Positions 1 to 64,000 of a stretch of DNA of 64,000 nt are shown in pieces. The position numbers were made by a program, and so were the translations under genes. The stretch comes from Salipaludibacillus neizhouensis. Its GTDB lineage: Bacteria; Bacillota; Bacilli; Bacillales; Salisediminibacteriaceae. Every line of letters starts with the position of its first letter. Within the stretch, counting starts at the first letter, position 1. The notes under the pieces were generated by a model, which saw only the letters and a program-made list of their open reading frames with translations, did not search any database and was not told the origin of the DNA. Location of the stretch: the NCBI RefSeq assembly GCF_002886185.1, contig NZ_KZ614148.1, positions 102,620 to 166,619 on the forward strand, read 5' to 3'.

Positions 1-105
1 CAGCTGACTAGGAGTTTTTTTGCTGTTATTTCAAAGAAACAATAATTGATTTTCTCCTCGATATTAAGTAAACTAAAGTTTGACCTAATGGGGGTGGAAC
101 AAGTA

Positions 106-426
106 ATGTTGAATTTACCACAATTTATAATTGCAGTATTATTATATTTTATTTTGTTTTTTGGAATTGGTTTTATTTTGAATATGCTTCTTCGTTCAAC
201 TTGGACGATGGCTATCATTTATCCGATTGTTATTTTCTTTATGGTTGATGACTCAGGAATCTTTAGCTACTTTACAAATGCAGGAGAATCTTTCGCATTA
301 TTAGGCGATGGTTTATTATCATTAACTGCAATTGATATTATTATATTAACTGCTGGTATGATCGGAGCTTTATTATCAGGTCTTGCAATTAAAATGCTTC
401 GTAATAGAGGATATCAAATGTTTTAA
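106..426 (+). CDS. yuiB: YuiB-like small membrane protein
   Basis: This 106-residue hydrophobic protein resembles Bacillus YuiB, a membrane protein of unknown function. Three hydrophobic stretches are visible: an N-terminal helix (about residues 5-30, with FFGIGFILNMLLR), a second around 31-46, and a C-terminal one (about 75-97) ending in a basic tail. I chose ATG 106 because a GGGGGTGG ribosome binding site lies just upstream; an in-frame ATG at 46 lacks one. The gene order yuiB-yuiC-yuiD is the same as in B. subtilis, which supports the name. Function is unknown. Confidence 0.8.
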   Translation: MLNLPQFIIAVLLYFILFFGIGFILNMLLRSTWTMAIIYPIVIFFMVDDSGIFSYFTNAGESFALLGDGLLSLTAIDIIILTAGMIGALLSGLAIKMLRNRGYQMF

Positions 427-553
427 GTGAATTGGCATGTCAATTAGTCAACTATGACTATTGGCATGCCTTTTATTTTGGCTTTTTTCAGATGAATATT
501 GAATACTCTTCGCATGTTAGGGCAACCTTGATTGATGAGAGGAGTGTCCAAAG

Positions 554-1207
554 ATGAATGTATTTCAGAGAACATTAAAAATGATTGCATTATTTGGATT
601 ATTTATTGGAGCGCTATTATCGACATACATCGGTATTACAAATGTAAGTCTTCTGCAATTAAAAGAATCTGTATCAGATATAGCAGTTATGAAGGATGCA
701 ACGCGAAAAGAAGAAGTTGAGGAATTACCTAGTGACCCAACCAAGTCAGATGTTAATAACAATGACATGGTAACAGTTATGTCAGAAGCCGGCTATCCAA
801 AAAAAGAAGTGATTGCAACCGGGTATACAGCTGGTATCGAATCAACAGGGAAATCCGAAGAACACCCTGAATATGGAATAACGTTTTCAGGCGTGAAGGT
901 AAAGCGTGATCTTTATTCCACTGTTGCTGCGGATCCAGAAGTGTTTCCGATAGGTACTATACTGTTTATACCAGGGTATGGTTACGGAGTAGTAGCGGAT
1001 ACTGGGTCAGCTATTAAAGGAAATATATTGGATTTGTATTATGAGACGGTGGAAGATGTATATAATCTATGGGGGAAAAAATCAGTAGAGGTATTTGTTA
1101 TAGAAGAAGGGGCCGGGCTACTGACTGATGACACGTTAGAGGATTTAAATGAAGCGGAGGAAGTACAGGGATTTAGAGAATTGTATCCAGGAGAAAAAAA
1201 CTCATAA
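554..1207 (+). CDS. yuiC: YuiC-like 3D-domain protein (secreted or membrane-anchored)
   Basis: The 217-residue product has one N-terminal membrane anchor or signal segment (about residues 8-30), a charged linker, and a C-terminal 3D domain (about 85-190) named after its conserved aspartates; the block around [18 protein letters not shown] carries them. 3D domains share the MltA/double-psi barrel fold of lytic transglycosylases, and B. subtilis YuiC belongs to the stationary-phase/spore peptidoglycan-cleaving group, so cell-wall cleavage outside the membrane is the likely role. The start has a GAGAGGAG site. It lies downstream of yuiB and converges with yuiD across a shared terminator. Confidence 0.85.
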
Positions 1208-1240
1208 AAAAATGCTGGGTAATATAGCCAGCATTTTTTT
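1204..1240. terminator. Bidirectional terminator between yuiC and yuiD
   Basis: An AATGCTGG/CCAGCATT hairpin is flanked by A-runs on one side and T-runs on the other, so it can end transcription of both convergent genes. Confidence 0.85.
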
Positions 1241-1715
1241 AGTATAGGATTGCATGAGCAGAGAGAGCAATAATTATACCAAGTAATCCACCGAAAAAAA
1301 CTTCTATCGGTTGATGACCTAACAGTTCTTTTAGTTCCTTGCGTTTCTCCTGCTCTTTTTTTTCAGGCCAATTTTTCATTTCTAAGACAATTTTATTGTA
1401 ATCAGTTACGAGTCGGTTAACGACAGTCGCTTGTTCCCCAGCATGGCGACGAACACCAGTGGCATCAAACATAACGATAATCCCAAAGATAGCCGAAAGT
1501 GCAAAGAACGTAGAGTCTAGACCGTACTCCAAGGCAATTGCAGTAGATAAAGCAGTTACAGCTCCAGAGTGTGAACTAGGCATCCCCCCCGTACTAGTAA
1601 ATAATGTCCAATCAAATTTTCTAGATGCAATAAATTGGAGAGGTATTTTGATAAATTGAGCAAATACAATTGTGAAAAGTGCAATCCATAAAGGGAAGTT
1701 TGTTAATATCTCCAT
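1239..1715 (-). CDS. yuiD: Divergent PAP2-family membrane protein YuiD
   Basis: The 158-residue protein matches the divergent PAP2 (acid phosphatase/vanadium-dependent haloperoxidase-related) family. It is strongly hydrophobic, with an N-terminal helix, the family motif TGGMPSSHSGAVTAL around residues 41-55 and a GVRRHAGEQA segment further on, which carry the His/Ser residues expected of the phosphatase-like site. Substrate is unknown; a lipid phosphate is plausible. Length agrees with B. subtilis YuiD. It is transcribed toward yuiC and shares its terminator. Confidence 0.85.
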   Translation of the reverse strand: MEILTNFPLWIALFTIVFAQFIKIPLQFIASRKFDWTLFTSTGGMPSSHSGAVTALSTAIALEYGLDSTFFALSAIFGIIVMFDATGVRRHAGEQATVVNRLVTDYNKIVLEMKNWPEKKEQEKRKELKELLGHQPIEVFFGGLLGIIIALSAHAILY

Positions 1716-2257
1716 AAAGTATTTATTTCCTTTCTAGACAATGCTTCAAATTTACGACACATATTAAAAAACAATAATTTTAATTATAACATAGGAAGCT
1801 CTAAAGCTTGTTCTGTAACATCGTTATTTCAAATATACTTTTCCCTTTTCACGACTTCTTTAAACGAAGAGAAAGATGGAATAGACCTGGACTTATTATC
1901 ATATTTAAAACCTAAAAAAATCAAAAAAGTCGTTTAATTGTTAAGAAACAGGGTAATTAGTAGTGAATCACAGACTTTGAGTATATTGCTAGTATTGACA
2001 GCTGAGGAGAGGATATAGCCATTGTAAACACGTTACTGACGATAAGGATATTATTTCCTGAATAATAAGAGAATTTGTGCCTGTATAAGTTTTGTGGTTA
2101 TTATTGATTTGTTTTATGATATTTAATAGGCGAATATACGAAAAAATAATTTTCATTTTCCGAAAAAAATATTATATCACCAATTCATTCTAGTCTTCAG
2201 ACAGTGTTACATAATTTAAGATATCTCAAGATAGTAAAAAGAAGGGGGGATATACCA
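1716..2257. other. Intergenic region upstream of the TRAP operon
   Basis: About 540 bases of AT-rich DNA hold the divergent promoters of yuiD and the TRAP operon. I see no convincing ORF, RNA structure or well-spaced promoter; a TTGACA near 1995 has no good -10 partner. Confidence 0.5.
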
Positions 2258-2821
2258 TTGGAAAGCTCGCAAACAAAAGAACCGAAAAAGAAAGCGCAAA
2301 ATAAAGTATTTAAAGTGCTAGACGCCTCGCTTCATACAGCAGAGAAATTTATCCTTAGTTGGTCCATCATTGTTATTTCGGTCATGACTTGTGGAAATGT
2401 TTTGACTAGGATAATTACAGGTTCTAGTTGGCACTTTGCAGCTGAAATTAGTCGATTGGCTGTAATAGTAGCTACCTTTTTGGGAATTAGTTATGCTGCA
2501 AGGAAGGGAAGACACATAAGTATGTCTGCCTTTTTTGATTTATCTCCAAAACCTGTTAAAAAGTTTTTAGCTATCTTTAACCCTTTAGTTACTGCAATAG
2601 TCTTAATTACCATCGGTTACTTTGGAACAATTTACACATACGGGATCTACGAGACAGGTCGTACTACAGCAGCCCTTGAATTCCCTTTTTGGTTAATGGT
2701 AGTAGCTATTCCATTAGGTTGTTTTATCGGCGCTATTCAATTTTTACGCAATATGTGGATGAACATAGTTAATAAAGAAATTTATATTGCAGAGGATAAA
2801 AAGGACTATGACGAACAATAA
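2258..2821 (+). CDS. dctQ: TRAP transporter small permease (DctQ type)
   Basis: The 187-residue protein has four predicted membrane helices and the DctQ pattern: a long first helix (FILSWSIIVISVMTCGNVLTRII) and the AAEISRLAVIVATFLG...ARKGRHI segment typical of the family. It forms the small membrane subunit of a tripartite ATP-independent periplasmic-type transporter with the next two genes. I chose TTG 2258 because a GAAGGGGGGAT site precedes it; an in-frame ATG at 2204 has none. The substrate, probably an organic acid, cannot be read from the sequence. Confidence 0.85.
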   Translation: MESSQTKEPKKKAQNKVFKVLDASLHTAEKFILSWSIIVISVMTCGNVLTRIITGSSWHFAAEISRLAVIVATFLGISYAARKGRHISMSAFFDLSPKPVKKFLAIFNPLVTAIVLITIGYFGTIYTYGIYETGRTTAALEFPFWLMVVAIPLGCFIGAIQFLRNMWMNIVNKEIYIAEDKKDYDEQ

Positions 2822-2910
2822 AACATTAGATTGTCAGTGGGAACTGTCTATATGTAATAAACAAAATAGATAAGAATTTTCGAAAAAATAGGACGGTGGA
2901 GGAATCGACG

Positions 2911-4185
2911 ATGATTTGGACATTACTGGGCATTATGGTTATTTTACTCCTAATGGGTTTTCCGATGATGATTCCTATGATCGCAGGACCTTTAGTTATT
3001 ATTTTATTTTTCATGGATAACTTAGATCCGACGATTATGATTCAACAGATGGTTGAGGGAATATCATCATATGTATTAATTGCTGTTCCACTATTTATAT
3101 TTGCCGCCGATATCATGACGTCAGGAAGAACTTCGAACAAATTGCTAGATTTTGTTGGAGCGTTTATTGGGCATATTCGCGGAGGATATGCGATAACCAC
3201 GGCAGCAGCTTGTACGCTTTTTGGATCTATTTCAGGTTCAACGCAAGCAACTGTAGTAGCTATTGGGAAACCAATGCGTGAGCGATTATTAAAGGTCGGA
3301 TATAAAGATTCAAGTGCTATCGCCTTAATTATCAATGCAAGTGATATTGCACTTTTAATTCCGCCGAGTATAGGAATGATCATTTACGCATTAGTTTCTG
3401 ACGCTTCTGTAGGGGACTTATTTATCGCTGGTATAGGTCCAGGCGTATTAATTTTTCTCTTTTTTGCAACGTATTCTTATATTCATGCAAGAATATATAA
3501 TATCCCTCTGGGGCCTAAAATGCCTTGGAAAGAAAGAGGGAATGTCACATTAAAAGCACTTTTACCATTAGGCTTTCCGATTATTATCATTGGAGGTATT
3601 TACACTGGTCAATTTACACCGACAGAAGCAGCAGGAGTTTCTGTGTTATATGCACTAATACTTGAAGTGTTAATTTACAAGACGATTAAATTTAAAGAAA
3701 TTCCTGGAATAGCATTGTCTTCCGGTATCGTTACTTCTGCGGTATTTGTACTCGTAGCAGGCGGTCAAGCATTTTCTTGGGTCATCTCTTTCTTAAGAAT
3801 TCCAAGAATGTTAACAGATGCTGTCATGGGTCCCGATCCTTCAGCATTATATGTATTACTTATCGTATCTATCTTTTTCTTCATTGGATGTATGTTCGTA
3901 GATCCAATTGTGGTGATATTAATATTAACTCCAATTTTTGCTCCAGTTGCTACTGCAGCAGGAATTGATCCAATACATTTAGGGGTAGTCATCGTATTCC
4001 AAGCGGCTTTGGGCTCAGCAACGCCACCGTTTGGGGTTGATATATTTACAGCAAGTTCGGTGTTTAATAAATCCTATTTGGATGTCATACGCGGAACACC
4101 GCCGTACATTGTAATGTTATTAATTGTTTCAGTTTTAGTAGTTGTTTTTGAGGATATCTCACTTTTCTTACTGAATATGTTTTAA
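2911..4185 (+). CDS. dctM: TRAP transporter large permease (DctM type)
   Basis: The 424-residue protein consists almost entirely of membrane helices and has DctM family blocks: the start LLGIMVILLLMGFPM, the CTLFGSISGSTQATVVAIG segment (about residues 102-120), and the C-terminal LGSATPPFGVDIFTASSVF motif. It is the ion-coupled transport channel of the TRAP system. ATG 2911 is preferred over the in-frame GTG 2896 because GGTGGAGG precedes it at the right distance. It lies 89 bases downstream of dctQ in the same operon. Confidence 0.9.
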   Translation: MIWTLLGIMVILLLMGFPMMIPMIAGPLVIILFFMDNLDPTIMIQQMVEGISSYVLIAVPLFIFAADIMTSGRTSNKLLDFVGAFIGHIRGGYAITTAAACTLFGSISGSTQATVVAIGKPMRERLLKVGYKDSSAIALIINASDIALLIPPSIGMIIYALVSDASVGDLFIAGIGPGVLIFLFFATYSYIHARIYNIPLGPKMPWKERGNVTLKALLPLGFPIIIIGGIYTGQFTPTEAAGVSVLYALILEVLIYKTIKFKEIPGIALSSGIVTSAVFVLVAGGQAFSWVISFLRIPRMLTDAVMGPDPSALYVLLIVSIFFFIGCMFVDPIVVILILTPIFAPVATAAGIDPIHLGVVIVFQAALGSATPPFGVDIFTASSVFNKSYLDVIRGTPPYIVMLLIVSVLVVVFEDISLFLLNMF

Positions 4186-4244
4186 TAGTAGGGTTAAAGA
4201 GTGTAGATATTTTTAAAATAAAATTTTATGGGGGTATTCACATT

Positions 4245-5375
4245 ATGTTAAAGAAAAAAGGTTTATTAGCTAGCATGTTGTCTTTTGGATTAGTTCTTGC
4301 TGCTTGTGGCGGTAATGACGAAACGGAGAATAATGGCGGTACAAATGAAGCGGCAAATGAAGGAACAAACAATGGCGAGGCCGTTGAAAATAACGGTGGA
4401 AACGAAGAAGCTGTTGAAGTTGAAGCGCAAGAATGGCGCTTTGTAACAGAAGAAACAGAAGGGCAAGTCCAAAATGTATATGCTGAAGAGTTTGCTGAAT
4501 TAGTCAGTGAAAAATCTGGTGGACAGATTTCAATCGATGTATATGGTTTTGGGGAATTAGGTAGTGAAGTAGACCAAGTTGAACAATTATCAACCGGTGT
4601 TGTAGAATTTGCAATTATTTCTCCAGGTTTCACAGGTACACTCGTACCTGAGGGAAATATTTTTGCCCTTCAATTCTTGTTTGATGATGATCAGGAACTG
4701 AATCAGCAGGTATTGAATGAAAGTGAAGCTATTAATGAGCATTTAGCTGGTAAATATGTTGAACAAGGTATTATGCCATTAGCTTTCTGGACAGAGGGTG
4801 CTATGCAGTGGACTGGAAGCAGTGCACTACAATCTCCTGATGACTTTGATGGTTTCCAAATGAGAACACAGGAATCACCGTTAATTCTTGAGTCTTATGA
4901 AGCATATGATGCTAATCCAACAGCAATGAGCTGGGGAGAACTTTATACTGGACTTCAGCAAGGTGCTGTAGAAGGTCAAGAAAACCCACTTTTCTTTATT
5001 GAAGATGCAAACTTTCATGAAGTGCAAGACCACTTGACGATTTCAAATCACAATATGTATGTAACGATGACAACTGTAAATCCTGATTTCTATGAGGGAT
5101 TAGATGACGCAACAAAAACAATTGTTGATGAGTCTATTGAGGAAATGAAATCTCGATCTTTTGAAATTCAAGCTGAGCAAAATGATGCTGCTTTAGGTTT
5201 AATTGAAGAAGCAACAGATACTCCTACAGAAGTATATGAGCTTTCTGAAGAAGAGCGAGATGCATTCCGTGAACTAGCTGTACCAGTTCGTGATTCCTAT
5301 CGTGATGAAAGTGAAGACGCTGGAATGATTCTAGATATGCTTCAAGATGAGATTGAAGCGGCACAGGGTAACTAA
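4245..5375 (+). CDS. dctP: TRAP transporter solute-binding lipoprotein (DctP type)
   Basis: The 376-residue protein starts with a lipoprotein signal ending in the lipobox LVLAAC (Cys 21) and a low-complexity Asn/Glu/Gly linker, then a DctP-like binding domain. Family landmarks are the ISIDVYGFGELGSEVDQVEQLSTGVVEFAI block, a MRTQESPLILE segment carrying the arginine that normally contacts a carboxylate, and GLQQGAVEGQENPL. It catches the ligand outside the membrane and hands it to DctQM. It is the last gene of the operon, closed by a strong terminator. The ligand is unknown. Confidence 0.9.
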   Translation: MLKKKGLLASMLSFGLVLAACGGNDETENNGGTNEAANEGTNNGEAVENNGGNEEAVEVEAQEWRFVTEETEGQVQNVYAEEFAELVSEKSGGQISIDVYGFGELGSEVDQVEQLSTGVVEFAIISPGFTGTLVPEGNIFALQFLFDDDQELNQQVLNESEAINEHLAGKYVEQGIMPLAFWTEGAMQWTGSSALQSPDDFDGFQMRTQESPLILESYEAYDANPTAMSWGELYTGLQQGAVEGQENPLFFIEDANFHEVQDHLTISNHNMYVTMTTVNPDFYEGLDDATKTIVDESIEEMKSRSFEIQAEQNDAALGLIEEATDTPTEVYELSEEERDAFRELAVPVRDSYRDESEDAGMILDMLQDEIEAAQGN

Positions 5376-5390
5376 TAAGTAATTTTTAAA

Positions 5391-5420
5391 AAGCTAGAGG
5401 GCTATCCTCTAGCTTTTTTT
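5391..5420 (+). terminator. Terminator of the TRAP operon
   Basis: AAGCTAGAGG pairs with TCCTCTAGCTT and is followed by seven Ts. Confidence 0.9.
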
Positions 5421-5485
5421 GTCGTAATTGAACCAAAGAAGTACAGGATTAAAAAATTTTATGCTTTATTTTAGTGAGAATTGGA

Positions 5486-5515
5486 TTGACAATCACCTTG
5501 AAGAAGTGATAAATT
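5486..5515 (+). promoter_or_regulatory. Candidate sigma-A promoter for yuiF
   Basis: TTGACA is followed after 17-18 bases by ATAAAT/TAAATT, upstream of the yuiF ribosome binding site AGAGGGG. The -35 is perfect and the -10 is weak. Confidence 0.5.
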
Positions 5516-5578
5516 AGTCTAGGTTTTTCACGTTACCGATTTATCACAATAAAGGATTTTCAGAGGGGTTTTGTTACA

Positions 5579-6925
5579 ATGAATGCTGTAGTATTGGCTG
5601 TTCTCGTCATGATTATATTAAGTTTAGCAAGGATACACGTCGTTATAGCTCTGATTGGAGGGGCAATAGTTGGTGGTATTGTTGCCGGGTTTTCTGTTAC
5701 AGAAACGTTGGAAATTTTTACGGGAGGTTTAGGTGCAAATGCAAGTATTGCTCTCAGTTATGCAATGCTAGGAGCTTTTGCAGTAGCTATAAACTTCACT
5801 GGATTACCAAACCTTATGGTAAAAGGGGCAATTCGTCTTGTTGGTAAAAATGAAGAAACCAGAAGAAAAACGATGACGAAAGTAATTCTCTTGTTTATCG
5901 TTGCGATTGTCGCTTGTTTTTCTCAGAATCTAGTTCCAGTTCATATTGCTTTTATCCCAATATTAGTTCCTCCACTTCTACTAATCTTTAATGAACTCGC
6001 TCTTGATAGAAGAGCGGTCGCTACTGCATTAACATTTGGATTAAAAGCACCATATATATTAATTCCAGCTGGATATGGATTCATATTTCACGAGATATTG
6101 GTTACGAATATGGAAGAAAGCGGAATGAGTGTTGAAATGGGGATGGTCCCTCAAGCTTTGGCTTTGCCTGTATTAGGGATGTTAATTGGGTTATTATTTG
6201 CAATCTTTGTTAGTTACCGAAAAGAAAGACCTTATCACAATAAAGAAATAGTCGAAGAGTCAGTGACTTCGGGGGACAAAAATTATACAACGACAGGAAT
6301 AGTTATTTCTATCATATCTATTGTTGTCGTTTTAATTGCACAAGTAGTGACAGATTCAATGATTTTCGGTGCACTTTCAGGGTTAATTATCTTATACTGT
6401 TATTTTGGGGTTTTACATTTTAGAAAAGAATTTACATTGAATCAAACAGATCAGTTAATGACTAGTGGTATGAAGATGCTTGCTTTCATAGGTTTCGTTA
6501 TGATTGCAGCGGGTGGATTTGCGGAGGTTATTAGAGAAACGGGCCACGTAGAATCTCTCGTTACATCAACGTCGGATTGGATAGGTGGTAATCACGGATT
6601 AGCGGCAATAATCATGCTCATTATCGGTCTATTTATTACAATGGGTATTGGTTCATCTTTTGCAACCATACCAATTATTACAGCTATATTTGTACCGTTA
6701 GCTGTTGCGATAGGAATGTCGCCTATGGCAACTATTGCTCTCATTGGAACTGCCGGAGCACTTGGTGACGCTGGATCCCCGGCTTCTGATAGTACTTTGG
6801 GTCCTACAGCTGGTTTGAATGCTGACGGACAGCATAATCACATTTGGGATACATGTGTCCCAACTTTCCTTCATTTTAATATTCCTCTCATTATATTTGG
6901 TTGGTTATCTGCAATTATTTTATAA
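5579..6925 (+). CDS. yuiF: YuiF-like Na+/H+ antiporter or amino-acid transporter family protein
   Basis: The 448-residue membrane protein closely resembles B. subtilis YuiF, a member of the Na+/H+ antiporter (NhaC/ion transporter superfamily) group annotated as a putative amino-acid or sodium/proton transporter. Some 11-12 hydrophobic helices are visible; conserved blocks include SYAMLGAFAVAINFTGLPNLM (about residues 60-80), CFSQNLVPVHIAFIPILVPPLL and GDAGSPASDSTLGPTAGLNADGQHNHIWDTC near the C-terminus. It is monocistronic, ended by a hairpin at 6995. In B. subtilis it likewise lies between yuiE and bioY (yuiG). The substrate is unproven. Confidence 0.85.
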   Translation: MNAVVLAVLVMIILSLARIHVVIALIGGAIVGGIVAGFSVTETLEIFTGGLGANASIALSYAMLGAFAVAINFTGLPNLMVKGAIRLVGKNEETRRKTMTKVILLFIVAIVACFSQNLVPVHIAFIPILVPPLLLIFNELALDRRAVATALTFGLKAPYILIPAGYGFIFHEILVTNMEESGMSVEMGMVPQALALPVLGMLIGLLFAIFVSYRKERPYHNKEIVEESVTSGDKNYTTTGIVISIISIVVVLIAQVVTDSMIFGALSGLIILYCYFGVLHFRKEFTLNQTDQLMTSGMKMLAFIGFVMIAAGGFAEVIRETGHVESLVTSTSDWIGGNHGLAAIIMLIIGLFITMGIGSSFATIPIITAIFVPLAVAIGMSPMATIALIGTAGALGDAGSPASDSTLGPTAGLNADGQHNHIWDTCVPTFLHFNIPLIIFGWLSAIIL

Positions 6926-6994
6926 CAACTATTGAGGATGTTCGCATACATTATAATAGAAGGTAATAGTATTCAAGCATAAGTGAAAATAGTT

Positions 6995-7037
6995 AAAAGC
7001 TGTCTTAAGGTGATTGGTATCTCTAGGCAGCTTTTTT
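6995..7037 (+). terminator. Terminator of yuiF
   Basis: AAAAGCTG pairs with CAGCTTTT across a loop and ends in a T-run. Confidence 0.7.
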
Positions 7038-7084
7038 GCTAGGTAAGTATAGAACGGTGTTTTTGAGGGGGATATGGTATTTTT

Positions 7085-7205
7085 TTAGTCCTGCAGTTTC
7101 CTTTTCGACCTGAGTACTCGAATGCGCTCTAGGAGGACCCTTTCCGTGGGCAAGGCTTCAGCTAGTTGCTTCTTTTCCAGGACGAGCCTATCCCTCGCAT
7201 CATCG
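7085..7205. other. GC-richer intergenic block of unknown role
   Basis: Between the yuiF and bioY terminators lies about 120 bases that are clearly richer in GC than the flanks, with no ORF. Its composition suggests a structured RNA or a fragment of an intergenic repeat. I cannot assign it to a family. Confidence 0.35.
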
Positions 7206-7241
7206 ATGAATTCAATAAATGATATCAAAGACAATATTCAA

Positions 7242-7279
7242 AAAAGGTGCTGTTCCTATATGTGGAATAGCACCTTTTA
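7242..7279 (-). terminator. Terminator of bioY
   Basis: On the minus strand AAAGGTGCTATTCC pairs with GGAACAGCACCTTT, with one mismatch, and is followed by a T-run. Confidence 0.85.
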
Positions 7280-7325
7280 AAAATCATTTAAAAATAATGA
7301 CGTATTTTAAAGGACTGGAGTAAAA

Positions 7326-7913
7326 TTATGAAGCAACTGGTTTTTTGGGACTAGATTTGTTTATAGCCTTGAGAAGCTTCGGGGCCAAGGTTGCTGCAAA
7401 CCCTACTAATACAAAATCTTTTAGAAAAAATGGTACCATGCTTACTGCAATAGGGATGAACTGTACATCGGTTAGCCCTAAAATAAAATGACTATGTAAA
7501 TATAAATAAGGAACGCCTATTAAATAATTAAGGATAAGACCAACATAACTTGAAAGATAAAAAGTGAATAATGATGGTTGTTGATTCAACTCAATGATTA
7601 AACCTACTATATAAGCAAGCGCTATAAAAGAAAGCAAAAAACCGAAAGTAGGAGAAGTTACAGTGTGAAAACCTCCTACGAAACCTGCGAAAACAGGAAC
7701 TCCAATTAGACCTAACATCAAATATCCTGTCATAGCAAAAGCAGCTAACCTTTTTCCAAGTAAGATACCTGCTAAAATTGCGACAACGGTTTGAAAAGTT
7801 AAGGGGACAGTGCCGATAGTAATAATTGCTGTTAAGTTCGCTCCTATTGCCATTAGAGCTATAAATATAGCTCCTTTTGTAAGATCTGTTGCAGTAAATT
7901 TTTTATTGTTCAT
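7326..7913 (-). CDS. bioY: Biotin ECF transporter S component BioY
   Basis: The 195-residue membrane protein matches BioY, the biotin-binding S subunit of an energy-coupling-factor transporter. It shows six hydrophobic helices and BioY blocks: an N-terminal FIALMAIGANLTAIITIGTVPLTFQT segment, the GYLMLGLIGVPVFAGFVGG loop and the GFLLSFIALAYIVGLIIE helix. It works with shared EcfA/EcfT subunits encoded elsewhere. A BirA operator overlaps its promoter, so biotin should repress it. It is the equivalent of B. subtilis yuiG, in the same place beside yuiF. Confidence 0.9.
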   Translation of the reverse strand: MNNKKFTATDLTKGAIFIALMAIGANLTAIITIGTVPLTFQTVVAILAGILLGKRLAAFAMTGYLMLGLIGVPVFAGFVGGFHTVTSPTFGFLLSFIALAYIVGLIIELNQQPSLFTFYLSSYVGLILNYLIGVPYLYLHSHFILGLTDVQFIPIAVSMVPFFLKDFVLVGFAATLAPKLLKAINKSSPKKPVAS

Positions 7914-7931
7914 GGAAATAACCTCTCTCTC

Positions 7932-7966
7932 TATTGTTAACCTTTAAATATTACTGGTTAACAATA
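7932..7966 (-). promoter_or_regulatory. BirA operator of bioY
   Basis: A perfect inverted repeat TATTGTTAACC-N13-GGTTAACAATA matches the known BirA operator geometry (GTTAAC cores 15 bases apart). It directly follows the bioY -10 element, so bound BirA-biotinyl-AMP would block initiation. Confidence 0.93.
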
Positions 7967-7995
7967 GAATACTTGCACTAAGAGTGTAAAGTCAA
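7966..7995 (-). promoter_or_regulatory. bioY promoter
   Basis: On the minus strand TTGACT and TATTCT are 18 bases apart, and the start point would fall inside the BirA operator. Confidence 0.7.
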
Positions 7996-8195
7996 TATAA
8001 ATTCACAATTTTAATAACCAGCATATAATGAATTGGTTGTTACAGTTGTTTTTCCAGTTATTTGATCCAATAAATTGTGTGTAAGGGATCGACTCTTTTC
8101 TTCTGGCATACTAAAATAATGCGAGATGAATAGGTTGTCCAATTAGTAGTAAGAGGAAGAAAGGTATATTAGATCTTTCAATTTAATAAAAGGTA

Positions 8196-8224
8196 TTGAC
8201 GAGACAAATAAACGTCTTTATAAT
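8196..8224 (+). promoter_or_regulatory. rrn promoter P1
   Basis: TTGACG and a perfect TATAAT are separated by 17 bases, about 415 bases upstream of 16S. Tandem promoters are usual for Bacillus rrn operons. Confidence 0.85.
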
Positions 8225-8350
8225 AGGTCAAGTCGCAAAATAATATTTAAAATGGTGTTGCGCAGAAGCAACTATCCTGATATAATATTAATTGTTGTCG
8301 CAATTTGATTCGACGTAATTAAAACATATTATACATTTTGAAAATAGGTG

Positions 8351-8380
8351 TTGACATCATATTTGAAATAATGTTATGAT
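8351..8380 (+). promoter_or_regulatory. rrn promoter P2
   Basis: A perfect TTGACA is followed after 18 bases by TATGAT, downstream of P1 and within the 16S leader region. Confidence 0.75.
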
Positions 8381-8639
8381 ATGAAAGTCGCCAAAAACGA
8401 CTGACACAATTTATATTCGATTCAGTGAAAAACTAGATTTCATTAATAAGTGGAATTGAGTTATTGAATCAGATATTTTAGATGACCTTTGAAAACTAAA
8501 CAAAAAGCCAAGCAAAGTGGGATATTTTAAAATATCCCGTCAAATGAAACAAATCGTTGAATGGTAACATTCGACAAACGCCAGACGAAAGTTTGGTTTT
8601 GATGTCTAGGACATCAAGCTTGATGATAAGTCATCATAC

Positions 8640-10210
<1,571 letters not shown>

Positions 10211-10601
10211 AAGGAGCATTTAAGCTCAACTTATTGAATCGAACTTTGTCTTGGACTTTTTGTTTAGTTTTGAGAGGTTAGTCTCTCAAAGCTTCTTTTC
10301 TTTGAAAGAAGCCTTTGTCCTTTGAAAACTGGATAACGAAATGACTGAAAAGAATCACCGGTTATACCCTTTGAATACGTTCAAAGAAAGTGAACCGAGT
10401 GTCTTAGATGTAGGCTAAGAAAGACGCCACCAATTGTGAGTGGAAATTATCCGAAGAATTTTATATTCGAAGATAATTTTTGCAAGGAGAACCAAGGAGA
10501 TCGAGGAAGCAAATGACGAATCCCCGGAGCGTACAACCGTACGTGAGGAGATGAGGAGTGCAGCTGACGATGAGATCTGCCGGTAATCCGCAACAAAAAA
10601 T
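10211..10601 (+). other. 16S-23S spacer without tRNA genes
   Basis: The 390-base spacer contains the processing-stem sequence (CTTTGAAAACTGGATAACG, found again in complementary form after 23S) but no tRNA-Ile or tRNA-Ala, unlike some other rrn operons of the family. Confidence 0.8.
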
Positions 10602-13542
<2,941 letters not shown>

Positions 13543-13617
13543 TGTTTTACTCTAAGCAACGATTCTTTTCAGTCCATCACGTTATCCAGTTTTGAGAGGT
13601 CAACGACCACTCACTAT

Positions 13618-13734
<117 letters not shown>

Positions 13735-13755
13735 GTAAATATTTTAATTAATGTT

Positions 13756-13831
13756 GGGGCCTTAGCTCAGCTGGGAGAGCGCCTGCCTTGCACGCAGGAG
13801 GTCAGCGGTTCGATCCCGCTAGGCTCCACCA
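13756..13831 (+). tRNA. tRNA-Ala(TGC)
   Basis: Full cloverleaf with encoded CCA; the anticodon loop CTTGCAC gives TGC. First tRNA after 5S. Confidence 0.97.
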
Positions 13832-13866
13832 ATATTTTAAAATATATTATCTATTATTAATGTTAT

Positions 13867-13943
13867 GGCGGTGTAGCTCAGCTGGCTAGAGCGTACGGTT
13901 CATACCCGTGAGGTCGGGGGTTCGATCCCCTCCGCCGCTACCA
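13867..13943 (+). tRNA. tRNA-Met(CAT)
   Basis: Cloverleaf of 77 bases with CCA; the anticodon loop TTCATAC gives CAT. It resembles the elongator-type Met tRNA of Bacillus; the CAT class cannot be fully resolved by eye. Confidence 0.93.
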
Positions 13944-13954
13944 TAATTATTTTT

Positions 13955-14047
13955 GGAGGAATACCCAAGTTTGGCTGAAGGGATCGGTCTTGAAAACCGA
14001 CAGGGGAGTCAAATCCCGCGGGGGTTCGAATCCCTCTTCCTCCTCCA
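13955..14047 (+). tRNA. tRNA-Ser(TGA)
   Basis: 93 bases with the long variable arm of class II tRNAs and encoded CCA; anticodon loop CTTGAAA gives TGA. Confidence 0.96.
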
Positions 14048-14068
14048 TTTTTTATCTATTTAAATCAA

Positions 14069-14144
14069 GGTCCCGTGGTGTAGCGGTTAACATGCCTGCC
14101 TGTCACGCAGGAGATCGCGGGTTCGAATCCCGTCGGGACCGCCA
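14069..14144 (+). tRNA. tRNA-Asp(GTC)
   Basis: Cloverleaf with CCA; anticodon loop CTGTCAC gives GTC. Confidence 0.96.
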
Positions 14145-14211
14145 TTTTATAATTTAAAAGAAGTTAAAAGAATTTGACGAAGAGATTCGTAACTTATTGA
14201 TAAGAAAACAT

Positions 14212-14295
14212 GGAGGGGTAGCGAAGTGGCTAAACGCGGCGGACTGTAAATCCGCTCCTTCGGGTTCGGCAGTTCGAATCTGCCCCCCTCCACCA
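14212..14295 (+). tRNA. tRNA-Tyr(GTA)
   Basis: 84 bases with a class II variable arm and CCA; anticodon loop CTGTAAA gives GTA. Confidence 0.96.
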
Positions 14296-14301
14296 TGTTA
14301 T

Positions 14302-14375
14302 AGGGGTATAGTTTAATGGTAAAACGAAGGTCTCCAAAACCTTTGATGCGGGTTCGACTCCTGCTACCCCTGCCA
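14302..14375 (+). tRNA. tRNA-Trp(CCA)
   Basis: Cloverleaf with encoded CCA; anticodon loop CTCCAAA gives CCA. Confidence 0.96.
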
Positions 14376-14388
14376 TATTTATTATAAT

Positions 14389-14465
14389 GGCGGTTGTGGC
14401 GAAGTGGTTAACGCACCGGATTGTGATTCCGGCACTCGTGGGTTCAATTCCCATCAGCCGCCCCA
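14389..14465 (+). tRNA. tRNA-His(GTG)
   Basis: Cloverleaf including the extra 5' G (position -1) that pairs with C73, a hallmark of His tRNA; anticodon loop TTGTGAT gives GTG. Confidence 0.96.
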
Positions 14466-14489
14466 TTATTATTAATTATGATAAATTAT

Positions 14490-14564
14490 AGGGCTATAGC
14501 CAAGCGGTAAGGCATCGGATTTTGATTCCGTGACCCGCAGGTTCGAATCCTGCTAGCCCTGCCA
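14490..14564 (+). tRNA. tRNA-Gln(TTG)
   Basis: Cloverleaf with CCA; anticodon loop TTTTGAT gives TTG. Confidence 0.95.
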
Positions 14565-14573
14565 TTATTTTTT

Positions 14574-14648
14574 GCGGAAGTAGTTCAGTGGTAGAACATC
14601 ACCTTGCCAAGGTGGGGGTCGCGAGTTCGAATCTCGTCTTCCGCTCCA
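14574..14648 (+). tRNA. tRNA-Gly(GCC)
   Basis: Cloverleaf with CCA; anticodon loop TTGCCAA gives GCC. Confidence 0.95.
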
Positions 14649-14766
14649 GGAACATACTTCCATAATTCTAAATAATCATTAAAACTTGATAGAAATAGTT
14701 ATTTAGGACAAGTCATACCCATACATAGGTACCTTCTAAATAACAAACATTATATTTTCATATTAA

Positions 14767-14840
14767 GCGGGTGTAGTTTAGTGGTAAAACCTCAGCCTTC
14801 CAAGCTGATGATGTGAGTTCGATTCTCATCACCCGCTCCA
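14767..14840 (+). tRNA. tRNA-Gly(TCC)
   Basis: Cloverleaf with CCA; anticodon loop CTTCCAA gives TCC. It follows a 118-base gap without visible genes. Confidence 0.95.
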
Positions 14841-14863
14841 TTTCTATGTATGTATTCCTTAAT

Positions 14864-14940
<77 letters not shown>

Positions 14941-14944
14941 TTTT

Positions 14945-15019
14945 TCCACAGTAGCTCAGTGGTAGAGCTATCGGCTGTTAACCGATCGGTCGTAGGTTCG
15001 AATCCTACCTGTGGAGCCA
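14945..15019 (+). tRNA. tRNA-Asn(GTT)
   Basis: Cloverleaf with CCA; anticodon loop CTGTTAA gives GTT. Confidence 0.96.
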
Positions 15020-15023
15020 TTAA

Positions 15024-15114
15024 GGAGAAGTACCCAAGTGGCTGAAGGGGCGCCCCTGCTAAGGGTGTAGGTCGTGTGAGCGGCGCGAGGGTTCAAATCC
15101 CTCCTTCTCCGCCA
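15024..15114 (+). tRNA. tRNA-Ser(GCT)
   Basis: Class II tRNA with long variable arm and CCA; anticodon loop CTGCTAA gives GCT. Confidence 0.96.
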
Positions 15115-15129
15115 CCTTTTATCTATAGT

Positions 15130-15204
15130 GGCCCGTTGGTCAAGCGGTTAAGACACCGCCCTTTCACGGCGGTATCACGGGTTCGAATCCCGTACGGGTC
15201 ACCA
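15130..15204 (+). tRNA. tRNA-Glu(TTC)
   Basis: Cloverleaf with CCA; anticodon loop CTTTCAC gives TTC. Confidence 0.95.
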
Positions 15205-15301
15205 ATTTTAAAGAAAAGATTGTAAGGTAGTAAGAGAGAAAAGCTGAATGTCATAAGCAAAGATAACGAACAGATTCATCGATTATACACAATCAAATAG
15301 A

Positions 15302-15377
15302 GAGCCATTAGCTCAGTTGGTAGAGCATCTGACTTTTAATCAGAGGGTCGAAGGTTCGAGTCCTTCATGGCTCACCA
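15302..15377 (+). tRNA. tRNA-Lys(TTT)
   Basis: Cloverleaf with CCA; anticodon loop CTTTTAA gives TTT. Last tRNA of the cluster. Confidence 0.96.
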
Positions 15378-15392
15378 TTATATTTATTCAGT

Positions 15393-15421
15393 TTACCTAT
15401 AAAAAGGTAGGCTTTTTTTGT
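15393..15421 (+). terminator. Terminator of the tRNA cluster
   Basis: A short hairpin (TACCT/AGGTA) is followed by a run of seven Ts just after tRNA-Lys. Confidence 0.65.
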
Positions 15422-15590
15422 ACAGATATTTAATATCTTTGCTTGTAAGTTTTGTAAGTTTTTTAAGAATTTAAAGTATTTAAAGTATTTTGAGCATATC
15501 ACTTGCTTGTAAGTGTTTACAAATGATTTAATTATAAACATTCGTTCTATTAATTTAATTATTATAAAAACTTTAAAGGAGAGATTTTGC

Positions 15591-17036
15591 ATGAGTGTAC
15601 AAAAAGAAGTGAAAATTCATCCATATCTTTATAACAATGAATGGAAGAGCAGTGACACGGGAAACACTGTTCAAATTATCTCGCCGGATGACGGCTCTGT
15701 TGTAGGGGAAGTTCCTGCAATGTCTCAAGACGAAGTTAATCGTGCAGTGGATAAGACTGCTGATGTTCAGGAGAATTGGGCGGCAACAGATGGTCACGAA
15801 AGATCTGGTCTTCTTCATAAGTGGGCTGAAGAGCTTGAAAAGATGACTGATGAAATTGGTGAAATGATTCATTTAGAAGTTGGAAAAACACTATCTGCTT
15901 CAAAGAGTGAAGTGAAACGTACAGCTCAATTAATTAGACATACTGCAGAAGAAGGTCTTCGCACTCACGGAAGCTTCATTCAAGGGGATGCATTTCCTGG
16001 TGCTTCTAAGCAAACTAAAGCGATGGTTCAAAAAGTTCCTCATGGAGTTGTTCTAGCTATATCTCCATTTAACTATCCTGTAAACTTAGCAGCATCTAAA
16101 ATTGCTCCTGCGCTTATTACAGGAAACACAGTGGTCTTTAAGCCAGCTACACAAGGAGCTATCAGTGGACTTCTAATGATTAAGGCTTTAGTAAATGCCG
16201 GATTACCAGAAGGCGTCGTAAACGTGGTTACAGGACGAGGTTCAGTAATTGGTGATCTTATCGTTACTCATCCGAAAGTAAATATGATTACTTTTACTGG
16301 TGGTACAGCTACTGGTCAACATATTGCAAAGAAAGCATCAATGATTCCAGTAGTGCTTGAGTTAGGCGGTAAGGACCCTGCAATCGTCTTAGAAGATGCA
16401 GATCTTGATAAAGCAGCAAAAGAGATTGTAAGTGGTTCATTAAGTTATTCCGGTCAACGTTGCACAGCTATTAAACGTGTGATGGTAATCGACAAGGTTG
16501 CGGACGAACTTGTTGAAAAGATAAAAGCTAATATTGCAAAATTAAAAGTAGGAAAATCAACTGAAGATGTAGATATCACACCTATGATTGATCAAAAATC
16601 TGCTGATTATGTTATTTCCTTGATTGATGATGCAGTTGAAAAAGGTGCAACAATCGTAACTAAAGGTATTGTTGACGGTAATTTGCTTGGTCCAACTTTA
16701 CTTGACAATGTTACGGAAGATATGAGAATTGCTTGGGAAGAGCAGTTTGGCCCAGTTTTACCAATCATGAGAGTTTCTAATGAATTAGAAGCTATTGATC
16801 TAGAGAAGCGAAATGAGTATGGTCTACAAGCAAGCATTTTCACAAAGAACTTAGAGGGTGCTTTTATAATTGCAGATCGTCTTGATGTTGGAACTGTTCA
16901 GGTGAATGGTAAAACATCTCGAGGACCGGACCACTTTCCGTTCTTAGGAGTTAAAAACTCGGGACAAGGTGTTCAAGGAATCGGAAGAAGTATCGATTCT
17001 ATGCTACGTGATAAAGTACTAGTCCTTAATCTATAA
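15591..17036 (+). CDS. gapN: NADP-dependent non-phosphorylating glyceraldehyde-3-phosphate dehydrogenase
   Basis: The 481-residue aldehyde dehydrogenase oxidises glyceraldehyde-3-phosphate directly to 3-phosphoglycerate, making NADPH and bypassing an ATP-forming step in glycolysis. Family signatures are ISPFNYPVNLAASKIAPALITGN (about residues 150-172), the catalytic glutamate motif LELGGKDPAIVLEDADLD, the catalytic cysteine in SYSGQRCTAIKRV (about 287), and the GapN-like C-terminus HFPFLGVKNSGQGVQG. I chose ATG 15591 because AAAGGAGAG lies just upstream; the frame stays open to 15513 without a site. It has its own terminator. Another ALDH substrate cannot be fully excluded. Confidence 0.88.
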   Translation: MSVQKEVKIHPYLYNNEWKSSDTGNTVQIISPDDGSVVGEVPAMSQDEVNRAVDKTADVQENWAATDGHERSGLLHKWAEELEKMTDEIGEMIHLEVGKTLSASKSEVKRTAQLIRHTAEEGLRTHGSFIQGDAFPGASKQTKAMVQKVPHGVVLAISPFNYPVNLAASKIAPALITGNTVVFKPATQGAISGLLMIKALVNAGLPEGVVNVVTGRGSVIGDLIVTHPKVNMITFTGGTATGQHIAKKASMIPVVLELGGKDPAIVLEDADLDKAAKEIVSGSLSYSGQRCTAIKRVMVIDKVADELVEKIKANIAKLKVGKSTEDVDITPMIDQKSADYVISLIDDAVEKGATIVTKGIVDGNLLGPTLLDNVTEDMRIAWEEQFGPVLPIMRVSNELEAIDLEKRNEYGLQASIFTKNLEGAFIIADRLDVGTVQVNGKTSRGPDHFPFLGVKNSGQGVQGIGRSIDSMLRDKVLVLNL

Positions 17037-17043
17037 TAAGTAT

Positions 17044-17090
17044 AAAAAAAGGTAGGAGCACCGGTCGTGTGCATCCTACCTTTTTTATTT
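17044..17090 (+). terminator. Terminator of gapN
   Basis: A long hairpin based on AAAGGTAGGA/TCCTACCTTT ends in a T-run; it could also serve the convergent lipoprotein gene. Confidence 0.85.
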
Positions 17091-17112
17091 TTAATTACAA
17101 CTTGAATTCAAA

Positions 17113-17972
17113 TTAAAAGCCGCCACCCATTAATTCATCTTCGGACATTTCTGTTGCATTATCGAGAACTTCTTGAGGAATTTCTATGGGATCTATTTCA
17201 TTAAACTCTGAGAGTGTCATATGAGTATCCTGATCGATCGTAATGCTCTGGTCCATAATATCCATTCCCATGACCATATTGATTGTTGCTTCTGTTTGAT
17301 AGAATGTTTCTTTATCAATGATAATCTGATAATCTATTGATTCCACTTCAACATCCTCCATCATCCCTTGAAGCATCTCATCCATTCCTCCTCCGCCTGC
17401 TCCTAGGATCCGAGCTGATCTATTAATTTTGATAAGTCTACATCTTCGCCTTTAAGATCAATGATATAGGTGGAGTCTGTTTCTTCAAGAGAAAGATGAG
17501 AGATATATTCTTCAAAAGGTTTGAGCTGTTCCTCTGGACTCATTTGTAAGTCAGACATTGCAAGCATATCCTCCATGAATTCCTCGGGTAGTTTCGTCCA
17601 AGACTCGGTCATAGGGTCTTCTACGAAAAATCCTTCTTCTTCAGAAAAATATGATAAATATTTCATATCCATATTTTCCTCTAAACCCATATCTCCCATA
17701 TCCATCGAGGTAGTTTGGACAAATGTCATGGGTTCCATCGATAAAGACATTTCAGATGAAGAATCAATATTGACTTCCCCTTCTTCTCCCATGTCCATCA
17801 TTTGATTCATATCCATCTCCAGAGAGTAATTTTCAATTGATTCCATTGCACCAATCGATTCATTTAAAACTTCTTCCACACTCATACCACCTTCAGAAGT
17901 AGTCTCTTCACCACAAGCAGATAGAGCCAACAACATGACTCCAGAGACTATAAACGTCGAACTTTTTTTCAT
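17113..17972 (-). pseudogene. Frameshifted secreted lipoprotein (DUF6612-like)
   Basis: Two frames together would make one lipoprotein of about 286 residues. The first part (17403-17972) begins with the signal MKKSSTFIVSGVMLLALSAC and ends in LIDQLGS; the second (17113-17385) continues in another frame with MDEMLQGMMEDVEV. The break lies in a Gly-rich linker (GAGGGG) around 17386-17405, so a one-base slip would explain it. The product is rich in Met, Glu and Asp and resembles DUF6612-type lipoproteins, whose role is unknown. The start follows GGAGG. It is divergent from the next regulator and may share its operators. A sequencing error is possible. Confidence 0.6.
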
Positions 17973-18092
17973 ATTCAAACCTCCAATTAATTTGTCTATC
18001 ATTTTCTACGTTTACTTGCTGAAAAAAGTTTCATATTTTAAAGAAGAATGGTTTCTAAAGGATTGGTTGTTTTAACGACCAAAAAAAGTTTC

Positions 18093-18110
18093 ATTATCAA
18101 TTGTGATAAT
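18093..18110. promoter_or_regulatory. Upstream operator-like palindrome
   Basis: ATTATCA-ATTG-TGATAAT is a perfect 7-bp inverted repeat with a 4-base centre. It lies just upstream of the -35 element of the regulator gene, between the divergent genes. Confidence 0.7.
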
Positions 18111-18115
18111 AATAA

Positions 18116-18144
18116 TTGACTATCCTATTTATAAAGGTTATATT
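18116..18144 (+). promoter_or_regulatory. Promoter of the regulator/ABC operon
   Basis: TTGACT and TATATT are separated by 17 bases and flanked on both sides by identical palindromes. Confidence 0.7.
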
Positions 18145-18147
18145 TAT

Positions 18148-18165
18148 ATTATCAAATATGATAAT
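18148..18165. promoter_or_regulatory. Downstream operator-like palindrome
   Basis: ATTATCA-AATA-TGATAAT has the same 7-bp arms as the palindrome centred 55 bases upstream. It covers the expected transcription start, so a bound repressor would block it. Confidence 0.75.
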
Positions 18166-18182
18166 AGTAAGGAGGAGATTAT

Positions 18183-18734
18183 ATGAAACAATCAAAGGCT
18201 GAGATCATTTTACATCCGGTAAGAATGAAAATCATTCAAGCATTAGCGAAAAAGAGCATGACTGTGTTAAATATGCTTGACTATTTAGGCGATGTTCCAC
18301 AAGCCACTTTATACCGGCACTTAAATCAGTTAACTAAATTTGAAATAATATATGTAGAAGAAGAACGAAAACGTCGGGGAACGGTGGAAAAAACTTATGC
18401 ATTAAATGAAAAAAACGCAATTATTAATGCGAAAGAGGCTGGAAAAATCAGCAAAGATGATCATTTTAACTATTTCATGACCTATTATGCAATGATTTTA
18501 AAACAGCTAGAAGAGTATATGGAAGGAGAAGTAAACTTCGAGAAAGATGGTTTTGGGTATCATCAAGTAGAAATGTGTCTTAGTGAAGAGGATTTTCAGC
18601 AATTTTCAAGTGAATACCGTGATCTGTTAGTAAGGTTTAGTAAACTAAACTCGGATAGTGCAAGAAAAAGAAGTTTATCCACCGTTATTATTCCAGAAAA
18701 AAAAGAGAAAAAGGATGGTGAGTCGAATGAATGA
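18183..18734 (+). CDS. Winged-helix (ArsR-like) transcriptional regulator
   Basis: The 183-residue protein has an N-terminal winged helix (about residues 5-75: LHPVRMKIIQALAKKSMTVLNML, then the recognition helix QATLYRHLNQL and the wing EERKRRGTVEKTYAL) and a mixed helical C-terminal region that may sense a ligand or form dimers. It starts at ATG after AAGGAGGAG. Its last 8 bases overlap the next gene, so it is the first gene of an operon with PLDc_N and ABC exporter genes. The twin palindromes in front of it are the natural candidates for its own operators (inference). Confidence 0.8.
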   Translation: MKQSKAEIILHPVRMKIIQALAKKSMTVLNMLDYLGDVPQATLYRHLNQLTKFEIIYVEEERKRRGTVEKTYALNEKNAIINAKEAGKISKDDHFNYFMTYYAMILKQLEEYMEGEVNFEKDGFGYHQVEMCLSEEDFQQFSSEYRDLLVRFSKLNSDSARKRSLSTVIIPEKKEKKDGESNE

Positions 18735-18939
18735 GGCAGTGAACGCACTACAGGAATTGAACTGGGGATTAATAGCACCTATACTACTCTTGCAATTTAT
18801 TTTAATGATTGTTGCTTTATTTGATTGTTTAAAGAATGAAAATTTAAATGGACCAAAATGGCTTTGGATTTTGGTCATTTTGTTTATCAATACGCTTGGT
18901 CCAATTGTCTATTTTATATTTGGAAGGGGAAATCGCTAA
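18727..18939 (+). CDS. Small membrane protein with PLDc_N domain (YxlE-like)
   Basis: This 70-residue protein has two membrane helices and the PLDc_N signature NGPKWLWILVILFINTLGPIVYFIFG. It resembles B. subtilis YxlE, which lies just before the ABC genes yxlF and yxlG, as here. I chose ATG 18727 because the match to YxlE begins there; the frame is open further upstream inside the regulator gene. The function is unknown; a helper of the ABC exporter is likely from the context. Confidence 0.8.
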   Translation: MNEAVNALQELNWGLIAPILLLQFILMIVALFDCLKNENLNGPKWLWILVILFINTLGPIVYFIFGRGNR

Positions 18940-19845
18940 ATGGAATTGATCGAAACGAGATCGTTATCTAAAAGGTTTGGCCAACACATTGCTGTAGATG
19001 GTGTGAACTTGTCTATAAAGGAAGGAGTTTGCACTGCATTGCTAGGACCGAATGGAGCAGGGAAGACGACGACACTGAACTTATTAACGGGTCTTATAAC
19101 GCCCTCTACCGGTACCATTGAATTTGATCAGAGTTATCAAGGAGATCGCAGGCAATACATCGGTTATCTCCCTCAGTATCCGAAGTTTTATGAATGGATG
19201 ACGGGAGAGGAATTTGTTATTTTTGCGGGAGAGCTTGCAGGATTAACATCAAAACAAGCAAAGCAGAGAACGAAAGAGATGCTTGATTTGGTAGGGTTGA
19301 ACGATAATAGTAAAAAGAAAATAGCTGGATACTCAGGTGGAATGAAGCAACGTTTGGGTATTGCCCAGGCGTTAGTACATGAGCCAAAGCTTGTTATTTT
19401 AGATGAACCTGTGTCCGCACTTGATCCTTTAGGAAGAAAGGAAGTGTTGGAAATGATGAAGCGTCTAAAAGAACATACATCGATTCTGTTTTCTACACAT
19501 GTTTTGCACGATGCAGAACAAGTATCAGATGATATTTTTATTATGAAAGATGGAAAAGTAGTCATCGAAGGATCACTGACACATTTACAGAATACCTATC
19601 AAAAGCCAACCTTTTTTATAGAAGCAGAAGACAAGTTGGAGGGATGGGTGGAAACAATAAAAGGTCAGGATTGGATCGACCAATATAGTTTGGATGGAAA
19701 GAATCTAACCCTAACCGTAGATAATGTAGAAGAGGCAAGGAAGAGAATTTTAAAGGATCCAATGTTTCAGGAACTGGAAATATACAAATTTGAAGTGGCA
19801 AAAACTTCTTTGGAGGACCTGTTTATGAAGGTGACTGAATCATGA
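18940..19845 (+). CDS. ABC transporter ATP-binding protein (YxlF-like)
   Basis: The 301-residue protein has Walker A GPNGAGKTT (about residues 36-44), Q-loop LPQYPKFYEWM, signature YSGGMKQRLGIAQAL, Walker B LVILDEP and the switch His in LFSTHVLHDAEQVSDD. The C-terminal 80 residues form the extra domain common in exporter-type ATPases. ATG follows directly on the stop of the preceding gene, and the end overlaps the permease gene by 4 bases (ATGA). It powers export through the next protein; the substrate is unknown. Confidence 0.9.
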   Translation: MELIETRSLSKRFGQHIAVDGVNLSIKEGVCTALLGPNGAGKTTTLNLLTGLITPSTGTIEFDQSYQGDRRQYIGYLPQYPKFYEWMTGEEFVIFAGELAGLTSKQAKQRTKEMLDLVGLNDNSKKKIAGYSGGMKQRLGIAQALVHEPKLVILDEPVSALDPLGRKEVLEMMKRLKEHTSILFSTHVLHDAEQVSDDIFIMKDGKVVIEGSLTHLQNTYQKPTFFIEAEDKLEGWVETIKGQDWIDQYSLDGKNLTLTVDNVEEARKRILKDPMFQELEIYKFEVAKTSLEDLFMKVTES

Positions 19846-20633
19846 TGAGGCAATGGATCGTGTTATTTAAGAAAGAATGGACAGAATCCGTTCGAAGTTA
19901 TAAAATTCTCTGGATTCCTGTTGTCTTTATTTTGTTAGGGATAACGCAACCGGTTACGTCATATTACTTTGCTGATATTATTGGACAATTTGGCGGACTT
20001 CCAGAAGGGGCAGTGATGGATATTCCTATCCCTACTGGCGCAGAAGTGATAACGGCGACGTTAGGTCAGTTTGGTCAAATTGGATTCCTTGTTCTTGTTT
20101 TAGCTTATATGGGCATTGTCGCGAAAGAAAAGAATCATGGTACACAAATATTGGTTTTAGTAAAACCTGTTTCTTACACGAATTATTTGACGGCTAAATG
20201 GGCCCATCTGTTATGCATTTCTTTAGGTTCCTATGCTATGGGATATATTGCAGCAGTGTATTACACTTTTCTATTAATTGAAAAGATGGTGATTGCTGAT
20301 TTAATATATGGAGGGATTATCTATGGTATATGGATTGCCTTTGTAATGACAGTGATTTTATGTTTAAGTGCATTGCTAAACAGCACAGCTTTTGTTGCTT
20401 TTGCGGGTCTCGGATTAACAGTTGTTTTAAGTTTGTTAAGTTCCCTCACTCCGGATCTGATGACACTCTCACCTGCGATGCTTACCAGTCATAGTCAAAA
20501 TTTGTATCAGACTGGACAGGTAGGTAGTGGATTCGGACTTAATCTAGCATTCACGCTTGTCCTTATAATAGGGATTTTAATAGGAACAATTTATCTTTTC
20601 CACAAAAAAGAAATTGCGCAGCATACAACGTAA
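19842..20633 (+). CDS. ABC transporter permease (YxlG-like)
   Basis: The 263-residue protein has six hydrophobic helices and the ABC-2 type pattern WIVLFKKEWTESVRSYKILWIPVVF at the N-terminus and GIVAKEKNHGTQILVLVKPVSYTNYLTAKW in the first cytoplasmic region. It pairs with the upstream ATPase, as YxlG pairs with YxlF in B. subtilis. It is the last gene of the operon. The cargo is unknown. Confidence 0.85.
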   Translation: MMRQWIVLFKKEWTESVRSYKILWIPVVFILLGITQPVTSYYFADIIGQFGGLPEGAVMDIPIPTGAEVITATLGQFGQIGFLVLVLAYMGIVAKEKNHGTQILVLVKPVSYTNYLTAKWAHLLCISLGSYAMGYIAAVYYTFLLIEKMVIADLIYGGIIYGIWIAFVMTVILCLSALLNSTAFVAFAGLGLTVVLSLLSSLTPDLMTLSPAMLTSHSQNLYQTGQVGSGFGLNLAFTLVLIIGILIGTIYLFHKKEIAQHTT

Positions 20634-20650
20634 GGGGCGCTTAAACTAGT

Positions 20651-20685
20651 GGGGCTGAAATAGTAACAATTGTCACCTCAGCCCC
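20651..20685. terminator. Possible terminator of the ABC operon
   Basis: GGGGCTGA pairs with TCAGCCCC around a 19-base loop. There is no good T-run, so termination would be weak or Rho-dependent. Confidence 0.45.
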
Positions 20686-20708
20686 TCGTATACGTGTGGA
20701 GAGGCTTT

Positions 20709-21341
20709 CTAATTTTTGTCGATAGTTTTGCCAGACTCATCAGTCCACTCATATTTAATTGTTTTTAGATTTAAATTTGTAGAGTCGTCTATATTAGCAT
20801 GGAGAACTTCTCGCATGAGATCGAGTGCTTCCTTGTTGTCCTTATTTCTGTTAGATGCTGTACAATCTGAAGGGATATATAGTTTATAGCCTCTCATAAA
20901 TGCATCGTTGGCAGTGAAATGTACACACATATTTCCTGCGACACCTGTAATAATCAACGATTTAACATTTAAATAGTCCAGTAATAATTCTAATGGAGTC
21001 ATGAAAAATCCAGAGTATTGAGGTTTAAGAATAAAATAATCATTATCCTCAGGTTCAATTAATTCTGTTATTTTTTTACCATAGTCTGTCCGATCTTTGC
21101 AGTGACCCACCAGTGCCGGAAAATCAGATTGCCAGCGTCCGTAATTGTCATTTACATATAGTACGGGAATGTCTAGCTCTTTTGCTTGTTTTTTTAAATT
21201 AGCAATGTTTTTAGCAGCAGGTAATGCGGATTCAAAAAGCATATCTGCTTCAGGAAAATCGAAATCATTAATCATATCTACGAGTATAATAGCTACATGT
21301 TGATATTCATTCACATGCGGGTTGTCGTTACTATTGTGCAT
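20709..21341 (-). CDS. Isochorismatase-like cysteine hydrolase
   Basis: The 210-residue protein has the catalytic triad pattern of the isochorismatase/nicotinamidase superfamily: Asp in ILVDMINDF (about residue 22), Lys in ILKPQYSGF (about 105) and Cys in ITGVAGNMCVHFTANDA (about 139). Members hydrolyse amides or vinyl ethers in the cytoplasm; the exact substrate cannot be told. An AAGGAG site precedes ATG 21341. The gene stands alone between the ABC operon and an intergenic repeat. Confidence 0.85.
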   Translation of the reverse strand: MHNSNDNPHVNEYQHVAIILVDMINDFDFPEADMLFESALPAAKNIANLKKQAKELDIPVLYVNDNYGRWQSDFPALVGHCKDRTDYGKKITELIEPEDNDYFILKPQYSGFFMTPLELLLDYLNVKSLIITGVAGNMCVHFTANDAFMRGYKLYIPSDCTASNRNKDNKEALDLMREVLHANIDDSTNLNLKTIKYEWTDESGKTIDKN

Positions 21342-21389
21342 CGTGCTAGCTCCTTTCAGGTATCAGACAAAGCTCCCTTTCTATTTAAG

Positions 21390-21540
21390 AGATGGCGACA
21401 GAAGTGATGTTTTGCGTTTTTCCTAATAAATAGGACTTACGCCACACGTATCAAGGGAAACCTACGCTTGATACTTAAATGATGGTGGCGAAGGCCCCGC
21501 TGTATTTAAGAAAAATGCTACGCGTTTTTCTTATTAAGCG
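21390..21540. repeat. Hairpin-rich intergenic repeat, copy 1
   Basis: A non-coding block with GTATCAAG/CTTGATAC (21448-21474), the phrase ATCAAGGGAAACC shared with the copy at 23.5 kb, GGCGACAGAAG resembling the GGCAGAAG of other copies, and AAGAAAAATGC/GCGTTTTTCTT (21508-21532). Confidence 0.55.
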
Positions 21541-21756
21541 AATATTTGCTCTAGTATGGCAGAGCTGTGTCGTGTAAAATATATAGAAGTCGACCATAGA
21601 AAAGAATGTATGATGGTTGGTATAATGAAGATTTACATGTATCATTCCCTATAGAACAAATATAAAACGAATATTAGATGGTTTGAAGTGTTCCAGGTAT
21701 ATATGAACCGGAATTTAACTTGAATGCGCATTATACAGAAACAATGGAGGGTACAC

Positions 21757-22257
21757 ATGATGACTGAGAAGGAAAGAGAACTATTATTACTTATTGAAAA
21801 AGAAGGACGAATGTCAGAGAGTAAACTTGCGAAAATGTTAGACACCTCTTTGGAAAACGTCTCTGAAATGTTGGCAAATATGAAGAAGAGAAAAATAATC
21901 TTAGGTTATTCAGCGATAATTGATTGGAGTAAGGTAGATGTTACGGAGAATGTGACTGCGATGATTGATGTGAAAGTTACGCCAAAAAGAGGGGTTGGCT
22001 TTGATGAAGTAGCAGAACGGATTTATCGTTTTAAAGAAGTAAAAGCTTTGTACTTAATGTCAGGAACCTATGACCTCTCCGTAGTCATCGAAGGTCGTTC
22101 CATGTCAGATACAGCAAAATTTGTTTCGGAAAAATTATCAACGCTGGATTCAGTTATCTCTACGACGACCCATTTTCAATTGAAGAAGTATAAGCATGAT
22201 GGGGTCGTGTTTGAAGCGGAAGAGGATGGAGATCATCGAATGGTGGTTTCTCCATGA
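21757..22257 (+). CDS. yugG: Lrp/AsnC-family regulator YugG
   Basis: The protein of about 166 residues has an N-terminal helix-turn-helix (ESKLAKMLDTSLENVSEML) and a C-terminal RAM-type ligand/oligomerisation domain (VKALYLMSGTYDLSVVIEG). GGAGGG precedes two adjacent ATGs (21757 and 21760), either of which may be used; upstream in-frame ATG 21724 has no site. It overlaps the aminotransferase gene by 4 bases, exactly as yugG-yugH in B. subtilis, so it probably controls that gene and amino-acid metabolism. Confidence 0.85.
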   Translation: MMTEKERELLLLIEKEGRMSESKLAKMLDTSLENVSEMLANMKKRKIILGYSAIIDWSKVDVTENVTAMIDVKVTPKRGVGFDEVAERIYRFKEVKALYLMSGTYDLSVVIEGRSMSDTAKFVSEKLSTLDSVISTTTHFQLKKYKHDGVVFEAEEDGDHRMVVSP

Positions 22258-23438
22258 GTACCATGAAAACAGATCACAAAACACAGTTATCGGAAGCAGT
22301 AAATAGTATTAAACCTTCTGGAATCCGAAGATTTTTTGATTTAGCTTCAAAGATGGATAACATTATTTCACTAGGTGTTGGAGAGCCGGATTATTCCACC
22401 CCTTGGAATGTTCGAGAAGCAAGTATTCATTCCCTTGAACGCGGCCTAACATCGTATACTGCAAATGCAGGAATGATTGAGCTTCGAGAAGCGATTGCTC
22501 AATATTTAGAAAGACGTTTTGATGTTAGTTATAACCCGGAAGATGAGATTGTCGTGACTGTCGGGGCAAGTGAAGGTATTGATTTAGCGTTAAGGGCCAT
22601 TGTTAATCCTGGCGATGAAATATTAATTGTGGAACCTTGCTTTGTATCATACGCGCCATTAGTTTCTCTTGTTGGAGGTGTTCCTGTTTCCGTTCCAACG
22701 TCCTTAGATACGAATTTTGAAGTGACTTCGAAAATGATAGAGGAGAGAATCACGGACAAGACAAAAGCGGTTATGTTGTCTTTCCCTAGTAATCCAACCG
22801 GTTCTATTATGGGGGAAGAGGCATTAGCATCTATTGCACGTGTCGTGTGTGAGCATGACCTTGTGGTGCTGTCCGATGAGATCTACGCGGAGTTAACCTA
22901 TGACACAGAGCACGTGAGTGTCCCTTCTATTAAAGGGATGCGTGATAGAACAATCTTAATTTCAGGTTTTTCCAAAGCTTTTGCCATGACTGGCTGGAGA
23001 GTTGGATATGTCACTGCCCCTTCTACCTATGCGAAAGCGATGCTGAAAATTCATCAATATTCCATGATGTGTGCTTCGACAATGGCACAATACGCAGCAT
23101 TAGAGGCATTGACTAATGGGCGAGATGAGATGGAAGAAATGATTACAAGTTACCGTCAAAGGAGAAATTATGTCGTTAAATCTTTTCGAGAAATCGGATT
23201 AACCTGTCACAACCCTGGGGGAGCTTTTTACGTGTTTCCTTCTATCATTAAAACGGGATTCACCTCTGAACAATTTGCAGAGAAACTTCTAGTGGAAGAA
23301 CGTGTAGCGGTTGTTCCGGGAGATGTATTCGGTCAAGGTGGAGAAGGGCATATTCGATGCTCCTATGCTGCCTCTATGAATCAGTTGGAAGAAGCGGTGG
23401 AGCGGATAGATAGGTTTATTAATAAGAGAGTGAAATAA
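22254..23438 (+). CDS. yugH: Class I/II aminotransferase YugH
   Basis: The 394-residue PLP enzyme has fold-type I landmarks: GEPDYSTPWNV, the TVGASEGIDLALRA cofactor loop, FPSNPTGS, DEIYAELTYD, the PLP lysine in ISGFSKAFAMTGWRVGY (about residue 242) and the substrate arginine near GHIRCSYA. The sequence is close to B. subtilis YugH, a putative aromatic/aspartate-type aminotransferase. ATG 22254 overlaps the end of yugG. The amino donor and acceptor are not certain. Confidence 0.9.
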   Translation: MSTMKTDHKTQLSEAVNSIKPSGIRRFFDLASKMDNIISLGVGEPDYSTPWNVREASIHSLERGLTSYTANAGMIELREAIAQYLERRFDVSYNPEDEIVVTVGASEGIDLALRAIVNPGDEILIVEPCFVSYAPLVSLVGGVPVSVPTSLDTNFEVTSKMIEERITDKTKAVMLSFPSNPTGSIMGEEALASIARVVCEHDLVVLSDEIYAELTYDTEHVSVPSIKGMRDRTILISGFSKAFAMTGWRVGYVTAPSTYAKAMLKIHQYSMMCASTMAQYAALEALTNGRDEMEEMITSYRQRRNYVVKSFREIGLTCHNPGGAFYVFPSIIKTGFTSEQFAEKLLVEERVAVVPGDVFGQGGEGHIRCSYAASMNQLEEAVERIDRFINKRVK

Positions 23439-23439
23439 A

Positions 23440-23625
23440 GACGCTACGCGTTTTTATTATAAGATAAGAATTTATAAAATTAGCAGCTACCTTCTCACCG
23501 CAAGTATCAAGGGAAACCCACCTCCTTTCGAGTAGCACCTACACGCACTACGTAGGTGCTACTCGGGGCGGCAGAAGCTAACGGTGTATTTAATAAAAGA
23601 CGGCTATGCCGTTTTTTATAATAAA
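23440..23625. repeat. Hairpin-rich intergenic repeat, copy 2
   Basis: It contains AGTATCAAGGGAAACC (as in copy 1), a perfect stem AGTAGCACCTAC/GTAGGTGCTACT (23531-23563), GGCGGCAGAAGC, and a final AAAAGACGGC/GCCGTTTTTT hairpin (23595-23617) that can terminate transcription. Confidence 0.65.
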
Positions 23626-23712
23626 AAAAGTGAAGAGTCCTTGTATACTGGGACTCTTCACAAAAAGGGGGAATACTAGGTTGTATACAGCCCTTAGTAT
23701 GAACCATTGCTA

Positions 23713-25092
23713 TTAAAATATACGAAATAAAACACGATTTAGATAATCCCAAAATCCAATTACATGAAAAAATGCGATGATAATTGCGACGGGTGCTATG
23801 TATCTTAGTAATACATACCAAATATTGAACCAAACTTTTTTTATGGAAGATCCTTTCGAAAGTTCCTCGAATAGGGTCGTCTTTTTTATTTTCAGAGGTA
23901 CGAATATAGCAATTAACAGAGCTCCTAAAGGAAGAAGGATATTACTAACAAGGTAATCTAGAAAATCAAAGAAGGTCAATCCGAAAAACAAAGTGTCTGC
24001 CAGGATTCCGTAAGATAAAGCGGATGGAACACCCATAATAAAAATGAGTAAACCAGCAATCCATGCAGCCTTTTTCCGTTTCGTTTCATCGCCTTTTGTG
24101 ATTGATGCTACGATTATTTCTAATAACGAAAAGGCGGAAGTTAATGTAGCGAAAAGAAGCAGTGCCATAAATAAAATGAAGAATACACTTCCGAATGGAA
24201 TACTAGAAAAAACCGCCGGCAAAACAATGAAAATTAGTGGAGGTCCTTCTGTAGGCTCTAACCCAAAAGCAAATACAGCAGGGAAAATTGCAAGCCCAGC
24301 TAATATTGATATAAAAATTGTCAAGGCTACGATTGATGTCGCTGACTTTGGTAAGCTTTCTTTGGATTTTAAATAGGAACTGTAGGTAACCATGATTGAG
24401 ACCCCTAAACTTAGTGAAAAGAAAGCTTGTCCTAAAGCGAATAATACGGTTTCGCCAGTAACTGAAGAAAAGTCAGGTAGCAAGAAAAAACGCACACCTT
24501 CCATTGCTCCATCAAGTGTAAGCGATCGTACAACAATGACGATAAATAATAGGAATAAAGCAGGCATCATTATTTTGGAAGATCGTTCAATGCCTTTTGA
24601 AACTCCCATCTGTATTACTAAAATTGTTAAGAGCATAAAAATAAAATGTGCAAAAATAGCTAAAGCAGGGTTTGCAATCGTTTCTTGAAACATACCTCCG
24701 AATTGATCTGGAGTCATTCCGTGAATATTTAAAGTGAAGGCTCGAAACAAATAGATAAGAATCCAGCCACCGACTACACTATAAAAGGAAAGAAGTAGAA
24801 ATGAGGTAACGATACCTAACCTTCCAATCCAGTGCCACTTCGTATGAGGTGCAATGGTACGGTAAGCAGTAACGGCCTCTTTTTGGGTATGACGACCAAT
24901 GGTGAACTCCGCTAATAGTAAAGGAAGCCCTAGAAGTACGGTAAATAATAAAAAGATGAGGAAAAAAGCTCCACCACCGCTCGTTCCTGCCACATAAGGA
25001 AGCTTCCAAATAGCCCCTAAACCGATAGCAGATCCTGCTGCAGCTAATATAAATCCTAGTTTCGAAGACCATTGTTCCGTGTTTTTTGACAT
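23713..25092 (-). CDS. Sodium-dependent neurotransmitter-symporter family (NSS) transporter
   Basis: The 459-residue membrane protein belongs to the NSS/SNF family (LeuT type). The sodium-site signature [33 protein letters not shown] occupies the first helix, with about 11-12 helices overall. It imports amino acids or related solutes with Na+. A CAGGAGGAA site precedes ATG 25092. It interrupts the yugH-yugI order of B. subtilis, so it is a lineage-specific insertion here. A TTCACT-ATAA-AGTGAA palindrome at 25152-25167 lies in its upstream region and might be an operator. Confidence 0.88.
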
Positions 25093-25278
25093 ACTGATTC
25101 CTCCTGCATAAGAAAAACATTCTTATTTTTTCCCTATATATAAGGGCGTTATTCACTATAAAGTGAACGCAAGTGCGTGTCAAGGAAAAAAATGAATGAG
25201 AAAATAAATAAAATTTTTGTCATCATCGTATTCCTATGTTATAATTACACAGTTAATAAATAATTAGGAGTTGTTTTC

Positions 25279-25713
25279 ATGTCAGGTCAGTATGAAGTAG
25301 GAAGTATCGTTGAAGGAAAAGTAACAGGGATCAAACCATTCGGTGCCTTTGTTGCGTTAGATGAAAAAAAACAAGGTCTTGTTCACATCTCTCATATAGC
25401 TCATGGATATGTTAAAGATATCAATGAGCAACTTACTGTAGGAGACGAAGTGAAAGTTAAGGTGCTTTCTATTGATGAGGAATCTGGTAAGATTTCTTTA
25501 TCTATTAAAGAAACTCAACCTAAACCTGAACGCACTGAGCGTCCTCGTCCACAGGGTGGCGGAGCTCCACGTGGGGGCGGAGGCAACAAACGCGGCGGTA
25601 GCAGTCAGCAAAGCCAACCACAAGGGTTCAACACTCTTGAAGACAAGCTTAAAGACTGGTTAAAGCAGTCAAATGAGATTCAAGCAGATCTCAACAAACG
25701 CATCAAAAAATAA
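25279..25713 (+). CDS. yugI: S1-domain RNA-binding general stress protein YugI
   Basis: The 144-residue protein has an S1 RNA-binding domain (residues 5-75: VGSIVEGKVTGIKPFGAFVAL, QGLVHISHIAHGYV) followed by a basic Gly/Arg-rich linker and a conserved tail GFNTLEDKLKDWLKQS. It matches B. subtilis YugI (general stress protein 13), thought to associate with ribosomes. RBS TAGGAG. The Gly/Arg tail is richer than I recall for B. subtilis YugI. Confidence 0.9.
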   Translation: MSGQYEVGSIVEGKVTGIKPFGAFVALDEKKQGLVHISHIAHGYVKDINEQLTVGDEVKVKVLSIDEESGKISLSIKETQPKPERTERPRPQGGGAPRGGGGNKRGGSSQQSQPQGFNTLEDKLKDWLKQSNEIQADLNKRIKK

Positions 25714-25731
25714 TTATTTTTCTTTGAACGA

Positions 25732-25766
25732 TAAAGAGGCAGCTCATAATGGGCTACCTCTTTTTT
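25732..25766 (+). terminator. Terminator of yugI
   Basis: AAAGAGGCAGCTC pairs with GGGCTACCTCTTT and runs into Ts. Confidence 0.85.
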
Positions 25767-25866
25767 CTTTCTCATTCTTCTGTTCAAACTAGTCAGATGA
25801 ATGGATAGACTAAAATGCAAACATTCGAATGGTTCATTTACATAATCTCCAAGTAGACAGAAACAA

Positions 25867-26097
25867 CTATCTGCCTTGCGGTTCGGGACTTCTTTCTACC
25901 TCTGCATCTGGTTTAAATAAAATAGAGATACAATACAATCCTGCCAGTCCTACGAGGGCATAAATGAAACGTGAAAATCCAGCAGCCTGTCCGCCAAACA
26001 TAGCAGCGACAAGGTCAAATCTGAAAAATCCGATTAAGCCCCAGTTTACTGCACCAATGATCGTTAAAACAAGCGCTGTTCGTTGGATTCCGTTCAT
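25867..26097 (-). CDS. yuzA: DUF378 membrane protein YuzA
   Basis: The 76-residue protein has two membrane helices and the DUF378 motif LTIIGAVNWGLIGFFRFDLVAAMFGG with YALVGLAGLY in the second half. The function is unknown. It matches B. subtilis YuzA, which also lies between yugI and yugJ. ATG 26097 is preceded by AAGGAGGTGAGG. Confidence 0.85.
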   Translation of the reverse strand: MNGIQRTALVLTIIGAVNWGLIGFFRFDLVAAMFGGQAAGFSRFIYALVGLAGLYCISILFKPDAEVERSPEPQGR

Positions 26098-26378
26098 GCG
26101 TTCCTCACCTCCTTATAAGGGGTAAATTATTTACTAACTCGAAGCAAGTGAGCTTCTTTTTATAGAGTGCTTTAAGTAACGCTGAATTATTCATATCTAA
26201 GAAAAACGCAAAGCATATTTTATTAAAAATCATAAAGAAGAAACGTATTCTTTGCTATTTAGGGAATATCTAAGAGATAATATGAAATGTGCAATCATGT
26301 TTTCGTGTGAGTACTAAAGCTGGATAGGAGAAAAAACTTCCGGTTCATTTAAATAGTATTAAAAGGAGCGTTTTAAAG

Positions 26379-27545
26379 ATGAATTCATTTGTTTATCAAA
26401 ATCCAACTCGCTTGATTTTTGGAAAAGGACAAGTGCAAGAACAACTCGTTAACCAACTAAAACCATACGGTAATAAAGTACTTCTCGTTTATGGAGGAGG
26501 TAGCATTAAGAAAAATGGTCTTCATGAAGAGGTTACATCATTATTAACAAAAAATAATTTTGAAGTGAGTGAACTTTCTGGTGTTGAACCGAATCCGCGA
26601 TTGTCTTCTGTTCACCGTGGAGTAGATATTTGTAAAAAAGAAAACATTGACGTTATTTTAGCTGTTGGTGGCGGAAGTGTGATCGACTGCACGAAAGCAA
26701 TTGCTGCGGGAGCAAAATATGATGGAGATGTTTGGGACTTAGTGACAAAGAAAGAAACACCCAAAGACGCTGTGCCATTTGGAACTATCTTAACATTAGC
26801 AGCGACAGGTTCAGAAATGAATGCTGGTTCTGTGATTACGAATTGGGAGACCCAGGAGAAATACGGCTGGGGAAGTCCACTTGTTTTCCCTAAATTTTCA
26901 ATTCTTGATCCACAAAACACGATATCGGTTCCAAAGGATCATACGATTTACGGAATCGTTGATATGATGACGCATGTATTAGAACAATATTTTCACCAAG
27001 AAACAAATACACCATTACAAGAGAGATTGTGTGAAGCGGTGTTGCATACAGTGATTGAAGCGGGTCCAAAGCTCGTAAAAGACTTGGAAAACACTGAACT
27101 TCGCGAAACAGTTCTTTACTCAGGTACGATTGCGCTAAATGGCACACTGCAAATGGGGACACGCGGAGATTGGGCTTCTCACAACATTGAGCACGCGGTA
27201 TCTGCTGTGTATGATATTCCCCATGCAGGTGGCCTGGCAATTCTCTTCCCGCAGTGGATGAAGCATCATCAGAAGCTGGGAGAGCAAAAGCTGATAAATC
27301 TGGCTACTCGCGTTTGGGGTATTGACCCTGAAGGGAAAAGTGATCAGGAATTAGCGGAACTATCCATTCAAAAACTTGAAGAGTTCTGGACTTCTTTAGG
27401 TGCACCTAGCCACTTGGCCGATTATGACATTGATGACAGTCAGTTAGATAAAATCGCTGACAAAGCAATGATTAATGGCGAGTTCGGTAATTTTAATAAG
27501 TTAAACAAAGAAGATGTGTTGTCTATTTTAAGGGCATCTCTATAA
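26379..27545 (+). CDS. yugJ: Iron-containing alcohol dehydrogenase (butanol dehydrogenase type)
   Basis: The 388-residue enzyme belongs to the iron-dependent alcohol dehydrogenases. The NAD(P) loop [16 protein letters not shown] is at about residues 96-111 and the metal-binding His residues are in [38 protein letters not shown]. It probably reduces aldehydes such as butyraldehyde with NADH. It resembles B. subtilis YugJ/YugK and keeps their position before pgi. RBS AAAAGGAG; it is ended by a hairpin that is also a repeat. Confidence 0.9.
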
Positions 27546-27565
27546 CAAATATAAACCTTTAATCC

Positions 27566-27598
27566 AGTAGCACCTACGTTCTTTGTGTAGGTGCTACT
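27566..27598 (+). repeat. Hairpin repeat used as yugJ terminator
   Basis: The stem AGTAGCACCTAC/GTAGGTGCTACT is identical to the stem at 23531-23563, four kilobases away. It lies between yugJ and pgi. Confidence 0.75.
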
Positions 27599-27708
27599 GC
27601 TGTACGCTTTTGTATAATAGGTAAAAATATGAAAAGTTTACTTGCTTATTTAAGCTTGTTTTAATAAAGTGAGAATGAAAGCAGTAATTAAATGGAGGAG
27701 AATGTCCT

Positions 27709-29067
27709 ATGACAAAAACGTTACACTTTGATTATTCAAAAGCAGCATCATTTTTAGCTGAACACGAAGTGGATTATATGCAAGATGCAGTGAAATCCGC
27801 GCATGAAGCACTTCACCAAGGAACAGGTGCAGGGAACGAATTTTTAGGATGGATTGATTTACCTGTAGATTATGATAAAGAAGAATTTGCACGCATTCAA
27901 AAATCAGCAGAGAAAATCAAATCGGACTCAGACGTTCTTTTAGTAATCGGTATTGGTGGTTCATATTTAGGATCTCGAGCCGCGATTGATGCACTCACAC
28001 ATACTTTTTATAATGAACTTAAAAAAGGCGCAAGAAAAACGCCACAAATTTTTTATGTAGGAAATAATATCAGTTCAACATATGTTCGTCATTTACTTGA
28101 AGTAATCGAAGGAAAAGACGTATCGATTAATGTTATCTCCAAGTCAGGTACAACGACTGAACCCGCGATCGCTTTTAGAATTTTCCGCGACTATGTCGAG
28201 AAAAAATACGGTGTAGAAGAAGCTCGCAAACGTATTTACGCGACAACAGACAAGGAAAAAGGGGCATTAAAGCAACTAGCGACAGAAGAAGGTTTTGAAA
28301 CGTTTGTTATTCCTGATGATGTTGGGGGTCGTTTCTCTATTTTTACAGCGGTTGGTCTTTTACCGATCGCCGCAGCAGGTTTAGACATTGAAGCCATGAT
28401 GAATGGGGCAGCAGCAGCTCGCAAAGAATACAGCAGCCCTGATTTGAAGTCAAATGAGGCCTATCAGTATGCAGCAGTAAGAAATGCTCTATACAACAAA
28501 GGGAAAACAGTGGAACTTATGGTCAATTACGAGCCTTCGCTTCACTATGTCAGTGAATGGTGGAAACAATTGTTTGGAGAAAGTGAAGGGAAGGACCAAA
28601 AAGGAATTTTCCCGGCAGCAGCAGACTTCTCCACGGATCTTCATTCCCTTGGACAGTATGTTCAAGACGGACGTCGCGATATCTTTGAGACTGTTTTACA
28701 CGTTGGTTCTACAAAAGAAGAAATTATGATTGAAGAGGCTGACAGTGATTTAGACGGCTTGAACTATTTAGCTGGAAAGACAATGAGCTTCGTGAATGAT
28801 AAAGCCTATGAAGGAACACTTCTCGCTCATTTAGACGGTGGAGTACCAAACTTGATTGTAAACATTTCTGAGATTAACGAATACAATTTTGGCCACCTGA
28901 TCTATTTCTTTGAAAAAGCATGCGCATTAAGCGGTTATTTGTTAGGAGTAAATCCATTCGATCAACCAGGTGTAGAAGCATACAAAAAGAATATGTTTGC
29001 ACTTCTTGGTAAACCAGGATTTGAAAAAGAGAAAGCAGAACTAGAAAAACGTTTAGATGAAAACTAA
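27709..29067 (+). CDS. pgi: Glucose-6-phosphate isomerase
   Basis: The 452-residue cytoplasmic enzyme interconverts glucose-6-phosphate and fructose-6-phosphate in glycolysis. Signatures include [18 protein letters not shown] (about residues 79-96), the phosphate loop [35 protein letters not shown] and the C-terminal [14 protein letters not shown]. Length and start (GGAGGAG site) are normal for Bacillaceae. It is monocistronic with a strong terminator. Confidence 0.96.
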
Positions 29068-29079
29068 AAGGTATACCAG

Positions 29080-29112
29080 CCCGTCTTTCTTTCACGAGAA
29101 GACGGGTTTTTT
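29080..29112 (+). terminator. Terminator of pgi
   Basis: CCCGTCTT pairs with AAGACGGG and is followed by a T-run. Confidence 0.9.
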
Positions 29113-29256
29113 AATTCGTGAAAAGGGGTCAGACCCCCCATTATTTTACAATTGATTCTTCGCAATTTAAATTGCATATGTCCACCTCGATGGGAACACT
29201 AGTTAAAAGAGAACTTGTGGAACAGTTTTATAAGTCCAATGAAGGAGGCATGACCA

Positions 29257-29682
29257 ATGATTGAAATAAAATCAGCGTTAGAGGACCAAACATATAAGCT
29301 TATGGATCTAGAAAATAAATTAAAGCCGTTAGGATATGTGATTGGAGGAGGATGGGAATACGATCACGGCCATTTTGATTATGAAATGGAGAGTGATGGA
29401 TCTTACCTTTTTGTAAGAGTACCGTTCCGACCAGTTGAGGGAGAAGAGTTAGATATGAAAGGAGTAAATGTAACAATCGAACGTCCATTTCTTCTAGCCC
29501 ATAAATACGAAGATGGACTTGATGAGGATGTTCATGATCCGAACCCACTTCTCAATCAATTTTCTGAACCAGAAGACTCTGATGCAGAATTCCCGCAAGA
29601 ATGGGTGAATACGGGAAAGGAATATGTACGCGAACTTGAAGAAGTGTTGATAAACGGTGTTCATATTTCACCACGTAAATAA
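29257..29682 (+). CDS. yugN: YugN-like family protein
   Basis: The 141-residue soluble, acidic protein matches the YugN-like family of Bacillaceae, whose function is unknown. Visible family features are GGGWEYDHGHFDYEM and LFVRVPFRPVEGEELD. AAGGAGG precedes the ATG. Its position between pgi and yugO agrees with B. subtilis. Confidence 0.85.
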   Translation: MIEIKSALEDQTYKLMDLENKLKPLGYVIGGGWEYDHGHFDYEMESDGSYLFVRVPFRPVEGEELDMKGVNVTIERPFLLAHKYEDGLDEDVHDPNPLLNQFSEPEDSDAEFPQEWVNTGKEYVRELEEVLINGVHISPRK

Positions 29683-29705
29683 AAAGTAATCAGTAAATAA
29701 TATGA

Positions 29706-29736
29706 AAAGCCTTCACATATCTCGTGAAGGCTTCTT
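29706..29736 (+). terminator. Terminator of yugN
   Basis: AAGCCTTCAC pairs with GTGAAGGCTT and is followed by TCTT. Confidence 0.8.
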
Positions 29737-29764
29737 AAAAGGTATGAAAGTATAAATAACAACT

Positions 29765-29830
29765 TTCTTCATGCCGCAGTAAGAAGGGAATTCCCTTCTT
29801 ACTTTATCGGCAGAAGTTCATGTTTAATCT
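29765..29830. repeat. Hairpin-rich intergenic repeat, copy 3
   Basis: A perfect 24-bp palindrome based on GTAAGAAGGGAA (29779-29802) lies between GCCGCA and CGGCAGAAG, the same border words as in the copy at 23.5 kb. Confidence 0.55.
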
Positions 29831-29847
29831 TTATGCTATTTAAAGAA

Positions 29848-29949
29848 TTAGTATGCTCCGCCACCGTACCAAGATGCACCTACGATAATTAATAAAATGA
29901 ACAATACAACGATTAAAGCAAAGCCTCCGCCTGCATATCCTGCACTCAT
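29848..29949 (-). CDS. YjcZ-family small spore protein
   Basis: A 33-residue peptide, MSAGYAGGGFALIVVLFILL followed by IIVGASWYGGGAY, fits the YjcZ family of tiny hydrophobic sporulation proteins. The core FALIVVLFILLIIVG is the family signature. AGGAGAGG precedes the start. A second copy occurs at 45.6 kb. Confidence 0.85.
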   Translation of the reverse strand: MSAGYAGGGFALIVVLFILLIIVGASWYGGGAY

Positions 29950-30236
29950 GAAAACCTCTCCTTTATTTAATATTTTTGTATTTCACTTACACTTGCATCC
30001 TATGGCAGTAAATAAGATTTTGATTGGGCTACTGAAAAAAACTAATAAAAAATAATAAAATTGTTCCTGTTTAACCATAAGGCTAATCGTGTTAAATGAA
30101 GATAAAAAATTGTATTTGAAAATTCAATAGAGAATAACATTTTTAAAGTGGGGAATCACTTTTTCATTTCTATGAATATAATGTAACTGAAATGTCCTTC
30201 TAATTTTTAGTGAAGTGTACGAAAGAGGTGAAAAAA

Positions 30237-30437
30237 GTGGCTAACAAAAAGGAATCTGCTCCCTATTTGAAAAAAGAATCAATAAATGAGAATACTTCTG
30301 AGGCAAAAGAAGATGTAAAAGCAGGGCCTGTCGAAGAAAAGACAGATGAAAAACCGGTATATAGAGATCCGTGGAATGACTTATTATTTGGAAAAAGGTC
30401 GGAACCTAAAACTCCTGTAGATGAAGAAGCAAAGTAG
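30237..30437 (+). CDS. Small hypothetical charged protein
   Basis: A 66-residue, Lys/Glu-rich, probably unstructured protein ending with a conserved-looking YRDPWNDLLFGKRSE segment. I chose GTG 30237 because AGAGGTG lies just upstream; the frame is open to 30210. I do not recognise the family. It sits alone between yjcZ and the SRAP gene. Confidence 0.6.
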   Translation: MANKKESAPYLKKESINENTSEAKEDVKAGPVEEKTDEKPVYRDPWNDLLFGKRSEPKTPVDEEAK

Positions 30438-30569
30438 CTGGTAAAACTGATACCTCAGGCTGGGGAAAGCTATTTTTCTCCGGTCCTGAGAGTGTTGGGT
30501 ATGTTAAAATGATACATACTAGAAAAAGAGTCAATAAAAGCCATCCATTAAAATTGAGGTGATGATTGT

Positions 30570-31223
30570 ATGTGTGGACGTTTTACGTTGACAGCCAGTA
30601 AAGAACAATTAGAAGCAGAATTTGGTATTGTTTTTCCAGAGATCGAAGGAAGTTTTAATGTTGCCCCATCACAAGATGTATTGAGTTTGGTTGCCGGTAA
30701 AGATGGCATGAAAGCAGGATTTCTAAAGTGGGGGCTTGTGCCATCTTGGGCAAAAGATAAAAAAATAGGTTTTAAAATGATTAATGCTCGTGGAGAAAGC
30801 CTTGATGAAAAACCGGCATTCAAACGATTACTGACCCGCCGAAGATGTTTAATCATTGCTGATAGTTTTTATGAATGGAAAAGAGAAGGGGATGTAAAAA
30901 AACCTTTTCGAGTAACAACTGAAAACAACCTGATTACATTTGCGGGATTATGGGATCGATGGCAATCTGAGGATGAAGAAATTGTATCTTGTACAATTAT
31001 TACAACCAAACCGAATTCGTTTATGGGGCAAATCCATGATCGGATGCCTGTTATTTTAGGGGAAGGAAATCGGGATGCTTGGTTAGATCCCTCCATTCAA
31101 GATCATCAATTATTGAAAGGAATCTTGCTTCCCTATGAACATAAAATGAGCGCCTATGAAGTAAGTACGCAGGTAAATAATCCGAAGAATAATAGTGAAG
31201 AGCTGATTGCTTCATTAAATTGA
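30570..31223 (+). CDS. SOS-response-associated peptidase (SRAP/HMCES/YedK family)
   Basis: The 217-residue protein has the SRAP catalytic layout: Cys2 right after the initiator Met (MCGRFTL), which forms a thiazolidine link with abasic DNA sites, NVAPSQ, MINARGES, SFYEW with the catalytic Glu, and IHDRMPVIL with the active His. It shields abasic sites in single-stranded DNA during replication. An AGGTGATGA site precedes ATG 30570. It ends two bases before the convergent yugO. Confidence 0.93.
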   Translation: MCGRFTLTASKEQLEAEFGIVFPEIEGSFNVAPSQDVLSLVAGKDGMKAGFLKWGLVPSWAKDKKIGFKMINARGESLDEKPAFKRLLTRRRCLIIADSFYEWKREGDVKKPFRVTTENNLITFAGLWDRWQSEDEEIVSCTIITTKPNSFMGQIHDRMPVILGEGNRDAWLDPSIQDHQLLKGILLPYEHKMSAYEVSTQVNNPKNNSEELIASLN

Positions 31224-31225
31224 AG

Positions 31226-32227
31226 CTATCTTTTCACATAAATTATCTCATCTTTTCTTTTTAAGATAAAATGTTTAGGGGGGTGAAGTGTATTTTCCCC
31301 CTCCCTGCGAATACCTAACAAAAATTGATCCTTATCTTCTTGGGTTTCGATCGCCTTTTCAAACGTTTTTCCTACCAATTCCTCCGATAACCGGGCAATC
31401 CCCAAATGATCCATCTGATCATGGTCCAACATTTTTGAAATCACATCTGTTATTCCGTGGAATAGTGTACCGTTCATAAGCAATAAACTAACATGCTGAG
31501 AAGCTTTAATAATTTCATCCGCACCGGCTCGTTTAGCATTCGTGACTTGAGCTTCTGTGACGAGCTCTACTATGGCGTAAAGCTCAGGATTTATCCCCTT
31601 ACACGTTATTAACGTTAAAATGGTATTTGCGTCACCCTGACGCTCCTCAATATGGAGGTTTGCGGTAATGACGACAGTTTTTGCTTGTTTTGTGTTGGCA
31701 CGTAGATGCGTTTCATCCTGTCCGGGATTCCCTCTAATATAACGAACAAAGGAATAGTTTTTCGGTAAAACCTGAAGTGTTTCGTCTATAAGAACAAGCT
31801 CTTGTGAAGGATTGAGTTCATGCGTTTCCTCTAAGAGTAGACGACTGCGCTCATTCCAGCCAATCACAAGGAGATGATTATTTTTTTTATACATGCCAAG
31901 CCCTCTTTCATTTTGCTCTTTAATTAAAATAGTAGAGGTAGCCAGATTGGTCACAAAAAATGAAAAAATAGCAATCCCTACTAGGATTAAAGAAATTCCA
32001 ATCATTCTTCCAAAAACACTTTCAGGAACAAAATCACCGTAACCTACAGTGGAAATTGTCACGATCGCCCACCATACACCATCAAAAATCATTGGAAATT
32101 CTTCTGGCTCAATGCTATGCATGATTAAACCTATCGCCCATACAAACATTAGCAAAGCGGCGACAACTTTTAGAAGCAACAATCTATTCGTGTAAAACTT
32201 CATGAGTAACGTTTCTCGAAACATCAT
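31226..32227 (-). CDS. yugO: Potassium channel YugO with RCK (TrkA-N) domain
   Basis: The 333-residue protein has two membrane helices flanking a pore loop with the potassium selectivity filter TVGYGDF (about residue 60), then a cytosolic RCK/TrkA-N domain starting at HLLVIGWNERSRLLLEE and a TrkA-C-like tail. It closely resembles B. subtilis YugO, the channel used for electrical signalling in biofilms. AAAGGAG precedes the start; a second in-frame Met 8 codons on is possible. No terminator is obvious at the 3' end, which abuts the SRAP gene. Confidence 0.92.
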   Translation of the reverse strand: MMFRETLLMKFYTNRLLLLKVVAALLMFVWAIGLIMHSIEPEEFPMIFDGVWWAIVTISTVGYGDFVPESVFGRMIGISLILVGIAIFSFFVTNLATSTILIKEQNERGLGMYKKNNHLLVIGWNERSRLLLEETHELNPSQELVLIDETLQVLPKNYSFVRYIRGNPGQDETHLRANTKQAKTVVITANLHIEERQGDANTILTLITCKGINPELYAIVELVTEAQVTNAKRAGADEIIKASQHVSLLLMNGTLFHGITDVISKMLDHDQMDHLGIARLSEELVGKTFEKAIETQEDKDQFLLGIRREGENTLHPPKHFILKRKDEIIYVKR

Positions 32228-32325
32228 TTTTCTCCTTTATCTGTTTCTCTTCTTACATTATTGACTAAATGTAATGCAAAACATTCACCATTTTGGTACG
32301 ATAGTAAAAGTGAGGAGGGACCGTC

Positions 32326-32487
32326 ATGTTCCAAGCAATTATTTTTACGATTACGATGTTTGGAGGTTGGGTTGTTTTTGATGCCATCAAACACAAAAAA
32401 GTTTTGAAAGAAAATGTTTTATCAGGTCTCATAGCTTCAATTATCGCAGGTTTCGCCTGGTATATTTTATTTATTATTTTCGAATAA
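32326..32487 (+). CDS. Small membrane protein of unknown function
   Basis: A 53-residue ORF (MFQAIIFTITMFGGWVVFDA...) with two membrane helices around a KHKKVLKEN loop is preceded by a near-perfect GTGAGGAGGGA site and ends just before tRNA-Ala. It is divergent from yugO. The family is not recognised. Confidence 0.65.
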   Translation: MFQAIIFTITMFGGWVVFDAIKHKKVLKENVLSGLIASIIAGFAWYILFIIFE

Positions 32488-32498
32488 AAATAAAAGGG

Positions 32499-32527
32499 TT
32501 GATTATTGGCTGGAAAAACATTATAAT
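32499..32527 (+). promoter_or_regulatory. Promoter of tRNA-Ala(GGC)
   Basis: TTGATT and a perfect TATAAT are 17 bases apart, 38 bases before the mature tRNA. Confidence 0.75.
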
Positions 32528-32564
32528 TTAAAATTGTGAGTCACATTTATATGACTTTCATTTT

Positions 32565-32640
32565 GGGGCCATAGCTCAGCTGGGAGAGCGTTTGTCTGGC
32601 AGACAAGAGGTCAGGGGTTCGAGCCCCCTTGGCTCCACCA
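32565..32640 (+). tRNA. tRNA-Ala(GGC), likely integration target
   Basis: The 76-base cloverleaf is intact with encoded CCA; the anticodon loop CTGGCAG gives GGC. It has its own promoter and terminator (hairpin AACGACT/AGTCGTT, 32654-32698). The 3' part with the same flanking sequence recurs at 43.7, 47.8 and 63.8 kb. Confidence 0.96.
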
Positions 32641-33033
32641 TACATATGTTATCAACGACTTTATTTCTCGTCTAAACGAGGAGTAGAGTCGTTTTTTTCG
32701 TGTTTATATTTTTTACTCATACGAAGACAGCATATTACTAACTTTTTTGAGTTGAATGTTAACAAAGTTTATAGTAATGAAGGAATTTTATCAATTCTAG
32801 TTCCATGTAATTTATAAAAGAGCAAAGGAAGAGGCAACAGACAATCTTGAACAATCACAAGGAAAATAATTAAGATTGGAATGGTCTTCTATTCAGGAGA
32901 TCATGATAATTTTGGCGGAGAATAAAGATTATAAATTGCCAAATGTTAGTGTAATGGTTAGTTTCAGACAATAGGTTTTTCCCCTTTACATAAATATAAA
33001 AATGACACTTTATTTCTCATGAACGGTATAGTA
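32641..33033 (+). repeat. Long direct repeat after tRNA-Ala, copy 1
   Basis: About 390 bases including the tRNA terminator recur, with roughly 60 bases missing, at 47892-48230. Shared stretches include GCAACAGACAATCTT, AAATGTTAGTGTAATGG and AAATGACACTTTATTTCTCAT. Broken reading frames in both copies suggest the remains of a gene; the right copy keeps a tail with DHDTFGGEY and ends in DSFGQ. I do not recognise it. Confidence 0.75.
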
Positions 33034-33199
33034 TCTGCTTGTTGTAGATTAACTTGTATTTTTTTTATAATAATTAAGTGTGAGAATAATAATTCCTCAG
33101 AATAAAATAGATTACTACTTGGATGCTAATAAAGAATATATCATAGAGAAGAAATGTAAATAAAAATCGAACATTCAACACCATTCAAACAATAAGGGG

Positions 33200-33419
33200 C
33201 ACTTTAAAAGTAGCCGAAATATATACGGTCAGAGAAAGATCAAGAAAGAAGCTTGAAAAACTTGGTTGGACGGTTTCCCGACGTAGAATTGGCCGTATAA
33301 TGACAGAACAGGGGCTTGTTTCAAAGTATACCGTTGCCCAATATAAGCCTAGCCAAACGACTTGTAATGAATCAGAAACTCAAAGTGATACAGTTATAAG
33401 GAAATATAACCCTGCTTAA
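33200..33419 (+). pseudogene. IS3-family transposase fragment
   Basis: Two frames joined by one frameshift give RNIYGQRKIKKE then KLEKLGWTVSRRRIGRIM followed by TEQGLVSKYTVAQYKP, the start of an IS3/IS150-type OrfB. The rest (DDE domain) is missing, and the end overlaps the stop of the following response-regulator gene. Confidence 0.85.
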
Positions 33420-34047
33420 ACGAAACAGAAACAGCCTCAGATCTTGAATCAACATTCAATTTATTATAGATGATCGTTAAATGTGCCTTAACCGTACGTT
33501 CAGCAATTCCCATATCAAATGCAATTTCTTTATTTCGGTAGCCTTTCGATACAGCTAGTATGATAAATAATTCTTTTTCCGTTAAAATTGACTGCTTATA
33601 CTTATCATTATCATCCTTTTTCTCACTTTTTTCTTTTATATTTAAAATTTTCATCAGGATTTCTGGCTTAAGCAGAGTATCTCCTCTTAGTGCAGATTCG
33701 ATTGTACGAAATAAATCATCTCTACTCGTATCTTTTAATAAATAACCTTTTGCACCTAATTGGATGCCTTTTAACATTAATTCATCTTCATTGTAGGTAG
33801 TAAGGATTATGACTGGAATGTTAATCTGTTCTTGATTAAGATGTTGAATTGTTTCTAGTCCACTCATAACAGGCATATTTAAGTCTAATAGAATAACATC
33901 TACAATATTTTTTTCGAGAAGCTCAATCGCTTCTTGACCATTTCCAGCTTCACCTATGACTTTAAAGGATTCATTTGTTTCTAAAATCAACTTTAGCCCT
34001 TCCCTTACAACTAAATGGTCATCAACAATCAGTATATTCTTTTTCAA
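33394..34047 (-). CDS. NarL/LuxR-family response regulator
   Basis: The 217-residue protein has a receiver domain (acidic pair DD after ILIV, phosphoacceptor in VILLDLNMPVMSG, Thr/Lys switch residues near ILTTYNED and KGYLLKD) and a LuxR-type DNA-binding domain (LTEKELFIILAVSKGYRNKEIA, then AERTVKAHLTIIYNKL). I place the start at TTG 34047 after AAGGTGAGAGG: the frame extends upstream to 34164 but codes there for the tail of a decayed kinase (IGTSVMVKIPL). Its original partner is therefore gone; the intact paralogous kinase at 39.4 kb may now phosphorylate it. Confidence 0.85.
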   Translation of the reverse strand: MKKNILIVDDHLVVREGLKLILETNESFKVIGEAGNGQEAIELLEKNIVDVILLDLNMPVMSGLETIQHLNQEQINIPVIILTTYNEDELMLKGIQLGAKGYLLKDTSRDDLFRTIESALRGDTLLKPEILMKILNIKEKSEKKDDNDKYKQSILTEKELFIILAVSKGYRNKEIAFDMGIAERTVKAHLTIIYNKLNVDSRSEAVSVSFKQGYISL

Positions 34048-34670
34048 CCTCTCACCTTCCATACCAAGTGGAATTTTCACCATTACACTAGTTCCTATAT
34101 TTAAGTCACTTGTAAGTCCCTTTTGCGTTCCAATTATATAATGTATCATGTAAATCTCGCACAAGTTGTTTTCTTTCGTTTACGATTTTGAGCTACTCTA
34201 TTTTTTGATTAGCTGCTTCTAACTTTTTAATATAATACTGCATGTTAGCCCATGCATTCGCTTGTAACATAAAGGATTGAATAAAAGGCTGAAATCTCAA
34301 TAATGAAAAACAGAATCGGGATGTTGAAACAACAAAGGTGTACCGTCAATATTAAAGTATAATAGCTAAAAGAACCTTAAAAGAGTTTTCAAAAAAATGA
34401 ATATAAGATTGGTAATAATCCTATAAGAATAATCGGTGAGCCATGAAGCATGATAAATGCAGAAATAAAAATGATCGTACATTGTAGAAAAAAATAAAAG
34501 GATGAATACTTAAGTTTAAATTGGTACATGAATTTATATAATATTGTGTGTAAGATCATTAATACCGTAAATATATTTGCTTGAGCATTTAGAACTTCTT
34601 CTAAAAATTGCAATACTATAGTGCCTACATAAACTAAGATTACCATAATATCATTCTATTCTTATAAGTA
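34048..34670 (-). pseudogene. Decayed sensor histidine kinase (paralogue of the kinase at 39.4 kb)
   Basis: Pieces of a kinase can be followed in order: a membrane region (34389-34646: QFLEEVLNAQ, FYFFLQCTIIFISAFIM), then in shifted frames PILFFI, SILYVTS and NMQYYIKKLEAANQKIE, then ERKQLVRDLHDT, the phosphoacceptor-His box. Directly after it only the last dozen codons of a kinase tail remain. The dimerisation remainder and the whole ATP-binding domain are deleted. Each piece aligns with the intact kinase at 39399-40625. Confidence 0.85.
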
Positions 34671-34840
34671 GGATGATTGTTAACCTTGTCATTGTAATCA
34701 ATAGATATCTTTCTTTTAAAGATATCTATTCACCTGTTACTTAAACGAATACAAATAAATAGAAAAACATGATTTATTTGCCTGTTCCTTTTGGAGTGTA
34801 GGATTTACTTTTTTCTTAAATAAAACTATCTGATAGTATA

Positions 34841-34874
34841 AAAAAAGATGACACTGTATATACAGAAATCATCT
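34841..34874 (-). terminator. Terminator downstream of the SDR gene
   Basis: On the minus strand GATGA...TCATC encloses the palindrome CTGTATATACAG and is followed by seven Ts. Confidence 0.8.
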
Positions 34875-34995
34875 CAGAAAAGTCACCGTTTAGATTACCT
34901 TTTTTATAAGAGTTCACTTTAATCCAGAATTTTACCTTTTTCGATTGATTCTTTATGTTCATCCTGTAAATGATTATTTAGTGTGTAAGTATTGA

Positions 34996-35754
34996 TTAAT
35001 AAGCTGTCCAACCACCGTCAACTGTAACTGTTGTAGCATTAACAAAACTAGAGTCATCAGAAGCTAAGAATAAAGCTACCTTTGCAATTTCCTCTGGTTG
35101 TCCTAAACGTGGGTTAGTCGCCATCCCCGGTCTAGATCTTTCCATACCAAATTGACTAACATTCGTTAATGTAGCAGCTATATTTGTTTCCACACTTCCT
35201 GGTGCAATTGCATTACATCGGACTCCACTTTTCGCATACATAAATCCAGTATTCTTTGTGAAACCAAGAACCGCATGTTTTGAGGCGGTATATGCTGCAC
35301 CAGCACGTCCTCCCTGAAGTCCGCCATTTGATGCAATATTAACAATAACACCTTGTTCCTTCTTTAAAAAGATAGGTAATACCTTTCTAGTTGTGCGCAT
35401 GACACCTGTAGTATTAATAGCAAATACTCTTTCCCACATTTCATCCTCAATTTCGCCAGCAGGAATAAAATTATCCATAATACCAGCATTATTAACTAAA
35501 ATGTCAACTGTATTGAATGTTTCAATACAGTTGTCTATAAGATTTTGAACATCCTTTTCATTTGCAACGTTAGCAAAAACTGCTACCGCTTCTCCACCAT
35601 TTGATTTAATTTCTTCCACCGTAGCATTTGCTGAATCTTCATTAATATCTGAAACTACTACTTTAGCACCGTGTTGGGCATAAACTATCGCAATCGCTTT
35701 TCCCATTCCTGAGCCTGCTCCTGTTACAATCGCTATTTTGTCTTTAAGTTTCAT
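34996..35754 (-). CDS. SDR-family dehydrogenase/reductase
   Basis: The 252-residue classical short-chain dehydrogenase has the cofactor motif TGAGSGMGKA (about residues 11-20), NNAG (about 86), catalytic Ser in VNIASNGG and the YTASK motif, plus the usual C-terminal SSFVNATTVTVDGGW. Asp after VVVSD suggests NAD preference. Such enzymes oxidise alcohols, including hydroxysteroids, or reduce ketones. Its neighbours are a CYP106-type P450 and its electron carriers, so oxidation of the hydroxylated product is a reasonable guess. It has its own upstream region behind the P450 terminator. Confidence 0.88.
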   Translation of the reverse strand: MKLKDKIAIVTGAGSGMGKAIAIVYAQHGAKVVVSDINEDSANATVEEIKSNGGEAVAVFANVANEKDVQNLIDNCIETFNTVDILVNNAGIMDNFIPAGEIEDEMWERVFAINTTGVMRTTRKVLPIFLKKEQGVIVNIASNGGLQGGRAGAAYTASKHAVLGFTKNTGFMYAKSGVRCNAIAPGSVETNIAATLTNVSQFGMERSRPGMATNPRLGQPEEIAKVALFLASDDSSFVNATTVTVDGGWTAY

Positions 35755-35929
35755 TTACGACACCCCGTTGATTAGATTTTTGGTGTTTTTCTAAAATGTG
35801 AATCTTGTATATGAATATTCTATCAAGAATGGCTAATTTATATATCGTACTTTCGGGCAATATACTTATGCCCAATGAGGCAAATCAACTGTTTTAAGCG
35901 TGCGGAATAATAGTTATTTTATTAATTAA

Positions 35930-35966
35930 GAAAAAAAATAACCCGAATATGATCCCTATATTCGGG
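35930..35966 (-). terminator. Terminator of the CYP106-type gene
   Basis: On the minus strand CCCGAATAT pairs with ATATTCGGG, followed by a long T-rich tract. Confidence 0.88.
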
Positions 35967-36011
35967 CAGAATAAATCATTATGCTTTAAATTATTTTTCA
36001 CAATAAATCTA

Positions 36012-37244
36012 TTATTGGTACACGTTTAAAGGTAAATGAACTAAAGACTGACCTGGAGCAGACTCAGTTAGATTCTCTTCTAAGTTAAAGGATTGAACAG
36101 GTTCTATTTGTGAAAAATTTTGTAAAAATGTTTTTAAGGCAATATTCAATTCTAACCTCGCAAGCGGCGCTCCTAGACAAAAATGTGGGCCATTACCAAA
36201 AGTTAAATGTTTTTTATTATTTGGTCGATGTATATTTAATTCAAATGGATTTTCGAACATTTCTTCATCCATATTTGCTGCACTCATCCACGCAATCACT
36301 ACATCACCTTTTTTCAGTTCCACACCTAAAATATTATTGTCCTGTTTTACGAAGCGTTCTCTTTTAGATATATTGAATCGATAACGAAGCATTTCTTCCA
36401 CAGCATTTGGAACGAGTTCCAGGTCGTTTCTTAATTGCTCGTATAAGGTTGTATCATCATACAATAGAGAATAAAACATGCTTGAAATCATATGACCAGT
36501 TGTTTCAATCCCAGCTCCTAGTAAAAGCATAGTTGTTCGAACAATCTCATCATCAGTAAATCTTTCACCTTCTAACTCAACTTTTATCAAATCCGAAATA
36601 ATATCATCAGAAGGATTTGAGTGTTTTTGAATAACAAGAGGATACAGGTATTCAAAATATTCTCGAGCAGCGTTCTGTTTTTTCTCATCAATTTCTTGTT
36701 CTTTTCCTTTTGTATAAGGTTGAAAAAGAACGTCAACCCATCTTTTATACCTAAGACTATCAGTTGAAGGAACTCCAATCAAGTCAGCCATTACCATGGT
36801 TGGATAGAGTCCTGAGAATTGCTGAACAATATCAACAGTGCTGTTTGCCTCCATGTCATGCACCAGTTTATTGGCAATTTCCTGGATTCGAGGCTCCCAG
36901 TTTTTTATGCTACGAGGAGTAAATGCTGCCGACAATAGGGAACGAGATTTTTGATGTTTGGGTGGATCGCTCCCAGCAACATTTACTTTTTCTGGGATCT
37001 GTCCTTCTTTATTATTCGCGCCTACAGCAACTGTTGATCTATTTCCTACACTTGAAAAGAATTCATGTTTACTTAAGACCTGTTTGACATCTTTATATTT
37101 AAAAACATTCCATGTATCTGTTTCTTTATTGTAGTATATTGGTTCATTTACTAGCATTTTCTTATACCAATCCATTGGACAAAACTCTTCGGATTTAGAT
37201 TGAAATTTTGTGATTTCTTGCATATCTATTATTTCTTTATTCAT
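36012..37244 (-). CDS. Cytochrome P450, CYP106 family
   Basis: The 410-residue P450 resembles CYP106A1/A2 of Bacillus (now Priestia) megaterium along its length, from EITKFQSKSEEF to NLEENLTESAPGQSL. Key elements: I-helix LLGAGIETTGHM, ExxR as EEMLRYR (about 283), heme-binding FGNGPHFCLGAPLARLE with the Cys ligand near residue 355. CYP106A2 hydroxylates steroids and di-/triterpenes, which suggests but does not prove the substrate class. ATG 37244 follows CTAGGAGG. It lies 65 bases after a ferredoxin gene, its probable electron donor. Confidence 0.93.
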   Translation of the reverse strand: MNKEIIDMQEITKFQSKSEEFCPMDWYKKMLVNEPIYYNKETDTWNVFKYKDVKQVLSKHEFFSSVGNRSTVAVGANNKEGQIPEKVNVAGSDPPKHQKSRSLLSAAFTPRSIKNWEPRIQEIANKLVHDMEANSTVDIVQQFSGLYPTMVMADLIGVPSTDSLRYKRWVDVLFQPYTKGKEQEIDEKKQNAAREYFEYLYPLVIQKHSNPSDDIISDLIKVELEGERFTDDEIVRTTMLLLGAGIETTGHMISSMFYSLLYDDTTLYEQLRNDLELVPNAVEEMLRYRFNISKRERFVKQDNNILGVELKKGDVVIAWMSAANMDEEMFENPFELNIHRPNNKKHLTFGNGPHFCLGAPLARLELNIALKTFLQNFSQIEPVQSFNLEENLTESAPGQSLVHLPLNVYQ

Positions 37245-37309
37245 TATGTCAGCCTCCTAGAATATTTGCACCCTTTTACTTCTTTATACTGTAAGGTATT
37301 TATTTATAA

Positions 37310-37701
<392 letters not shown>

Positions 37702-37711
37702 TCAAAATGTC

Positions 37712-38863
37712 CTACCTATATAAAGGTGTCAATGTTTTGATGTGAAAATCTACTTGTATTTTCAATAATGCTGCTACTCCACACGCGACGCATGTTCTTG
37801 ATTCACCACATACATTGGTCACCCATTTTCCACTGTAAAAAATATTTTTTCTTACACGGGATTTGTCCTTCTTTTCCATTAAGCTTGTGCTGTGCAATGG
37901 TTGGACTTTTGCTGATGGTTCAATATAAACCTTTGCGTTACTTACCGCTGTCGCAGCTTCTCCAAAACCTGTTGCAATGAGATTTATTTTTCCATCATAC
38001 GTACAAATATCACATGCTGCGTAGATTCCTTCAATATTTGTTTCCTGCTTCGAGTTCACAACAATCAAGTTTCCCTCGATATTAAGATCCCATCCTTTGA
38101 TAGGTCCTAGTGACGAAACAAATCCATAATTGACGAGCACATCGTTTGCCTCAATCTCTTTTTCGGTATCTCCTTTTGCTTCTTTAAGGATGACTATTTC
38201 TAAAGCTCTCTGTCCTTCTAAACTAACCGGTACATAAGGAGTAAGAATCTCCACCTTTGATATTTCAAGAAGAGCAACACTATGCTCGTGTGCACGAAAT
38301 TTATCACGTCGATGAACGAGTGTAACTTTTTCAGCAATCGGCTCTAGCATTAAGGAACAATCAACCGCTGAATCTCCACCTCCAAAAACAACGACTTTTC
38401 TATTGGAGAATTTACCTAAATCATTAATAAAATAATGAACGTTCGTATCATCCAGATTTTGTGGTATCTAAATAGGTAATTTCCTTGACTGAAACGCACC
38501 GTTCCCTGCTGTAATAATTATTGATTTTGAAAAATGCATTCCCGTTTCAGTGTGAATGGTAAATACTCCATTAACCTTTTCAATCTGCTGAACTGATTGC
38601 CCAAAGCATAGTTCCGTTTTTTCTTTAAATAGGTTCATTTGTTCCTGTAAATTGTCTATGAGTTCTTGAGCTCGTACTTTTGGAAATCCTGCAATATCGT
38701 AAATGTATTTTTCTGGATATAATGCTGAAAGCTGCCCGCCAAGCTGTGGAAGATTTTCAATGATCTTTACAGATGCTTGCCTCATCCCTGCATAAAAAGC
38801 TGCAAACATCCCCACTGGTCCGCCTCCAATAATAGTAATATCAACTACTTCATTATTCTGCAT
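37712..38863 (-). pseudogene. Ferredoxin-NADP reductase (YumC type) with an in-frame TAG
   Basis: One frame of 384 codons encodes a thioredoxin-reductase-like ferredoxin-NADP(+) reductase: FAD motif [22 protein letters not shown]-like block, CFGQSVQQ, second Rossmann [33 protein letters not shown] and the C-terminal FAD block [16 protein letters not shown] single TAG at 38468-38470 cuts it after [12 protein letters not shown], and readthrough restores the conserved sequence at once. The last 55 residues after STSLMEKK do not look like YumC, so the 3' end may also be rearranged. The two halves would not work alone. It lies upstream of the ferredoxin and P450 genes. Confidence 0.85.
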
Positions 38864-39055
38864 CTTAAACCTCCTCTAATTTCAGTAGAATCTAATAAAC
38901 CCTGTACTTTCCCTAAAGAGAAATAGAAAAACTTACCTCAATACAAGCTCTTTTCTTTTAATAAGGTTACTTCAATGTTAAGCATTTAGTTTTTTCCTGC
39001 TTGTTCGTAGTTATCGGATCAACACGATGAGATACTTTTAAACTCCCCCTTTTAC

Positions 39056-39086
39056 CAAAAGTGCTAACTCATTTAAAGCACTTTTG
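39056..39086. terminator. Hairpin between kinase and reductase genes
   Basis: CAAAAGTGCT pairs with AGCACTTTTG. Confidence 0.6.
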
Positions 39087-39125
39087 TTATTAATCCACAT
39101 TATATAGCACTAAACAATATAAAAA

Positions 39126-39158
39126 ATCGTACAATTGGGTATGTACCAACTGTACGAT
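39126..39158. promoter_or_regulatory. Inverted repeat of possible operator type
   Basis: ATCGTACA and TGTACGAT are perfectly complementary across 17 bases, and a smaller dyad (GGGTA/TACC) lies inside. It sits upstream of the reductase gene in a cluster with NarL-type regulation. The role is a guess. Confidence 0.4.
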
Positions 39159-39352
39159 CGGGTATTAACTATTTATGAAAAAGAATCACTCTCATACTAC
39201 CTATTTTATTGAAACTCATACCTTTCTCACTATTTTCACCTGCTAATCCACCTTAGCTAACCATAATCTCTAGATATATTTTCTTTCACTCTCTAATAAA
39301 GTAAGTTCGTTTGTACTATTAGATTAGGTAAAGAAATTTAAATAAATCATAC

Positions 39353-39383
39353 AAAAGCCCATGAACCTTAAGCACGTTTGGGC
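39353..39383 (-). terminator. Terminator of the intact histidine kinase
   Basis: On the minus strand GCCCA pairs with TGGGC around a long loop, followed by TTTTG. Confidence 0.5.
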
Positions 39384-39398
39384 AAATCAAAACTTTTA

Positions 39399-40625
39399 TT
39401 ATTTTTCATCTTTTTTCTTTGATCCAGTAAGAGGAATTTTTACAAATACTCTTGTTCCTTTTCCTTTTTCACTTTTAATATCAATTTCACCATTTAATAT
39501 TCGAACTCGTTCATTCAGACCTATCAAACCGTAATGTCCAACCTGCTTACCTATTTTGCTTGTATTGAGGCCCACACCGTTGTCTTCGATCTTAATAATT
39601 ATTGACTCCGCTTTTTTACAACAAATTGAAATGCTCACATTAGTTGCCTGTGCATGTTTAGCTATATTCATTAGACACTCACCTATAACGTATATGCAAT
39701 GTTGTTTAATGAGACTTGATAATGGTGGCAATGACTCAAAAGATCTATTCACCTCAATAGATATTGCTTCAGTAAATTTTAAAATTTCCTTTTCTACATC
39801 ATGAACAAAGTTCAATTCAGTAACAGAATCGGATCTTAAATTATCTATTGCTTCCCTTGCATCCTGAAGCGTTTCTCTTGCTTGACTCATAGATTCTTGG
39901 ACAATTTCTTTTGCCCGATCAGTATTTTCGTTTTGAAGATGGATATCAATAGCTTCTAATCTCATAATAAGTCCAGCAAGGCCCTGTGCTAATGTATCAT
40001 GCAAATCTCTGGCGATACGCTTTCTCTCACTTACAATTGTTAGATCCTCAATTTTTTGATTTGCCATTTGTAATTCATATAAATAATATTGCATCCGGCG
40101 CCAAGCATTTGCTTGTCGCACATAAAGAATTGAATAAAACACAGCGATAGCCATAATAAAAAATAAAATCGGAATAAAAAATGGCAGCTCTTGAATTCCA
40201 TAATTTACACTAATTGCGTAAGAATAAGGTAAATATAACAGCACCACAGCAAAAATTACTTTGAGAGAGTGATTGAATATATGGATACTTTGAGCAATTA
40301 ATATTGGTAATAAACCAAGTAACACTGCAGGAGCCCCGTGTGGCATAATGAATGCTGAAACAAATATGATAGTACATTGTAGGAAAAAGTAAAACCAAGC
40401 ATAATTGTTTTTAAAGCTACCTGAAAAGCTATGTAGCGTTAAATGGAGGATCATTAACATTGTGAAAAACACAGTTTGAACGTAAATGACTTCTTCTAAA
40501 AATTGCAAAAAGATAGCAGCAATAAATACTAAAACAACCCAAAATAAAATACGATATCTATAAATTGGAAGGTTGTCAAAAATATTATCTTCTATAAGAG
40601 CATTTTCATCTAACAATTTACCCAC
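39399..40625 (-). CDS. Sensor histidine kinase (LiaS/DesK-like, HisKA_3)
   Basis: The 408-residue kinase has about five to six N-terminal membrane helices (residues 25-165), a short coiled linker (YYLYELQMANQKIEDLTIVSERKR), the HisKA_3 box IARDLHDTLAQGLAGLIMRLEAI with the phosphoacceptor His, and an ATP-binding domain with N-box ECLMNIAKHAQA and G1/G2 boxes IEDNGVGLN and GHYGLIGLNERV. Such kinases partner with NarL-type regulators. No regulator gene adjoins it; the nearest is at 33.4 kb next to the decayed paralogous kinase. The signal is unknown. Confidence 0.9.
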   Translation of the reverse strand: MGKLLDENALIEDNIFDNLPIYRYRILFWVVLVFIAAIFLQFLEEVIYVQTVFFTMLMILHLTLHSFSGSFKNNYAWFYFFLQCTIIFVSAFIMPHGAPAVLLGLLPILIAQSIHIFNHSLKVIFAVVLLYLPYSYAISVNYGIQELPFFIPILFFIMAIAVFYSILYVRQANAWRRMQYYLYELQMANQKIEDLTIVSERKRIARDLHDTLAQGLAGLIMRLEAIDIHLQNENTDRAKEIVQESMSQARETLQDAREAIDNLRSDSVTELNFVHDVEKEILKFTEAISIEVNRSFESLPPLSSLIKQHCIYVIGECLMNIAKHAQATNVSISICCKKAESIIIKIEDNGVGLNTSKIGKQVGHYGLIGLNERVRILNGEIDIKSEKGKGTRVFVKIPLTGSKKKDEK

Positions 40626-40720
40626 TCCAAATTCTCGAATTTTTAACTAGAAACACACTAATTAATCATTATATATGAATATTTTATTTCCTTGTCAATA
40701 ATTAGTTGATCAAAAACAAA

Positions 40721-40819
40721 AGGCATTCGATTGTGAATGCCTCTCAGTCTGTAGACAAACTCTTTGAATACGAGTTTGTCTACGTGTGACCTGTGTAAAT
40801 ATATTTTTTACACAGGTTT
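40721..40819 (-). terminator. Cluster of three hairpins downstream of the MFS gene
   Basis: Three perfect stems follow one another: ACCTGTGTAAA/TTTACACAGGT (40789-40819), GTAGACAAACTC/GAGTTTGTCTAC (40751-40783) and AGGCATTC/GAATGCCT (40721-40742); the last is followed by T-rich sequence on the minus strand. Confidence 0.7.
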
Positions 40820-40935
40820 CAATAGTTCTTATCATTGGTTAAAGTTTCTTTTATAAACTGTTCGTACCGATGAGTAAAAGTTTTATAGAGCTGCAAACTA
40901 GATTGTTTTTTACGAATCTGTTATTGATTACCTTT

Positions 40936-42414
40936 TCAACTTTCCATTTGTCTTTTTTGTATTTCGTCTGTATATATATATCCACTTTTGATATAGAATG
41001 AAAGAACTAAACTAATGATTCCAATAATGACAATCACTAAATAAGCATCATTGACTCCTTGTATGGAAGCTGCCGTTAACATATTTTGTGGTATCTCACC
41101 GTTAGTTTTTCCAACAGACATTTGATCCTGAAGGTTTGCATTTGTACTGATAGTCATGACAGTTACAAGTAGAGAAGTCCCGACCGCTCCAGCTACTTGT
41201 CTACTTGTATTCCATATCGCGACGCCATGCGCACTAAGTGCAGATGGGATCTGATTTAAACCAGCTGTTTGTATTGGTGTAATAAGTAAAGCCATTCCGA
41301 TTCGTCGACCAGTAGACATTAAGAGAAGATAATTATAATTCGTTGAGTCAGACAATACTGTAAATGGAATTGTTGTAACTATGGTAATGATGATTCCAAT
41401 TATAGTAATCCATTTTGCTCCATACCGGTCATAGAGCTTTCCGGATACAGGACTTAACAAGCCCATCAGAAGTGCGCCAGGGAGCATTAATATACCGGCC
41501 TCCATAGCAGAGTAGCCTCGAGCATCCTGAAGATAGAGTGGCAGCAGTATCATATCTGCGTACATAATAATTGTTATTCCTATATTTATTATATTAGTCA
41601 AGGTAAACGTACTGTATTTAAAGGTCCGTAGATCAAGAAGCGGACTTTCCAACACTAACTGTCTCCATGTAAACAGACCAAGACTCAGGACTCCTACAAC
41701 AAGAGGAACAATTACCTCCAAACTTAACCAGCCACTGTTACCTGCTACACTAAAACCGTATAATAAACCTGAAAAACCAATTGTTGATATGATGACACTT
41801 TTAGTGTCCACCTTTGCACGCACCGTTTTCGACACGTTCTGCAGATAAATATGACCGCAAACAATGACAATCACAACAAAAGGAATCATCCCATAAAATA
41901 ATACTTTCCAAGAGGAGATATCTAGAACATAGCCGGCTAGAGTTGGGCCAATTGCTGGTGCAAATAAAATCGCAAACGTCACCATACCCATGATAGTTCC
42001 TCTCTTTGCTGGAGGATAGAGTGTTAAAACTACATTATAGAGCAAAGGAATAATAATTCCAGCGCCAGCTGCTTGAATCACTCGCCCAATTAGTAAGATT
42101 GGAAAATTGAAGGCTATTGCTGAAACGATTGTGCCGGCAAGAAAAAGTATCATTGAACTTTGAAATAGTTGGCGGGTAGTAAAGCGTTTAATTAAAAAGG
42201 CAGTAATTGGAATTAAAACACCATTCACCAGCATATACCCTGTGGTTAGCCACTGAGCAGTTGATGCTTCAATATTAAGATCCTTCATTAATTCCGGAGT
42301 AGCAACACTCATGACCGTTTGATTAAGTGCAGTAAGAAAAGTTCCTAAAATCATAATAAACACAATAATGTTCTTTTTTGTAATCAGGTCATCTGTTGAT
42401 TTATTTTTATTCAA
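40936..42414 (-). CDS. MFS multidrug transporter, DHA2 (14-helix) family
   Basis: The 492-residue protein has 14 predicted helices and EmrB/QacA features: LGTFLTALNQTVMSVATPELMKDL with the MFS DHA2 N-terminal motif, TGYMLVNGVLIPITAFLIKRFTTRQLF (motif A) and GRVIQAAGAGIIIPLLYNV; motif C appears as LFAPAIGPTLAGYVLD. It exports drugs or metabolites in exchange for protons. TTG 42414 follows GAAAGGAGAA. It is divergent from a TetR-type regulator, the usual arrangement for an inducible pump. Confidence 0.9.
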   Translation of the reverse strand: MNKNKSTDDLITKKNIIVFIMILGTFLTALNQTVMSVATPELMKDLNIEASTAQWLTTGYMLVNGVLIPITAFLIKRFTTRQLFQSSMILFLAGTIVSAIAFNFPILLIGRVIQAAGAGIIIPLLYNVVLTLYPPAKRGTIMGMVTFAILFAPAIGPTLAGYVLDISSWKVLFYGMIPFVVIVIVCGHIYLQNVSKTVRAKVDTKSVIISTIGFSGLLYGFSVAGNSGWLSLEVIVPLVVGVLSLGLFTWRQLVLESPLLDLRTFKYSTFTLTNIINIGITIIMYADMILLPLYLQDARGYSAMEAGILMLPGALLMGLLSPVSGKLYDRYGAKWITIIGIIITIVTTIPFTVLSDSTNYNYLLLMSTGRRIGMALLITPIQTAGLNQIPSALSAHGVAIWNTSRQVAGAVGTSLLVTVMTISTNANLQDQMSVGKTNGEIPQNMLTAASIQGVNDAYLVIVIIGIISLVLSFYIKSGYIYTDEIQKRQMES

Positions 42415-42440
42415 ACCAAATTCTCCTTTCTGTATGTAGA

Positions 42441-42541
42441 ACTAATTTACAATGTGTAGTATAATCAACATCATATTAAATAGCCTACATTACAATAAAC
42501 GGTCTATACAACCTACACATAGCTCTAAAGTGTAAATTAGT
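42441..42541. promoter_or_regulatory. Nested inverted repeats between MFS and TetR genes
   Basis: ACTAATTTACA (42441-42451) pairs with TGTAAATTAGT (42531-42541), and inside them ATGTGTAG (42452-42459) pairs with CTACACAT (42513-42520). They lie in the shared upstream region, as expected for regulator binding sites. Confidence 0.6.
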
Positions 42542-42637
42542 TTACATAACAAGGAACTTATGTCGTTTACCAATAAAATATTAGACAGATAATTAATAAT
42601 TGTAGCTTTCAATCGGATAATGAAAGGGGTATTTAAG

Positions 42638-43204
42638 GTGAACAGACAAAACTCTATAACTGATCCACGTAAAATTCGTACTCGTAAACTACTGAGAGAT
42701 GCTTTTATTGAATTACTTCAAGAAATGGATATAGAGAAAATTACTGTAAATCGGTTGGCAGAAAGAGCAACCATTAATCGTGTTACTTTTTATTTACACT
42801 ATAGTGACATTCCTGACATGCAGGAAAAGATGGCAGACGATATGATTGATGACATTAAACATGTGTTTGATAATCCATTAAAAAATGGAAAAAAGTTAGA
42901 AAAATTACTTGTACACATATCTGAAGACGCAGATTTTTATAAAATTACTCTTGCATCAAAAGTAGTTCCAATCTTTCGAGAGCGGTTAAATACGTTATTA
43001 AGCGACAAAATTGTCTTAATGCTAGAGGGAAAAATGGGGGAATCCTCTATTGTAAAAGCAGGCATTCCAAAAGATATCATAGTATGGTACAATTCATCAG
43101 CTTTAATAGGTGTGATTATTTCGTGGCTTCAAAATGACATACCATATACACCATCTTTTTTAGCTAAACATTTCATTTTTCTTCATAACAGCTTTTTAAA
43201 ATAG
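42638..43204 (+). CDS. TetR/AcrR-family transcriptional regulator
   Basis: The protein of about 188 residues has a TetR-type DNA-binding domain (RTRKLLRDAFIELLQEMDIEKITVNRLAERATINRVTFYLHYSD) and a C-terminal domain of the TetR_C_8-like kind (IVWYNSSALIGVIISWLQND). I prefer GTG 42638, nine bases after AAAGGGG; the in-frame ATG 42620 overlaps that site. It most likely represses the divergent MFS pump and itself. Confidence 0.85.
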   Translation: MNRQNSITDPRKIRTRKLLRDAFIELLQEMDIEKITVNRLAERATINRVTFYLHYSDIPDMQEKMADDMIDDIKHVFDNPLKNGKKLEKLLVHISEDADFYKITLASKVVPIFRERLNTLLSDKIVLMLEGKMGESSIVKAGIPKDIIVWYNSSALIGVIISWLQNDIPYTPSFLAKHFIFLHNSFLK

Positions 43205-43671
43205 AAGTTTTTTCTGTTAAAGCTTTTCTTGAAAACAATTTATAAACATAGCTGCCCCTAAATTTAAAATGGCTTAATTATACTTCTATTTTTCTTAATG
43301 TAATAAATGTTTGCAAATTGCACTTCATTCTTCAGCAGATCATATAGGTCTCGCCAGATAGAATCAGTAACAATCCTTATTACAAAATAAGGCGCTTTCT
43401 GTCAAGAGTTAAAAGAAATTTAAAAATCTACTAGAAATAATGTATTGGTTTATTGAACATATAATAGATAATGAATTCAAAACATAAGATAGCCAGAGAA
43501 ATCGATCAAATGGTGGTATTATTTATAAATAATTAACTGTAAGTTGTCATTTCAACCCAAATAGACCTGTGTCATGTACTGTAGCAGTAGATATTTAATT
43601 ATTTTGAGCTAGGTGATTATGTAATTAATAGAACGTAATCAATAGTGTTGCGATTAGAGTTGTATTCATTG
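43205..43671. other. AT-rich non-coding stretch
   Basis: No ORF with a ribosome binding site, hairpin terminator or recognisable repeat is visible between the TetR gene and the second tRNA-Ala-like copy. Confidence 0.5.
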
Positions 43672-43811
43672 GGGGCAGTGCAACTAAACATAGTGGGAGA
43701 GCGTTTGTCTGGCAGACAAGAGGTCAGGGGTTCGAGCCCCCTTGGCTCCACCATACATAGGTTATCAACGACGCTATTCTTCGTCTTTACGAGGAATGGT
43801 GTCGTTTTTTT
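43672..43811 (+). repeat. tRNA-Ala-derived copy 2 with terminator
   Basis: From GGGAGAGCG to ACCA (43695-43753) it is identical to the intact tRNA-Ala at 32565, but the 5' part is replaced by GGGGCAGTGCAACTAAACAT, so no D-arm or acceptor stem can form. The downstream terminator hairpin AACGACG/TGTCGTT (43767-43806) is also related. Best read as an attachment-site duplication. Confidence 0.8.
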
Positions 43812-44343
43812 GGGTTGAACAATTCTAAGAGATGTAATATTTTTAGGAGTTTAATCTTTCATAAAACATATTGAAAACAAGAGTATTTTTATTGTTATTA
43901 AATGTTTTTGAAAGAAGTATAAACGTGCAAAGGAAAAATGTGTTTATCGATCTGATGAATATTGCATACTTTTGAGCCATCATTTGCGAAACAGAGAGCC
44001 ACTAATAGAACTATTCTTTTATGGAATAGAGCAAGAGCCATAGCGAAAATGCTTTCTGTTGACTGCAAGTTAAATCAATGGTGGTGGCGGACTACCGAAA
44101 TTGCACTGACTTAGGCAAAGTAGAGTAGCCCTTTTACTGTGTGGCAAATTGTTTGTCAAAGTTTCTTATTTTGTATTTTACGATAGTTAACTGCAGCCAA
44201 TGATGACAGACTGTTTACCACTTCATACCTTCTGGATAGTCAAAGAAATAAAAGCATAGTTTTTGTATCAAAAATATTATAGTTATTATACAGATTTGAT
44301 TGACTTTCAATAGATCAGTCCTCCACAAACGGGCCAGTTTGTT
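43812..44343. other. Non-coding region before the group II intron
   Basis: No ORF is supported. The block near 44040-44110 is GC-richer (GGTGGTGGCGGACTACCG) and may be an eroded repeat. The last bases, ACAAAC-GGGCCA-GTTTGT (44325-44342), form a hairpin directly at the intron 5' end. Confidence 0.5.
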
Positions 44344-45248
44344 GTGCGAAATGTTTCTAGTTTAAATGGATGATGGTCACATCACTCCGGTAAAGGCTAG
44401 GCAATTCCTTATGGAATTGAAGGATTATATCGAAGAATCAAATGATGGGGTAACGCCCGGAAGGGTTCTCTCTAAGTCGATTAGCACTTGAATGAGTAAG
44501 ACTGATAGTGTTATAAGCTCGGTGAAAAGGCATAAGAATTTACCGTAACAGTTCCGGCTGACGAAAACCTACTCGCGGGAGTGGTGTAAATCATGATGCT
44601 TGAGTTGAATGAATACGGTGAGAATGCAAAGAAACCTATAAGAAAAGGTTAAGCTGACGAACTTCTGAATATACGGGTCTAGACTGGCAATACACAGAAA
44701 TGTGTATATCACTAAGGGTGAAGTTAGCAGTGGATGAGTAAGACTAGCAATTATGAAAATCCATGATATGTTACAGGCATATAAACGCTAACAGGCTTAC
44801 AGGAAGCACCTAAGTTCATTCCATAATAGATATAATTCAACGTTGTAAGCTGATAACGTGGAGGGCTTACTTCTTAAGAAGCGTTGAAAGGGAAAATAAT
44901 AGTGAAAATAGCTATTATGATAACTTATCTTTATATCAGTGAAAGTGGTGGCATAGTACCAATGAAATGTCTAATCCACATGGAGGGATAGCCACTAGAC
45001 TAATGAAGGTTTATTTAATCATGTAAGACAGTTCTTTATCGATTAATAAGGTTCTTGTAAGACTAATAGAGGTTAACCACCCAAGGGTGGCACCGACTTA
45101 TTAAAACGGAAGACGCTGAGATACAAGTTGTTTCAAATGTATCTATGAATAAATGAAATGGATTAGTTGGAACGCCGTATGAGGTGAAAGTCTCACGTAC
45201 GTTGTGAACAGGGGGAAAAGGGAGCGATAACTTCAAACCCTTACCTAT
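44344..45248 (+). ncRNA. Group II intron RNA without an encoded reverse transcriptase
   Basis: The segment starts with GTGCG, the group II 5' consensus, and ends near CTTACCTAT with a bulged-A domain VI (AAGGG...CCCTTACCTAT). Domain V is visible at about 45171-45206: CGCCGTATGAGGTGAAAGTC, then TCACGTACGTTGT, with one stem base differing from the CGGTG expected opposite CGCCG. Domain I-like hairpins fill the first 600 bases. At about 905 bases it has no room for the usual 1.8-kb maturase, and no ORF is present. The exact ends are estimates. Confidence 0.75.
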
Positions 45249-45512
45249 CTGTATGAAGAGTATTTCCTAAGATTTTGAAAATTAATTGGGAAATTTATGT
45301 TAAAGTGATATAGAAAATATATGATTTTGTGAAATTTTTCACTTAAACTATTGGGGAGAATCCTTCCACAAAGGATTCCGTTCTTCTTATTGAACATACA
45401 AACCCCAGTGGAACAAGAATGATGAAAAACCAGCTCACTTTTTAGGTGGATTTGACCGATAAACCGTAGTTATAAAAAATTGAATCATGCAAATCAGAAA
45501 TGGGGATATAAA

Positions 45513-45541
45513 AAGCGAGCGCTTATTTAGAATCGCTCGCA
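45513..45541 (-). terminator. Terminator of the second yjcZ-like gene
   Basis: On the minus strand GCGAGCG pairs with CGCTCGC and is followed by TTTTTAT. Confidence 0.75.
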
Positions 45542-45551
45542 TCAAAAAATT

Positions 45552-45653
45552 TTAGTAATGTTTAACGAAAGCTGTACCGACAATAATTAACAAAATGAAT
45601 AAGACTACAATTAACGCAAAACTAGAGTCTTTTTTACATCCATAATCACCCAT
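45552..45653 (-). CDS. YjcZ-family small spore protein, second copy
   Basis: A 33-residue peptide MGDYGCKKDSSFALIVVLFI followed by LLIIVGTAFVKHY shares the core FALIVVLFILLIIVG with the gene at 29.8 kb but has a different head and tail. A GGGGGG-type site precedes the ATG, and a terminator follows. Confidence 0.82.
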   Translation of the reverse strand: MGDYGCKKDSSFALIVVLFILLIIVGTAFVKHY

Positions 45654-45851
45654 TAGTAAACCCCCCCTTTCATAAGGGATAGTACATCTTATGTAATAAG
45701 GTAAAAACGATGTAGTTTGATTGCGGATAGATAGAAAAAACAGTCGAATTAATCATGGACAAATAAGGAAGACATTGGCTTGTTTTTATGAAAAAGTGAT
45801 TTCATGTAATAAAAAAACAAAGCGCTACATGCGATAGCGCTTTGAAGGAAA

Positions 45852-46082
45852 TTAGTATCCTTGGTAATAAGGTGGTCTGTATGGTGGGTAGTATGGTGGG
45901 TAGTACGGCGGGTAATATGGTGGATATGGTGCGTAATATGGTGGTAATAACCACCACCAGGGAAATCTTGGTCTATGAAAAGGTGCATGTTGCGTTTGAT
46001 ATTGTCGTTCTAGGCTATCTAAATTTTGATAAACTTCATCATTTTGATTATGGATCTCGTTTGTATAATTATCGTTATACAT
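45852..46082 (-). CDS. Pro/Tyr-rich small protein, spore-coat-like
   Basis: The 76-residue protein has a polar N-terminal half (Asn/Gln/Asp-rich) and a C-terminal half of PPYYPPYY-type repeats ending in QGY, with a WWWLLPP patch between. Such Tyr/Pro-rich repeats are typical of spore coat and other cross-linked surface proteins of Bacillaceae; the assignment is by composition only. AATTGGGAGGAAT precedes the ATG. Confidence 0.65.
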   Translation of the reverse strand: MYNDNYTNEIHNQNDEVYQNLDSLERQYQTQHAPFHRPRFPWWWLLPPYYAPYPPYYPPYYPPYYPPYRPPYYQGY

Positions 46083-46084
46083 AA

Positions 46085-46381
46085 GATTCCTCCCAATTAG
46101 TTAGTCAATTAAATAATATGCATTTTTTATTACTTTGGGTATGTCTCTTATGTAAATGGGCTTATAAAAATTCCATTTCATTCAACCATTTTTGAGAATA
46201 AGCATTCCGACCATAAAGTTCAATAAAATATCATTTTAAACAATTCGGCTTTATCGAACAGATGAAGGAGTTGGATTAGTTGTTTGTGAAAGATTGATCT
46301 TAAATTAACGAGCAGGATAGTTTAAAAAAAATGGAACTATTTAAGTAAGAATAACGTTTAATTTTATGGAGGTGTATGTAT
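46085..46381. other. Non-coding spacer
   Basis: It contains the divergent promoters of the neighbouring genes; no further structure is seen. Confidence 0.4.
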
Positions 46382-46807
46382 ATGAAAAAAACAATGAGCG
46401 TTATTTTTCTTTTTACAATTATGTTGTTAGCTGCTTGTTCTGGACAAGAAGAAGGGGTTTTAACAAGAGTGGATGTTCAAAAGGTTGATAAAGAAGGGGA
46501 TTACGAAGAAGTTGTAATGATAACAGATAATGAATCAATTGAGTTGTTAAAGAAAGCATTCGAAGATATTAAATGGTCTCCCTATACAGTGATTAACATG
46601 GCTAGAAAAGCAAATGTAAAAGCAACTTTATTTCTCGAATTTGACGAAAATATGCCTGAAAGATTGTATGAATACGAAATTTGGTTTAATGAAAGTGCAG
46701 GTGCAGGTGCAGGTGCAGCAGAAATTGTCAGTAATAATGAGAAAGAAGGCTATGGAGAATTAGACAAAGAAAATACAAATATTCTTAGAAAAAATTTATT
46801 AAATTAA
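46382..46807 (+). CDS. Small lipoprotein of unknown function
   Basis: The 141-residue protein has a lipoprotein signal ending in LLAAC (Cys about 19) and a mature domain with alternating charged segments. A tandem run of GGTGCA codons (46698-46717) codes for GAGAGA and could change length by slippage. GGAGGTG precedes ATG 46382. No family is recognised. Confidence 0.7.
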   Translation: MKKTMSVIFLFTIMLLAACSGQEEGVLTRVDVQKVDKEGDYEEVVMITDNESIELLKKAFEDIKWSPYTVINMARKANVKATLFLEFDENMPERLYEYEIWFNESAGAGAGAAEIVSNNEKEGYGELDKENTNILRKNLLN

Positions 46808-46959
46808 CGGAGTTGCAATAGTTGAACAAGTTTTGATTCGCTGTTATGTCACTAACGGGAATAGTTTCGTAAAAATTAACTCAATAATCTTAGCGGATCT
46901 AATAATTTTAAGGTGTTCGGAATTACTAATTCTATATCATTTTAGGAGGGTCAGTATCA

Positions 46960-47684
46960 TTGGAAACAAACACATTTTCTGAAACTGAAAAGGAAGTATT
47001 GGGTCAAATTAAAGAGCATCAACAAAACAAAATGTTAAATGCCTCGGAGTTAGGAGATTTATTTTCCAATTACCTGGGGGATTCTTTGTTTAGTTGTGTT
47101 TTCGAACATCATCTCCAAGTTGTTGAAGATGATGAGATTAAAGATTTTTTGAAATTCGCATTAGATAATTCACAAAAGAAATTTAAGGATAATAAAAGAA
47201 ATTTATTCTAAAGAAAACATACCGATGCCCGTAGGATTTGGAGAACAGGATAATTCGAAAGGAAGCGCCACGTCTATTTAGTGATATATTTATGTTATTT
47301 TACATTACACAAATGTCTAGAGCTGCTTTATTAATCTACGGAGATGCTCTTTCAACTTCGTCCAGACAAGATGTTGTTGATTATTTTAAAATGGCTTTGA
47401 ACAATACCATGACGACCTATGAAAAAGGACTACATTTATTAAGTTCTAAAGGGGTACCAATTTCAGCTCCTACTATTCCGTATCCTCAGAAAGTTGATTT
47501 CGTAGAAAAAGAATCATTTATTTCCGTCATAGGTGGTAAGTTTAGACCGTTAACTGCAATAGAAATTAAACACTTACAAGTTAATATCAATACAAATGCA
47601 TTAGGAAAGTCAATGATGTTAGGATTTAGCCAAGGCATCGCTGGTATAAAACTTTGCAGATGTGGAACATTCTTATGGCTGTAA
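46960..47684 (+). pseudogene. Broken DUF3231 protein gene
   Basis: Three frames are needed to read one protein: METNTFSETEKEVLGQIKEH... (46960-47211), KENIPMPVGFGEQDNSK in a second frame, and EAPRLFSDIFMLFYITQMSRAALLIYGDAL... in a third (to 47684). This is the N-terminal unit of a DUF3231 protein, normally about 330 residues in two similar units. Two frameshifts and loss of the C-terminal half make it non-functional. DUF3231 proteins are common in sporeformers; the role is unknown. Confidence 0.75.
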
Positions 47685-47809
47685 TCAATAGTGGCTCTCG
47701 TTCCGCATTTACTGGCTCAATTTATCCGCAATACTCATTTTTAGGTTATTAAAACATAATTTTGTTGAAGATAGTATAATATTAGTAAGTTTACTAGAGT
47801 ATGGATTTT

Positions 47810-47949
47810 GGGGCAGTGTAACTAACCATGACGGGAGAGCGCCACGCTGGCAGCGTGGAGGTCAGGGGTTCGAGCCCCCTTGGCTCCACCATACATATGT
47901 TATCAACGACTTTATTTCTCGTCTTAACGAGGAGTATAGTCGTTTTTTT
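47810..47949 (+). repeat. tRNA-Ala-derived copy 3 with terminator
   Basis: It has the T-arm, 3' acceptor strand and CCA of tRNA-Ala(GGC), and an anticodon arm whose stem is different yet still fully paired (CCACG/CGTGG around CTGGCAG). The 5' part is GGGGCAGTGTAACTAACCAT, so there is no D-arm. The terminator AACGACT/AGTCGTT follows at 47905-47944. Confidence 0.8.
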
Positions 47950-48230
47950 GCGTTGAAAATTTGCAGTAATGAAGGAATTTTTTCAATTCCAGTTCCATGT
48001 AATTTATTTAAGAGCAAAGGAGGAGGCAACAGACAATCTTAAAGAGTCACAAGGAAAATTATTAAGATTGGAATGGTATTCGATTCAGGAGATCACGATA
48101 CTTTTGGTGGAGAATACAGTATAGATTATATATTGCCAAATGTTAGTGTAATGGATAGTTTCGGACAATAAGTTTTTTCTCTTGTACATAAAGATAAAAA
48201 TGACACTTTATTTCTCATAAACGTATAGTA
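47892..48230 (+). repeat. Long direct repeat after tRNA-Ala, copy 2
   Basis: It matches 32641-33033 with scattered substitutions and a deletion of about 60 bases. Coding traces are again broken by a frameshift. Confidence 0.75.
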
Positions 48231-48259
48231 ATGACTAATTAATGGTTAGGAGTGTTTCT

Positions 48260-48550
48260 ATGCTAACAAAAAAGACTTCTTTATTTCTTAATGGAATTAG
48301 ATCGAAGATTAGCTTGCATAGCTTATTTAACATCAGTAGCAATATTCAAGAAATGTATGATTTTTTGAATGTTGCAAGAGTTGAAGATGTAAAGTTGATT
48401 CTGTTAGACAAGACGTACAATGAAAAGTTATTTTTAAGAAGGACAACAAGTGGTCGAGGCGAGCAGGTCGTCCTTCTAGTTATCCAGAGAATTTTTACCA
48501 AGCTACTTGCCGATGTAGCTTTTGAAGAAAAACAGTTATTTCCTTATTGA
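48260..48550 (+). CDS. Hypothetical protein
   Basis: A 96-residue ORF with TTAGGAGTG before ATG 48260 and a terminator after it. The sequence is basic at the start, then mixed (MYDFLNVARVEDVKLILLDK, EKQLFPY at the end). I do not recognise a domain. It is convergent with levB. It could also be a truncated gene. Confidence 0.5.
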   Translation: MLTKKTSLFLNGIRSKISLHSLFNISSNIQEMYDFLNVARVEDVKLILLDKTYNEKLFLRRTTSGRGEQVVLLVIQRIFTKLLADVAFEEKQLFPY

Positions 48551-48566
48551 AACGAGTAGGATTAAA

Positions 48567-48613
48567 AAAGTGCTTGCCCCTCGCAACAAAGCGATAGGAC
48601 AAGCACTTTTTTT
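48567..48613 (+). terminator. Terminator after the hypothetical gene
   Basis: AAAGTGCTTG pairs with CAAGCACTTT and ends in a T-run. Confidence 0.85.
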
Positions 48614-48680
48614 ATGTTGTAAAACTATATTGTGTTTATTTAGCAGACTCGACAAGTGATAGGCACAATACATTGACCGT

Positions 48681-48718
48681 AAAACACCTTGGTTCAATCA
48701 ATTGAACCAAGGTGTTTT
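48681..48718 (-). terminator. Terminator of levB
   Basis: A perfect 18-bp stem (AAAACACCTTGG...CCAAGGTGTTTT) contains the levB stop codon in its arm. Confidence 0.9.
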
Positions 48719-50310
48719 ATTTTAATATTGTTAAAGTTAGCTTTGCCACCCTCGGAGAATATGGTGATTCCTTTGTCATCTGATTCCGGGAAAATTAAAC
48801 TTGAATGAGCGATCTTTCCATCACCCACAAAGACTTCAATACTTGTTTTATCAACGAGGATCTTTAAGTGAACATGTTCCTTGCTAGCATCAAATGGTGC
48901 CATACTTTCAACATTTTGGTTACTTTTGTCTGGGTGTTCTGTAAAATCACGATTGACGTAAGAGTATTCTTCTTCTACAAAAATCCCTACGTCAACGTGG
49001 CGCGTTTGATCTGCTGACTCTCGAAGGCGTAAGCCTACATTATTAATCTCTGACCAAGAGATATCCGTTTCTAATTGATATACATCACCTGTGACATCAA
49101 GTGTTTCAGTACCGTTTACCTCGATATGTTTATAAGAATCTGTTGTTTGTGTTAATTCATTCAATACTTCGACCGGTTGTGAAACTAAATGATACAAATT
49201 GTCATCTTCATGCACTAGTTCAATCTGCCGAACGATGGAATCCATTCCGTTAAAACCTTCTTGGAGTGTCGGGGTATTATTGGCATATTCCCAATTATTC
49301 ATCCACGCGATTGCATAACGTTTGTTGTATTTATCGCTTTCTGTTCCATCTTCAAACGTTACTCCGCCATACCAATCGAAGCCATAATCTAACCATTGTG
49401 GTTCATTGTGATCTGATATGAATTCCATTCCATCAAAGTTTCCAGTCCAATAGGCGTAAGTGTTCGGTTTACCAACCGATTTTCCATTTGCACTGACACC
49501 TAAGACCCATTTTAATGTTCCGTCATCGGCACGCATCACATAAAGATCTGGACATTCCACAAGTCCGATATTTTCCGTCAAGAAACTACTCGTATAATGC
49601 CAATCTTTCAAGTTGTGAGACTCATAAAAACCTATTTTCATTCCTTCTGCCATGACCATTATCCATTTATGATTATTATCATCCCAGACGATTTTCGGGT
49701 CTCTAAAATCATCTATACCTGGATTTGGCATTATAGGATCGTCACTGTAGGAGGTAAACGTTTTTCCCTTGTCAGTGCTGTACCATAGAAATTGTTCCTG
49801 TTTGCCGCCATCTTTAGAGGGCTGTGTCACAATCGCCACAAAAGCGTCTTTTCCAAAACCAGCTGTATTTTCCTCGTCCACAACGACAGATCCCGACCAT
49901 GGGTCCCCATTATCATTTGTATATTTTGGAATGGCTACCCCTTCATCACTCCAATGCAACAAATCCTCTGATGTTGCAAGTCGCCATTCTGTACCATTTC
50001 CATTAGGGTAATCACCATTATAAAGATAATAGTAATAATACTTTCCGTCTATATAAATCGGCCTCTGAGGATCGTTTTTCCATTTGTCGGGCGTAGTAAA
50101 ATGGTAGTTAGCTCGATATGATTGCTCTTCAATCTCCATTGTTGCCTCTTGAGACTCATTTATATGATGATCTGCTATTGGTTCACTTGGCTTAGAGACG
50201 AGATGTTCTAATAAACCGGCAATAATAATTATAATTAAACCGAGTATTAATAAACCAAATAACTTATATCCGTTCTTTTTAAAAAATATTTTATCCAAGT
50301 AACTCACCAC
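48694..50310 (-). CDS. levB: Endolevanase LevB (GH32)
   Basis: The 538-residue protein has an N-terminal membrane anchor (about residues 18-40) and a GH32 five-bladed propeller plus beta-sandwich. The nucleophile Asp is in WKNDPQRPIYI, the transition-state Asp in FRDPK and the acid/base Glu in VECPDLY. It is very close in sequence to B. subtilis LevB (YveB), which cuts levan into levanbiose outside the cell. As in B. subtilis, it lies directly downstream of sacB, here 139 bases apart with a hairpin between. The start ATG 50310 has only a modest site (GTGAGTT). Confidence 0.93.
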   Translation of the reverse strand: MVSYLDKIFFKKNGYKLFGLLILGLIIIIIAGLLEHLVSKPSEPIADHHINESQEATMEIEEQSYRANYHFTTPDKWKNDPQRPIYIDGKYYYYYLYNGDYPNGNGTEWRLATSEDLLHWSDEGVAIPKYTNDNGDPWSGSVVVDEENTAGFGKDAFVAIVTQPSKDGGKQEQFLWYSTDKGKTFTSYSDDPIMPNPGIDDFRDPKIVWDDNNHKWIMVMAEGMKIGFYESHNLKDWHYTSSFLTENIGLVECPDLYVMRADDGTLKWVLGVSANGKSVGKPNTYAYWTGNFDGMEFISDHNEPQWLDYGFDWYGGVTFEDGTESDKYNKRYAIAWMNNWEYANNTPTLQEGFNGMDSIVRQIELVHEDDNLYHLVSQPVEVLNELTQTTDSYKHIEVNGTETLDVTGDVYQLETDISWSEINNVGLRLRESADQTRHVDVGIFVEEEYSYVNRDFTEHPDKSNQNVESMAPFDASKEHVHLKILVDKTSIEVFVGDGKIAHSSLIFPESDDKGITIFSEGGKANFNNIKIKHLGSID

Positions 50311-50380
50311 GTTTTTGATTATTCCTATTTTTTATATTTATTCTAATGATATTGTCAAACTTTCTTTATGACAAAAAAAA

Positions 50381-50405
50381 AAATGCCAATTCATCACTGA
50401 CATTT
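50381..50405 (-). terminator. Partial terminator between sacB and levB
   Basis: On the minus strand AAATGTCA pairs with TGGCATTT (one mismatch), followed by a long T-run. It may let part of the transcript through to levB. Confidence 0.7.
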
Positions 50406-50449
50406 TCTTCTTTTTATATCACCCGGTAAAATAATAGATAAATATTAGA

Positions 50450-51925
50450 TTATTCGGTAATTGTTATTTGACCTTGTTCAAGAATACCATTTTCAACAAC
50501 AGATGTTTTTGCCCCTTTAATTTTAAGTGTAAAGCTTGGAGCAAAAGTAGATTTATGGTCTTCAAAATAACCTCTATTTGTCATGTAACTTGTTATAACT
50601 ACATTATCACTTTCCAGTTGAGGGATAGCATAGTGAGCATATGTCCAAGTAATATCAAATGGATCAAGATCTTGGTGTAATACAATTCCGGTTTTATTTA
50701 AAGGTTTGTATGATCCAGTTAAAGAGTTTGACACGTAACCTAACATGTAAATGTCTTCATCATCAATTCCATCAATGGTCATTTTTGATCCTCTTACACT
50801 TGTAAATAAATACCACTTTCCATTCTGTTTAAAGATGTTCGGACGTTCAATTTCATCGGACACAGTATTCGATACAATCAACGGTTTCATTACGTTTTTC
50901 AATGTATAATCATCATTTATTTCAATGATACCTAGTGCACCGTTTGCTAAAGTAGCTAATTCTTTTATTGGGCTTTGCAGAAGTTTATTCTTTTCATCTT
51001 GGAAGAATTTATTGCTATTGTCATAGTAAGCTCTGTTAAATAGCGATTCCTCTCCTTGGTAACCATAATCTGTTCCAGTATTCGCTTCAAAAACAAGGTA
51101 TTTACGGTTATCTTCTTCAATGTAGTGAGGATCTCTAAATGTATGGTTCTCATTAAAGTTTATATTACCGCTGCCGAAAGCTTGATCAACGTTTTGATAG
51201 ACTGAACCGTCTTCGCCTTCAAAGATAGACTTATGATCTTCTACACCATCTACTTTAAGTGTCCCAGATTTTGGTTCGGATACGTTGACTTGCGCCGTAG
51301 TTAACGTTTGTTTCCCATAAAGTTCGGCATCCGTATTAAAGTCTGTACGGTTTGTATAGAATAAGCGAACTTCTCCATCAGAAGTAAAGGTTGCAGAACC
51401 GGACCACTCTTCTGCTTGATCTTTCAAATATGGGTCGTCTGATTTGTATTTATCACTATCATCAAATACACGTCCAGCGTTTTTCCATGCGTCTATCGAA
51501 GTTTCATCTGTTTTTTTATAGAACATGTAAATGAATGTGTCATTAGCGTCTTTAGGGTCTCCTGCTAAACCGAATAGGATATGGTAGCCATTATATTCTG
51601 CCACTGTTCCATCAGAGTTCTGAAGCGGCCATGTATCCCACACATCCATATCGATTACATTGCCATTCTCATCCGTTTTTGTGGCTGAAAGGATATTCTT
51701 AATTGTGGATGCATCGAACTGTGGCACGGTAAATTTTGCATCGCCATGTTGAGAAATCATATCGTACATGTCTGAGCGAGTGATTTGTGACGTGCCATAA
51801 GTTTCATTGTGATCTAATGAGTCTTTTTGTCCCGCAAAAGCTGGTGACCCACTCCCTCCTATTAATATAGCTGTACTAAGTGTTACTACTACTGTCGCTT
51901 GTTTGACAAGCATGCTAACGTTCAT
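50450..51925 (-). CDS. sacB: Levansucrase SacB (GH68)
   Basis: The 491-residue secreted enzyme splits sucrose and builds levan. It has a signal peptide (cleavage expected after SPAFA, about residue 31), the nucleophile Asp in DVWDTWPL, the stabilising Asp in FRDPHYIE and the acid/base Glu in DEIERPNIF. The length matches B. subtilis SacB (473) with a slightly longer N-terminus. The 330-base leader has an imperfect GTTACTA/TAGTAAC dyad but I see no clear RAT-type antiterminator as in B. subtilis. Control by the adjacent YesMN-like system is an inference. Confidence 0.95.
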   Translation of the reverse strand: MNVSMLVKQATVVVTLSTAILIGGSGSPAFAGQKDSLDHNETYGTSQITRSDMYDMISQHGDAKFTVPQFDASTIKNILSATKTDENGNVIDMDVWDTWPLQNSDGTVAEYNGYHILFGLAGDPKDANDTFIYMFYKKTDETSIDAWKNAGRVFDDSDKYKSDDPYLKDQAEEWSGSATFTSDGEVRLFYTNRTDFNTDAELYGKQTLTTAQVNVSEPKSGTLKVDGVEDHKSIFEGEDGSVYQNVDQAFGSGNINFNENHTFRDPHYIEEDNRKYLVFEANTGTDYGYQGEESLFNRAYYDNSNKFFQDEKNKLLQSPIKELATLANGALGIIEINDDYTLKNVMKPLIVSNTVSDEIERPNIFKQNGKWYLFTSVRGSKMTIDGIDDEDIYMLGYVSNSLTGSYKPLNKTGIVLHQDLDPFDITWTYAHYAIPQLESDNVVITSYMTNRGYFEDHKSTFAPSFTLKIKGAKTSVVENGILEQGQITITE

Positions 51926-52256
51926 AGTCTCTACCCCCTGTAATGTGTTTTGATGAAATTGCGTGATACGGTTACTATTCGGGTGTTTCTAGGAAACTAG
52001 TAACTGTTCCAGCGTGTTTCATCTACAATAAAAATTATAGGTTAGTTTTGAAACTATGGATATGGCATATATTGATTGAAATTTAGTCTTATATTGATAC
52101 CGATTCACCCATAACCTTTGGGACAACCTCATAATTATTTAGCCAACAAAAAGCTGGATCATGCTAGGCTTGGTGTTGTGGTTTTCTCACATGTAAACAA
52201 GTAAGAATGGGGAGAAGATTGCTATGACAGAGTGGGGAAACTTTAATTACTAGGAT
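51926..52256. other. sacB leader region
   Basis: It holds the sacB promoter region and a dyad GGTTACTA...TAGTAACT (about 51978-52008). No ORF is supported; ABC permease genes, usual after a sugar-binding protein, are absent. Confidence 0.5.
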
Positions 52257-53537
52257 TTATTTACCGGAAGCCTTCTCCCAAGACTTCTGAAATTCTTCTA
52301 GTAATTGGTCACGATTAAGTTGTTTTCTTACGTATAATTGGATGGCAAGTCCGAACTCATTTCGTACTCCAACAGGAAAATTAAACCAATTAGAGTTCAA
52401 TGTTTTCCCTTCTTTGTAGTACCGGATCGTTTCATCCGCGAGCGGTCCTAAATTGTCATCCCCTATGTGATCGAAAGCCGGAATAAATTTGAACTGTTCC
52501 GTCATAAACGTTTTGCCTTGCTCTGAAGAAACCATCCAGTTTAAAAATTTCTTCGCTTCTTTCTTTTTCTCTGGTGATGTTTGTTTATTTACTACCCAAT
52601 AATTAGGTACGCTAACTATCAAGGCATCATCGATAGGTTGGTTATTAATGGGTACTGGCATAAACCCAATATTCATATTGGGTGATAATTTATCAATCAT
52701 TGGCTGAATCCAATTTCCTTGTTGAATCATTGCTGCAGTTCCCTCAGCAAACAAAGTTACTTCCATATTATAATCCGTTGTTAGCGGATTATCGTTCCCA
52801 TATTTTAATGTTACATCCAACAACTTGATTATATCTTTGAACTTTTGATTACTATCAATTTTTTCAGTTCCGTCATTTAGGCCTTTTATAAAAGCAGATG
52901 GATCCTCTTGTTGTGCAAAAGCCACATTCAGTAAATGGACCCCCAATTTCCACTCTTCATAATATCCGGTTGCAAAAGGAGTAATGCCCTCTTTTTGCAA
53001 TTTTTCTGCCACTTCTATTAATTCAGCCACTGTTTTTGGTAACGTATCAATGCCTGCCTTATTAAATAAATCCTTATTATAGATGAGTCCGTATCCTTCC
53101 AGGTTAACCGGCATTCCGTATATTTTTCCGTCGAATTTCATTGGTAATAACGTATCTTCATATGCATTTTCAACCCATGGTTGGTCTGTTAGATCCTCCA
53201 AATAATTACTCCAAAGTTTAGCTTTTTCGTATCCACTGTTTGTGAAAATATCAGGACCATTACCAGCAGCAATCTGTGCTTTTAGATCGGAAAGGTCATC
53301 ATTTGCGCCACCTACGGTGTGAATTCGAATATCGACATTTGGATTTTCTATTTCATAAGCAATTACCATTTGTTCGAACTGAGTGGAAATCTCAACTTTC
53401 GGATTCCGCACGTTCAACGTGATTTTTTGTTGCTTAATTTCCGGTTCTATTGTTGTCGTCTCAGTATTTGTCTCACATGCCGAAAGAGTTAGACTCATTG
53501 CCTTGACAAAAACTATGAATAATATCACTTTTTTCAT
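52257..53537 (-). CDS. Sugar ABC transporter substrate-binding lipoprotein
   Basis: The 426-residue protein has a lipoprotein signal with lipobox LTLSAC (Cys about 21) and a family 1 solute-binding fold: AQIAAGNGPDIFTNSG, GKIYGMPVNLEGYGLIYNKDLF and MIQQGNWIQPM are typical. It binds a carbohydrate outside the membrane. No permease gene is nearby, so it either works with a distant transporter or serves as the sensor for the kinase. It follows the response regulator by 38 bases, in the same operon. Confidence 0.88.
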   Translation of the reverse strand: MKKVILFIVFVKAMSLTLSACETNTETTTIEPEIKQQKITLNVRNPKVEISTQFEQMVIAYEIENPNVDIRIHTVGGANDDLSDLKAQIAAGNGPDIFTNSGYEKAKLWSNYLEDLTDQPWVENAYEDTLLPMKFDGKIYGMPVNLEGYGLIYNKDLFNKAGIDTLPKTVAELIEVAEKLQKEGITPFATGYYEEWKLGVHLLNVAFAQQEDPSAFIKGLNDGTEKIDSNQKFKDIIKLLDVTLKYGNDNPLTTDYNMEVTLFAEGTAAMIQQGNWIQPMIDKLSPNMNIGFMPVPINNQPIDDALIVSVPNYWVVNKQTSPEKKKEAKKFLNWMVSSEQGKTFMTEQFKFIPAFDHIGDDNLGPLADETIRYYKEGKTLNSNWFNFPVGVRNEFGLAIQLYVRKQLNRDQLLEEFQKSWEKASGK

Positions 53538-53575
53538 TGCTTCACCCCAGTAATTTTCGTGTGATCTAAAGTGTA

Positions 53576-54754
53576 TTATTGACTGCTGATTTTTAGATTT
53601 TTAACGTCATTTCGGTACACAAAAGGTGTCATGCCGACGATTTTTTTGAATAGTTTTGAGAAATACTTTTCATCTTGATAACCGAGCAATAAGGAAATGG
53701 AGTATATACTTTCGTCCGTTTCACATAACCAAAATTTAGCTTGGGTAATTCTTAGTTTCATGATGTATTTGGATAAGGGCATACCTGTTTCTTGCTTAAA
53801 CTTTCTTGAGATATGTTCACGACTCAAAAAGAACCGGTTTGACAGTTTTTCTAAACTCAATTCTTCCAGGTAATACATTTCTACATAGGAAACCATATCC
53901 TGCATACGACGGGCATCGTCTAAATCGTTCAAACGGTGTAAGGACCTAAAGTTTTGATTTTCGACTGCTTTTTGCAAAGATTGAAAAGATTTCGGGATAT
54001 CTTCCAATGATTTCAATGGAGGACCACTAACTAGACGAATAGGGATGTCAAATTGATAATTAATCCATTCCTCAACCGGTAACCATTCGCCCTGCACGGT
54101 AATGACCAAACAAAGACTATGATCGTTTTGGAGTGCAAAAGCAAAACCTAAATGCCGTTTAGCAAGCTCATCAGCTAGTAATTGTATATAAGGAGCAGAA
54201 TGTTGCATGTTGTAAAAGGAAATTAGTGTAAGATCGTATTCCTCGGCTGGAGGAAGATAGACAGAAATTTCGTTCTTATCGAAAGGTCCTCCCGCACAAG
54301 CTTCCGTAATTACCTGATTCGTACGAAACCTTTTAACATCTTCATAAACGCCTGTCTCTTTGTAGTATCGATTCTCTTCTTCATTTTTCCAAGATTGAAC
54401 AGCTTCTTCCAGAGTTTTATTAAATGCAACAGGTTCAATTGGTTTCAACAAATAATCAAAGCTACTGCACTGAATTGCTTTACGCATAAACGAATAGTCA
54501 TCATACCCAGTAATTAAAACTACTTTCCCAGGATAGGAAATGGTATCCAGCCAATCGATTATTTCAATCCCACTCATTCCAGGCATTTTTACGTCTGTAA
54601 AGATGATCTCCGGATTTTCCCTCTCTATAATTATTTTTGCATCTTCACCATTCCATGCTTCTAAAATATCTGTAATACCATATTTTTCCCACTCTCCTAG
54701 ATGGCGAATGACATCACGTACATGGAATTCATCATCTACAATTAAAGTCTTCAT
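53576..54754 (-). CDS. YesN-type response regulator (receiver plus AraC domain)
   Basis: The 392-residue protein has an N-terminal receiver (LIVDDEFHVRDVIRHL, phosphoacceptor Asp in IIFTDVKMPGMSG, Lys in DYLLKPIEP) and a C-terminal AraC helix-turn-helix pair (SLEKLSNRFFLSREHISRKFKQETG and ISLLLGYQDEKYFSKLFKKIVGMTPFVYR). It should activate carbohydrate genes when phosphorylated by the upstream kinase. The nearby binding-protein, sacB and levB genes are the obvious candidates. Confidence 0.92.
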   Translation of the reverse strand: MKTLIVDDEFHVRDVIRHLGEWEKYGITDILEAWNGEDAKIIIERENPEIIFTDVKMPGMSGIEIIDWLDTISYPGKVVLITGYDDYSFMRKAIQCSSFDYLLKPIEPVAFNKTLEEAVQSWKNEEENRYYKETGVYEDVKRFRTNQVITEACAGGPFDKNEISVYLPPAEEYDLTLISFYNMQHSAPYIQLLADELAKRHLGFAFALQNDHSLCLVITVQGEWLPVEEWINYQFDIPIRLVSGPPLKSLEDIPKSFQSLQKAVENQNFRSLHRLNDLDDARRMQDMVSYVEMYYLEELSLEKLSNRFFLSREHISRKFKQETGMPLSKYIMKLRITQAKFWLCETDESIYSISLLLGYQDEKYFSKLFKKIVGMTPFVYRNDVKNLKISSQ

Positions 54755-54835
54755 AAAGTCTTCATCCTCCTCTTATGATATGTGTAGAATATTTTAGTTA
54801 AAAATGTGGTTGGATTGTTATTTAAATGAAACAAT

Positions 54836-56614
54836 CTAATTATTCGCAACCTTTGGATTTAGAGGAATAATGATCCTAACTAAAAAAAATTGTCCCTGAA
54901 TCGTGTCCAGTTCTAAAGCGGCGCCTGGTCCATAATTTAGCACTAATCTATCATGAATATTTTTCAGACCGATATGCTCGTGTGCATGTGTTTCTTCATA
55001 AGAAGTTGTATAGATGTTTTCTCTTAGTGATAGTAGCTCCGAGTGTGTCATGCTAGATCCGTCATTTTCTACAACAAAGTGTAAAAATTCCCCTTGTATA
55101 TCACCATAAATGTTTAAATGGGCATCATAGAAACCTTCTTCATAGCAGTGTTTAAAGAAATTTTCCACGAGCGGTTGAAGAATCATACTTGGAATCTCCA
55201 TATTAAGTATCTTTTTGTTTATGTTAATAGAATAGTTTATATTGTTCTGAAAACGCTCCATTTGAAGGGCTAGGTATGTCTTTATATAATCGATTTCATT
55301 CCTAACTAACACCCATTGATCCGCTTGAATCGAGTATCTCATCATTTTGGATAAGGACGTTAACAATTGGTAGACTTTTGGAGAATTAGATCTTAAGGCA
55401 ACAGCACCTATGGATTGTAATGCGTTAAATAAAAAGTGCGGATTAACTTGAGACTTTAGTGCTCTGAATTGATTTTTTCTGTTATCAATTTCTAGCTTAT
55501 ATTCGCGCTCAATATGAAGGTTGATCCGGTTCATCATTTCATTCATGTGTTTTTCCAGATGTCCGATTTCATCTTCTCTGTTGCAATCAAAGGGAATCTC
55601 CATATCTCCTCCTTCTATTGTTCGCACTTTCTTGCTGAGGAGTTTAATTGGACGAGTAATACTGAATGCAATAATACCTATCATTAATAATCCTAGAATT
55701 CCAACTAAAATTCCAACAAGAATGTTTGTATAAGCAGTCTGCCTGACATCATTGAGTAATACCTTACTAGGGGTTATCTTCACTAATTTCCATTGGTTTA
55801 ATGGTTCAGATAATAATTTAGAAAAGGTAATGTCTTCCCCAATATCAACGTCTGTCGTATCGATTTGCTGTTTTAAATCACGAGTAGCAGATGTACCAAT
55901 AAGGGAAGGATCACTTGCGTATATCACCCTATCATCCGAATCAATAAGCAATACAGATTCTTTATCCTGCTGAACAAGGTTGTTACATATGCGTGCAAAT
56001 GTATCCAGATCGATATCTAAAGTAACTATTCCAAGGAATTCGTTTGAAAGCACGTCTACTATTTTATGGTGAATCGTCAAAACCACTGTGTTGTCCGACT
56101 GGGGAACAATTGCAGCATTATTATAATTCTCAATCTGATGGGGTGGCTCAATTATGTACTTTAGATTAGAGTTATACAGTTTATTAATCAAATCTCCCTT
56201 CATTAGATCTGGTTGAGATTTACGAGCACTAACCATAGCATTATAAACAGTGATCGATTCTTTATTGTTATCAAGATAAAAGCGAACCTGGCGAATATCG
56301 TTTCGCATGAGATAAAAACTTTCCATGCTTTTTTCTATCGCAGTTGGGTTGAAATAAATCGACTCTTCAAAACCATTATTAAAAATCCGGAATAAATCAG
56401 GATTTCGATATATCAGGTACGGAAGATTGATCATATCACTAAAGTATTTCTCCAGTTCTTCCGAAAATTTCTCCATTTGATTGTGACTAATTTCGAGTTC
56501 GTGCTGTTCTACATCATTTTTTGTATGTCCATAAATGAATAGAATAGATAAAAAATAAGGTAGGATGATAAAAGTTAGAAGCATAAGAAATAAGCGACTT
56601 TGAATGCTTTTCAC
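54836..56614 (-). CDS. YesM-type sensor histidine kinase
   Basis: The 592-residue kinase has a first membrane helix (residues 6-28), a large extracellular dCache-like sensor, a second helix (about 285-310), a HAMP domain, the His_kinase box FRALKSQVNPHFLFNALQSIG with the phosphoacceptor His, and an ATP-binding domain (PLVENFFKHCYEEG, then ENDGSSM and GLKNIHDRL). Such kinases sense sugars, sometimes through a binding protein. It is the first gene of the kinase-regulator-binding protein operon. A possible cre site lies about 260 bases upstream. Confidence 0.92.
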   Translation of the reverse strand: MKSIQSRLFLMLLTFIILPYFLSILFIYGHTKNDVEQHELEISHNQMEKFSEELEKYFSDMINLPYLIYRNPDLFRIFNNGFEESIYFNPTAIEKSMESFYLMRNDIRQVRFYLDNNKESITVYNAMVSARKSQPDLMKGDLINKLYNSNLKYIIEPPHQIENYNNAAIVPQSDNTVVLTIHHKIVDVLSNEFLGIVTLDIDLDTFARICNNLVQQDKESVLLIDSDDRVIYASDPSLIGTSATRDLKQQIDTTDVDIGEDITFSKLLSEPLNQWKLVKITPSKVLLNDVRQTAYTNILVGILVGILGLLMIGIIAFSITRPIKLLSKKVRTIEGGDMEIPFDCNREDEIGHLEKHMNEMMNRINLHIEREYKLEIDNRKNQFRALKSQVNPHFLFNALQSIGAVALRSNSPKVYQLLTSLSKMMRYSIQADQWVLVRNEIDYIKTYLALQMERFQNNINYSININKKILNMEIPSMILQPLVENFFKHCYEEGFYDAHLNIYGDIQGEFLHFVVENDGSSMTHSELLSLRENIYTTSYEETHAHEHIGLKNIHDRLVLNYGPGAALELDTIQGQFFLVRIIIPLNPKVANN

Positions 56615-56872
56615 GTGAAGATGCTCCTTTCCTTCAAATAAATACAGATCAACATTTTTTTACTAAAAAGTAATAGAGGAACGGAGAACATTAAATGATC
56701 CACCATCTAGTGAAAGGAGATTGAAAAATTTCAATATAATAGTTGTGTTTTTTTTATCGTAATCATTCTATCATGCTTCTATTTAAATTTAATTCTTTTC
56801 GAACAAGTGCGTCAATATTGAATAGAGGAGGGAAGGTGAAGGGATATTTGAATGCCCATTATAACGTGGGTT

Positions 56873-56886
56873 GACAACGTTTACTA
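56873..56886 (-). promoter_or_regulatory. Possible CcpA (cre) site
   Basis: On the minus strand AGTAAACGTTGTCA matches the cre consensus except for the first base. It is upstream of the sugar-sensing operon. The match is by eye only. Confidence 0.35.
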
Positions 56887-56938
56887 TGTTAACTAAAACT
56901 TCTAAAAATGAATCATAGGTACTAGCGAATAATTGATT

Positions 56939-57128
56939 GTCACAAAAAAAGTCAAACTAGGTCAATAGTTGTGACAGTCTTTATTAGTATAAATTAACCC
57001 CCATAAAGGTTAGCATTAGTCAGTTGAAGTGTCTTTATGCCCCGTTCTTCTAAGGGAGGCGGGTTTTATTAATTGAATCAAAGGAAGGGTTTATCCCTCT
57101 TTGCTCTCATTAAACAGAGGGCTTTTTT
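56939..57128. terminator. Hairpins between the sensor operon and bioW
   Basis: TGTCACAA/TTGTGACA (56939-56977) is followed by CCCTCT/AGAGGG with a T-run (57095-57128), an apparent terminator facing bioW with no visible gene before it. It insulates the biotin operon or belongs to a lost gene. Confidence 0.55.
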
Positions 57129-57236
57129 GTGTTTTGGAGAAACTGGGTGGCCTAGTTACAACTATTGATAAATTAAACATAATTAGAATTCTTAGTTGAA
57201 TAACTATGTTGTATCTTTCTTCTCCTTTTGTGGGGA

Positions 57237-57265
57237 TTGACAAAATAAATTAAAAATCATATGGT
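57237..57265 (+). promoter_or_regulatory. Promoter of the bio operon
   Basis: A perfect TTGACA and TATGGT are 17 bases apart; the start point would fall in the adjacent operator. Confidence 0.82.
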
Positions 57266-57268
57266 TAT

Positions 57269-57301
57269 ATCGTCAACCATTAAATAAATTGAGTTGACGA
57301 T
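57269..57301 (+). promoter_or_regulatory. BirA-like operator of bioW with altered half-sites
   Basis: ATCGTCAAC-N15-GTTGACGAT is a perfect inverted repeat with the same geometry as the bioY operator, but each arm differs from ATTGTTAAC at two mirrored positions. It overlaps the transcription start. Confidence 0.8.
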
Positions 57302-57347
57302 CGGAGTGGAGGTTGAGTTAAGGATTACAAAGGGGAGGATCCATGGT

Positions 57348-58127
57348 ATGCAAGAAGAAGAATATTATAGTGTTAGAATGAGAGCTGCTAAGAATACAGT
57401 ACTTAAAAAGGGTGGAAAACATATATCTGGTGGGGAAGTACTTTCAACCTATAGCAACATAAAACAATCAGTGAATGCCTTGTTGGAAAAAGCTTTAACT
57501 CACTCAAGAGGAAAACCGGACTTTATGCAAATTCAGTTTGAATCTATAAATGAATCTATAAAGCTAGTTAAGCCATTAAGGGTCGAAACAAATGAAGTAG
57601 AAACAGTAGAAAATGGAAAGACTTTGGCACGGGCTATGTTAGAAAAATCAGGTGTGCCGAAAAGAATTATTGATAAAGCATATAAACAAATACCTGAATA
57701 TTCGAGTATTAGAGGAGCTATATTATTTGATATTCATTCGGGTGAACGGATTGATAATAATTCAGAAAAAGGGGTCCGAGTTTCAAGAATAGATTGGTTG
57801 AATGCTAATTTTGAGAAGTGGACTGACGAGAACAATCAGCCGAAAAGTTCCAGAGTAAAGGAGGCGCTTGCTATTGCTACAAAGGTATGCGACCATCCTT
57901 CCACGATCGCAGAATTATGTTGGTCAGATGACCCTGATTATGTTACCGGATATGTTGCCAATAAAAAGCTCGGTTATCAACGTATTACAAGGTTAAAAGA
58001 ATATGGAGATGAGCAAGGGTGTCGCATCTTCTTTGTTGATGGCGTAAGAGATTTACCTACATACATCAATTTTTTAGAAAAAAAGCCAATTTTTATCAAA
58101 TGGGAGGAAGATGACATTGACACATGA
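57348..58127 (+). CDS. bioW: 6-carboxyhexanoate-CoA ligase (pimeloyl-CoA synthetase) BioW
   Basis: The 259-residue enzyme activates pimelate with ATP and CoA to pimeloyl-CoA, the first step of this biotin pathway. It is close to B. subtilis BioW throughout: [58 protein letters not shown] and GYQRI. I chose ATG 57348 because AAAGGGGAGG precedes it; the frame is open to 57294, inside the operator. First gene of bioWAFDBI. Confidence 0.95.
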
Positions 58128-59463
58128 ATTAATTGAAAAAAGCAAAAAACACCTTTGGTTACCATTTACTCAGATGAAAGATTATGATGAGGACCCCTTA
58201 ATTATTGAAAGTGGTGATGGGATTAAAGTAAAAGACATTCATGGTAAGGAATACTTTGATGGATTTTCTTCTGTTTGGCTTAATGTACACGGGCATCGAA
58301 AAAAAGAGTTAGACAATGCAATTAAAAATCAGCTAGAAAAGATTGCTCATTCAACATTACTAGGCATGACGAATGTTCCCGCAACTGAGCTTGCTGAAAA
58401 ATTAATAGAATTAAGTCCTGAAAAATTGACACGCGTTTTTTATTCTGATAGTGGAGCAGAAGCCATGGAAATTGCTTTAAAAATGGCTTTTCAATATTGG
58501 AAGAACATAGGAAGACCAGAGAAACAAAAATTTATATCGATGAAAAATGGTTATCACGGCGATACGGTTGGTGCAGTAAGTATTGGTTCCATTGATCTTT
58601 TTCACCAAGTATATGGTGCTTTAATGTTTGAGAGTTTCAACGCGCCAATTCCGAACGTGTATCGCTCGGAATTGGACGATCCTGCTCAATGTCGTGATGA
58701 ATGTTTACAAACCCTCGAACAGCTACTCGTTAAAAGCCACGAAGAAATAGCTGCACTTTCGATTGAATCGATGGTCCAAGGGGCTGGGGGCATAACCGTG
58801 ATGCCAGAAGGTTTTTTAGCTGGTGTCCGTGAACTTTGTTCTAAATATGACATCTTAATGATCGTTGATGAAGTTGCCACAGGTTTTGGTCGGACAGGAA
58901 AGATGTTTGCCTGTGACCATGAGGGAGTTCAACCTGATTTAATGGCAGCTGGAAAGGGAATTACAGGTGGATATTTACCGATTGCAGTGACATTTACAAC
59001 AGAGGAGATTTATGAGGCATTTTATGATGACTACCAAACATTAAAGACTTTTTTCCATGGCCATTCTTACACGGGGAATCAGCTTGGATGTGCAGTAGCA
59101 ATTGAAAATATTCGTTTGTTTGAATCTGAAAAAATCACTGAGCAAGTAGCTCAAAAATCAGAGGCCCTTCATGCAATTCTACATGAACTAGATACCCTCC
59201 CACATGTTGGAGATATTAGGCAGCTTGGTTTTATGTGTGGAATAGAGCTCGTTCAATCAAAGGAAACAAAAGAAGCCTATCCTAATGAAAAGCGAGTAGG
59301 GTATCAGGTCTCTCTAAAAATGAGAGAGTTGGGGATGTTAACGAGACCAATGGGAGATGTGATTGTATTTATGCCTCCTCTTGTCAGTACAAAAGAAGAA
59401 CTGGAAGCCATGGTAGCAATCATGAAAGAAGCTATCAATGAGGTAACAAGTAGTGAGCTTTGA
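58111..59463 (+). CDS. bioA: Adenosylmethionine/lysine-8-amino-7-oxononanoate aminotransferase BioA
   Basis: The 450-residue PLP enzyme converts 8-amino-7-oxononanoate (KAPA) to 7,8-diaminononanoate. Signatures: [50 protein letters not shown] and the PLP lysine in [12 protein letters not shown] (about 281). In B. subtilis the orthologue (BioK) uses lysine rather than SAM as donor; the same may hold here. It overlaps bioW by 17 bases. ATG 58111 is only three bases from GGGAGGAAG's core; TTG 58117 is an equally likely start. Confidence 0.95.
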
Positions 59464-60625
59464 TGGATGGTTAAGTGCCCGATTAAACGAGACGAAAAAA
59501 GCCGGTTTGTATCGGCACTTACGAACCATGAACTCTGCGCCTCATCCTGAAATGTATATTGATGGGAAGAAACAAATGATCTTTTCTTCCAATAATTATT
59601 TAGGTCTGGCGAATGAGAAACAATTGATCTATGCAGCAGAAACAATTTTGCATCAGTTTGGAGTAGGGAGTAGTGGCTCCAGACTGACTACAGGTAATAC
59701 GGAATGGCATGAGAAACTCGAAGAACGTATCGCAAGCTTTAAGCAAACAGAAGCAGCTCTATTATTTTCAAGTGGATATTTAGCAAATATCGCCGTACTT
59801 ACTTCCTTACCTGAAAAAGGAGACGTACTTTTTAGCGATCAATTAAACCACGCTAGTATTATCGATGGATGCCAGCTTTCAAAAGCAGATACAGTTGTGT
59901 ACAACCATATTGATATGACTGATCTAGAGGAGAAATTGAAAGCCACAAAATCTTATGAGCGACGTTTTATTGTAACAGATGGAGTATTTAGTATGGATGG
60001 TACGATTACACCTTTAGATAAGATAATGAGTCTCGCAAAGTACTATCGAGCCTACGTTATTGTTGATGATGCCCATGCAACCGGAGTATTAGGGGAACAT
60101 GGGAGAGGTACAAGTGAACACTTCAATGTCTTACCCGATGTCGTTGTTGGTACCCTCAGTAAAGCAGTGGGAACAGAAGGTGGTTTTGTCTCTGGAACGA
60201 GGGTTCTAATTGACTTCCTGCTGAATCATGCAAGAACATTTATTTTTCAAACCAGTATCCCACCATCGAGCTGCGCTGCTTCGTATGTCGCATTGGGGCT
60301 TATTTTAGACAGTGAGCAAAAACGTAAACATCTCGTTTTAAACGTGAACCAAATAAAAACGGGCTTAATAGAAATGGGCTATAAGGTCAGGGGGAATGAT
60401 ACACCGATAATTCCAGTAATAATTGGAGATTCTCAAAATGCAGTTTTATTTGCTGAAAAACTCCAAGAAAAAAGCATCTATGCTCCAGCTATTCGTCCAC
60501 CAACTGTACCAAAAGGGGAAAGTCGTATTCGCTTAACAGTAACCTCTGAACATAATTCAAAAGAGATAGATTATTTGCTAGAGTCATTTAAATTAATAGG
60601 AAAGGAGTTGAACATGATTAGATGA
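59453..60625 (+). CDS. bioF: 8-amino-7-oxononanoate synthase BioF
   Basis: The 390-residue PLP enzyme joins pimeloyl-CoA and alanine to KAPA. Features: [63 protein letters not shown] and the PLP lysine in [15 protein letters not shown] 59453 lies inside the end of bioA (11-base overlap) after GAGG, matching the B. subtilis N-terminus. Confidence 0.95.
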
Positions 60626-61329
60626 AGGGTGTTTTCGTCACAGGAACGGATACAAACGTTGGCAAAACAATTATAGCTAGTGGAATAGCGGCAGTATTAA
60701 GAGAAAAAGAGGTTGATGTAGGAGTATTTAAGCCATTTTTAAGTGGTATTTCCCGTGACCATCCAGAAAGTGATACAAGTTTACTGAAGGAGATGTCGCA
60801 AACACCCCTCTCTACTGAAGATATTACTCCTTTTGAATTTAAGGAGCCACTTGCTCCTTTAGTTGCGGGAAAACTGAAGGGGAAGCTAGTTAACATGACA
60901 GAGGTCGTGCGCCATTGGGAAACCATTCGAGTAAAACATGACTTCTTTATAGTAGAAGGTGCTGGGGGAATTGCAGTGCCGCTGGGTGAAGTTTTCTTGG
61001 TTAGTGATTTAATAAAAGCACTACAAATTCCGATCATAATTGTTGCCAGGCCTAACCTTGGTACGATAAATCATACATTTTTAACTGTGAAATACGCTCA
61101 AAGTATAGGTCTTAGTATTGCAGGAATTGTTATAAATGGTGTAGGTGAGAAAGCAGACCTATCTGAAAGAACAAGTCCTGAAATAATTGAAAAATTATGT
61201 GGTGTACCTATTTTAGGTATAACACCTAAGCTTACCGACGTAACAAATGAAAGTATTCAGCAAATGGTAAAGGAACACATAGATGTATCATTATTTTTAA
61301 ATAAAATGGGGGTAGAGAAAGGTGAATAA
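60622..61329 (+). CDS. bioD: Dethiobiotin synthetase BioD
   Basis: The 235-residue ATPase closes the ureido ring with CO2. It has the P-loop GTDTNVGKT (residues 7-15), the Lys in KPFLSG, and the EGAGGIAVPL motif. It overlaps bioF by the ATGA arrangement, suggesting translational coupling. Confidence 0.95.
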   Translation: MKGVFVTGTDTNVGKTIIASGIAAVLREKEVDVGVFKPFLSGISRDHPESDTSLLKEMSQTPLSTEDITPFEFKEPLAPLVAGKLKGKLVNMTEVVRHWETIRVKHDFFIVEGAGGIAVPLGEVFLVSDLIKALQIPIIIVARPNLGTINHTFLTVKYAQSIGLSIAGIVINGVGEKADLSERTSPEIIEKLCGVPILGITPKLTDVTNESIQQMVKEHIDVSLFLNKMGVEKGE

Positions 61330-62329
61330 ATGGATGAAAATTGCGCAAGGGGTGTTAGAGGAACAGGAATTAACGAATAATGAGGCGCTATCAATACTTG
61401 AGTGCCCGGACGAAGATATTCTATTACTTATACACGCTTCTTTTCAAATTAGAAAGCGTTTTTTTGGAAAGAAAGTAAAACTTAATATGATTATGAATGC
61501 CAAGTCTGGACTATGTCCTGAAAATTGTGGGTATTGTTCTCAATCTTCTATTGCTGAAGCACCGATTGATTCTTATAGAATGGTCAACAAGGATACACTT
61601 GTAGAAGGAGCGAAGCGTGCACATGAATTAAATATAGGAACATACTGTATCGTCGCTAGTGGTAGAGGGCCTTCGAATAAAGAAGTCAATCAAGTTGTTG
61701 AAGCAGTTGAAGAAATCAAGGACACATATGGATTGAAAATTTGTGCCTGTCTTGGTCTTTTAAAACCGGAGCAAGCAGAAAGACTAAAAGAAGCAGGAGT
61801 AGATCGCTATAACCATAATATCAATACTTCAAAGAGTAACCATTCAAACATTACAACATCACACACGTATAATGATAGAGTCAATACAATAGATGTTGCA
61901 AAAGAATCTGGAATGTCGCCATGTTCAGGAGTCATTGTGGGGATGAAAGAAACGAAGCAAGATGTTATCGATATGGCACGTAGTTTAAAAGCCTTAGATG
62001 CAGATTCGATCCCGGTCAATTTTTTACATGCGATTGATGGTACACCGCTAGAAGGGGTTAACGAGCTCACCCCAGTTTATTGCTTGAAAGTCTTGGCATT
62101 GTTTCGTTTTATCAATCCTACAAAGGAAATTCGAATTGCAGGGGGGCGAGAGGTTAACCTTCGTTCCTTACAGCCGTTAGGATTATACGCAGCCAATTCC
62201 ATCTTTGTGGGAGACTATTTAACAACCGAGGGACAAGAAGATACAGAAGATCATCAAATGTTACAAGATTTAGGGTTTGAAGTAGAATCGGTACAGGAAA
62301 TGAAGGAAAGTCTAGCGGCAGAAAAATAA
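61322..62329 (+). CDS. bioB: Biotin synthase BioB
   Basis: The 335-residue radical-SAM enzyme inserts sulfur into dethiobiotin. The [4Fe-4S] motif is SGLCPENCGYCSQS (about residues 61-74), and the second-cluster residues appear in TYCIVASGRGP, KICACLGLL and EIRIAGGREVNLR. GTG 61322 overlaps bioD by 8 bases and gives the N-terminus MNKWM, as in B. subtilis. Confidence 0.96.
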   Translation: MNKWMKIAQGVLEEQELTNNEALSILECPDEDILLLIHASFQIRKRFFGKKVKLNMIMNAKSGLCPENCGYCSQSSIAEAPIDSYRMVNKDTLVEGAKRAHELNIGTYCIVASGRGPSNKEVNQVVEAVEEIKDTYGLKICACLGLLKPEQAERLKEAGVDRYNHNINTSKSNHSNITTSHTYNDRVNTIDVAKESGMSPCSGVIVGMKETKQDVIDMARSLKALDADSIPVNFLHAIDGTPLEGVNELTPVYCLKVLALFRFINPTKEIRIAGGREVNLRSLQPLGLYAANSIFVGDYLTTEGQEDTEDHQMLQDLGFEVESVQEMKESLAAEK

Positions 62330-62387
62330 AAGATAAACCGTTCAAAAAAAAGGATACGAACTATTTTAAAAGCGGTTCTAATAAAGT

Positions 62388-62500
62388 GGCTTGTTGATAA
62401 ATTAGTTATTTATGAGACCGATAGCATAGCGTAACGAGCCGATGGACTGAGGTCCAACAAGCCGTAGCGACATTACTTCTAGAGGTAATTGTATGAGGAG
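62388..62500 (+). promoter_or_regulatory. Structured leader between bioB and bioI
   Basis: GGCTTGTTG (62388-62396) pairs with CAACAAGCC (62455-62463), enclosing a GC-rich block with GGAC-TGAG-GTCC; a further near-palindrome (ATTACTTCTAGAGGTAAT) lies just before the bioI ribosome binding site. It may attenuate or process the operon mRNA. No known riboswitch is recognised. Confidence 0.5.
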
Positions 62501-62508
62501 GGAAATGA

Positions 62509-63759
62509 ATGACGAGACACACAAATTACACATTAGACGTTCCAAAAACAATACCATTTTCGCTGAATTCTTCTGAATTTTTAAAGAATCCTTACCCTTT
62601 ATATGATAAACTACGCTCTGCTAATCCAGTGTCTAAGATAACTCTATTAAAATATTCAGGTTGGTATATCACCGGATATGACGAGGCGATAGCTATTTTA
62701 AAAGATACAAGATTTAAAAACCGAATCCCGCTACCTCAGGCTTCAAAAAAATACAATGATCTAAAAAAAATACAGAATGATATGATGGTTTTTAAGAATC
62801 CTCCTGACCATAAGCGATTGCGTAAGCTCGTAGGTAACGTATTTAGCACGCAAGTTGTGGAACAGTACCGTCCATATATCGAAGAAACCGTTATTGAATT
62901 AATTGATCGACTGCAGGATAAAAAAAGTATCGATATCGTTTCAGATTTAGCGTTCCCTTTAACTAGCCTCGTCATAGCTAAAATAGTAGGAGTACCAGAA
63001 GAAGATAGGAATCAATTTAGAGAATGGACTGTGTCCTTAATACATACTATTGATATTAAGCGAGATAGAAATATCCTAGTAAATGGTAACGATACAGCCT
63101 TAAAAGTACTAGATTACTTCAAAGAACTCATTAAAAAGAGAAAACAAAACCCTAAAGATGATCTAATAAGTATGCTAATTAAAGAGGAGGAGCAGGGAGA
63201 AAAATTAACAGACGAAGAATTACTGGCGACCTGTATTTTACTTATTATCGCAGGACATGAAACAACGGTAAATCTTATTAGCAATTCGATGCTGTCCTTA
63301 TTGAATCATCCTGACCAACTAAAGAAGCTAAAGGAAACCCCACCTCTTATTAAAACAGCAATTGAAGAGTTTTTACGCTATGAAAGCCCCACACAGATGA
63401 CAGCACGTGTTGCATCGGAAGATATTGAAATCAATAATAAAACCATTAGAGAAGGGGAACAAGTTTACATATTTATAGGAGCTGTTAATCGCGACCCGAA
63501 AAAGTTCACAAATCCTAATCAACTCGATATATCAAGAAATCCTAATCCTCATCTTGCATTTGGATATGGTAGTCATTTTTGTTTAGGCTCAACCCTTGCT
63601 CGAGTAGAAGCTCAAATTGCTATTAATGTATTTCTACAACGAATGACAAACATACAACTAACTGTATCTACCCCGAAATGGAGGGTTCTAACTGGCTTTA
63701 GATCACTACAAGAATTGCGAATTACAGCCACCATGATGAATGAAATGGATGAAAACTAA
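62509..63759 (+). CDS. bioI: Cytochrome P450 BioI (CYP107H type)
   Basis: The 416-residue P450 cleaves fatty acyl chains carried on acyl carrier protein to give pimeloyl-ACP in B. subtilis. Motifs: I-helix LLIIAGHETTVNLI, ExxR as EFLRYE, and heme-binding FGYGSHFCLGSTLARVE with Cys about 358. GAGGAGG precedes ATG 62509. It is last in the bio operon, 179 bases after bioB across a structured leader. Gene order bioWAFDBI is that of B. subtilis, but ytbQ does not follow. Confidence 0.94.
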   Translation: MTRHTNYTLDVPKTIPFSLNSSEFLKNPYPLYDKLRSANPVSKITLLKYSGWYITGYDEAIAILKDTRFKNRIPLPQASKKYNDLKKIQNDMMVFKNPPDHKRLRKLVGNVFSTQVVEQYRPYIEETVIELIDRLQDKKSIDIVSDLAFPLTSLVIAKIVGVPEEDRNQFREWTVSLIHTIDIKRDRNILVNGNDTALKVLDYFKELIKKRKQNPKDDLISMLIKEEEQGEKLTDEELLATCILLIIAGHETTVNLISNSMLSLLNHPDQLKKLKETPPLIKTAIEEFLRYESPTQMTARVASEDIEINNKTIREGEQVYIFIGAVNRDPKKFTNPNQLDISRNPNPHLAFGYGSHFCLGSTLARVEAQIAINVFLQRMTNIQLTVSTPKWRVLTGFRSLQELRITATMMNEMDEN

Positions 63760-63824
63760 GAGTGGCAACTTTCCTTTAAATAGTGCTATCCTAAGTTTCG
63801 AAAATTTAATCTCTAAAGTATTTG

Positions 63825-63932
63825 GGGGCAGTGTAACTAACCATGACGTGAGAGCGCCACGCTGACCTCCACCATACATATGTTATCAACGACACTATTC
63901 TTCCTTTTTACGAGGGATTGTGTCGTTTTTTA
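63825..63932 (+). repeat. tRNA-Ala-derived copy 4 (truncated) with terminator
   Basis: It starts GGGGCAGTGTAACTAACCAT like copy 3, but jumps from CCACGCTG to ACCTCCACCA, losing about 32 bases including the T-arm. The related terminator AACGACA/TGTCGTT (63888-63927) remains and can end bioI transcription. Confidence 0.8.
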
Positions 63933-64000
63933 TTTTGGGTTTTGTGCACATTTTGTACATATATAGTCCGGTAAAGTGTTTAGTTCGCAAAATAGGTTTC

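Follow-up and report, generated by a model that had tools for sequence, protein, structure and literature searches.

The window analysed here, a 64,000-nucleotide stretch of the Salipaludibacillus neizhouensis genome (contig C3:102620-166619, in an assembly of 11 contigs with short gaps), contains an intact tRNA-Ala(GGC) gene followed by altered copies of it, which separate blocks of accessory genes. An earlier note on this DNA had placed the intact gene at 32565 and altered copies with a common foreign 5' part (type X) at 43.7, 47.8 and 63.8 kb. The intact gene indeed spans 32565-32640, and a search with GGGGCAGTGTAACTAACCATG at up to 3 mismatches returned 3 matches in the window (43672, 47810, 63825), compared with a mean of 0.00 in 100 shuffles. 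The features are as follows, in window coordinates:

32499..32527, + strand: promoter-like site 5' of the intact tRNA (TTGATT-17-TATAAT, 10/12, a consensus match only)
32565..32640, + strand: site 1, intact tRNA-Ala(GGC), the integration target, stem TTTGT/ACAAG
32596-32602, + strand: anticodon loop CTGGCAG of site 1, within tRNA-Ala(GGC)
32596..43708, no strand assigned: element E1, 11.1 kb, no integrase
32654..32693, + strand: tRNA terminator, class AACGACT/AGTCGTT, behind site 1
32694..33033, + strand: left-end flank R1 of E1, homologous to the copy 3 flank; a shorter stretch at C1:29.2 kb
43672..43753, + strand: site 2, X-type copy with foreign 5' part, stem TTTGT/ACAAG and complete 3' part
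43708..44337, + strand: core and flank R2 (a left end), with 91-97% counterparts at C1:39.4 kb and C2:8.0 kb
43709..47846, no strand assigned: element E2, 4.1 kb, between E1 and E3
43767..43806, + strand: copy 2 terminator
47810..47891, + strand: site 3, X-type copy, stem CCACG/CGTGG
47847..63861, no strand assigned: element E3, 16.0 kb, with the biotin operon
47905..47944, + strand: copy 3 terminator, of copy 1's class, found at C3:150524 (a separate terminator scan gives the inner stem)
63825..63877, + strand: site 4, X-type copy, 3' half mostly deleted
63888..63927, + strand: copy 4 terminator
63928..64000, + strand: first part of flank R3, the left end of the element that follows and runs to C3:205.5 kb

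The copies had been described as keeping the tRNA 3' half and terminator; this holds for copies 2 and 3 but not for copy 4, where the stretch from anticodon loop to acceptor stem is deleted and CTCCACCA and the terminator are left. The two terminator classes were confirmed (AACGACT/AGTCGTT at copies 1 and 3; AACGACG or AACGACA with TGTCGTT at copies 2 and 4), as was the common downstream sequence of copies 1 and 3 (32582-33033 versus 47833-48230, 77% over 458 columns). Copies 2 and 4, though alike in terminator class, are followed by different downstream flanks, R2 and R3, respectively. Since a similar terminator, by a simple pattern, stands behind the intact tRNA-Ala(GGC) in 9 of 21 family genomes (own genome counted), we interpret the duplication as covering the 3' part of the tRNA together with the tRNA's own terminator. 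The absence of this terminator behind tRNA-Ala(GGC) in three congeners (G001, G006 and G007) had suggested an element-borne terminator, an idea we rejected because other genera have a similar one behind the intact gene. Also rejected was a definition of two element types by terminators alone, these being read as the tRNA's own, with a class that tracks the R flank.

Each of the three elements in the window has att junctions at both ends and no integrase, as in cis-mobilizable elements (CIMEs), the right junction of E3 (site 4) being damaged. E1 encodes a response regulator, an SDR, a cytochrome P450, a split FAD/NAD oxidoreductase, a histidine kinase, an MFS transporter and a TetR protein. E2 holds a group II intron without a long ORF, a DUF3231 fragment and a putative lipoprotein (judged by eye; no Pfam match). 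E3 carries bioW, bioA, bioF, bioD and bioB above NCBIfam cut-offs, along with fructan-hydrolase-like, carbohydrate-binding-protein-like, response-regulator-like and P450-like proteins matched below them; elsewhere in the genome, bioB has just one match at that level, and this one contains an in-frame TGA. Scans of 40 proteins, a subset of the genes and in part searched only to E 1e-20, showed no conjugation or relaxase family. A plasmid search with 32565-48600 gave 14 records, all within query positions 11760-12694, i.e., the group II intron region, and a phage search gave 3018 records with relatives, all below 60% identity and uninformative. The two related elements proposed earlier, A and B (here E1 and E3), do both begin with R1 and end with X, but they are not the only ones: a 4.1-kb element separates the two, a 39-kb one follows E3, and contigs C1 and C2 hold further ones.

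Genome-wide, besides degenerate ones, we found eight altered copies, five of type X (C3:146.3, 150.4, 166.4 and 205.5 kb; C1:39.4 kb) and three with a different right end, Y (C1:29.2, C1:48.2 and C2:8.0 kb). Two of the X copies lie outside the window, at C1:39.4 kb and C3:205.5 kb (site 5), the latter 39 kb past the window's last copy. The X and Y junctions differ in where they become identical to the target. All five X junctions do so in the D arm, left of the anticodon stem (at GGGAGAGCG or with one base changed), and none at the anticodon loop (class A); all three Y junctions do so exactly at the 7-bp loop, placing them in class A. On C3, the target tRNA is followed by 3' fragments in the same orientation (all five sites +; site 4 tail only), and the three copies on C1 are likewise oriented alike. 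Conserved ends enclose different cargo (R1 at three sites, R2 at three, R3 at two and Y at three, ~270-310 bp), and left and right flanks recur in differing combinations at 77-97% identity. An exact search for the X pattern gave no match in genome contigs or viral contigs (records near the source genome possibly excluded), and with 3 mismatches allowed it occurred, among 35 family genomes, only in its own. A Y 16-mer occurred in 14 viral contigs, the pattern being short enough for chance matches.

In the 39-kb block after the window, ~12 kb are N and ORF starts recur, leaving its length and order uncertain; for the integrase-bearing element (see below), no right end was found on C3. A gene near the C1 copies lies 2.1-2.3 Mb from tRNA-Ala in G001, G006 and G007, suggesting either that part of the copy family sits elsewhere or that the chromosome was rearranged; one continuous array across C3, C2 and C1 is not supported. 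A TerC-like gene on C2 offers no anchor, relatives' matches to it being remote only.

Among 18 Phage_integrase matches in the genome, none falls inside the window, and one (C3:205704-206249) lies beside site 5. Here, right behind the site, R3 leads into an intact tyrosine integrase of 374 aa (C3:205647-206771) with arm-binding, SAM-like and catalytic domains. The earlier statement that no integrase remains is therefore correct within the window and incorrect for the next copy of the array. At site 5, flank R3 carries a double TGTGCAC motif 115-126 bp to the right of the loop, and two of the three Y ends have one 132-145 bp to the left (the third is gapped at that position), the pattern expected for arm-type sites of a single integrase. 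The X ends are without this presumed arm motif, so the site 5 integrase may not have made the X junctions.

Across 34 other family genomes, the two best-scoring relatives of the integrase (G003 and G031) adjoin a full tRNA-Ala(GGC), and a displaced tRNA tail lies at a distance of 22 kb in the former and 17 kb in the latter. Broken integrase pieces in G005, which have the highest identity, also adjoin tRNA-Ala(GGC). Named genomes contributed 14 loci, and none of the seven scanned for tRNAs had a tRNA-Ala; viral contigs contributed three loci at 24-31%. G003 and G031, together with the junction anatomy and the integrase at copy 5, support the earlier proposal of island integration at the tRNA 3' end. 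It had also been expected that relatives would show one tRNA-Ala joined to the sequence past 64 kb. The gene is indeed undisturbed in G001, G006 and G007 (no tail copies, no adjacent integrase), with upstream genes as in the source genome, but the downstream flank was not located: the genes downstream of tRNA-Ala in these relatives had no strong match in the source-genome regions compared, one of them gave only 26% matches against the whole genome, and, as far as the source genome was searched, no right-hand host border (joined empty site) was found. Of the seven congeners, G002 and G004 lack both a displaced tRNA tail and an integrase relative next to the gene. The source genome measures 5.51 Mb and those of the seven congeners 4.2-4.6 Mb.

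Islands lying behind tRNA genes and marked by copies of the tRNA tail are a known bacterial route for the gain of foreign genes. Taken together, these results very probably reflect tandem accretion of islands at tRNA-Ala(GGC), the window members being integrase-less, CIME-like and loaded with metabolic cargo. Each island would have entered when a tyrosine integrase recombined the tRNA-derived core of a circular element with the tRNA gene itself or with a junction already present. This would have given the tRNA a new 3' part and terminator and displaced the previous 3' part to the distal end of the island, behind the right end (X or Y) that the element itself brought. As to the order of insertion, the stem is TTTGT at sites 1 and 2 and CCACG at sites 3, 4 (left half only) and 5; a single change along the array is what the insertion of newer islands next to the tRNA would be expected to leave. 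The integrase encoded behind site 5 could still act on the window members; alternatively, they may be stuck, changing only by recombination between junctions. The stacking of metabolic blocks, including a biotin operon, behind one tRNA is one route by which this bacterium acquired its accessory genes.

Could the copies instead have spread by homologous recombination or segmental duplication of the tRNA-terminator stretch, without an integrase, the blocks having arrived otherwise? Repeats of 100-700 bp able to recombine are present, the inner R2 block also occurs away from tRNA copies (C2:159.5 kb, and C10 of G003), and X adjoins unrelated left flanks at sites 3, 4 and C1:39.4 kb. We consider this explanation unlikely given the exact anticodon-loop start of the Y junctions, a classical tyrosine-integrase crossover, the uniform orientation within C3 and within C1, and the intact integrase adjoining site 5. 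A scaffolding error, in which tRNA-tail repeats joined unrelated contigs, is more improbable than any other explanation weighed here: the 11-contig assembly has short gaps, and ~12 kb of N in the block after the window, but the window itself is free of N, and misjoins would not give flank combinations that vary with such divergence.

It is also very improbable, if slightly less so than a misassembly, that the X copies are functional D-arm-less alanine tRNA-like RNAs kept for their own use. The four X copies whose 3' part is complete can be folded to give an acceptor stem of 5 bp and paired T and anticodon arms (the anticodon stem halves match in all four), and they encode CCA; they keep the G3-U70 pair, the alanine identity pair, and ARAGORN calls the site 5 copy tRNA-Ala(GGC). 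Against this, a scan of site 1 and copies 2 and 3 found no + strand promoter-like site at either copy, in contrast to the 10/12 match at the intact tRNA; copies 2-4 match no tRNA family at the Rfam gathering score, the top clan match listed at a lax threshold being a tmRNA model below its own gathering score; copy 4 is deleted; and X is found in no other genome searched.

Two features are less usual: the D-arm position of the X joins and, unexpectedly, the strong variation of the target itself between related species. In 21 of the 35 family genomes, the tRNA-Ala(GGC) anticodon stem has nine alleles, all paired and with an invariant loop, and 17 other tRNA types (6-10 genomes each) have one or two stem alleles. 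A tentative and rather doubtful explanation is that a functional tRNA has its anticodon stem rewritten again and again by incoming islands, and that this, or a contest between host tRNA and integrase over the two core half-sites, has over time produced a stem that is hypervariable across the family around a fixed loop. Since X joins in the D arm, an incoming X element would replace everything from the anticodon arm onward, and not only the half past the loop, and each junction would be left with a matched palindromic core usable as the next integration site. The idea can be tested: integration may alter a working component of translation, or hosts may change the stem and thereby escape integration. 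A title-level search of the open-access literature, weak evidence of absence, gave no report of a variable anticodon stem in an integration target.

The array is a known kind of system, with blocks stacked behind one tRNA. Tycheposons are islands bounded by tRNA fragments and carrying metabolic cargo, and as generally described they resemble the array in both respects. The tandem accretion of ICEs, IMEs and CIMEs, reviewed in PMC5704250, likewise yields integrase-less blocks with att junctions at one target beside an integrase-bearing neighbour; it differs in that our array has two kinds of right end and the protein subset scanned here had no conjugation or relaxase family. In Islander-type islands (PMC4383910), each island is marked by an intact tRNA and a displaced 3' fragment, and its anticodon-centred class A fits our Y ends; the X join, in the D arm, lies outside its anticodon, T-loop and junction classes. 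That pipeline requires an integrase for each tandem member, and its table gives 4 for tandems of three or more, among 3919 islands (PMC4383910). The ssrA islands of Dehalococcoides (PMC3146451) use a serine recombinase and the tmRNA T loop, unlike the tyrosine integrase and tRNA-Ala(GGC) here, but there too a single RNA gene is followed by several islands in tandem. Many of them have no integration module, each 3'-end repeat has before it a motif that differs from the target, and they too carry metabolic, niche-specific cargo.

ARAGORN predicts a single tRNA-Ala(GGC) in the window (32565-32640, site 1), to which the earlier note had added three altered copies (sites 2 to 4, at 43.7, 47.8 and 63.8 kb). 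The 21-mer named there as their shared 5' part occurs three times in the window (≤3 mismatches) against a mean of 0.00 in 100 shuffles, and self-comparison bore out both the 3' parts common to the copies and the flank common to copies 1 and 3. The description of copy 4 as a 3'-half copy was refuted: nearly everything between its anticodon loop and its last eight bases is missing. When copy 3 was used as a query against the whole genome (5.51 Mb, 11 contigs, window at C3:102620-166619), 12 matches were obtained. Besides the intact gene, these were two genes for tRNA-Ala(TGC), a single degenerate copy and eight altered copies, the last group carrying one of two kinds of sequence (X or Y) left of the tRNA-derived core. 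These copies and the relics are as follows.

C3:146.3, 150.4, 166.4 and 205.5 kb (the last being site 5) and C1:39.4 kb: X-type copies (n=5)
C1:29.2, C1:48.2 and C2:8.0 kb: Y-type copies (n=3)
C1:3179.7 kb: degenerate tRNA copy behind a proC-like gene (proC named by eye)
C1:66.1 kb: tRNA-copy relic
C1:3040.0 kb: tRNA-copy relic adjoining a remnant of the C terminus of the integrase described below

A similar proC-like 3' end precedes each of the degenerate tails at C1:3179.7 and C1:3040.0 kb (L050 and L115, 140 kb apart), possibly marking a secondary integration site behind proC.

The sequences bordering the core also recur. All five X sites have ~40 bp in common, with ~390 bp of further likeness between sites 2 and 5 only, and the Y sequence, an unrelated one, is common to its three copies over ~270-310 bp. 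Three flanks recur to the right of the core.

Sites 1, 3 and C1:29.2 kb: R1 flank
Site 2, C1:39.4 kb and C2:8.0 kb: R2 flank
Sites 4 and 5: R3 flank

Given these recurring flanks and the shared X sequence, the blocks have common ends and differing contents. The inner 350 bp of R2 also occurs at C2:159.5 kb and, in another species, at G003 C10:86.7 kb, with no tRNA-core match at either place, and may be a separate dispersed repeat.

The contents of the blocks are listed by position.

Sites 1-2: E1, 11.1 kb
Sites 2-3: E2, 4.1 kb
Sites 3-4: E3, 16.0 kb, with bioW, bioA, bioF, bioD and bioB above NCBIfam cut-offs (remaining gene names rest on matches below cut-offs)
After the window: ~39 kb, with Pfam matches to proline racemase, aldehyde dehydrogenase, DctP protein, GAPDH, PEPCK and sodium:solute symporter

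Because ~12 kb of the last block is N and some of its ORF starts are repeated, its inner order is uncertain. Among the seven congeners compared, only G001 and G007 hold close relatives of the island bioB, and the bio cargo is therefore accessory. This bioB (window 61322-62329) is intact; a second match (85%, C1:945.9 kb) has an in-frame TGA. Directly past the R2 flank, E2 holds a group II intron (window 44417-45254) with no long ORF, whose relatives on Niallia plasmids span ~2.7 kb, one being annotated with ltrA. Within E1, window 34139-34683 resembles 39990-40579 (63%) and is probably a kinase remnant, since its partner falls within a histidine kinase gene, while an FAD/NAD oxidoreductase split over two reading frames (37712-38863) is probably a decayed cargo gene.

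None of the genome's 18 Phage_integrase matches lies in the window. One of the 18 stands to the right of site 5.

C3:205647-206771, minus strand: integrase, 374 aa, with arm-binding, SAM-like and catalytic domains

The stretch of R3 that separates site 5 from this gene contains a double TGTGCAC motif. The motif recurs in two of the three Y ends, about as far from the core but on its other side; site 4 retains a single copy, and none was found within 420 bp at the X ends, R1 or R2. We consider the double motif to be the putative arm-type sites of this integrase.

The same target, with an integrase and a displaced tail, recurs in two related genomes. Within the genus (eight genomes, our own included), an integrase relative adjoins tRNA-Ala(GGC) in G003 (390 aa; the displaced tRNA tail of G003 lies at a distance of 22 kb) and in G005 (broken). 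G001, G006 and G007, which share the genes upstream of the tRNA with our genome, have no adjoining relative at E≤1e-20, the one in G006 lying elsewhere; G002 and G004 have neither an adjoining relative nor a displaced tail. In another genus, G031 carries the tRNA, an integrase and, 17 kb off, a tail repeat. Elsewhere in the family, two loop-joined tails separated by 12.8 kb were found in G018, and in G019 a single tail lies 17 kb away from tRNA-Ala(GGC). Palindromic-looking ~70-bp units ending in GTGCACCATA stand behind the tRNA tail in G003 (C4:352.2-352.5 kb, L060) and behind the tRNA in G002 (C14:21.2 kb, L021), resembling a repeat of a second type placed on the 3' end of the tRNA.

As a general rule, exchange takes place within the 7-bp anticodon loop, the stem supplying two half-sites (PMC8371274). 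The Y junctions conform to this textbook exchange, their tRNA identity starting exactly at the loop CTGGCAG, whereas the X junctions do not, identity starting in the D arm at GGGAGAGCG or a one-base variant. The two stem halves match each other in every one of the four X copies open to this test, two of which have TTTGT/ACAAG and two CCACG/CGTGG; with two alleles this is weak alone (chance ~1 in 6 to 1 in 16, by counting method). Along the C3 array the allele switches once, from TTTGT at sites 1-2 to CCACG at sites 3-5, the latter being also the stem of the tRNA in G011, of another genus. At such a switch, loop exchange would leave a tRNA with a mismatched stem; a crossover to the left of the stem would avoid this. 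The single switch and the matched stems could also have come from subsequent gene conversion among the copies.

The stem and its loop (window 32591-32607) were compared in 21 genomes out of the family's 35, those with a tRNA-Ala(GGC) locus available: the stem has nine alleles, all paired, and the loop is CTGGCAG in 21 of 21. A second comparison, covering up to 10 genomes, gave six alleles in 10 for tRNA-Ala(GGC). Of 17 other tRNA types (each present in at least three of these genomes, 6 to 10 each), 13 had one allele and four had two; tRNA-Ala(TGC) had one in 10. Alleles were counted per genome. This hypervariability would be consistent with islands having replaced the stem repeatedly, or with competition for the half-sites of the integrase; it may also reflect relaxed constraint on tRNA-Ala(GGC).

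Among the papers listed by our literature search, none connected tandem RNA-gene islands with variability of the anticodon stem. That RNA genes can carry tandem islands, some of whose members lack an integrase, is itself established (PMC3146451, PMC5704250, PMC4383910), and the tRNA-Ala(GGC) array is a new instance of this kind.
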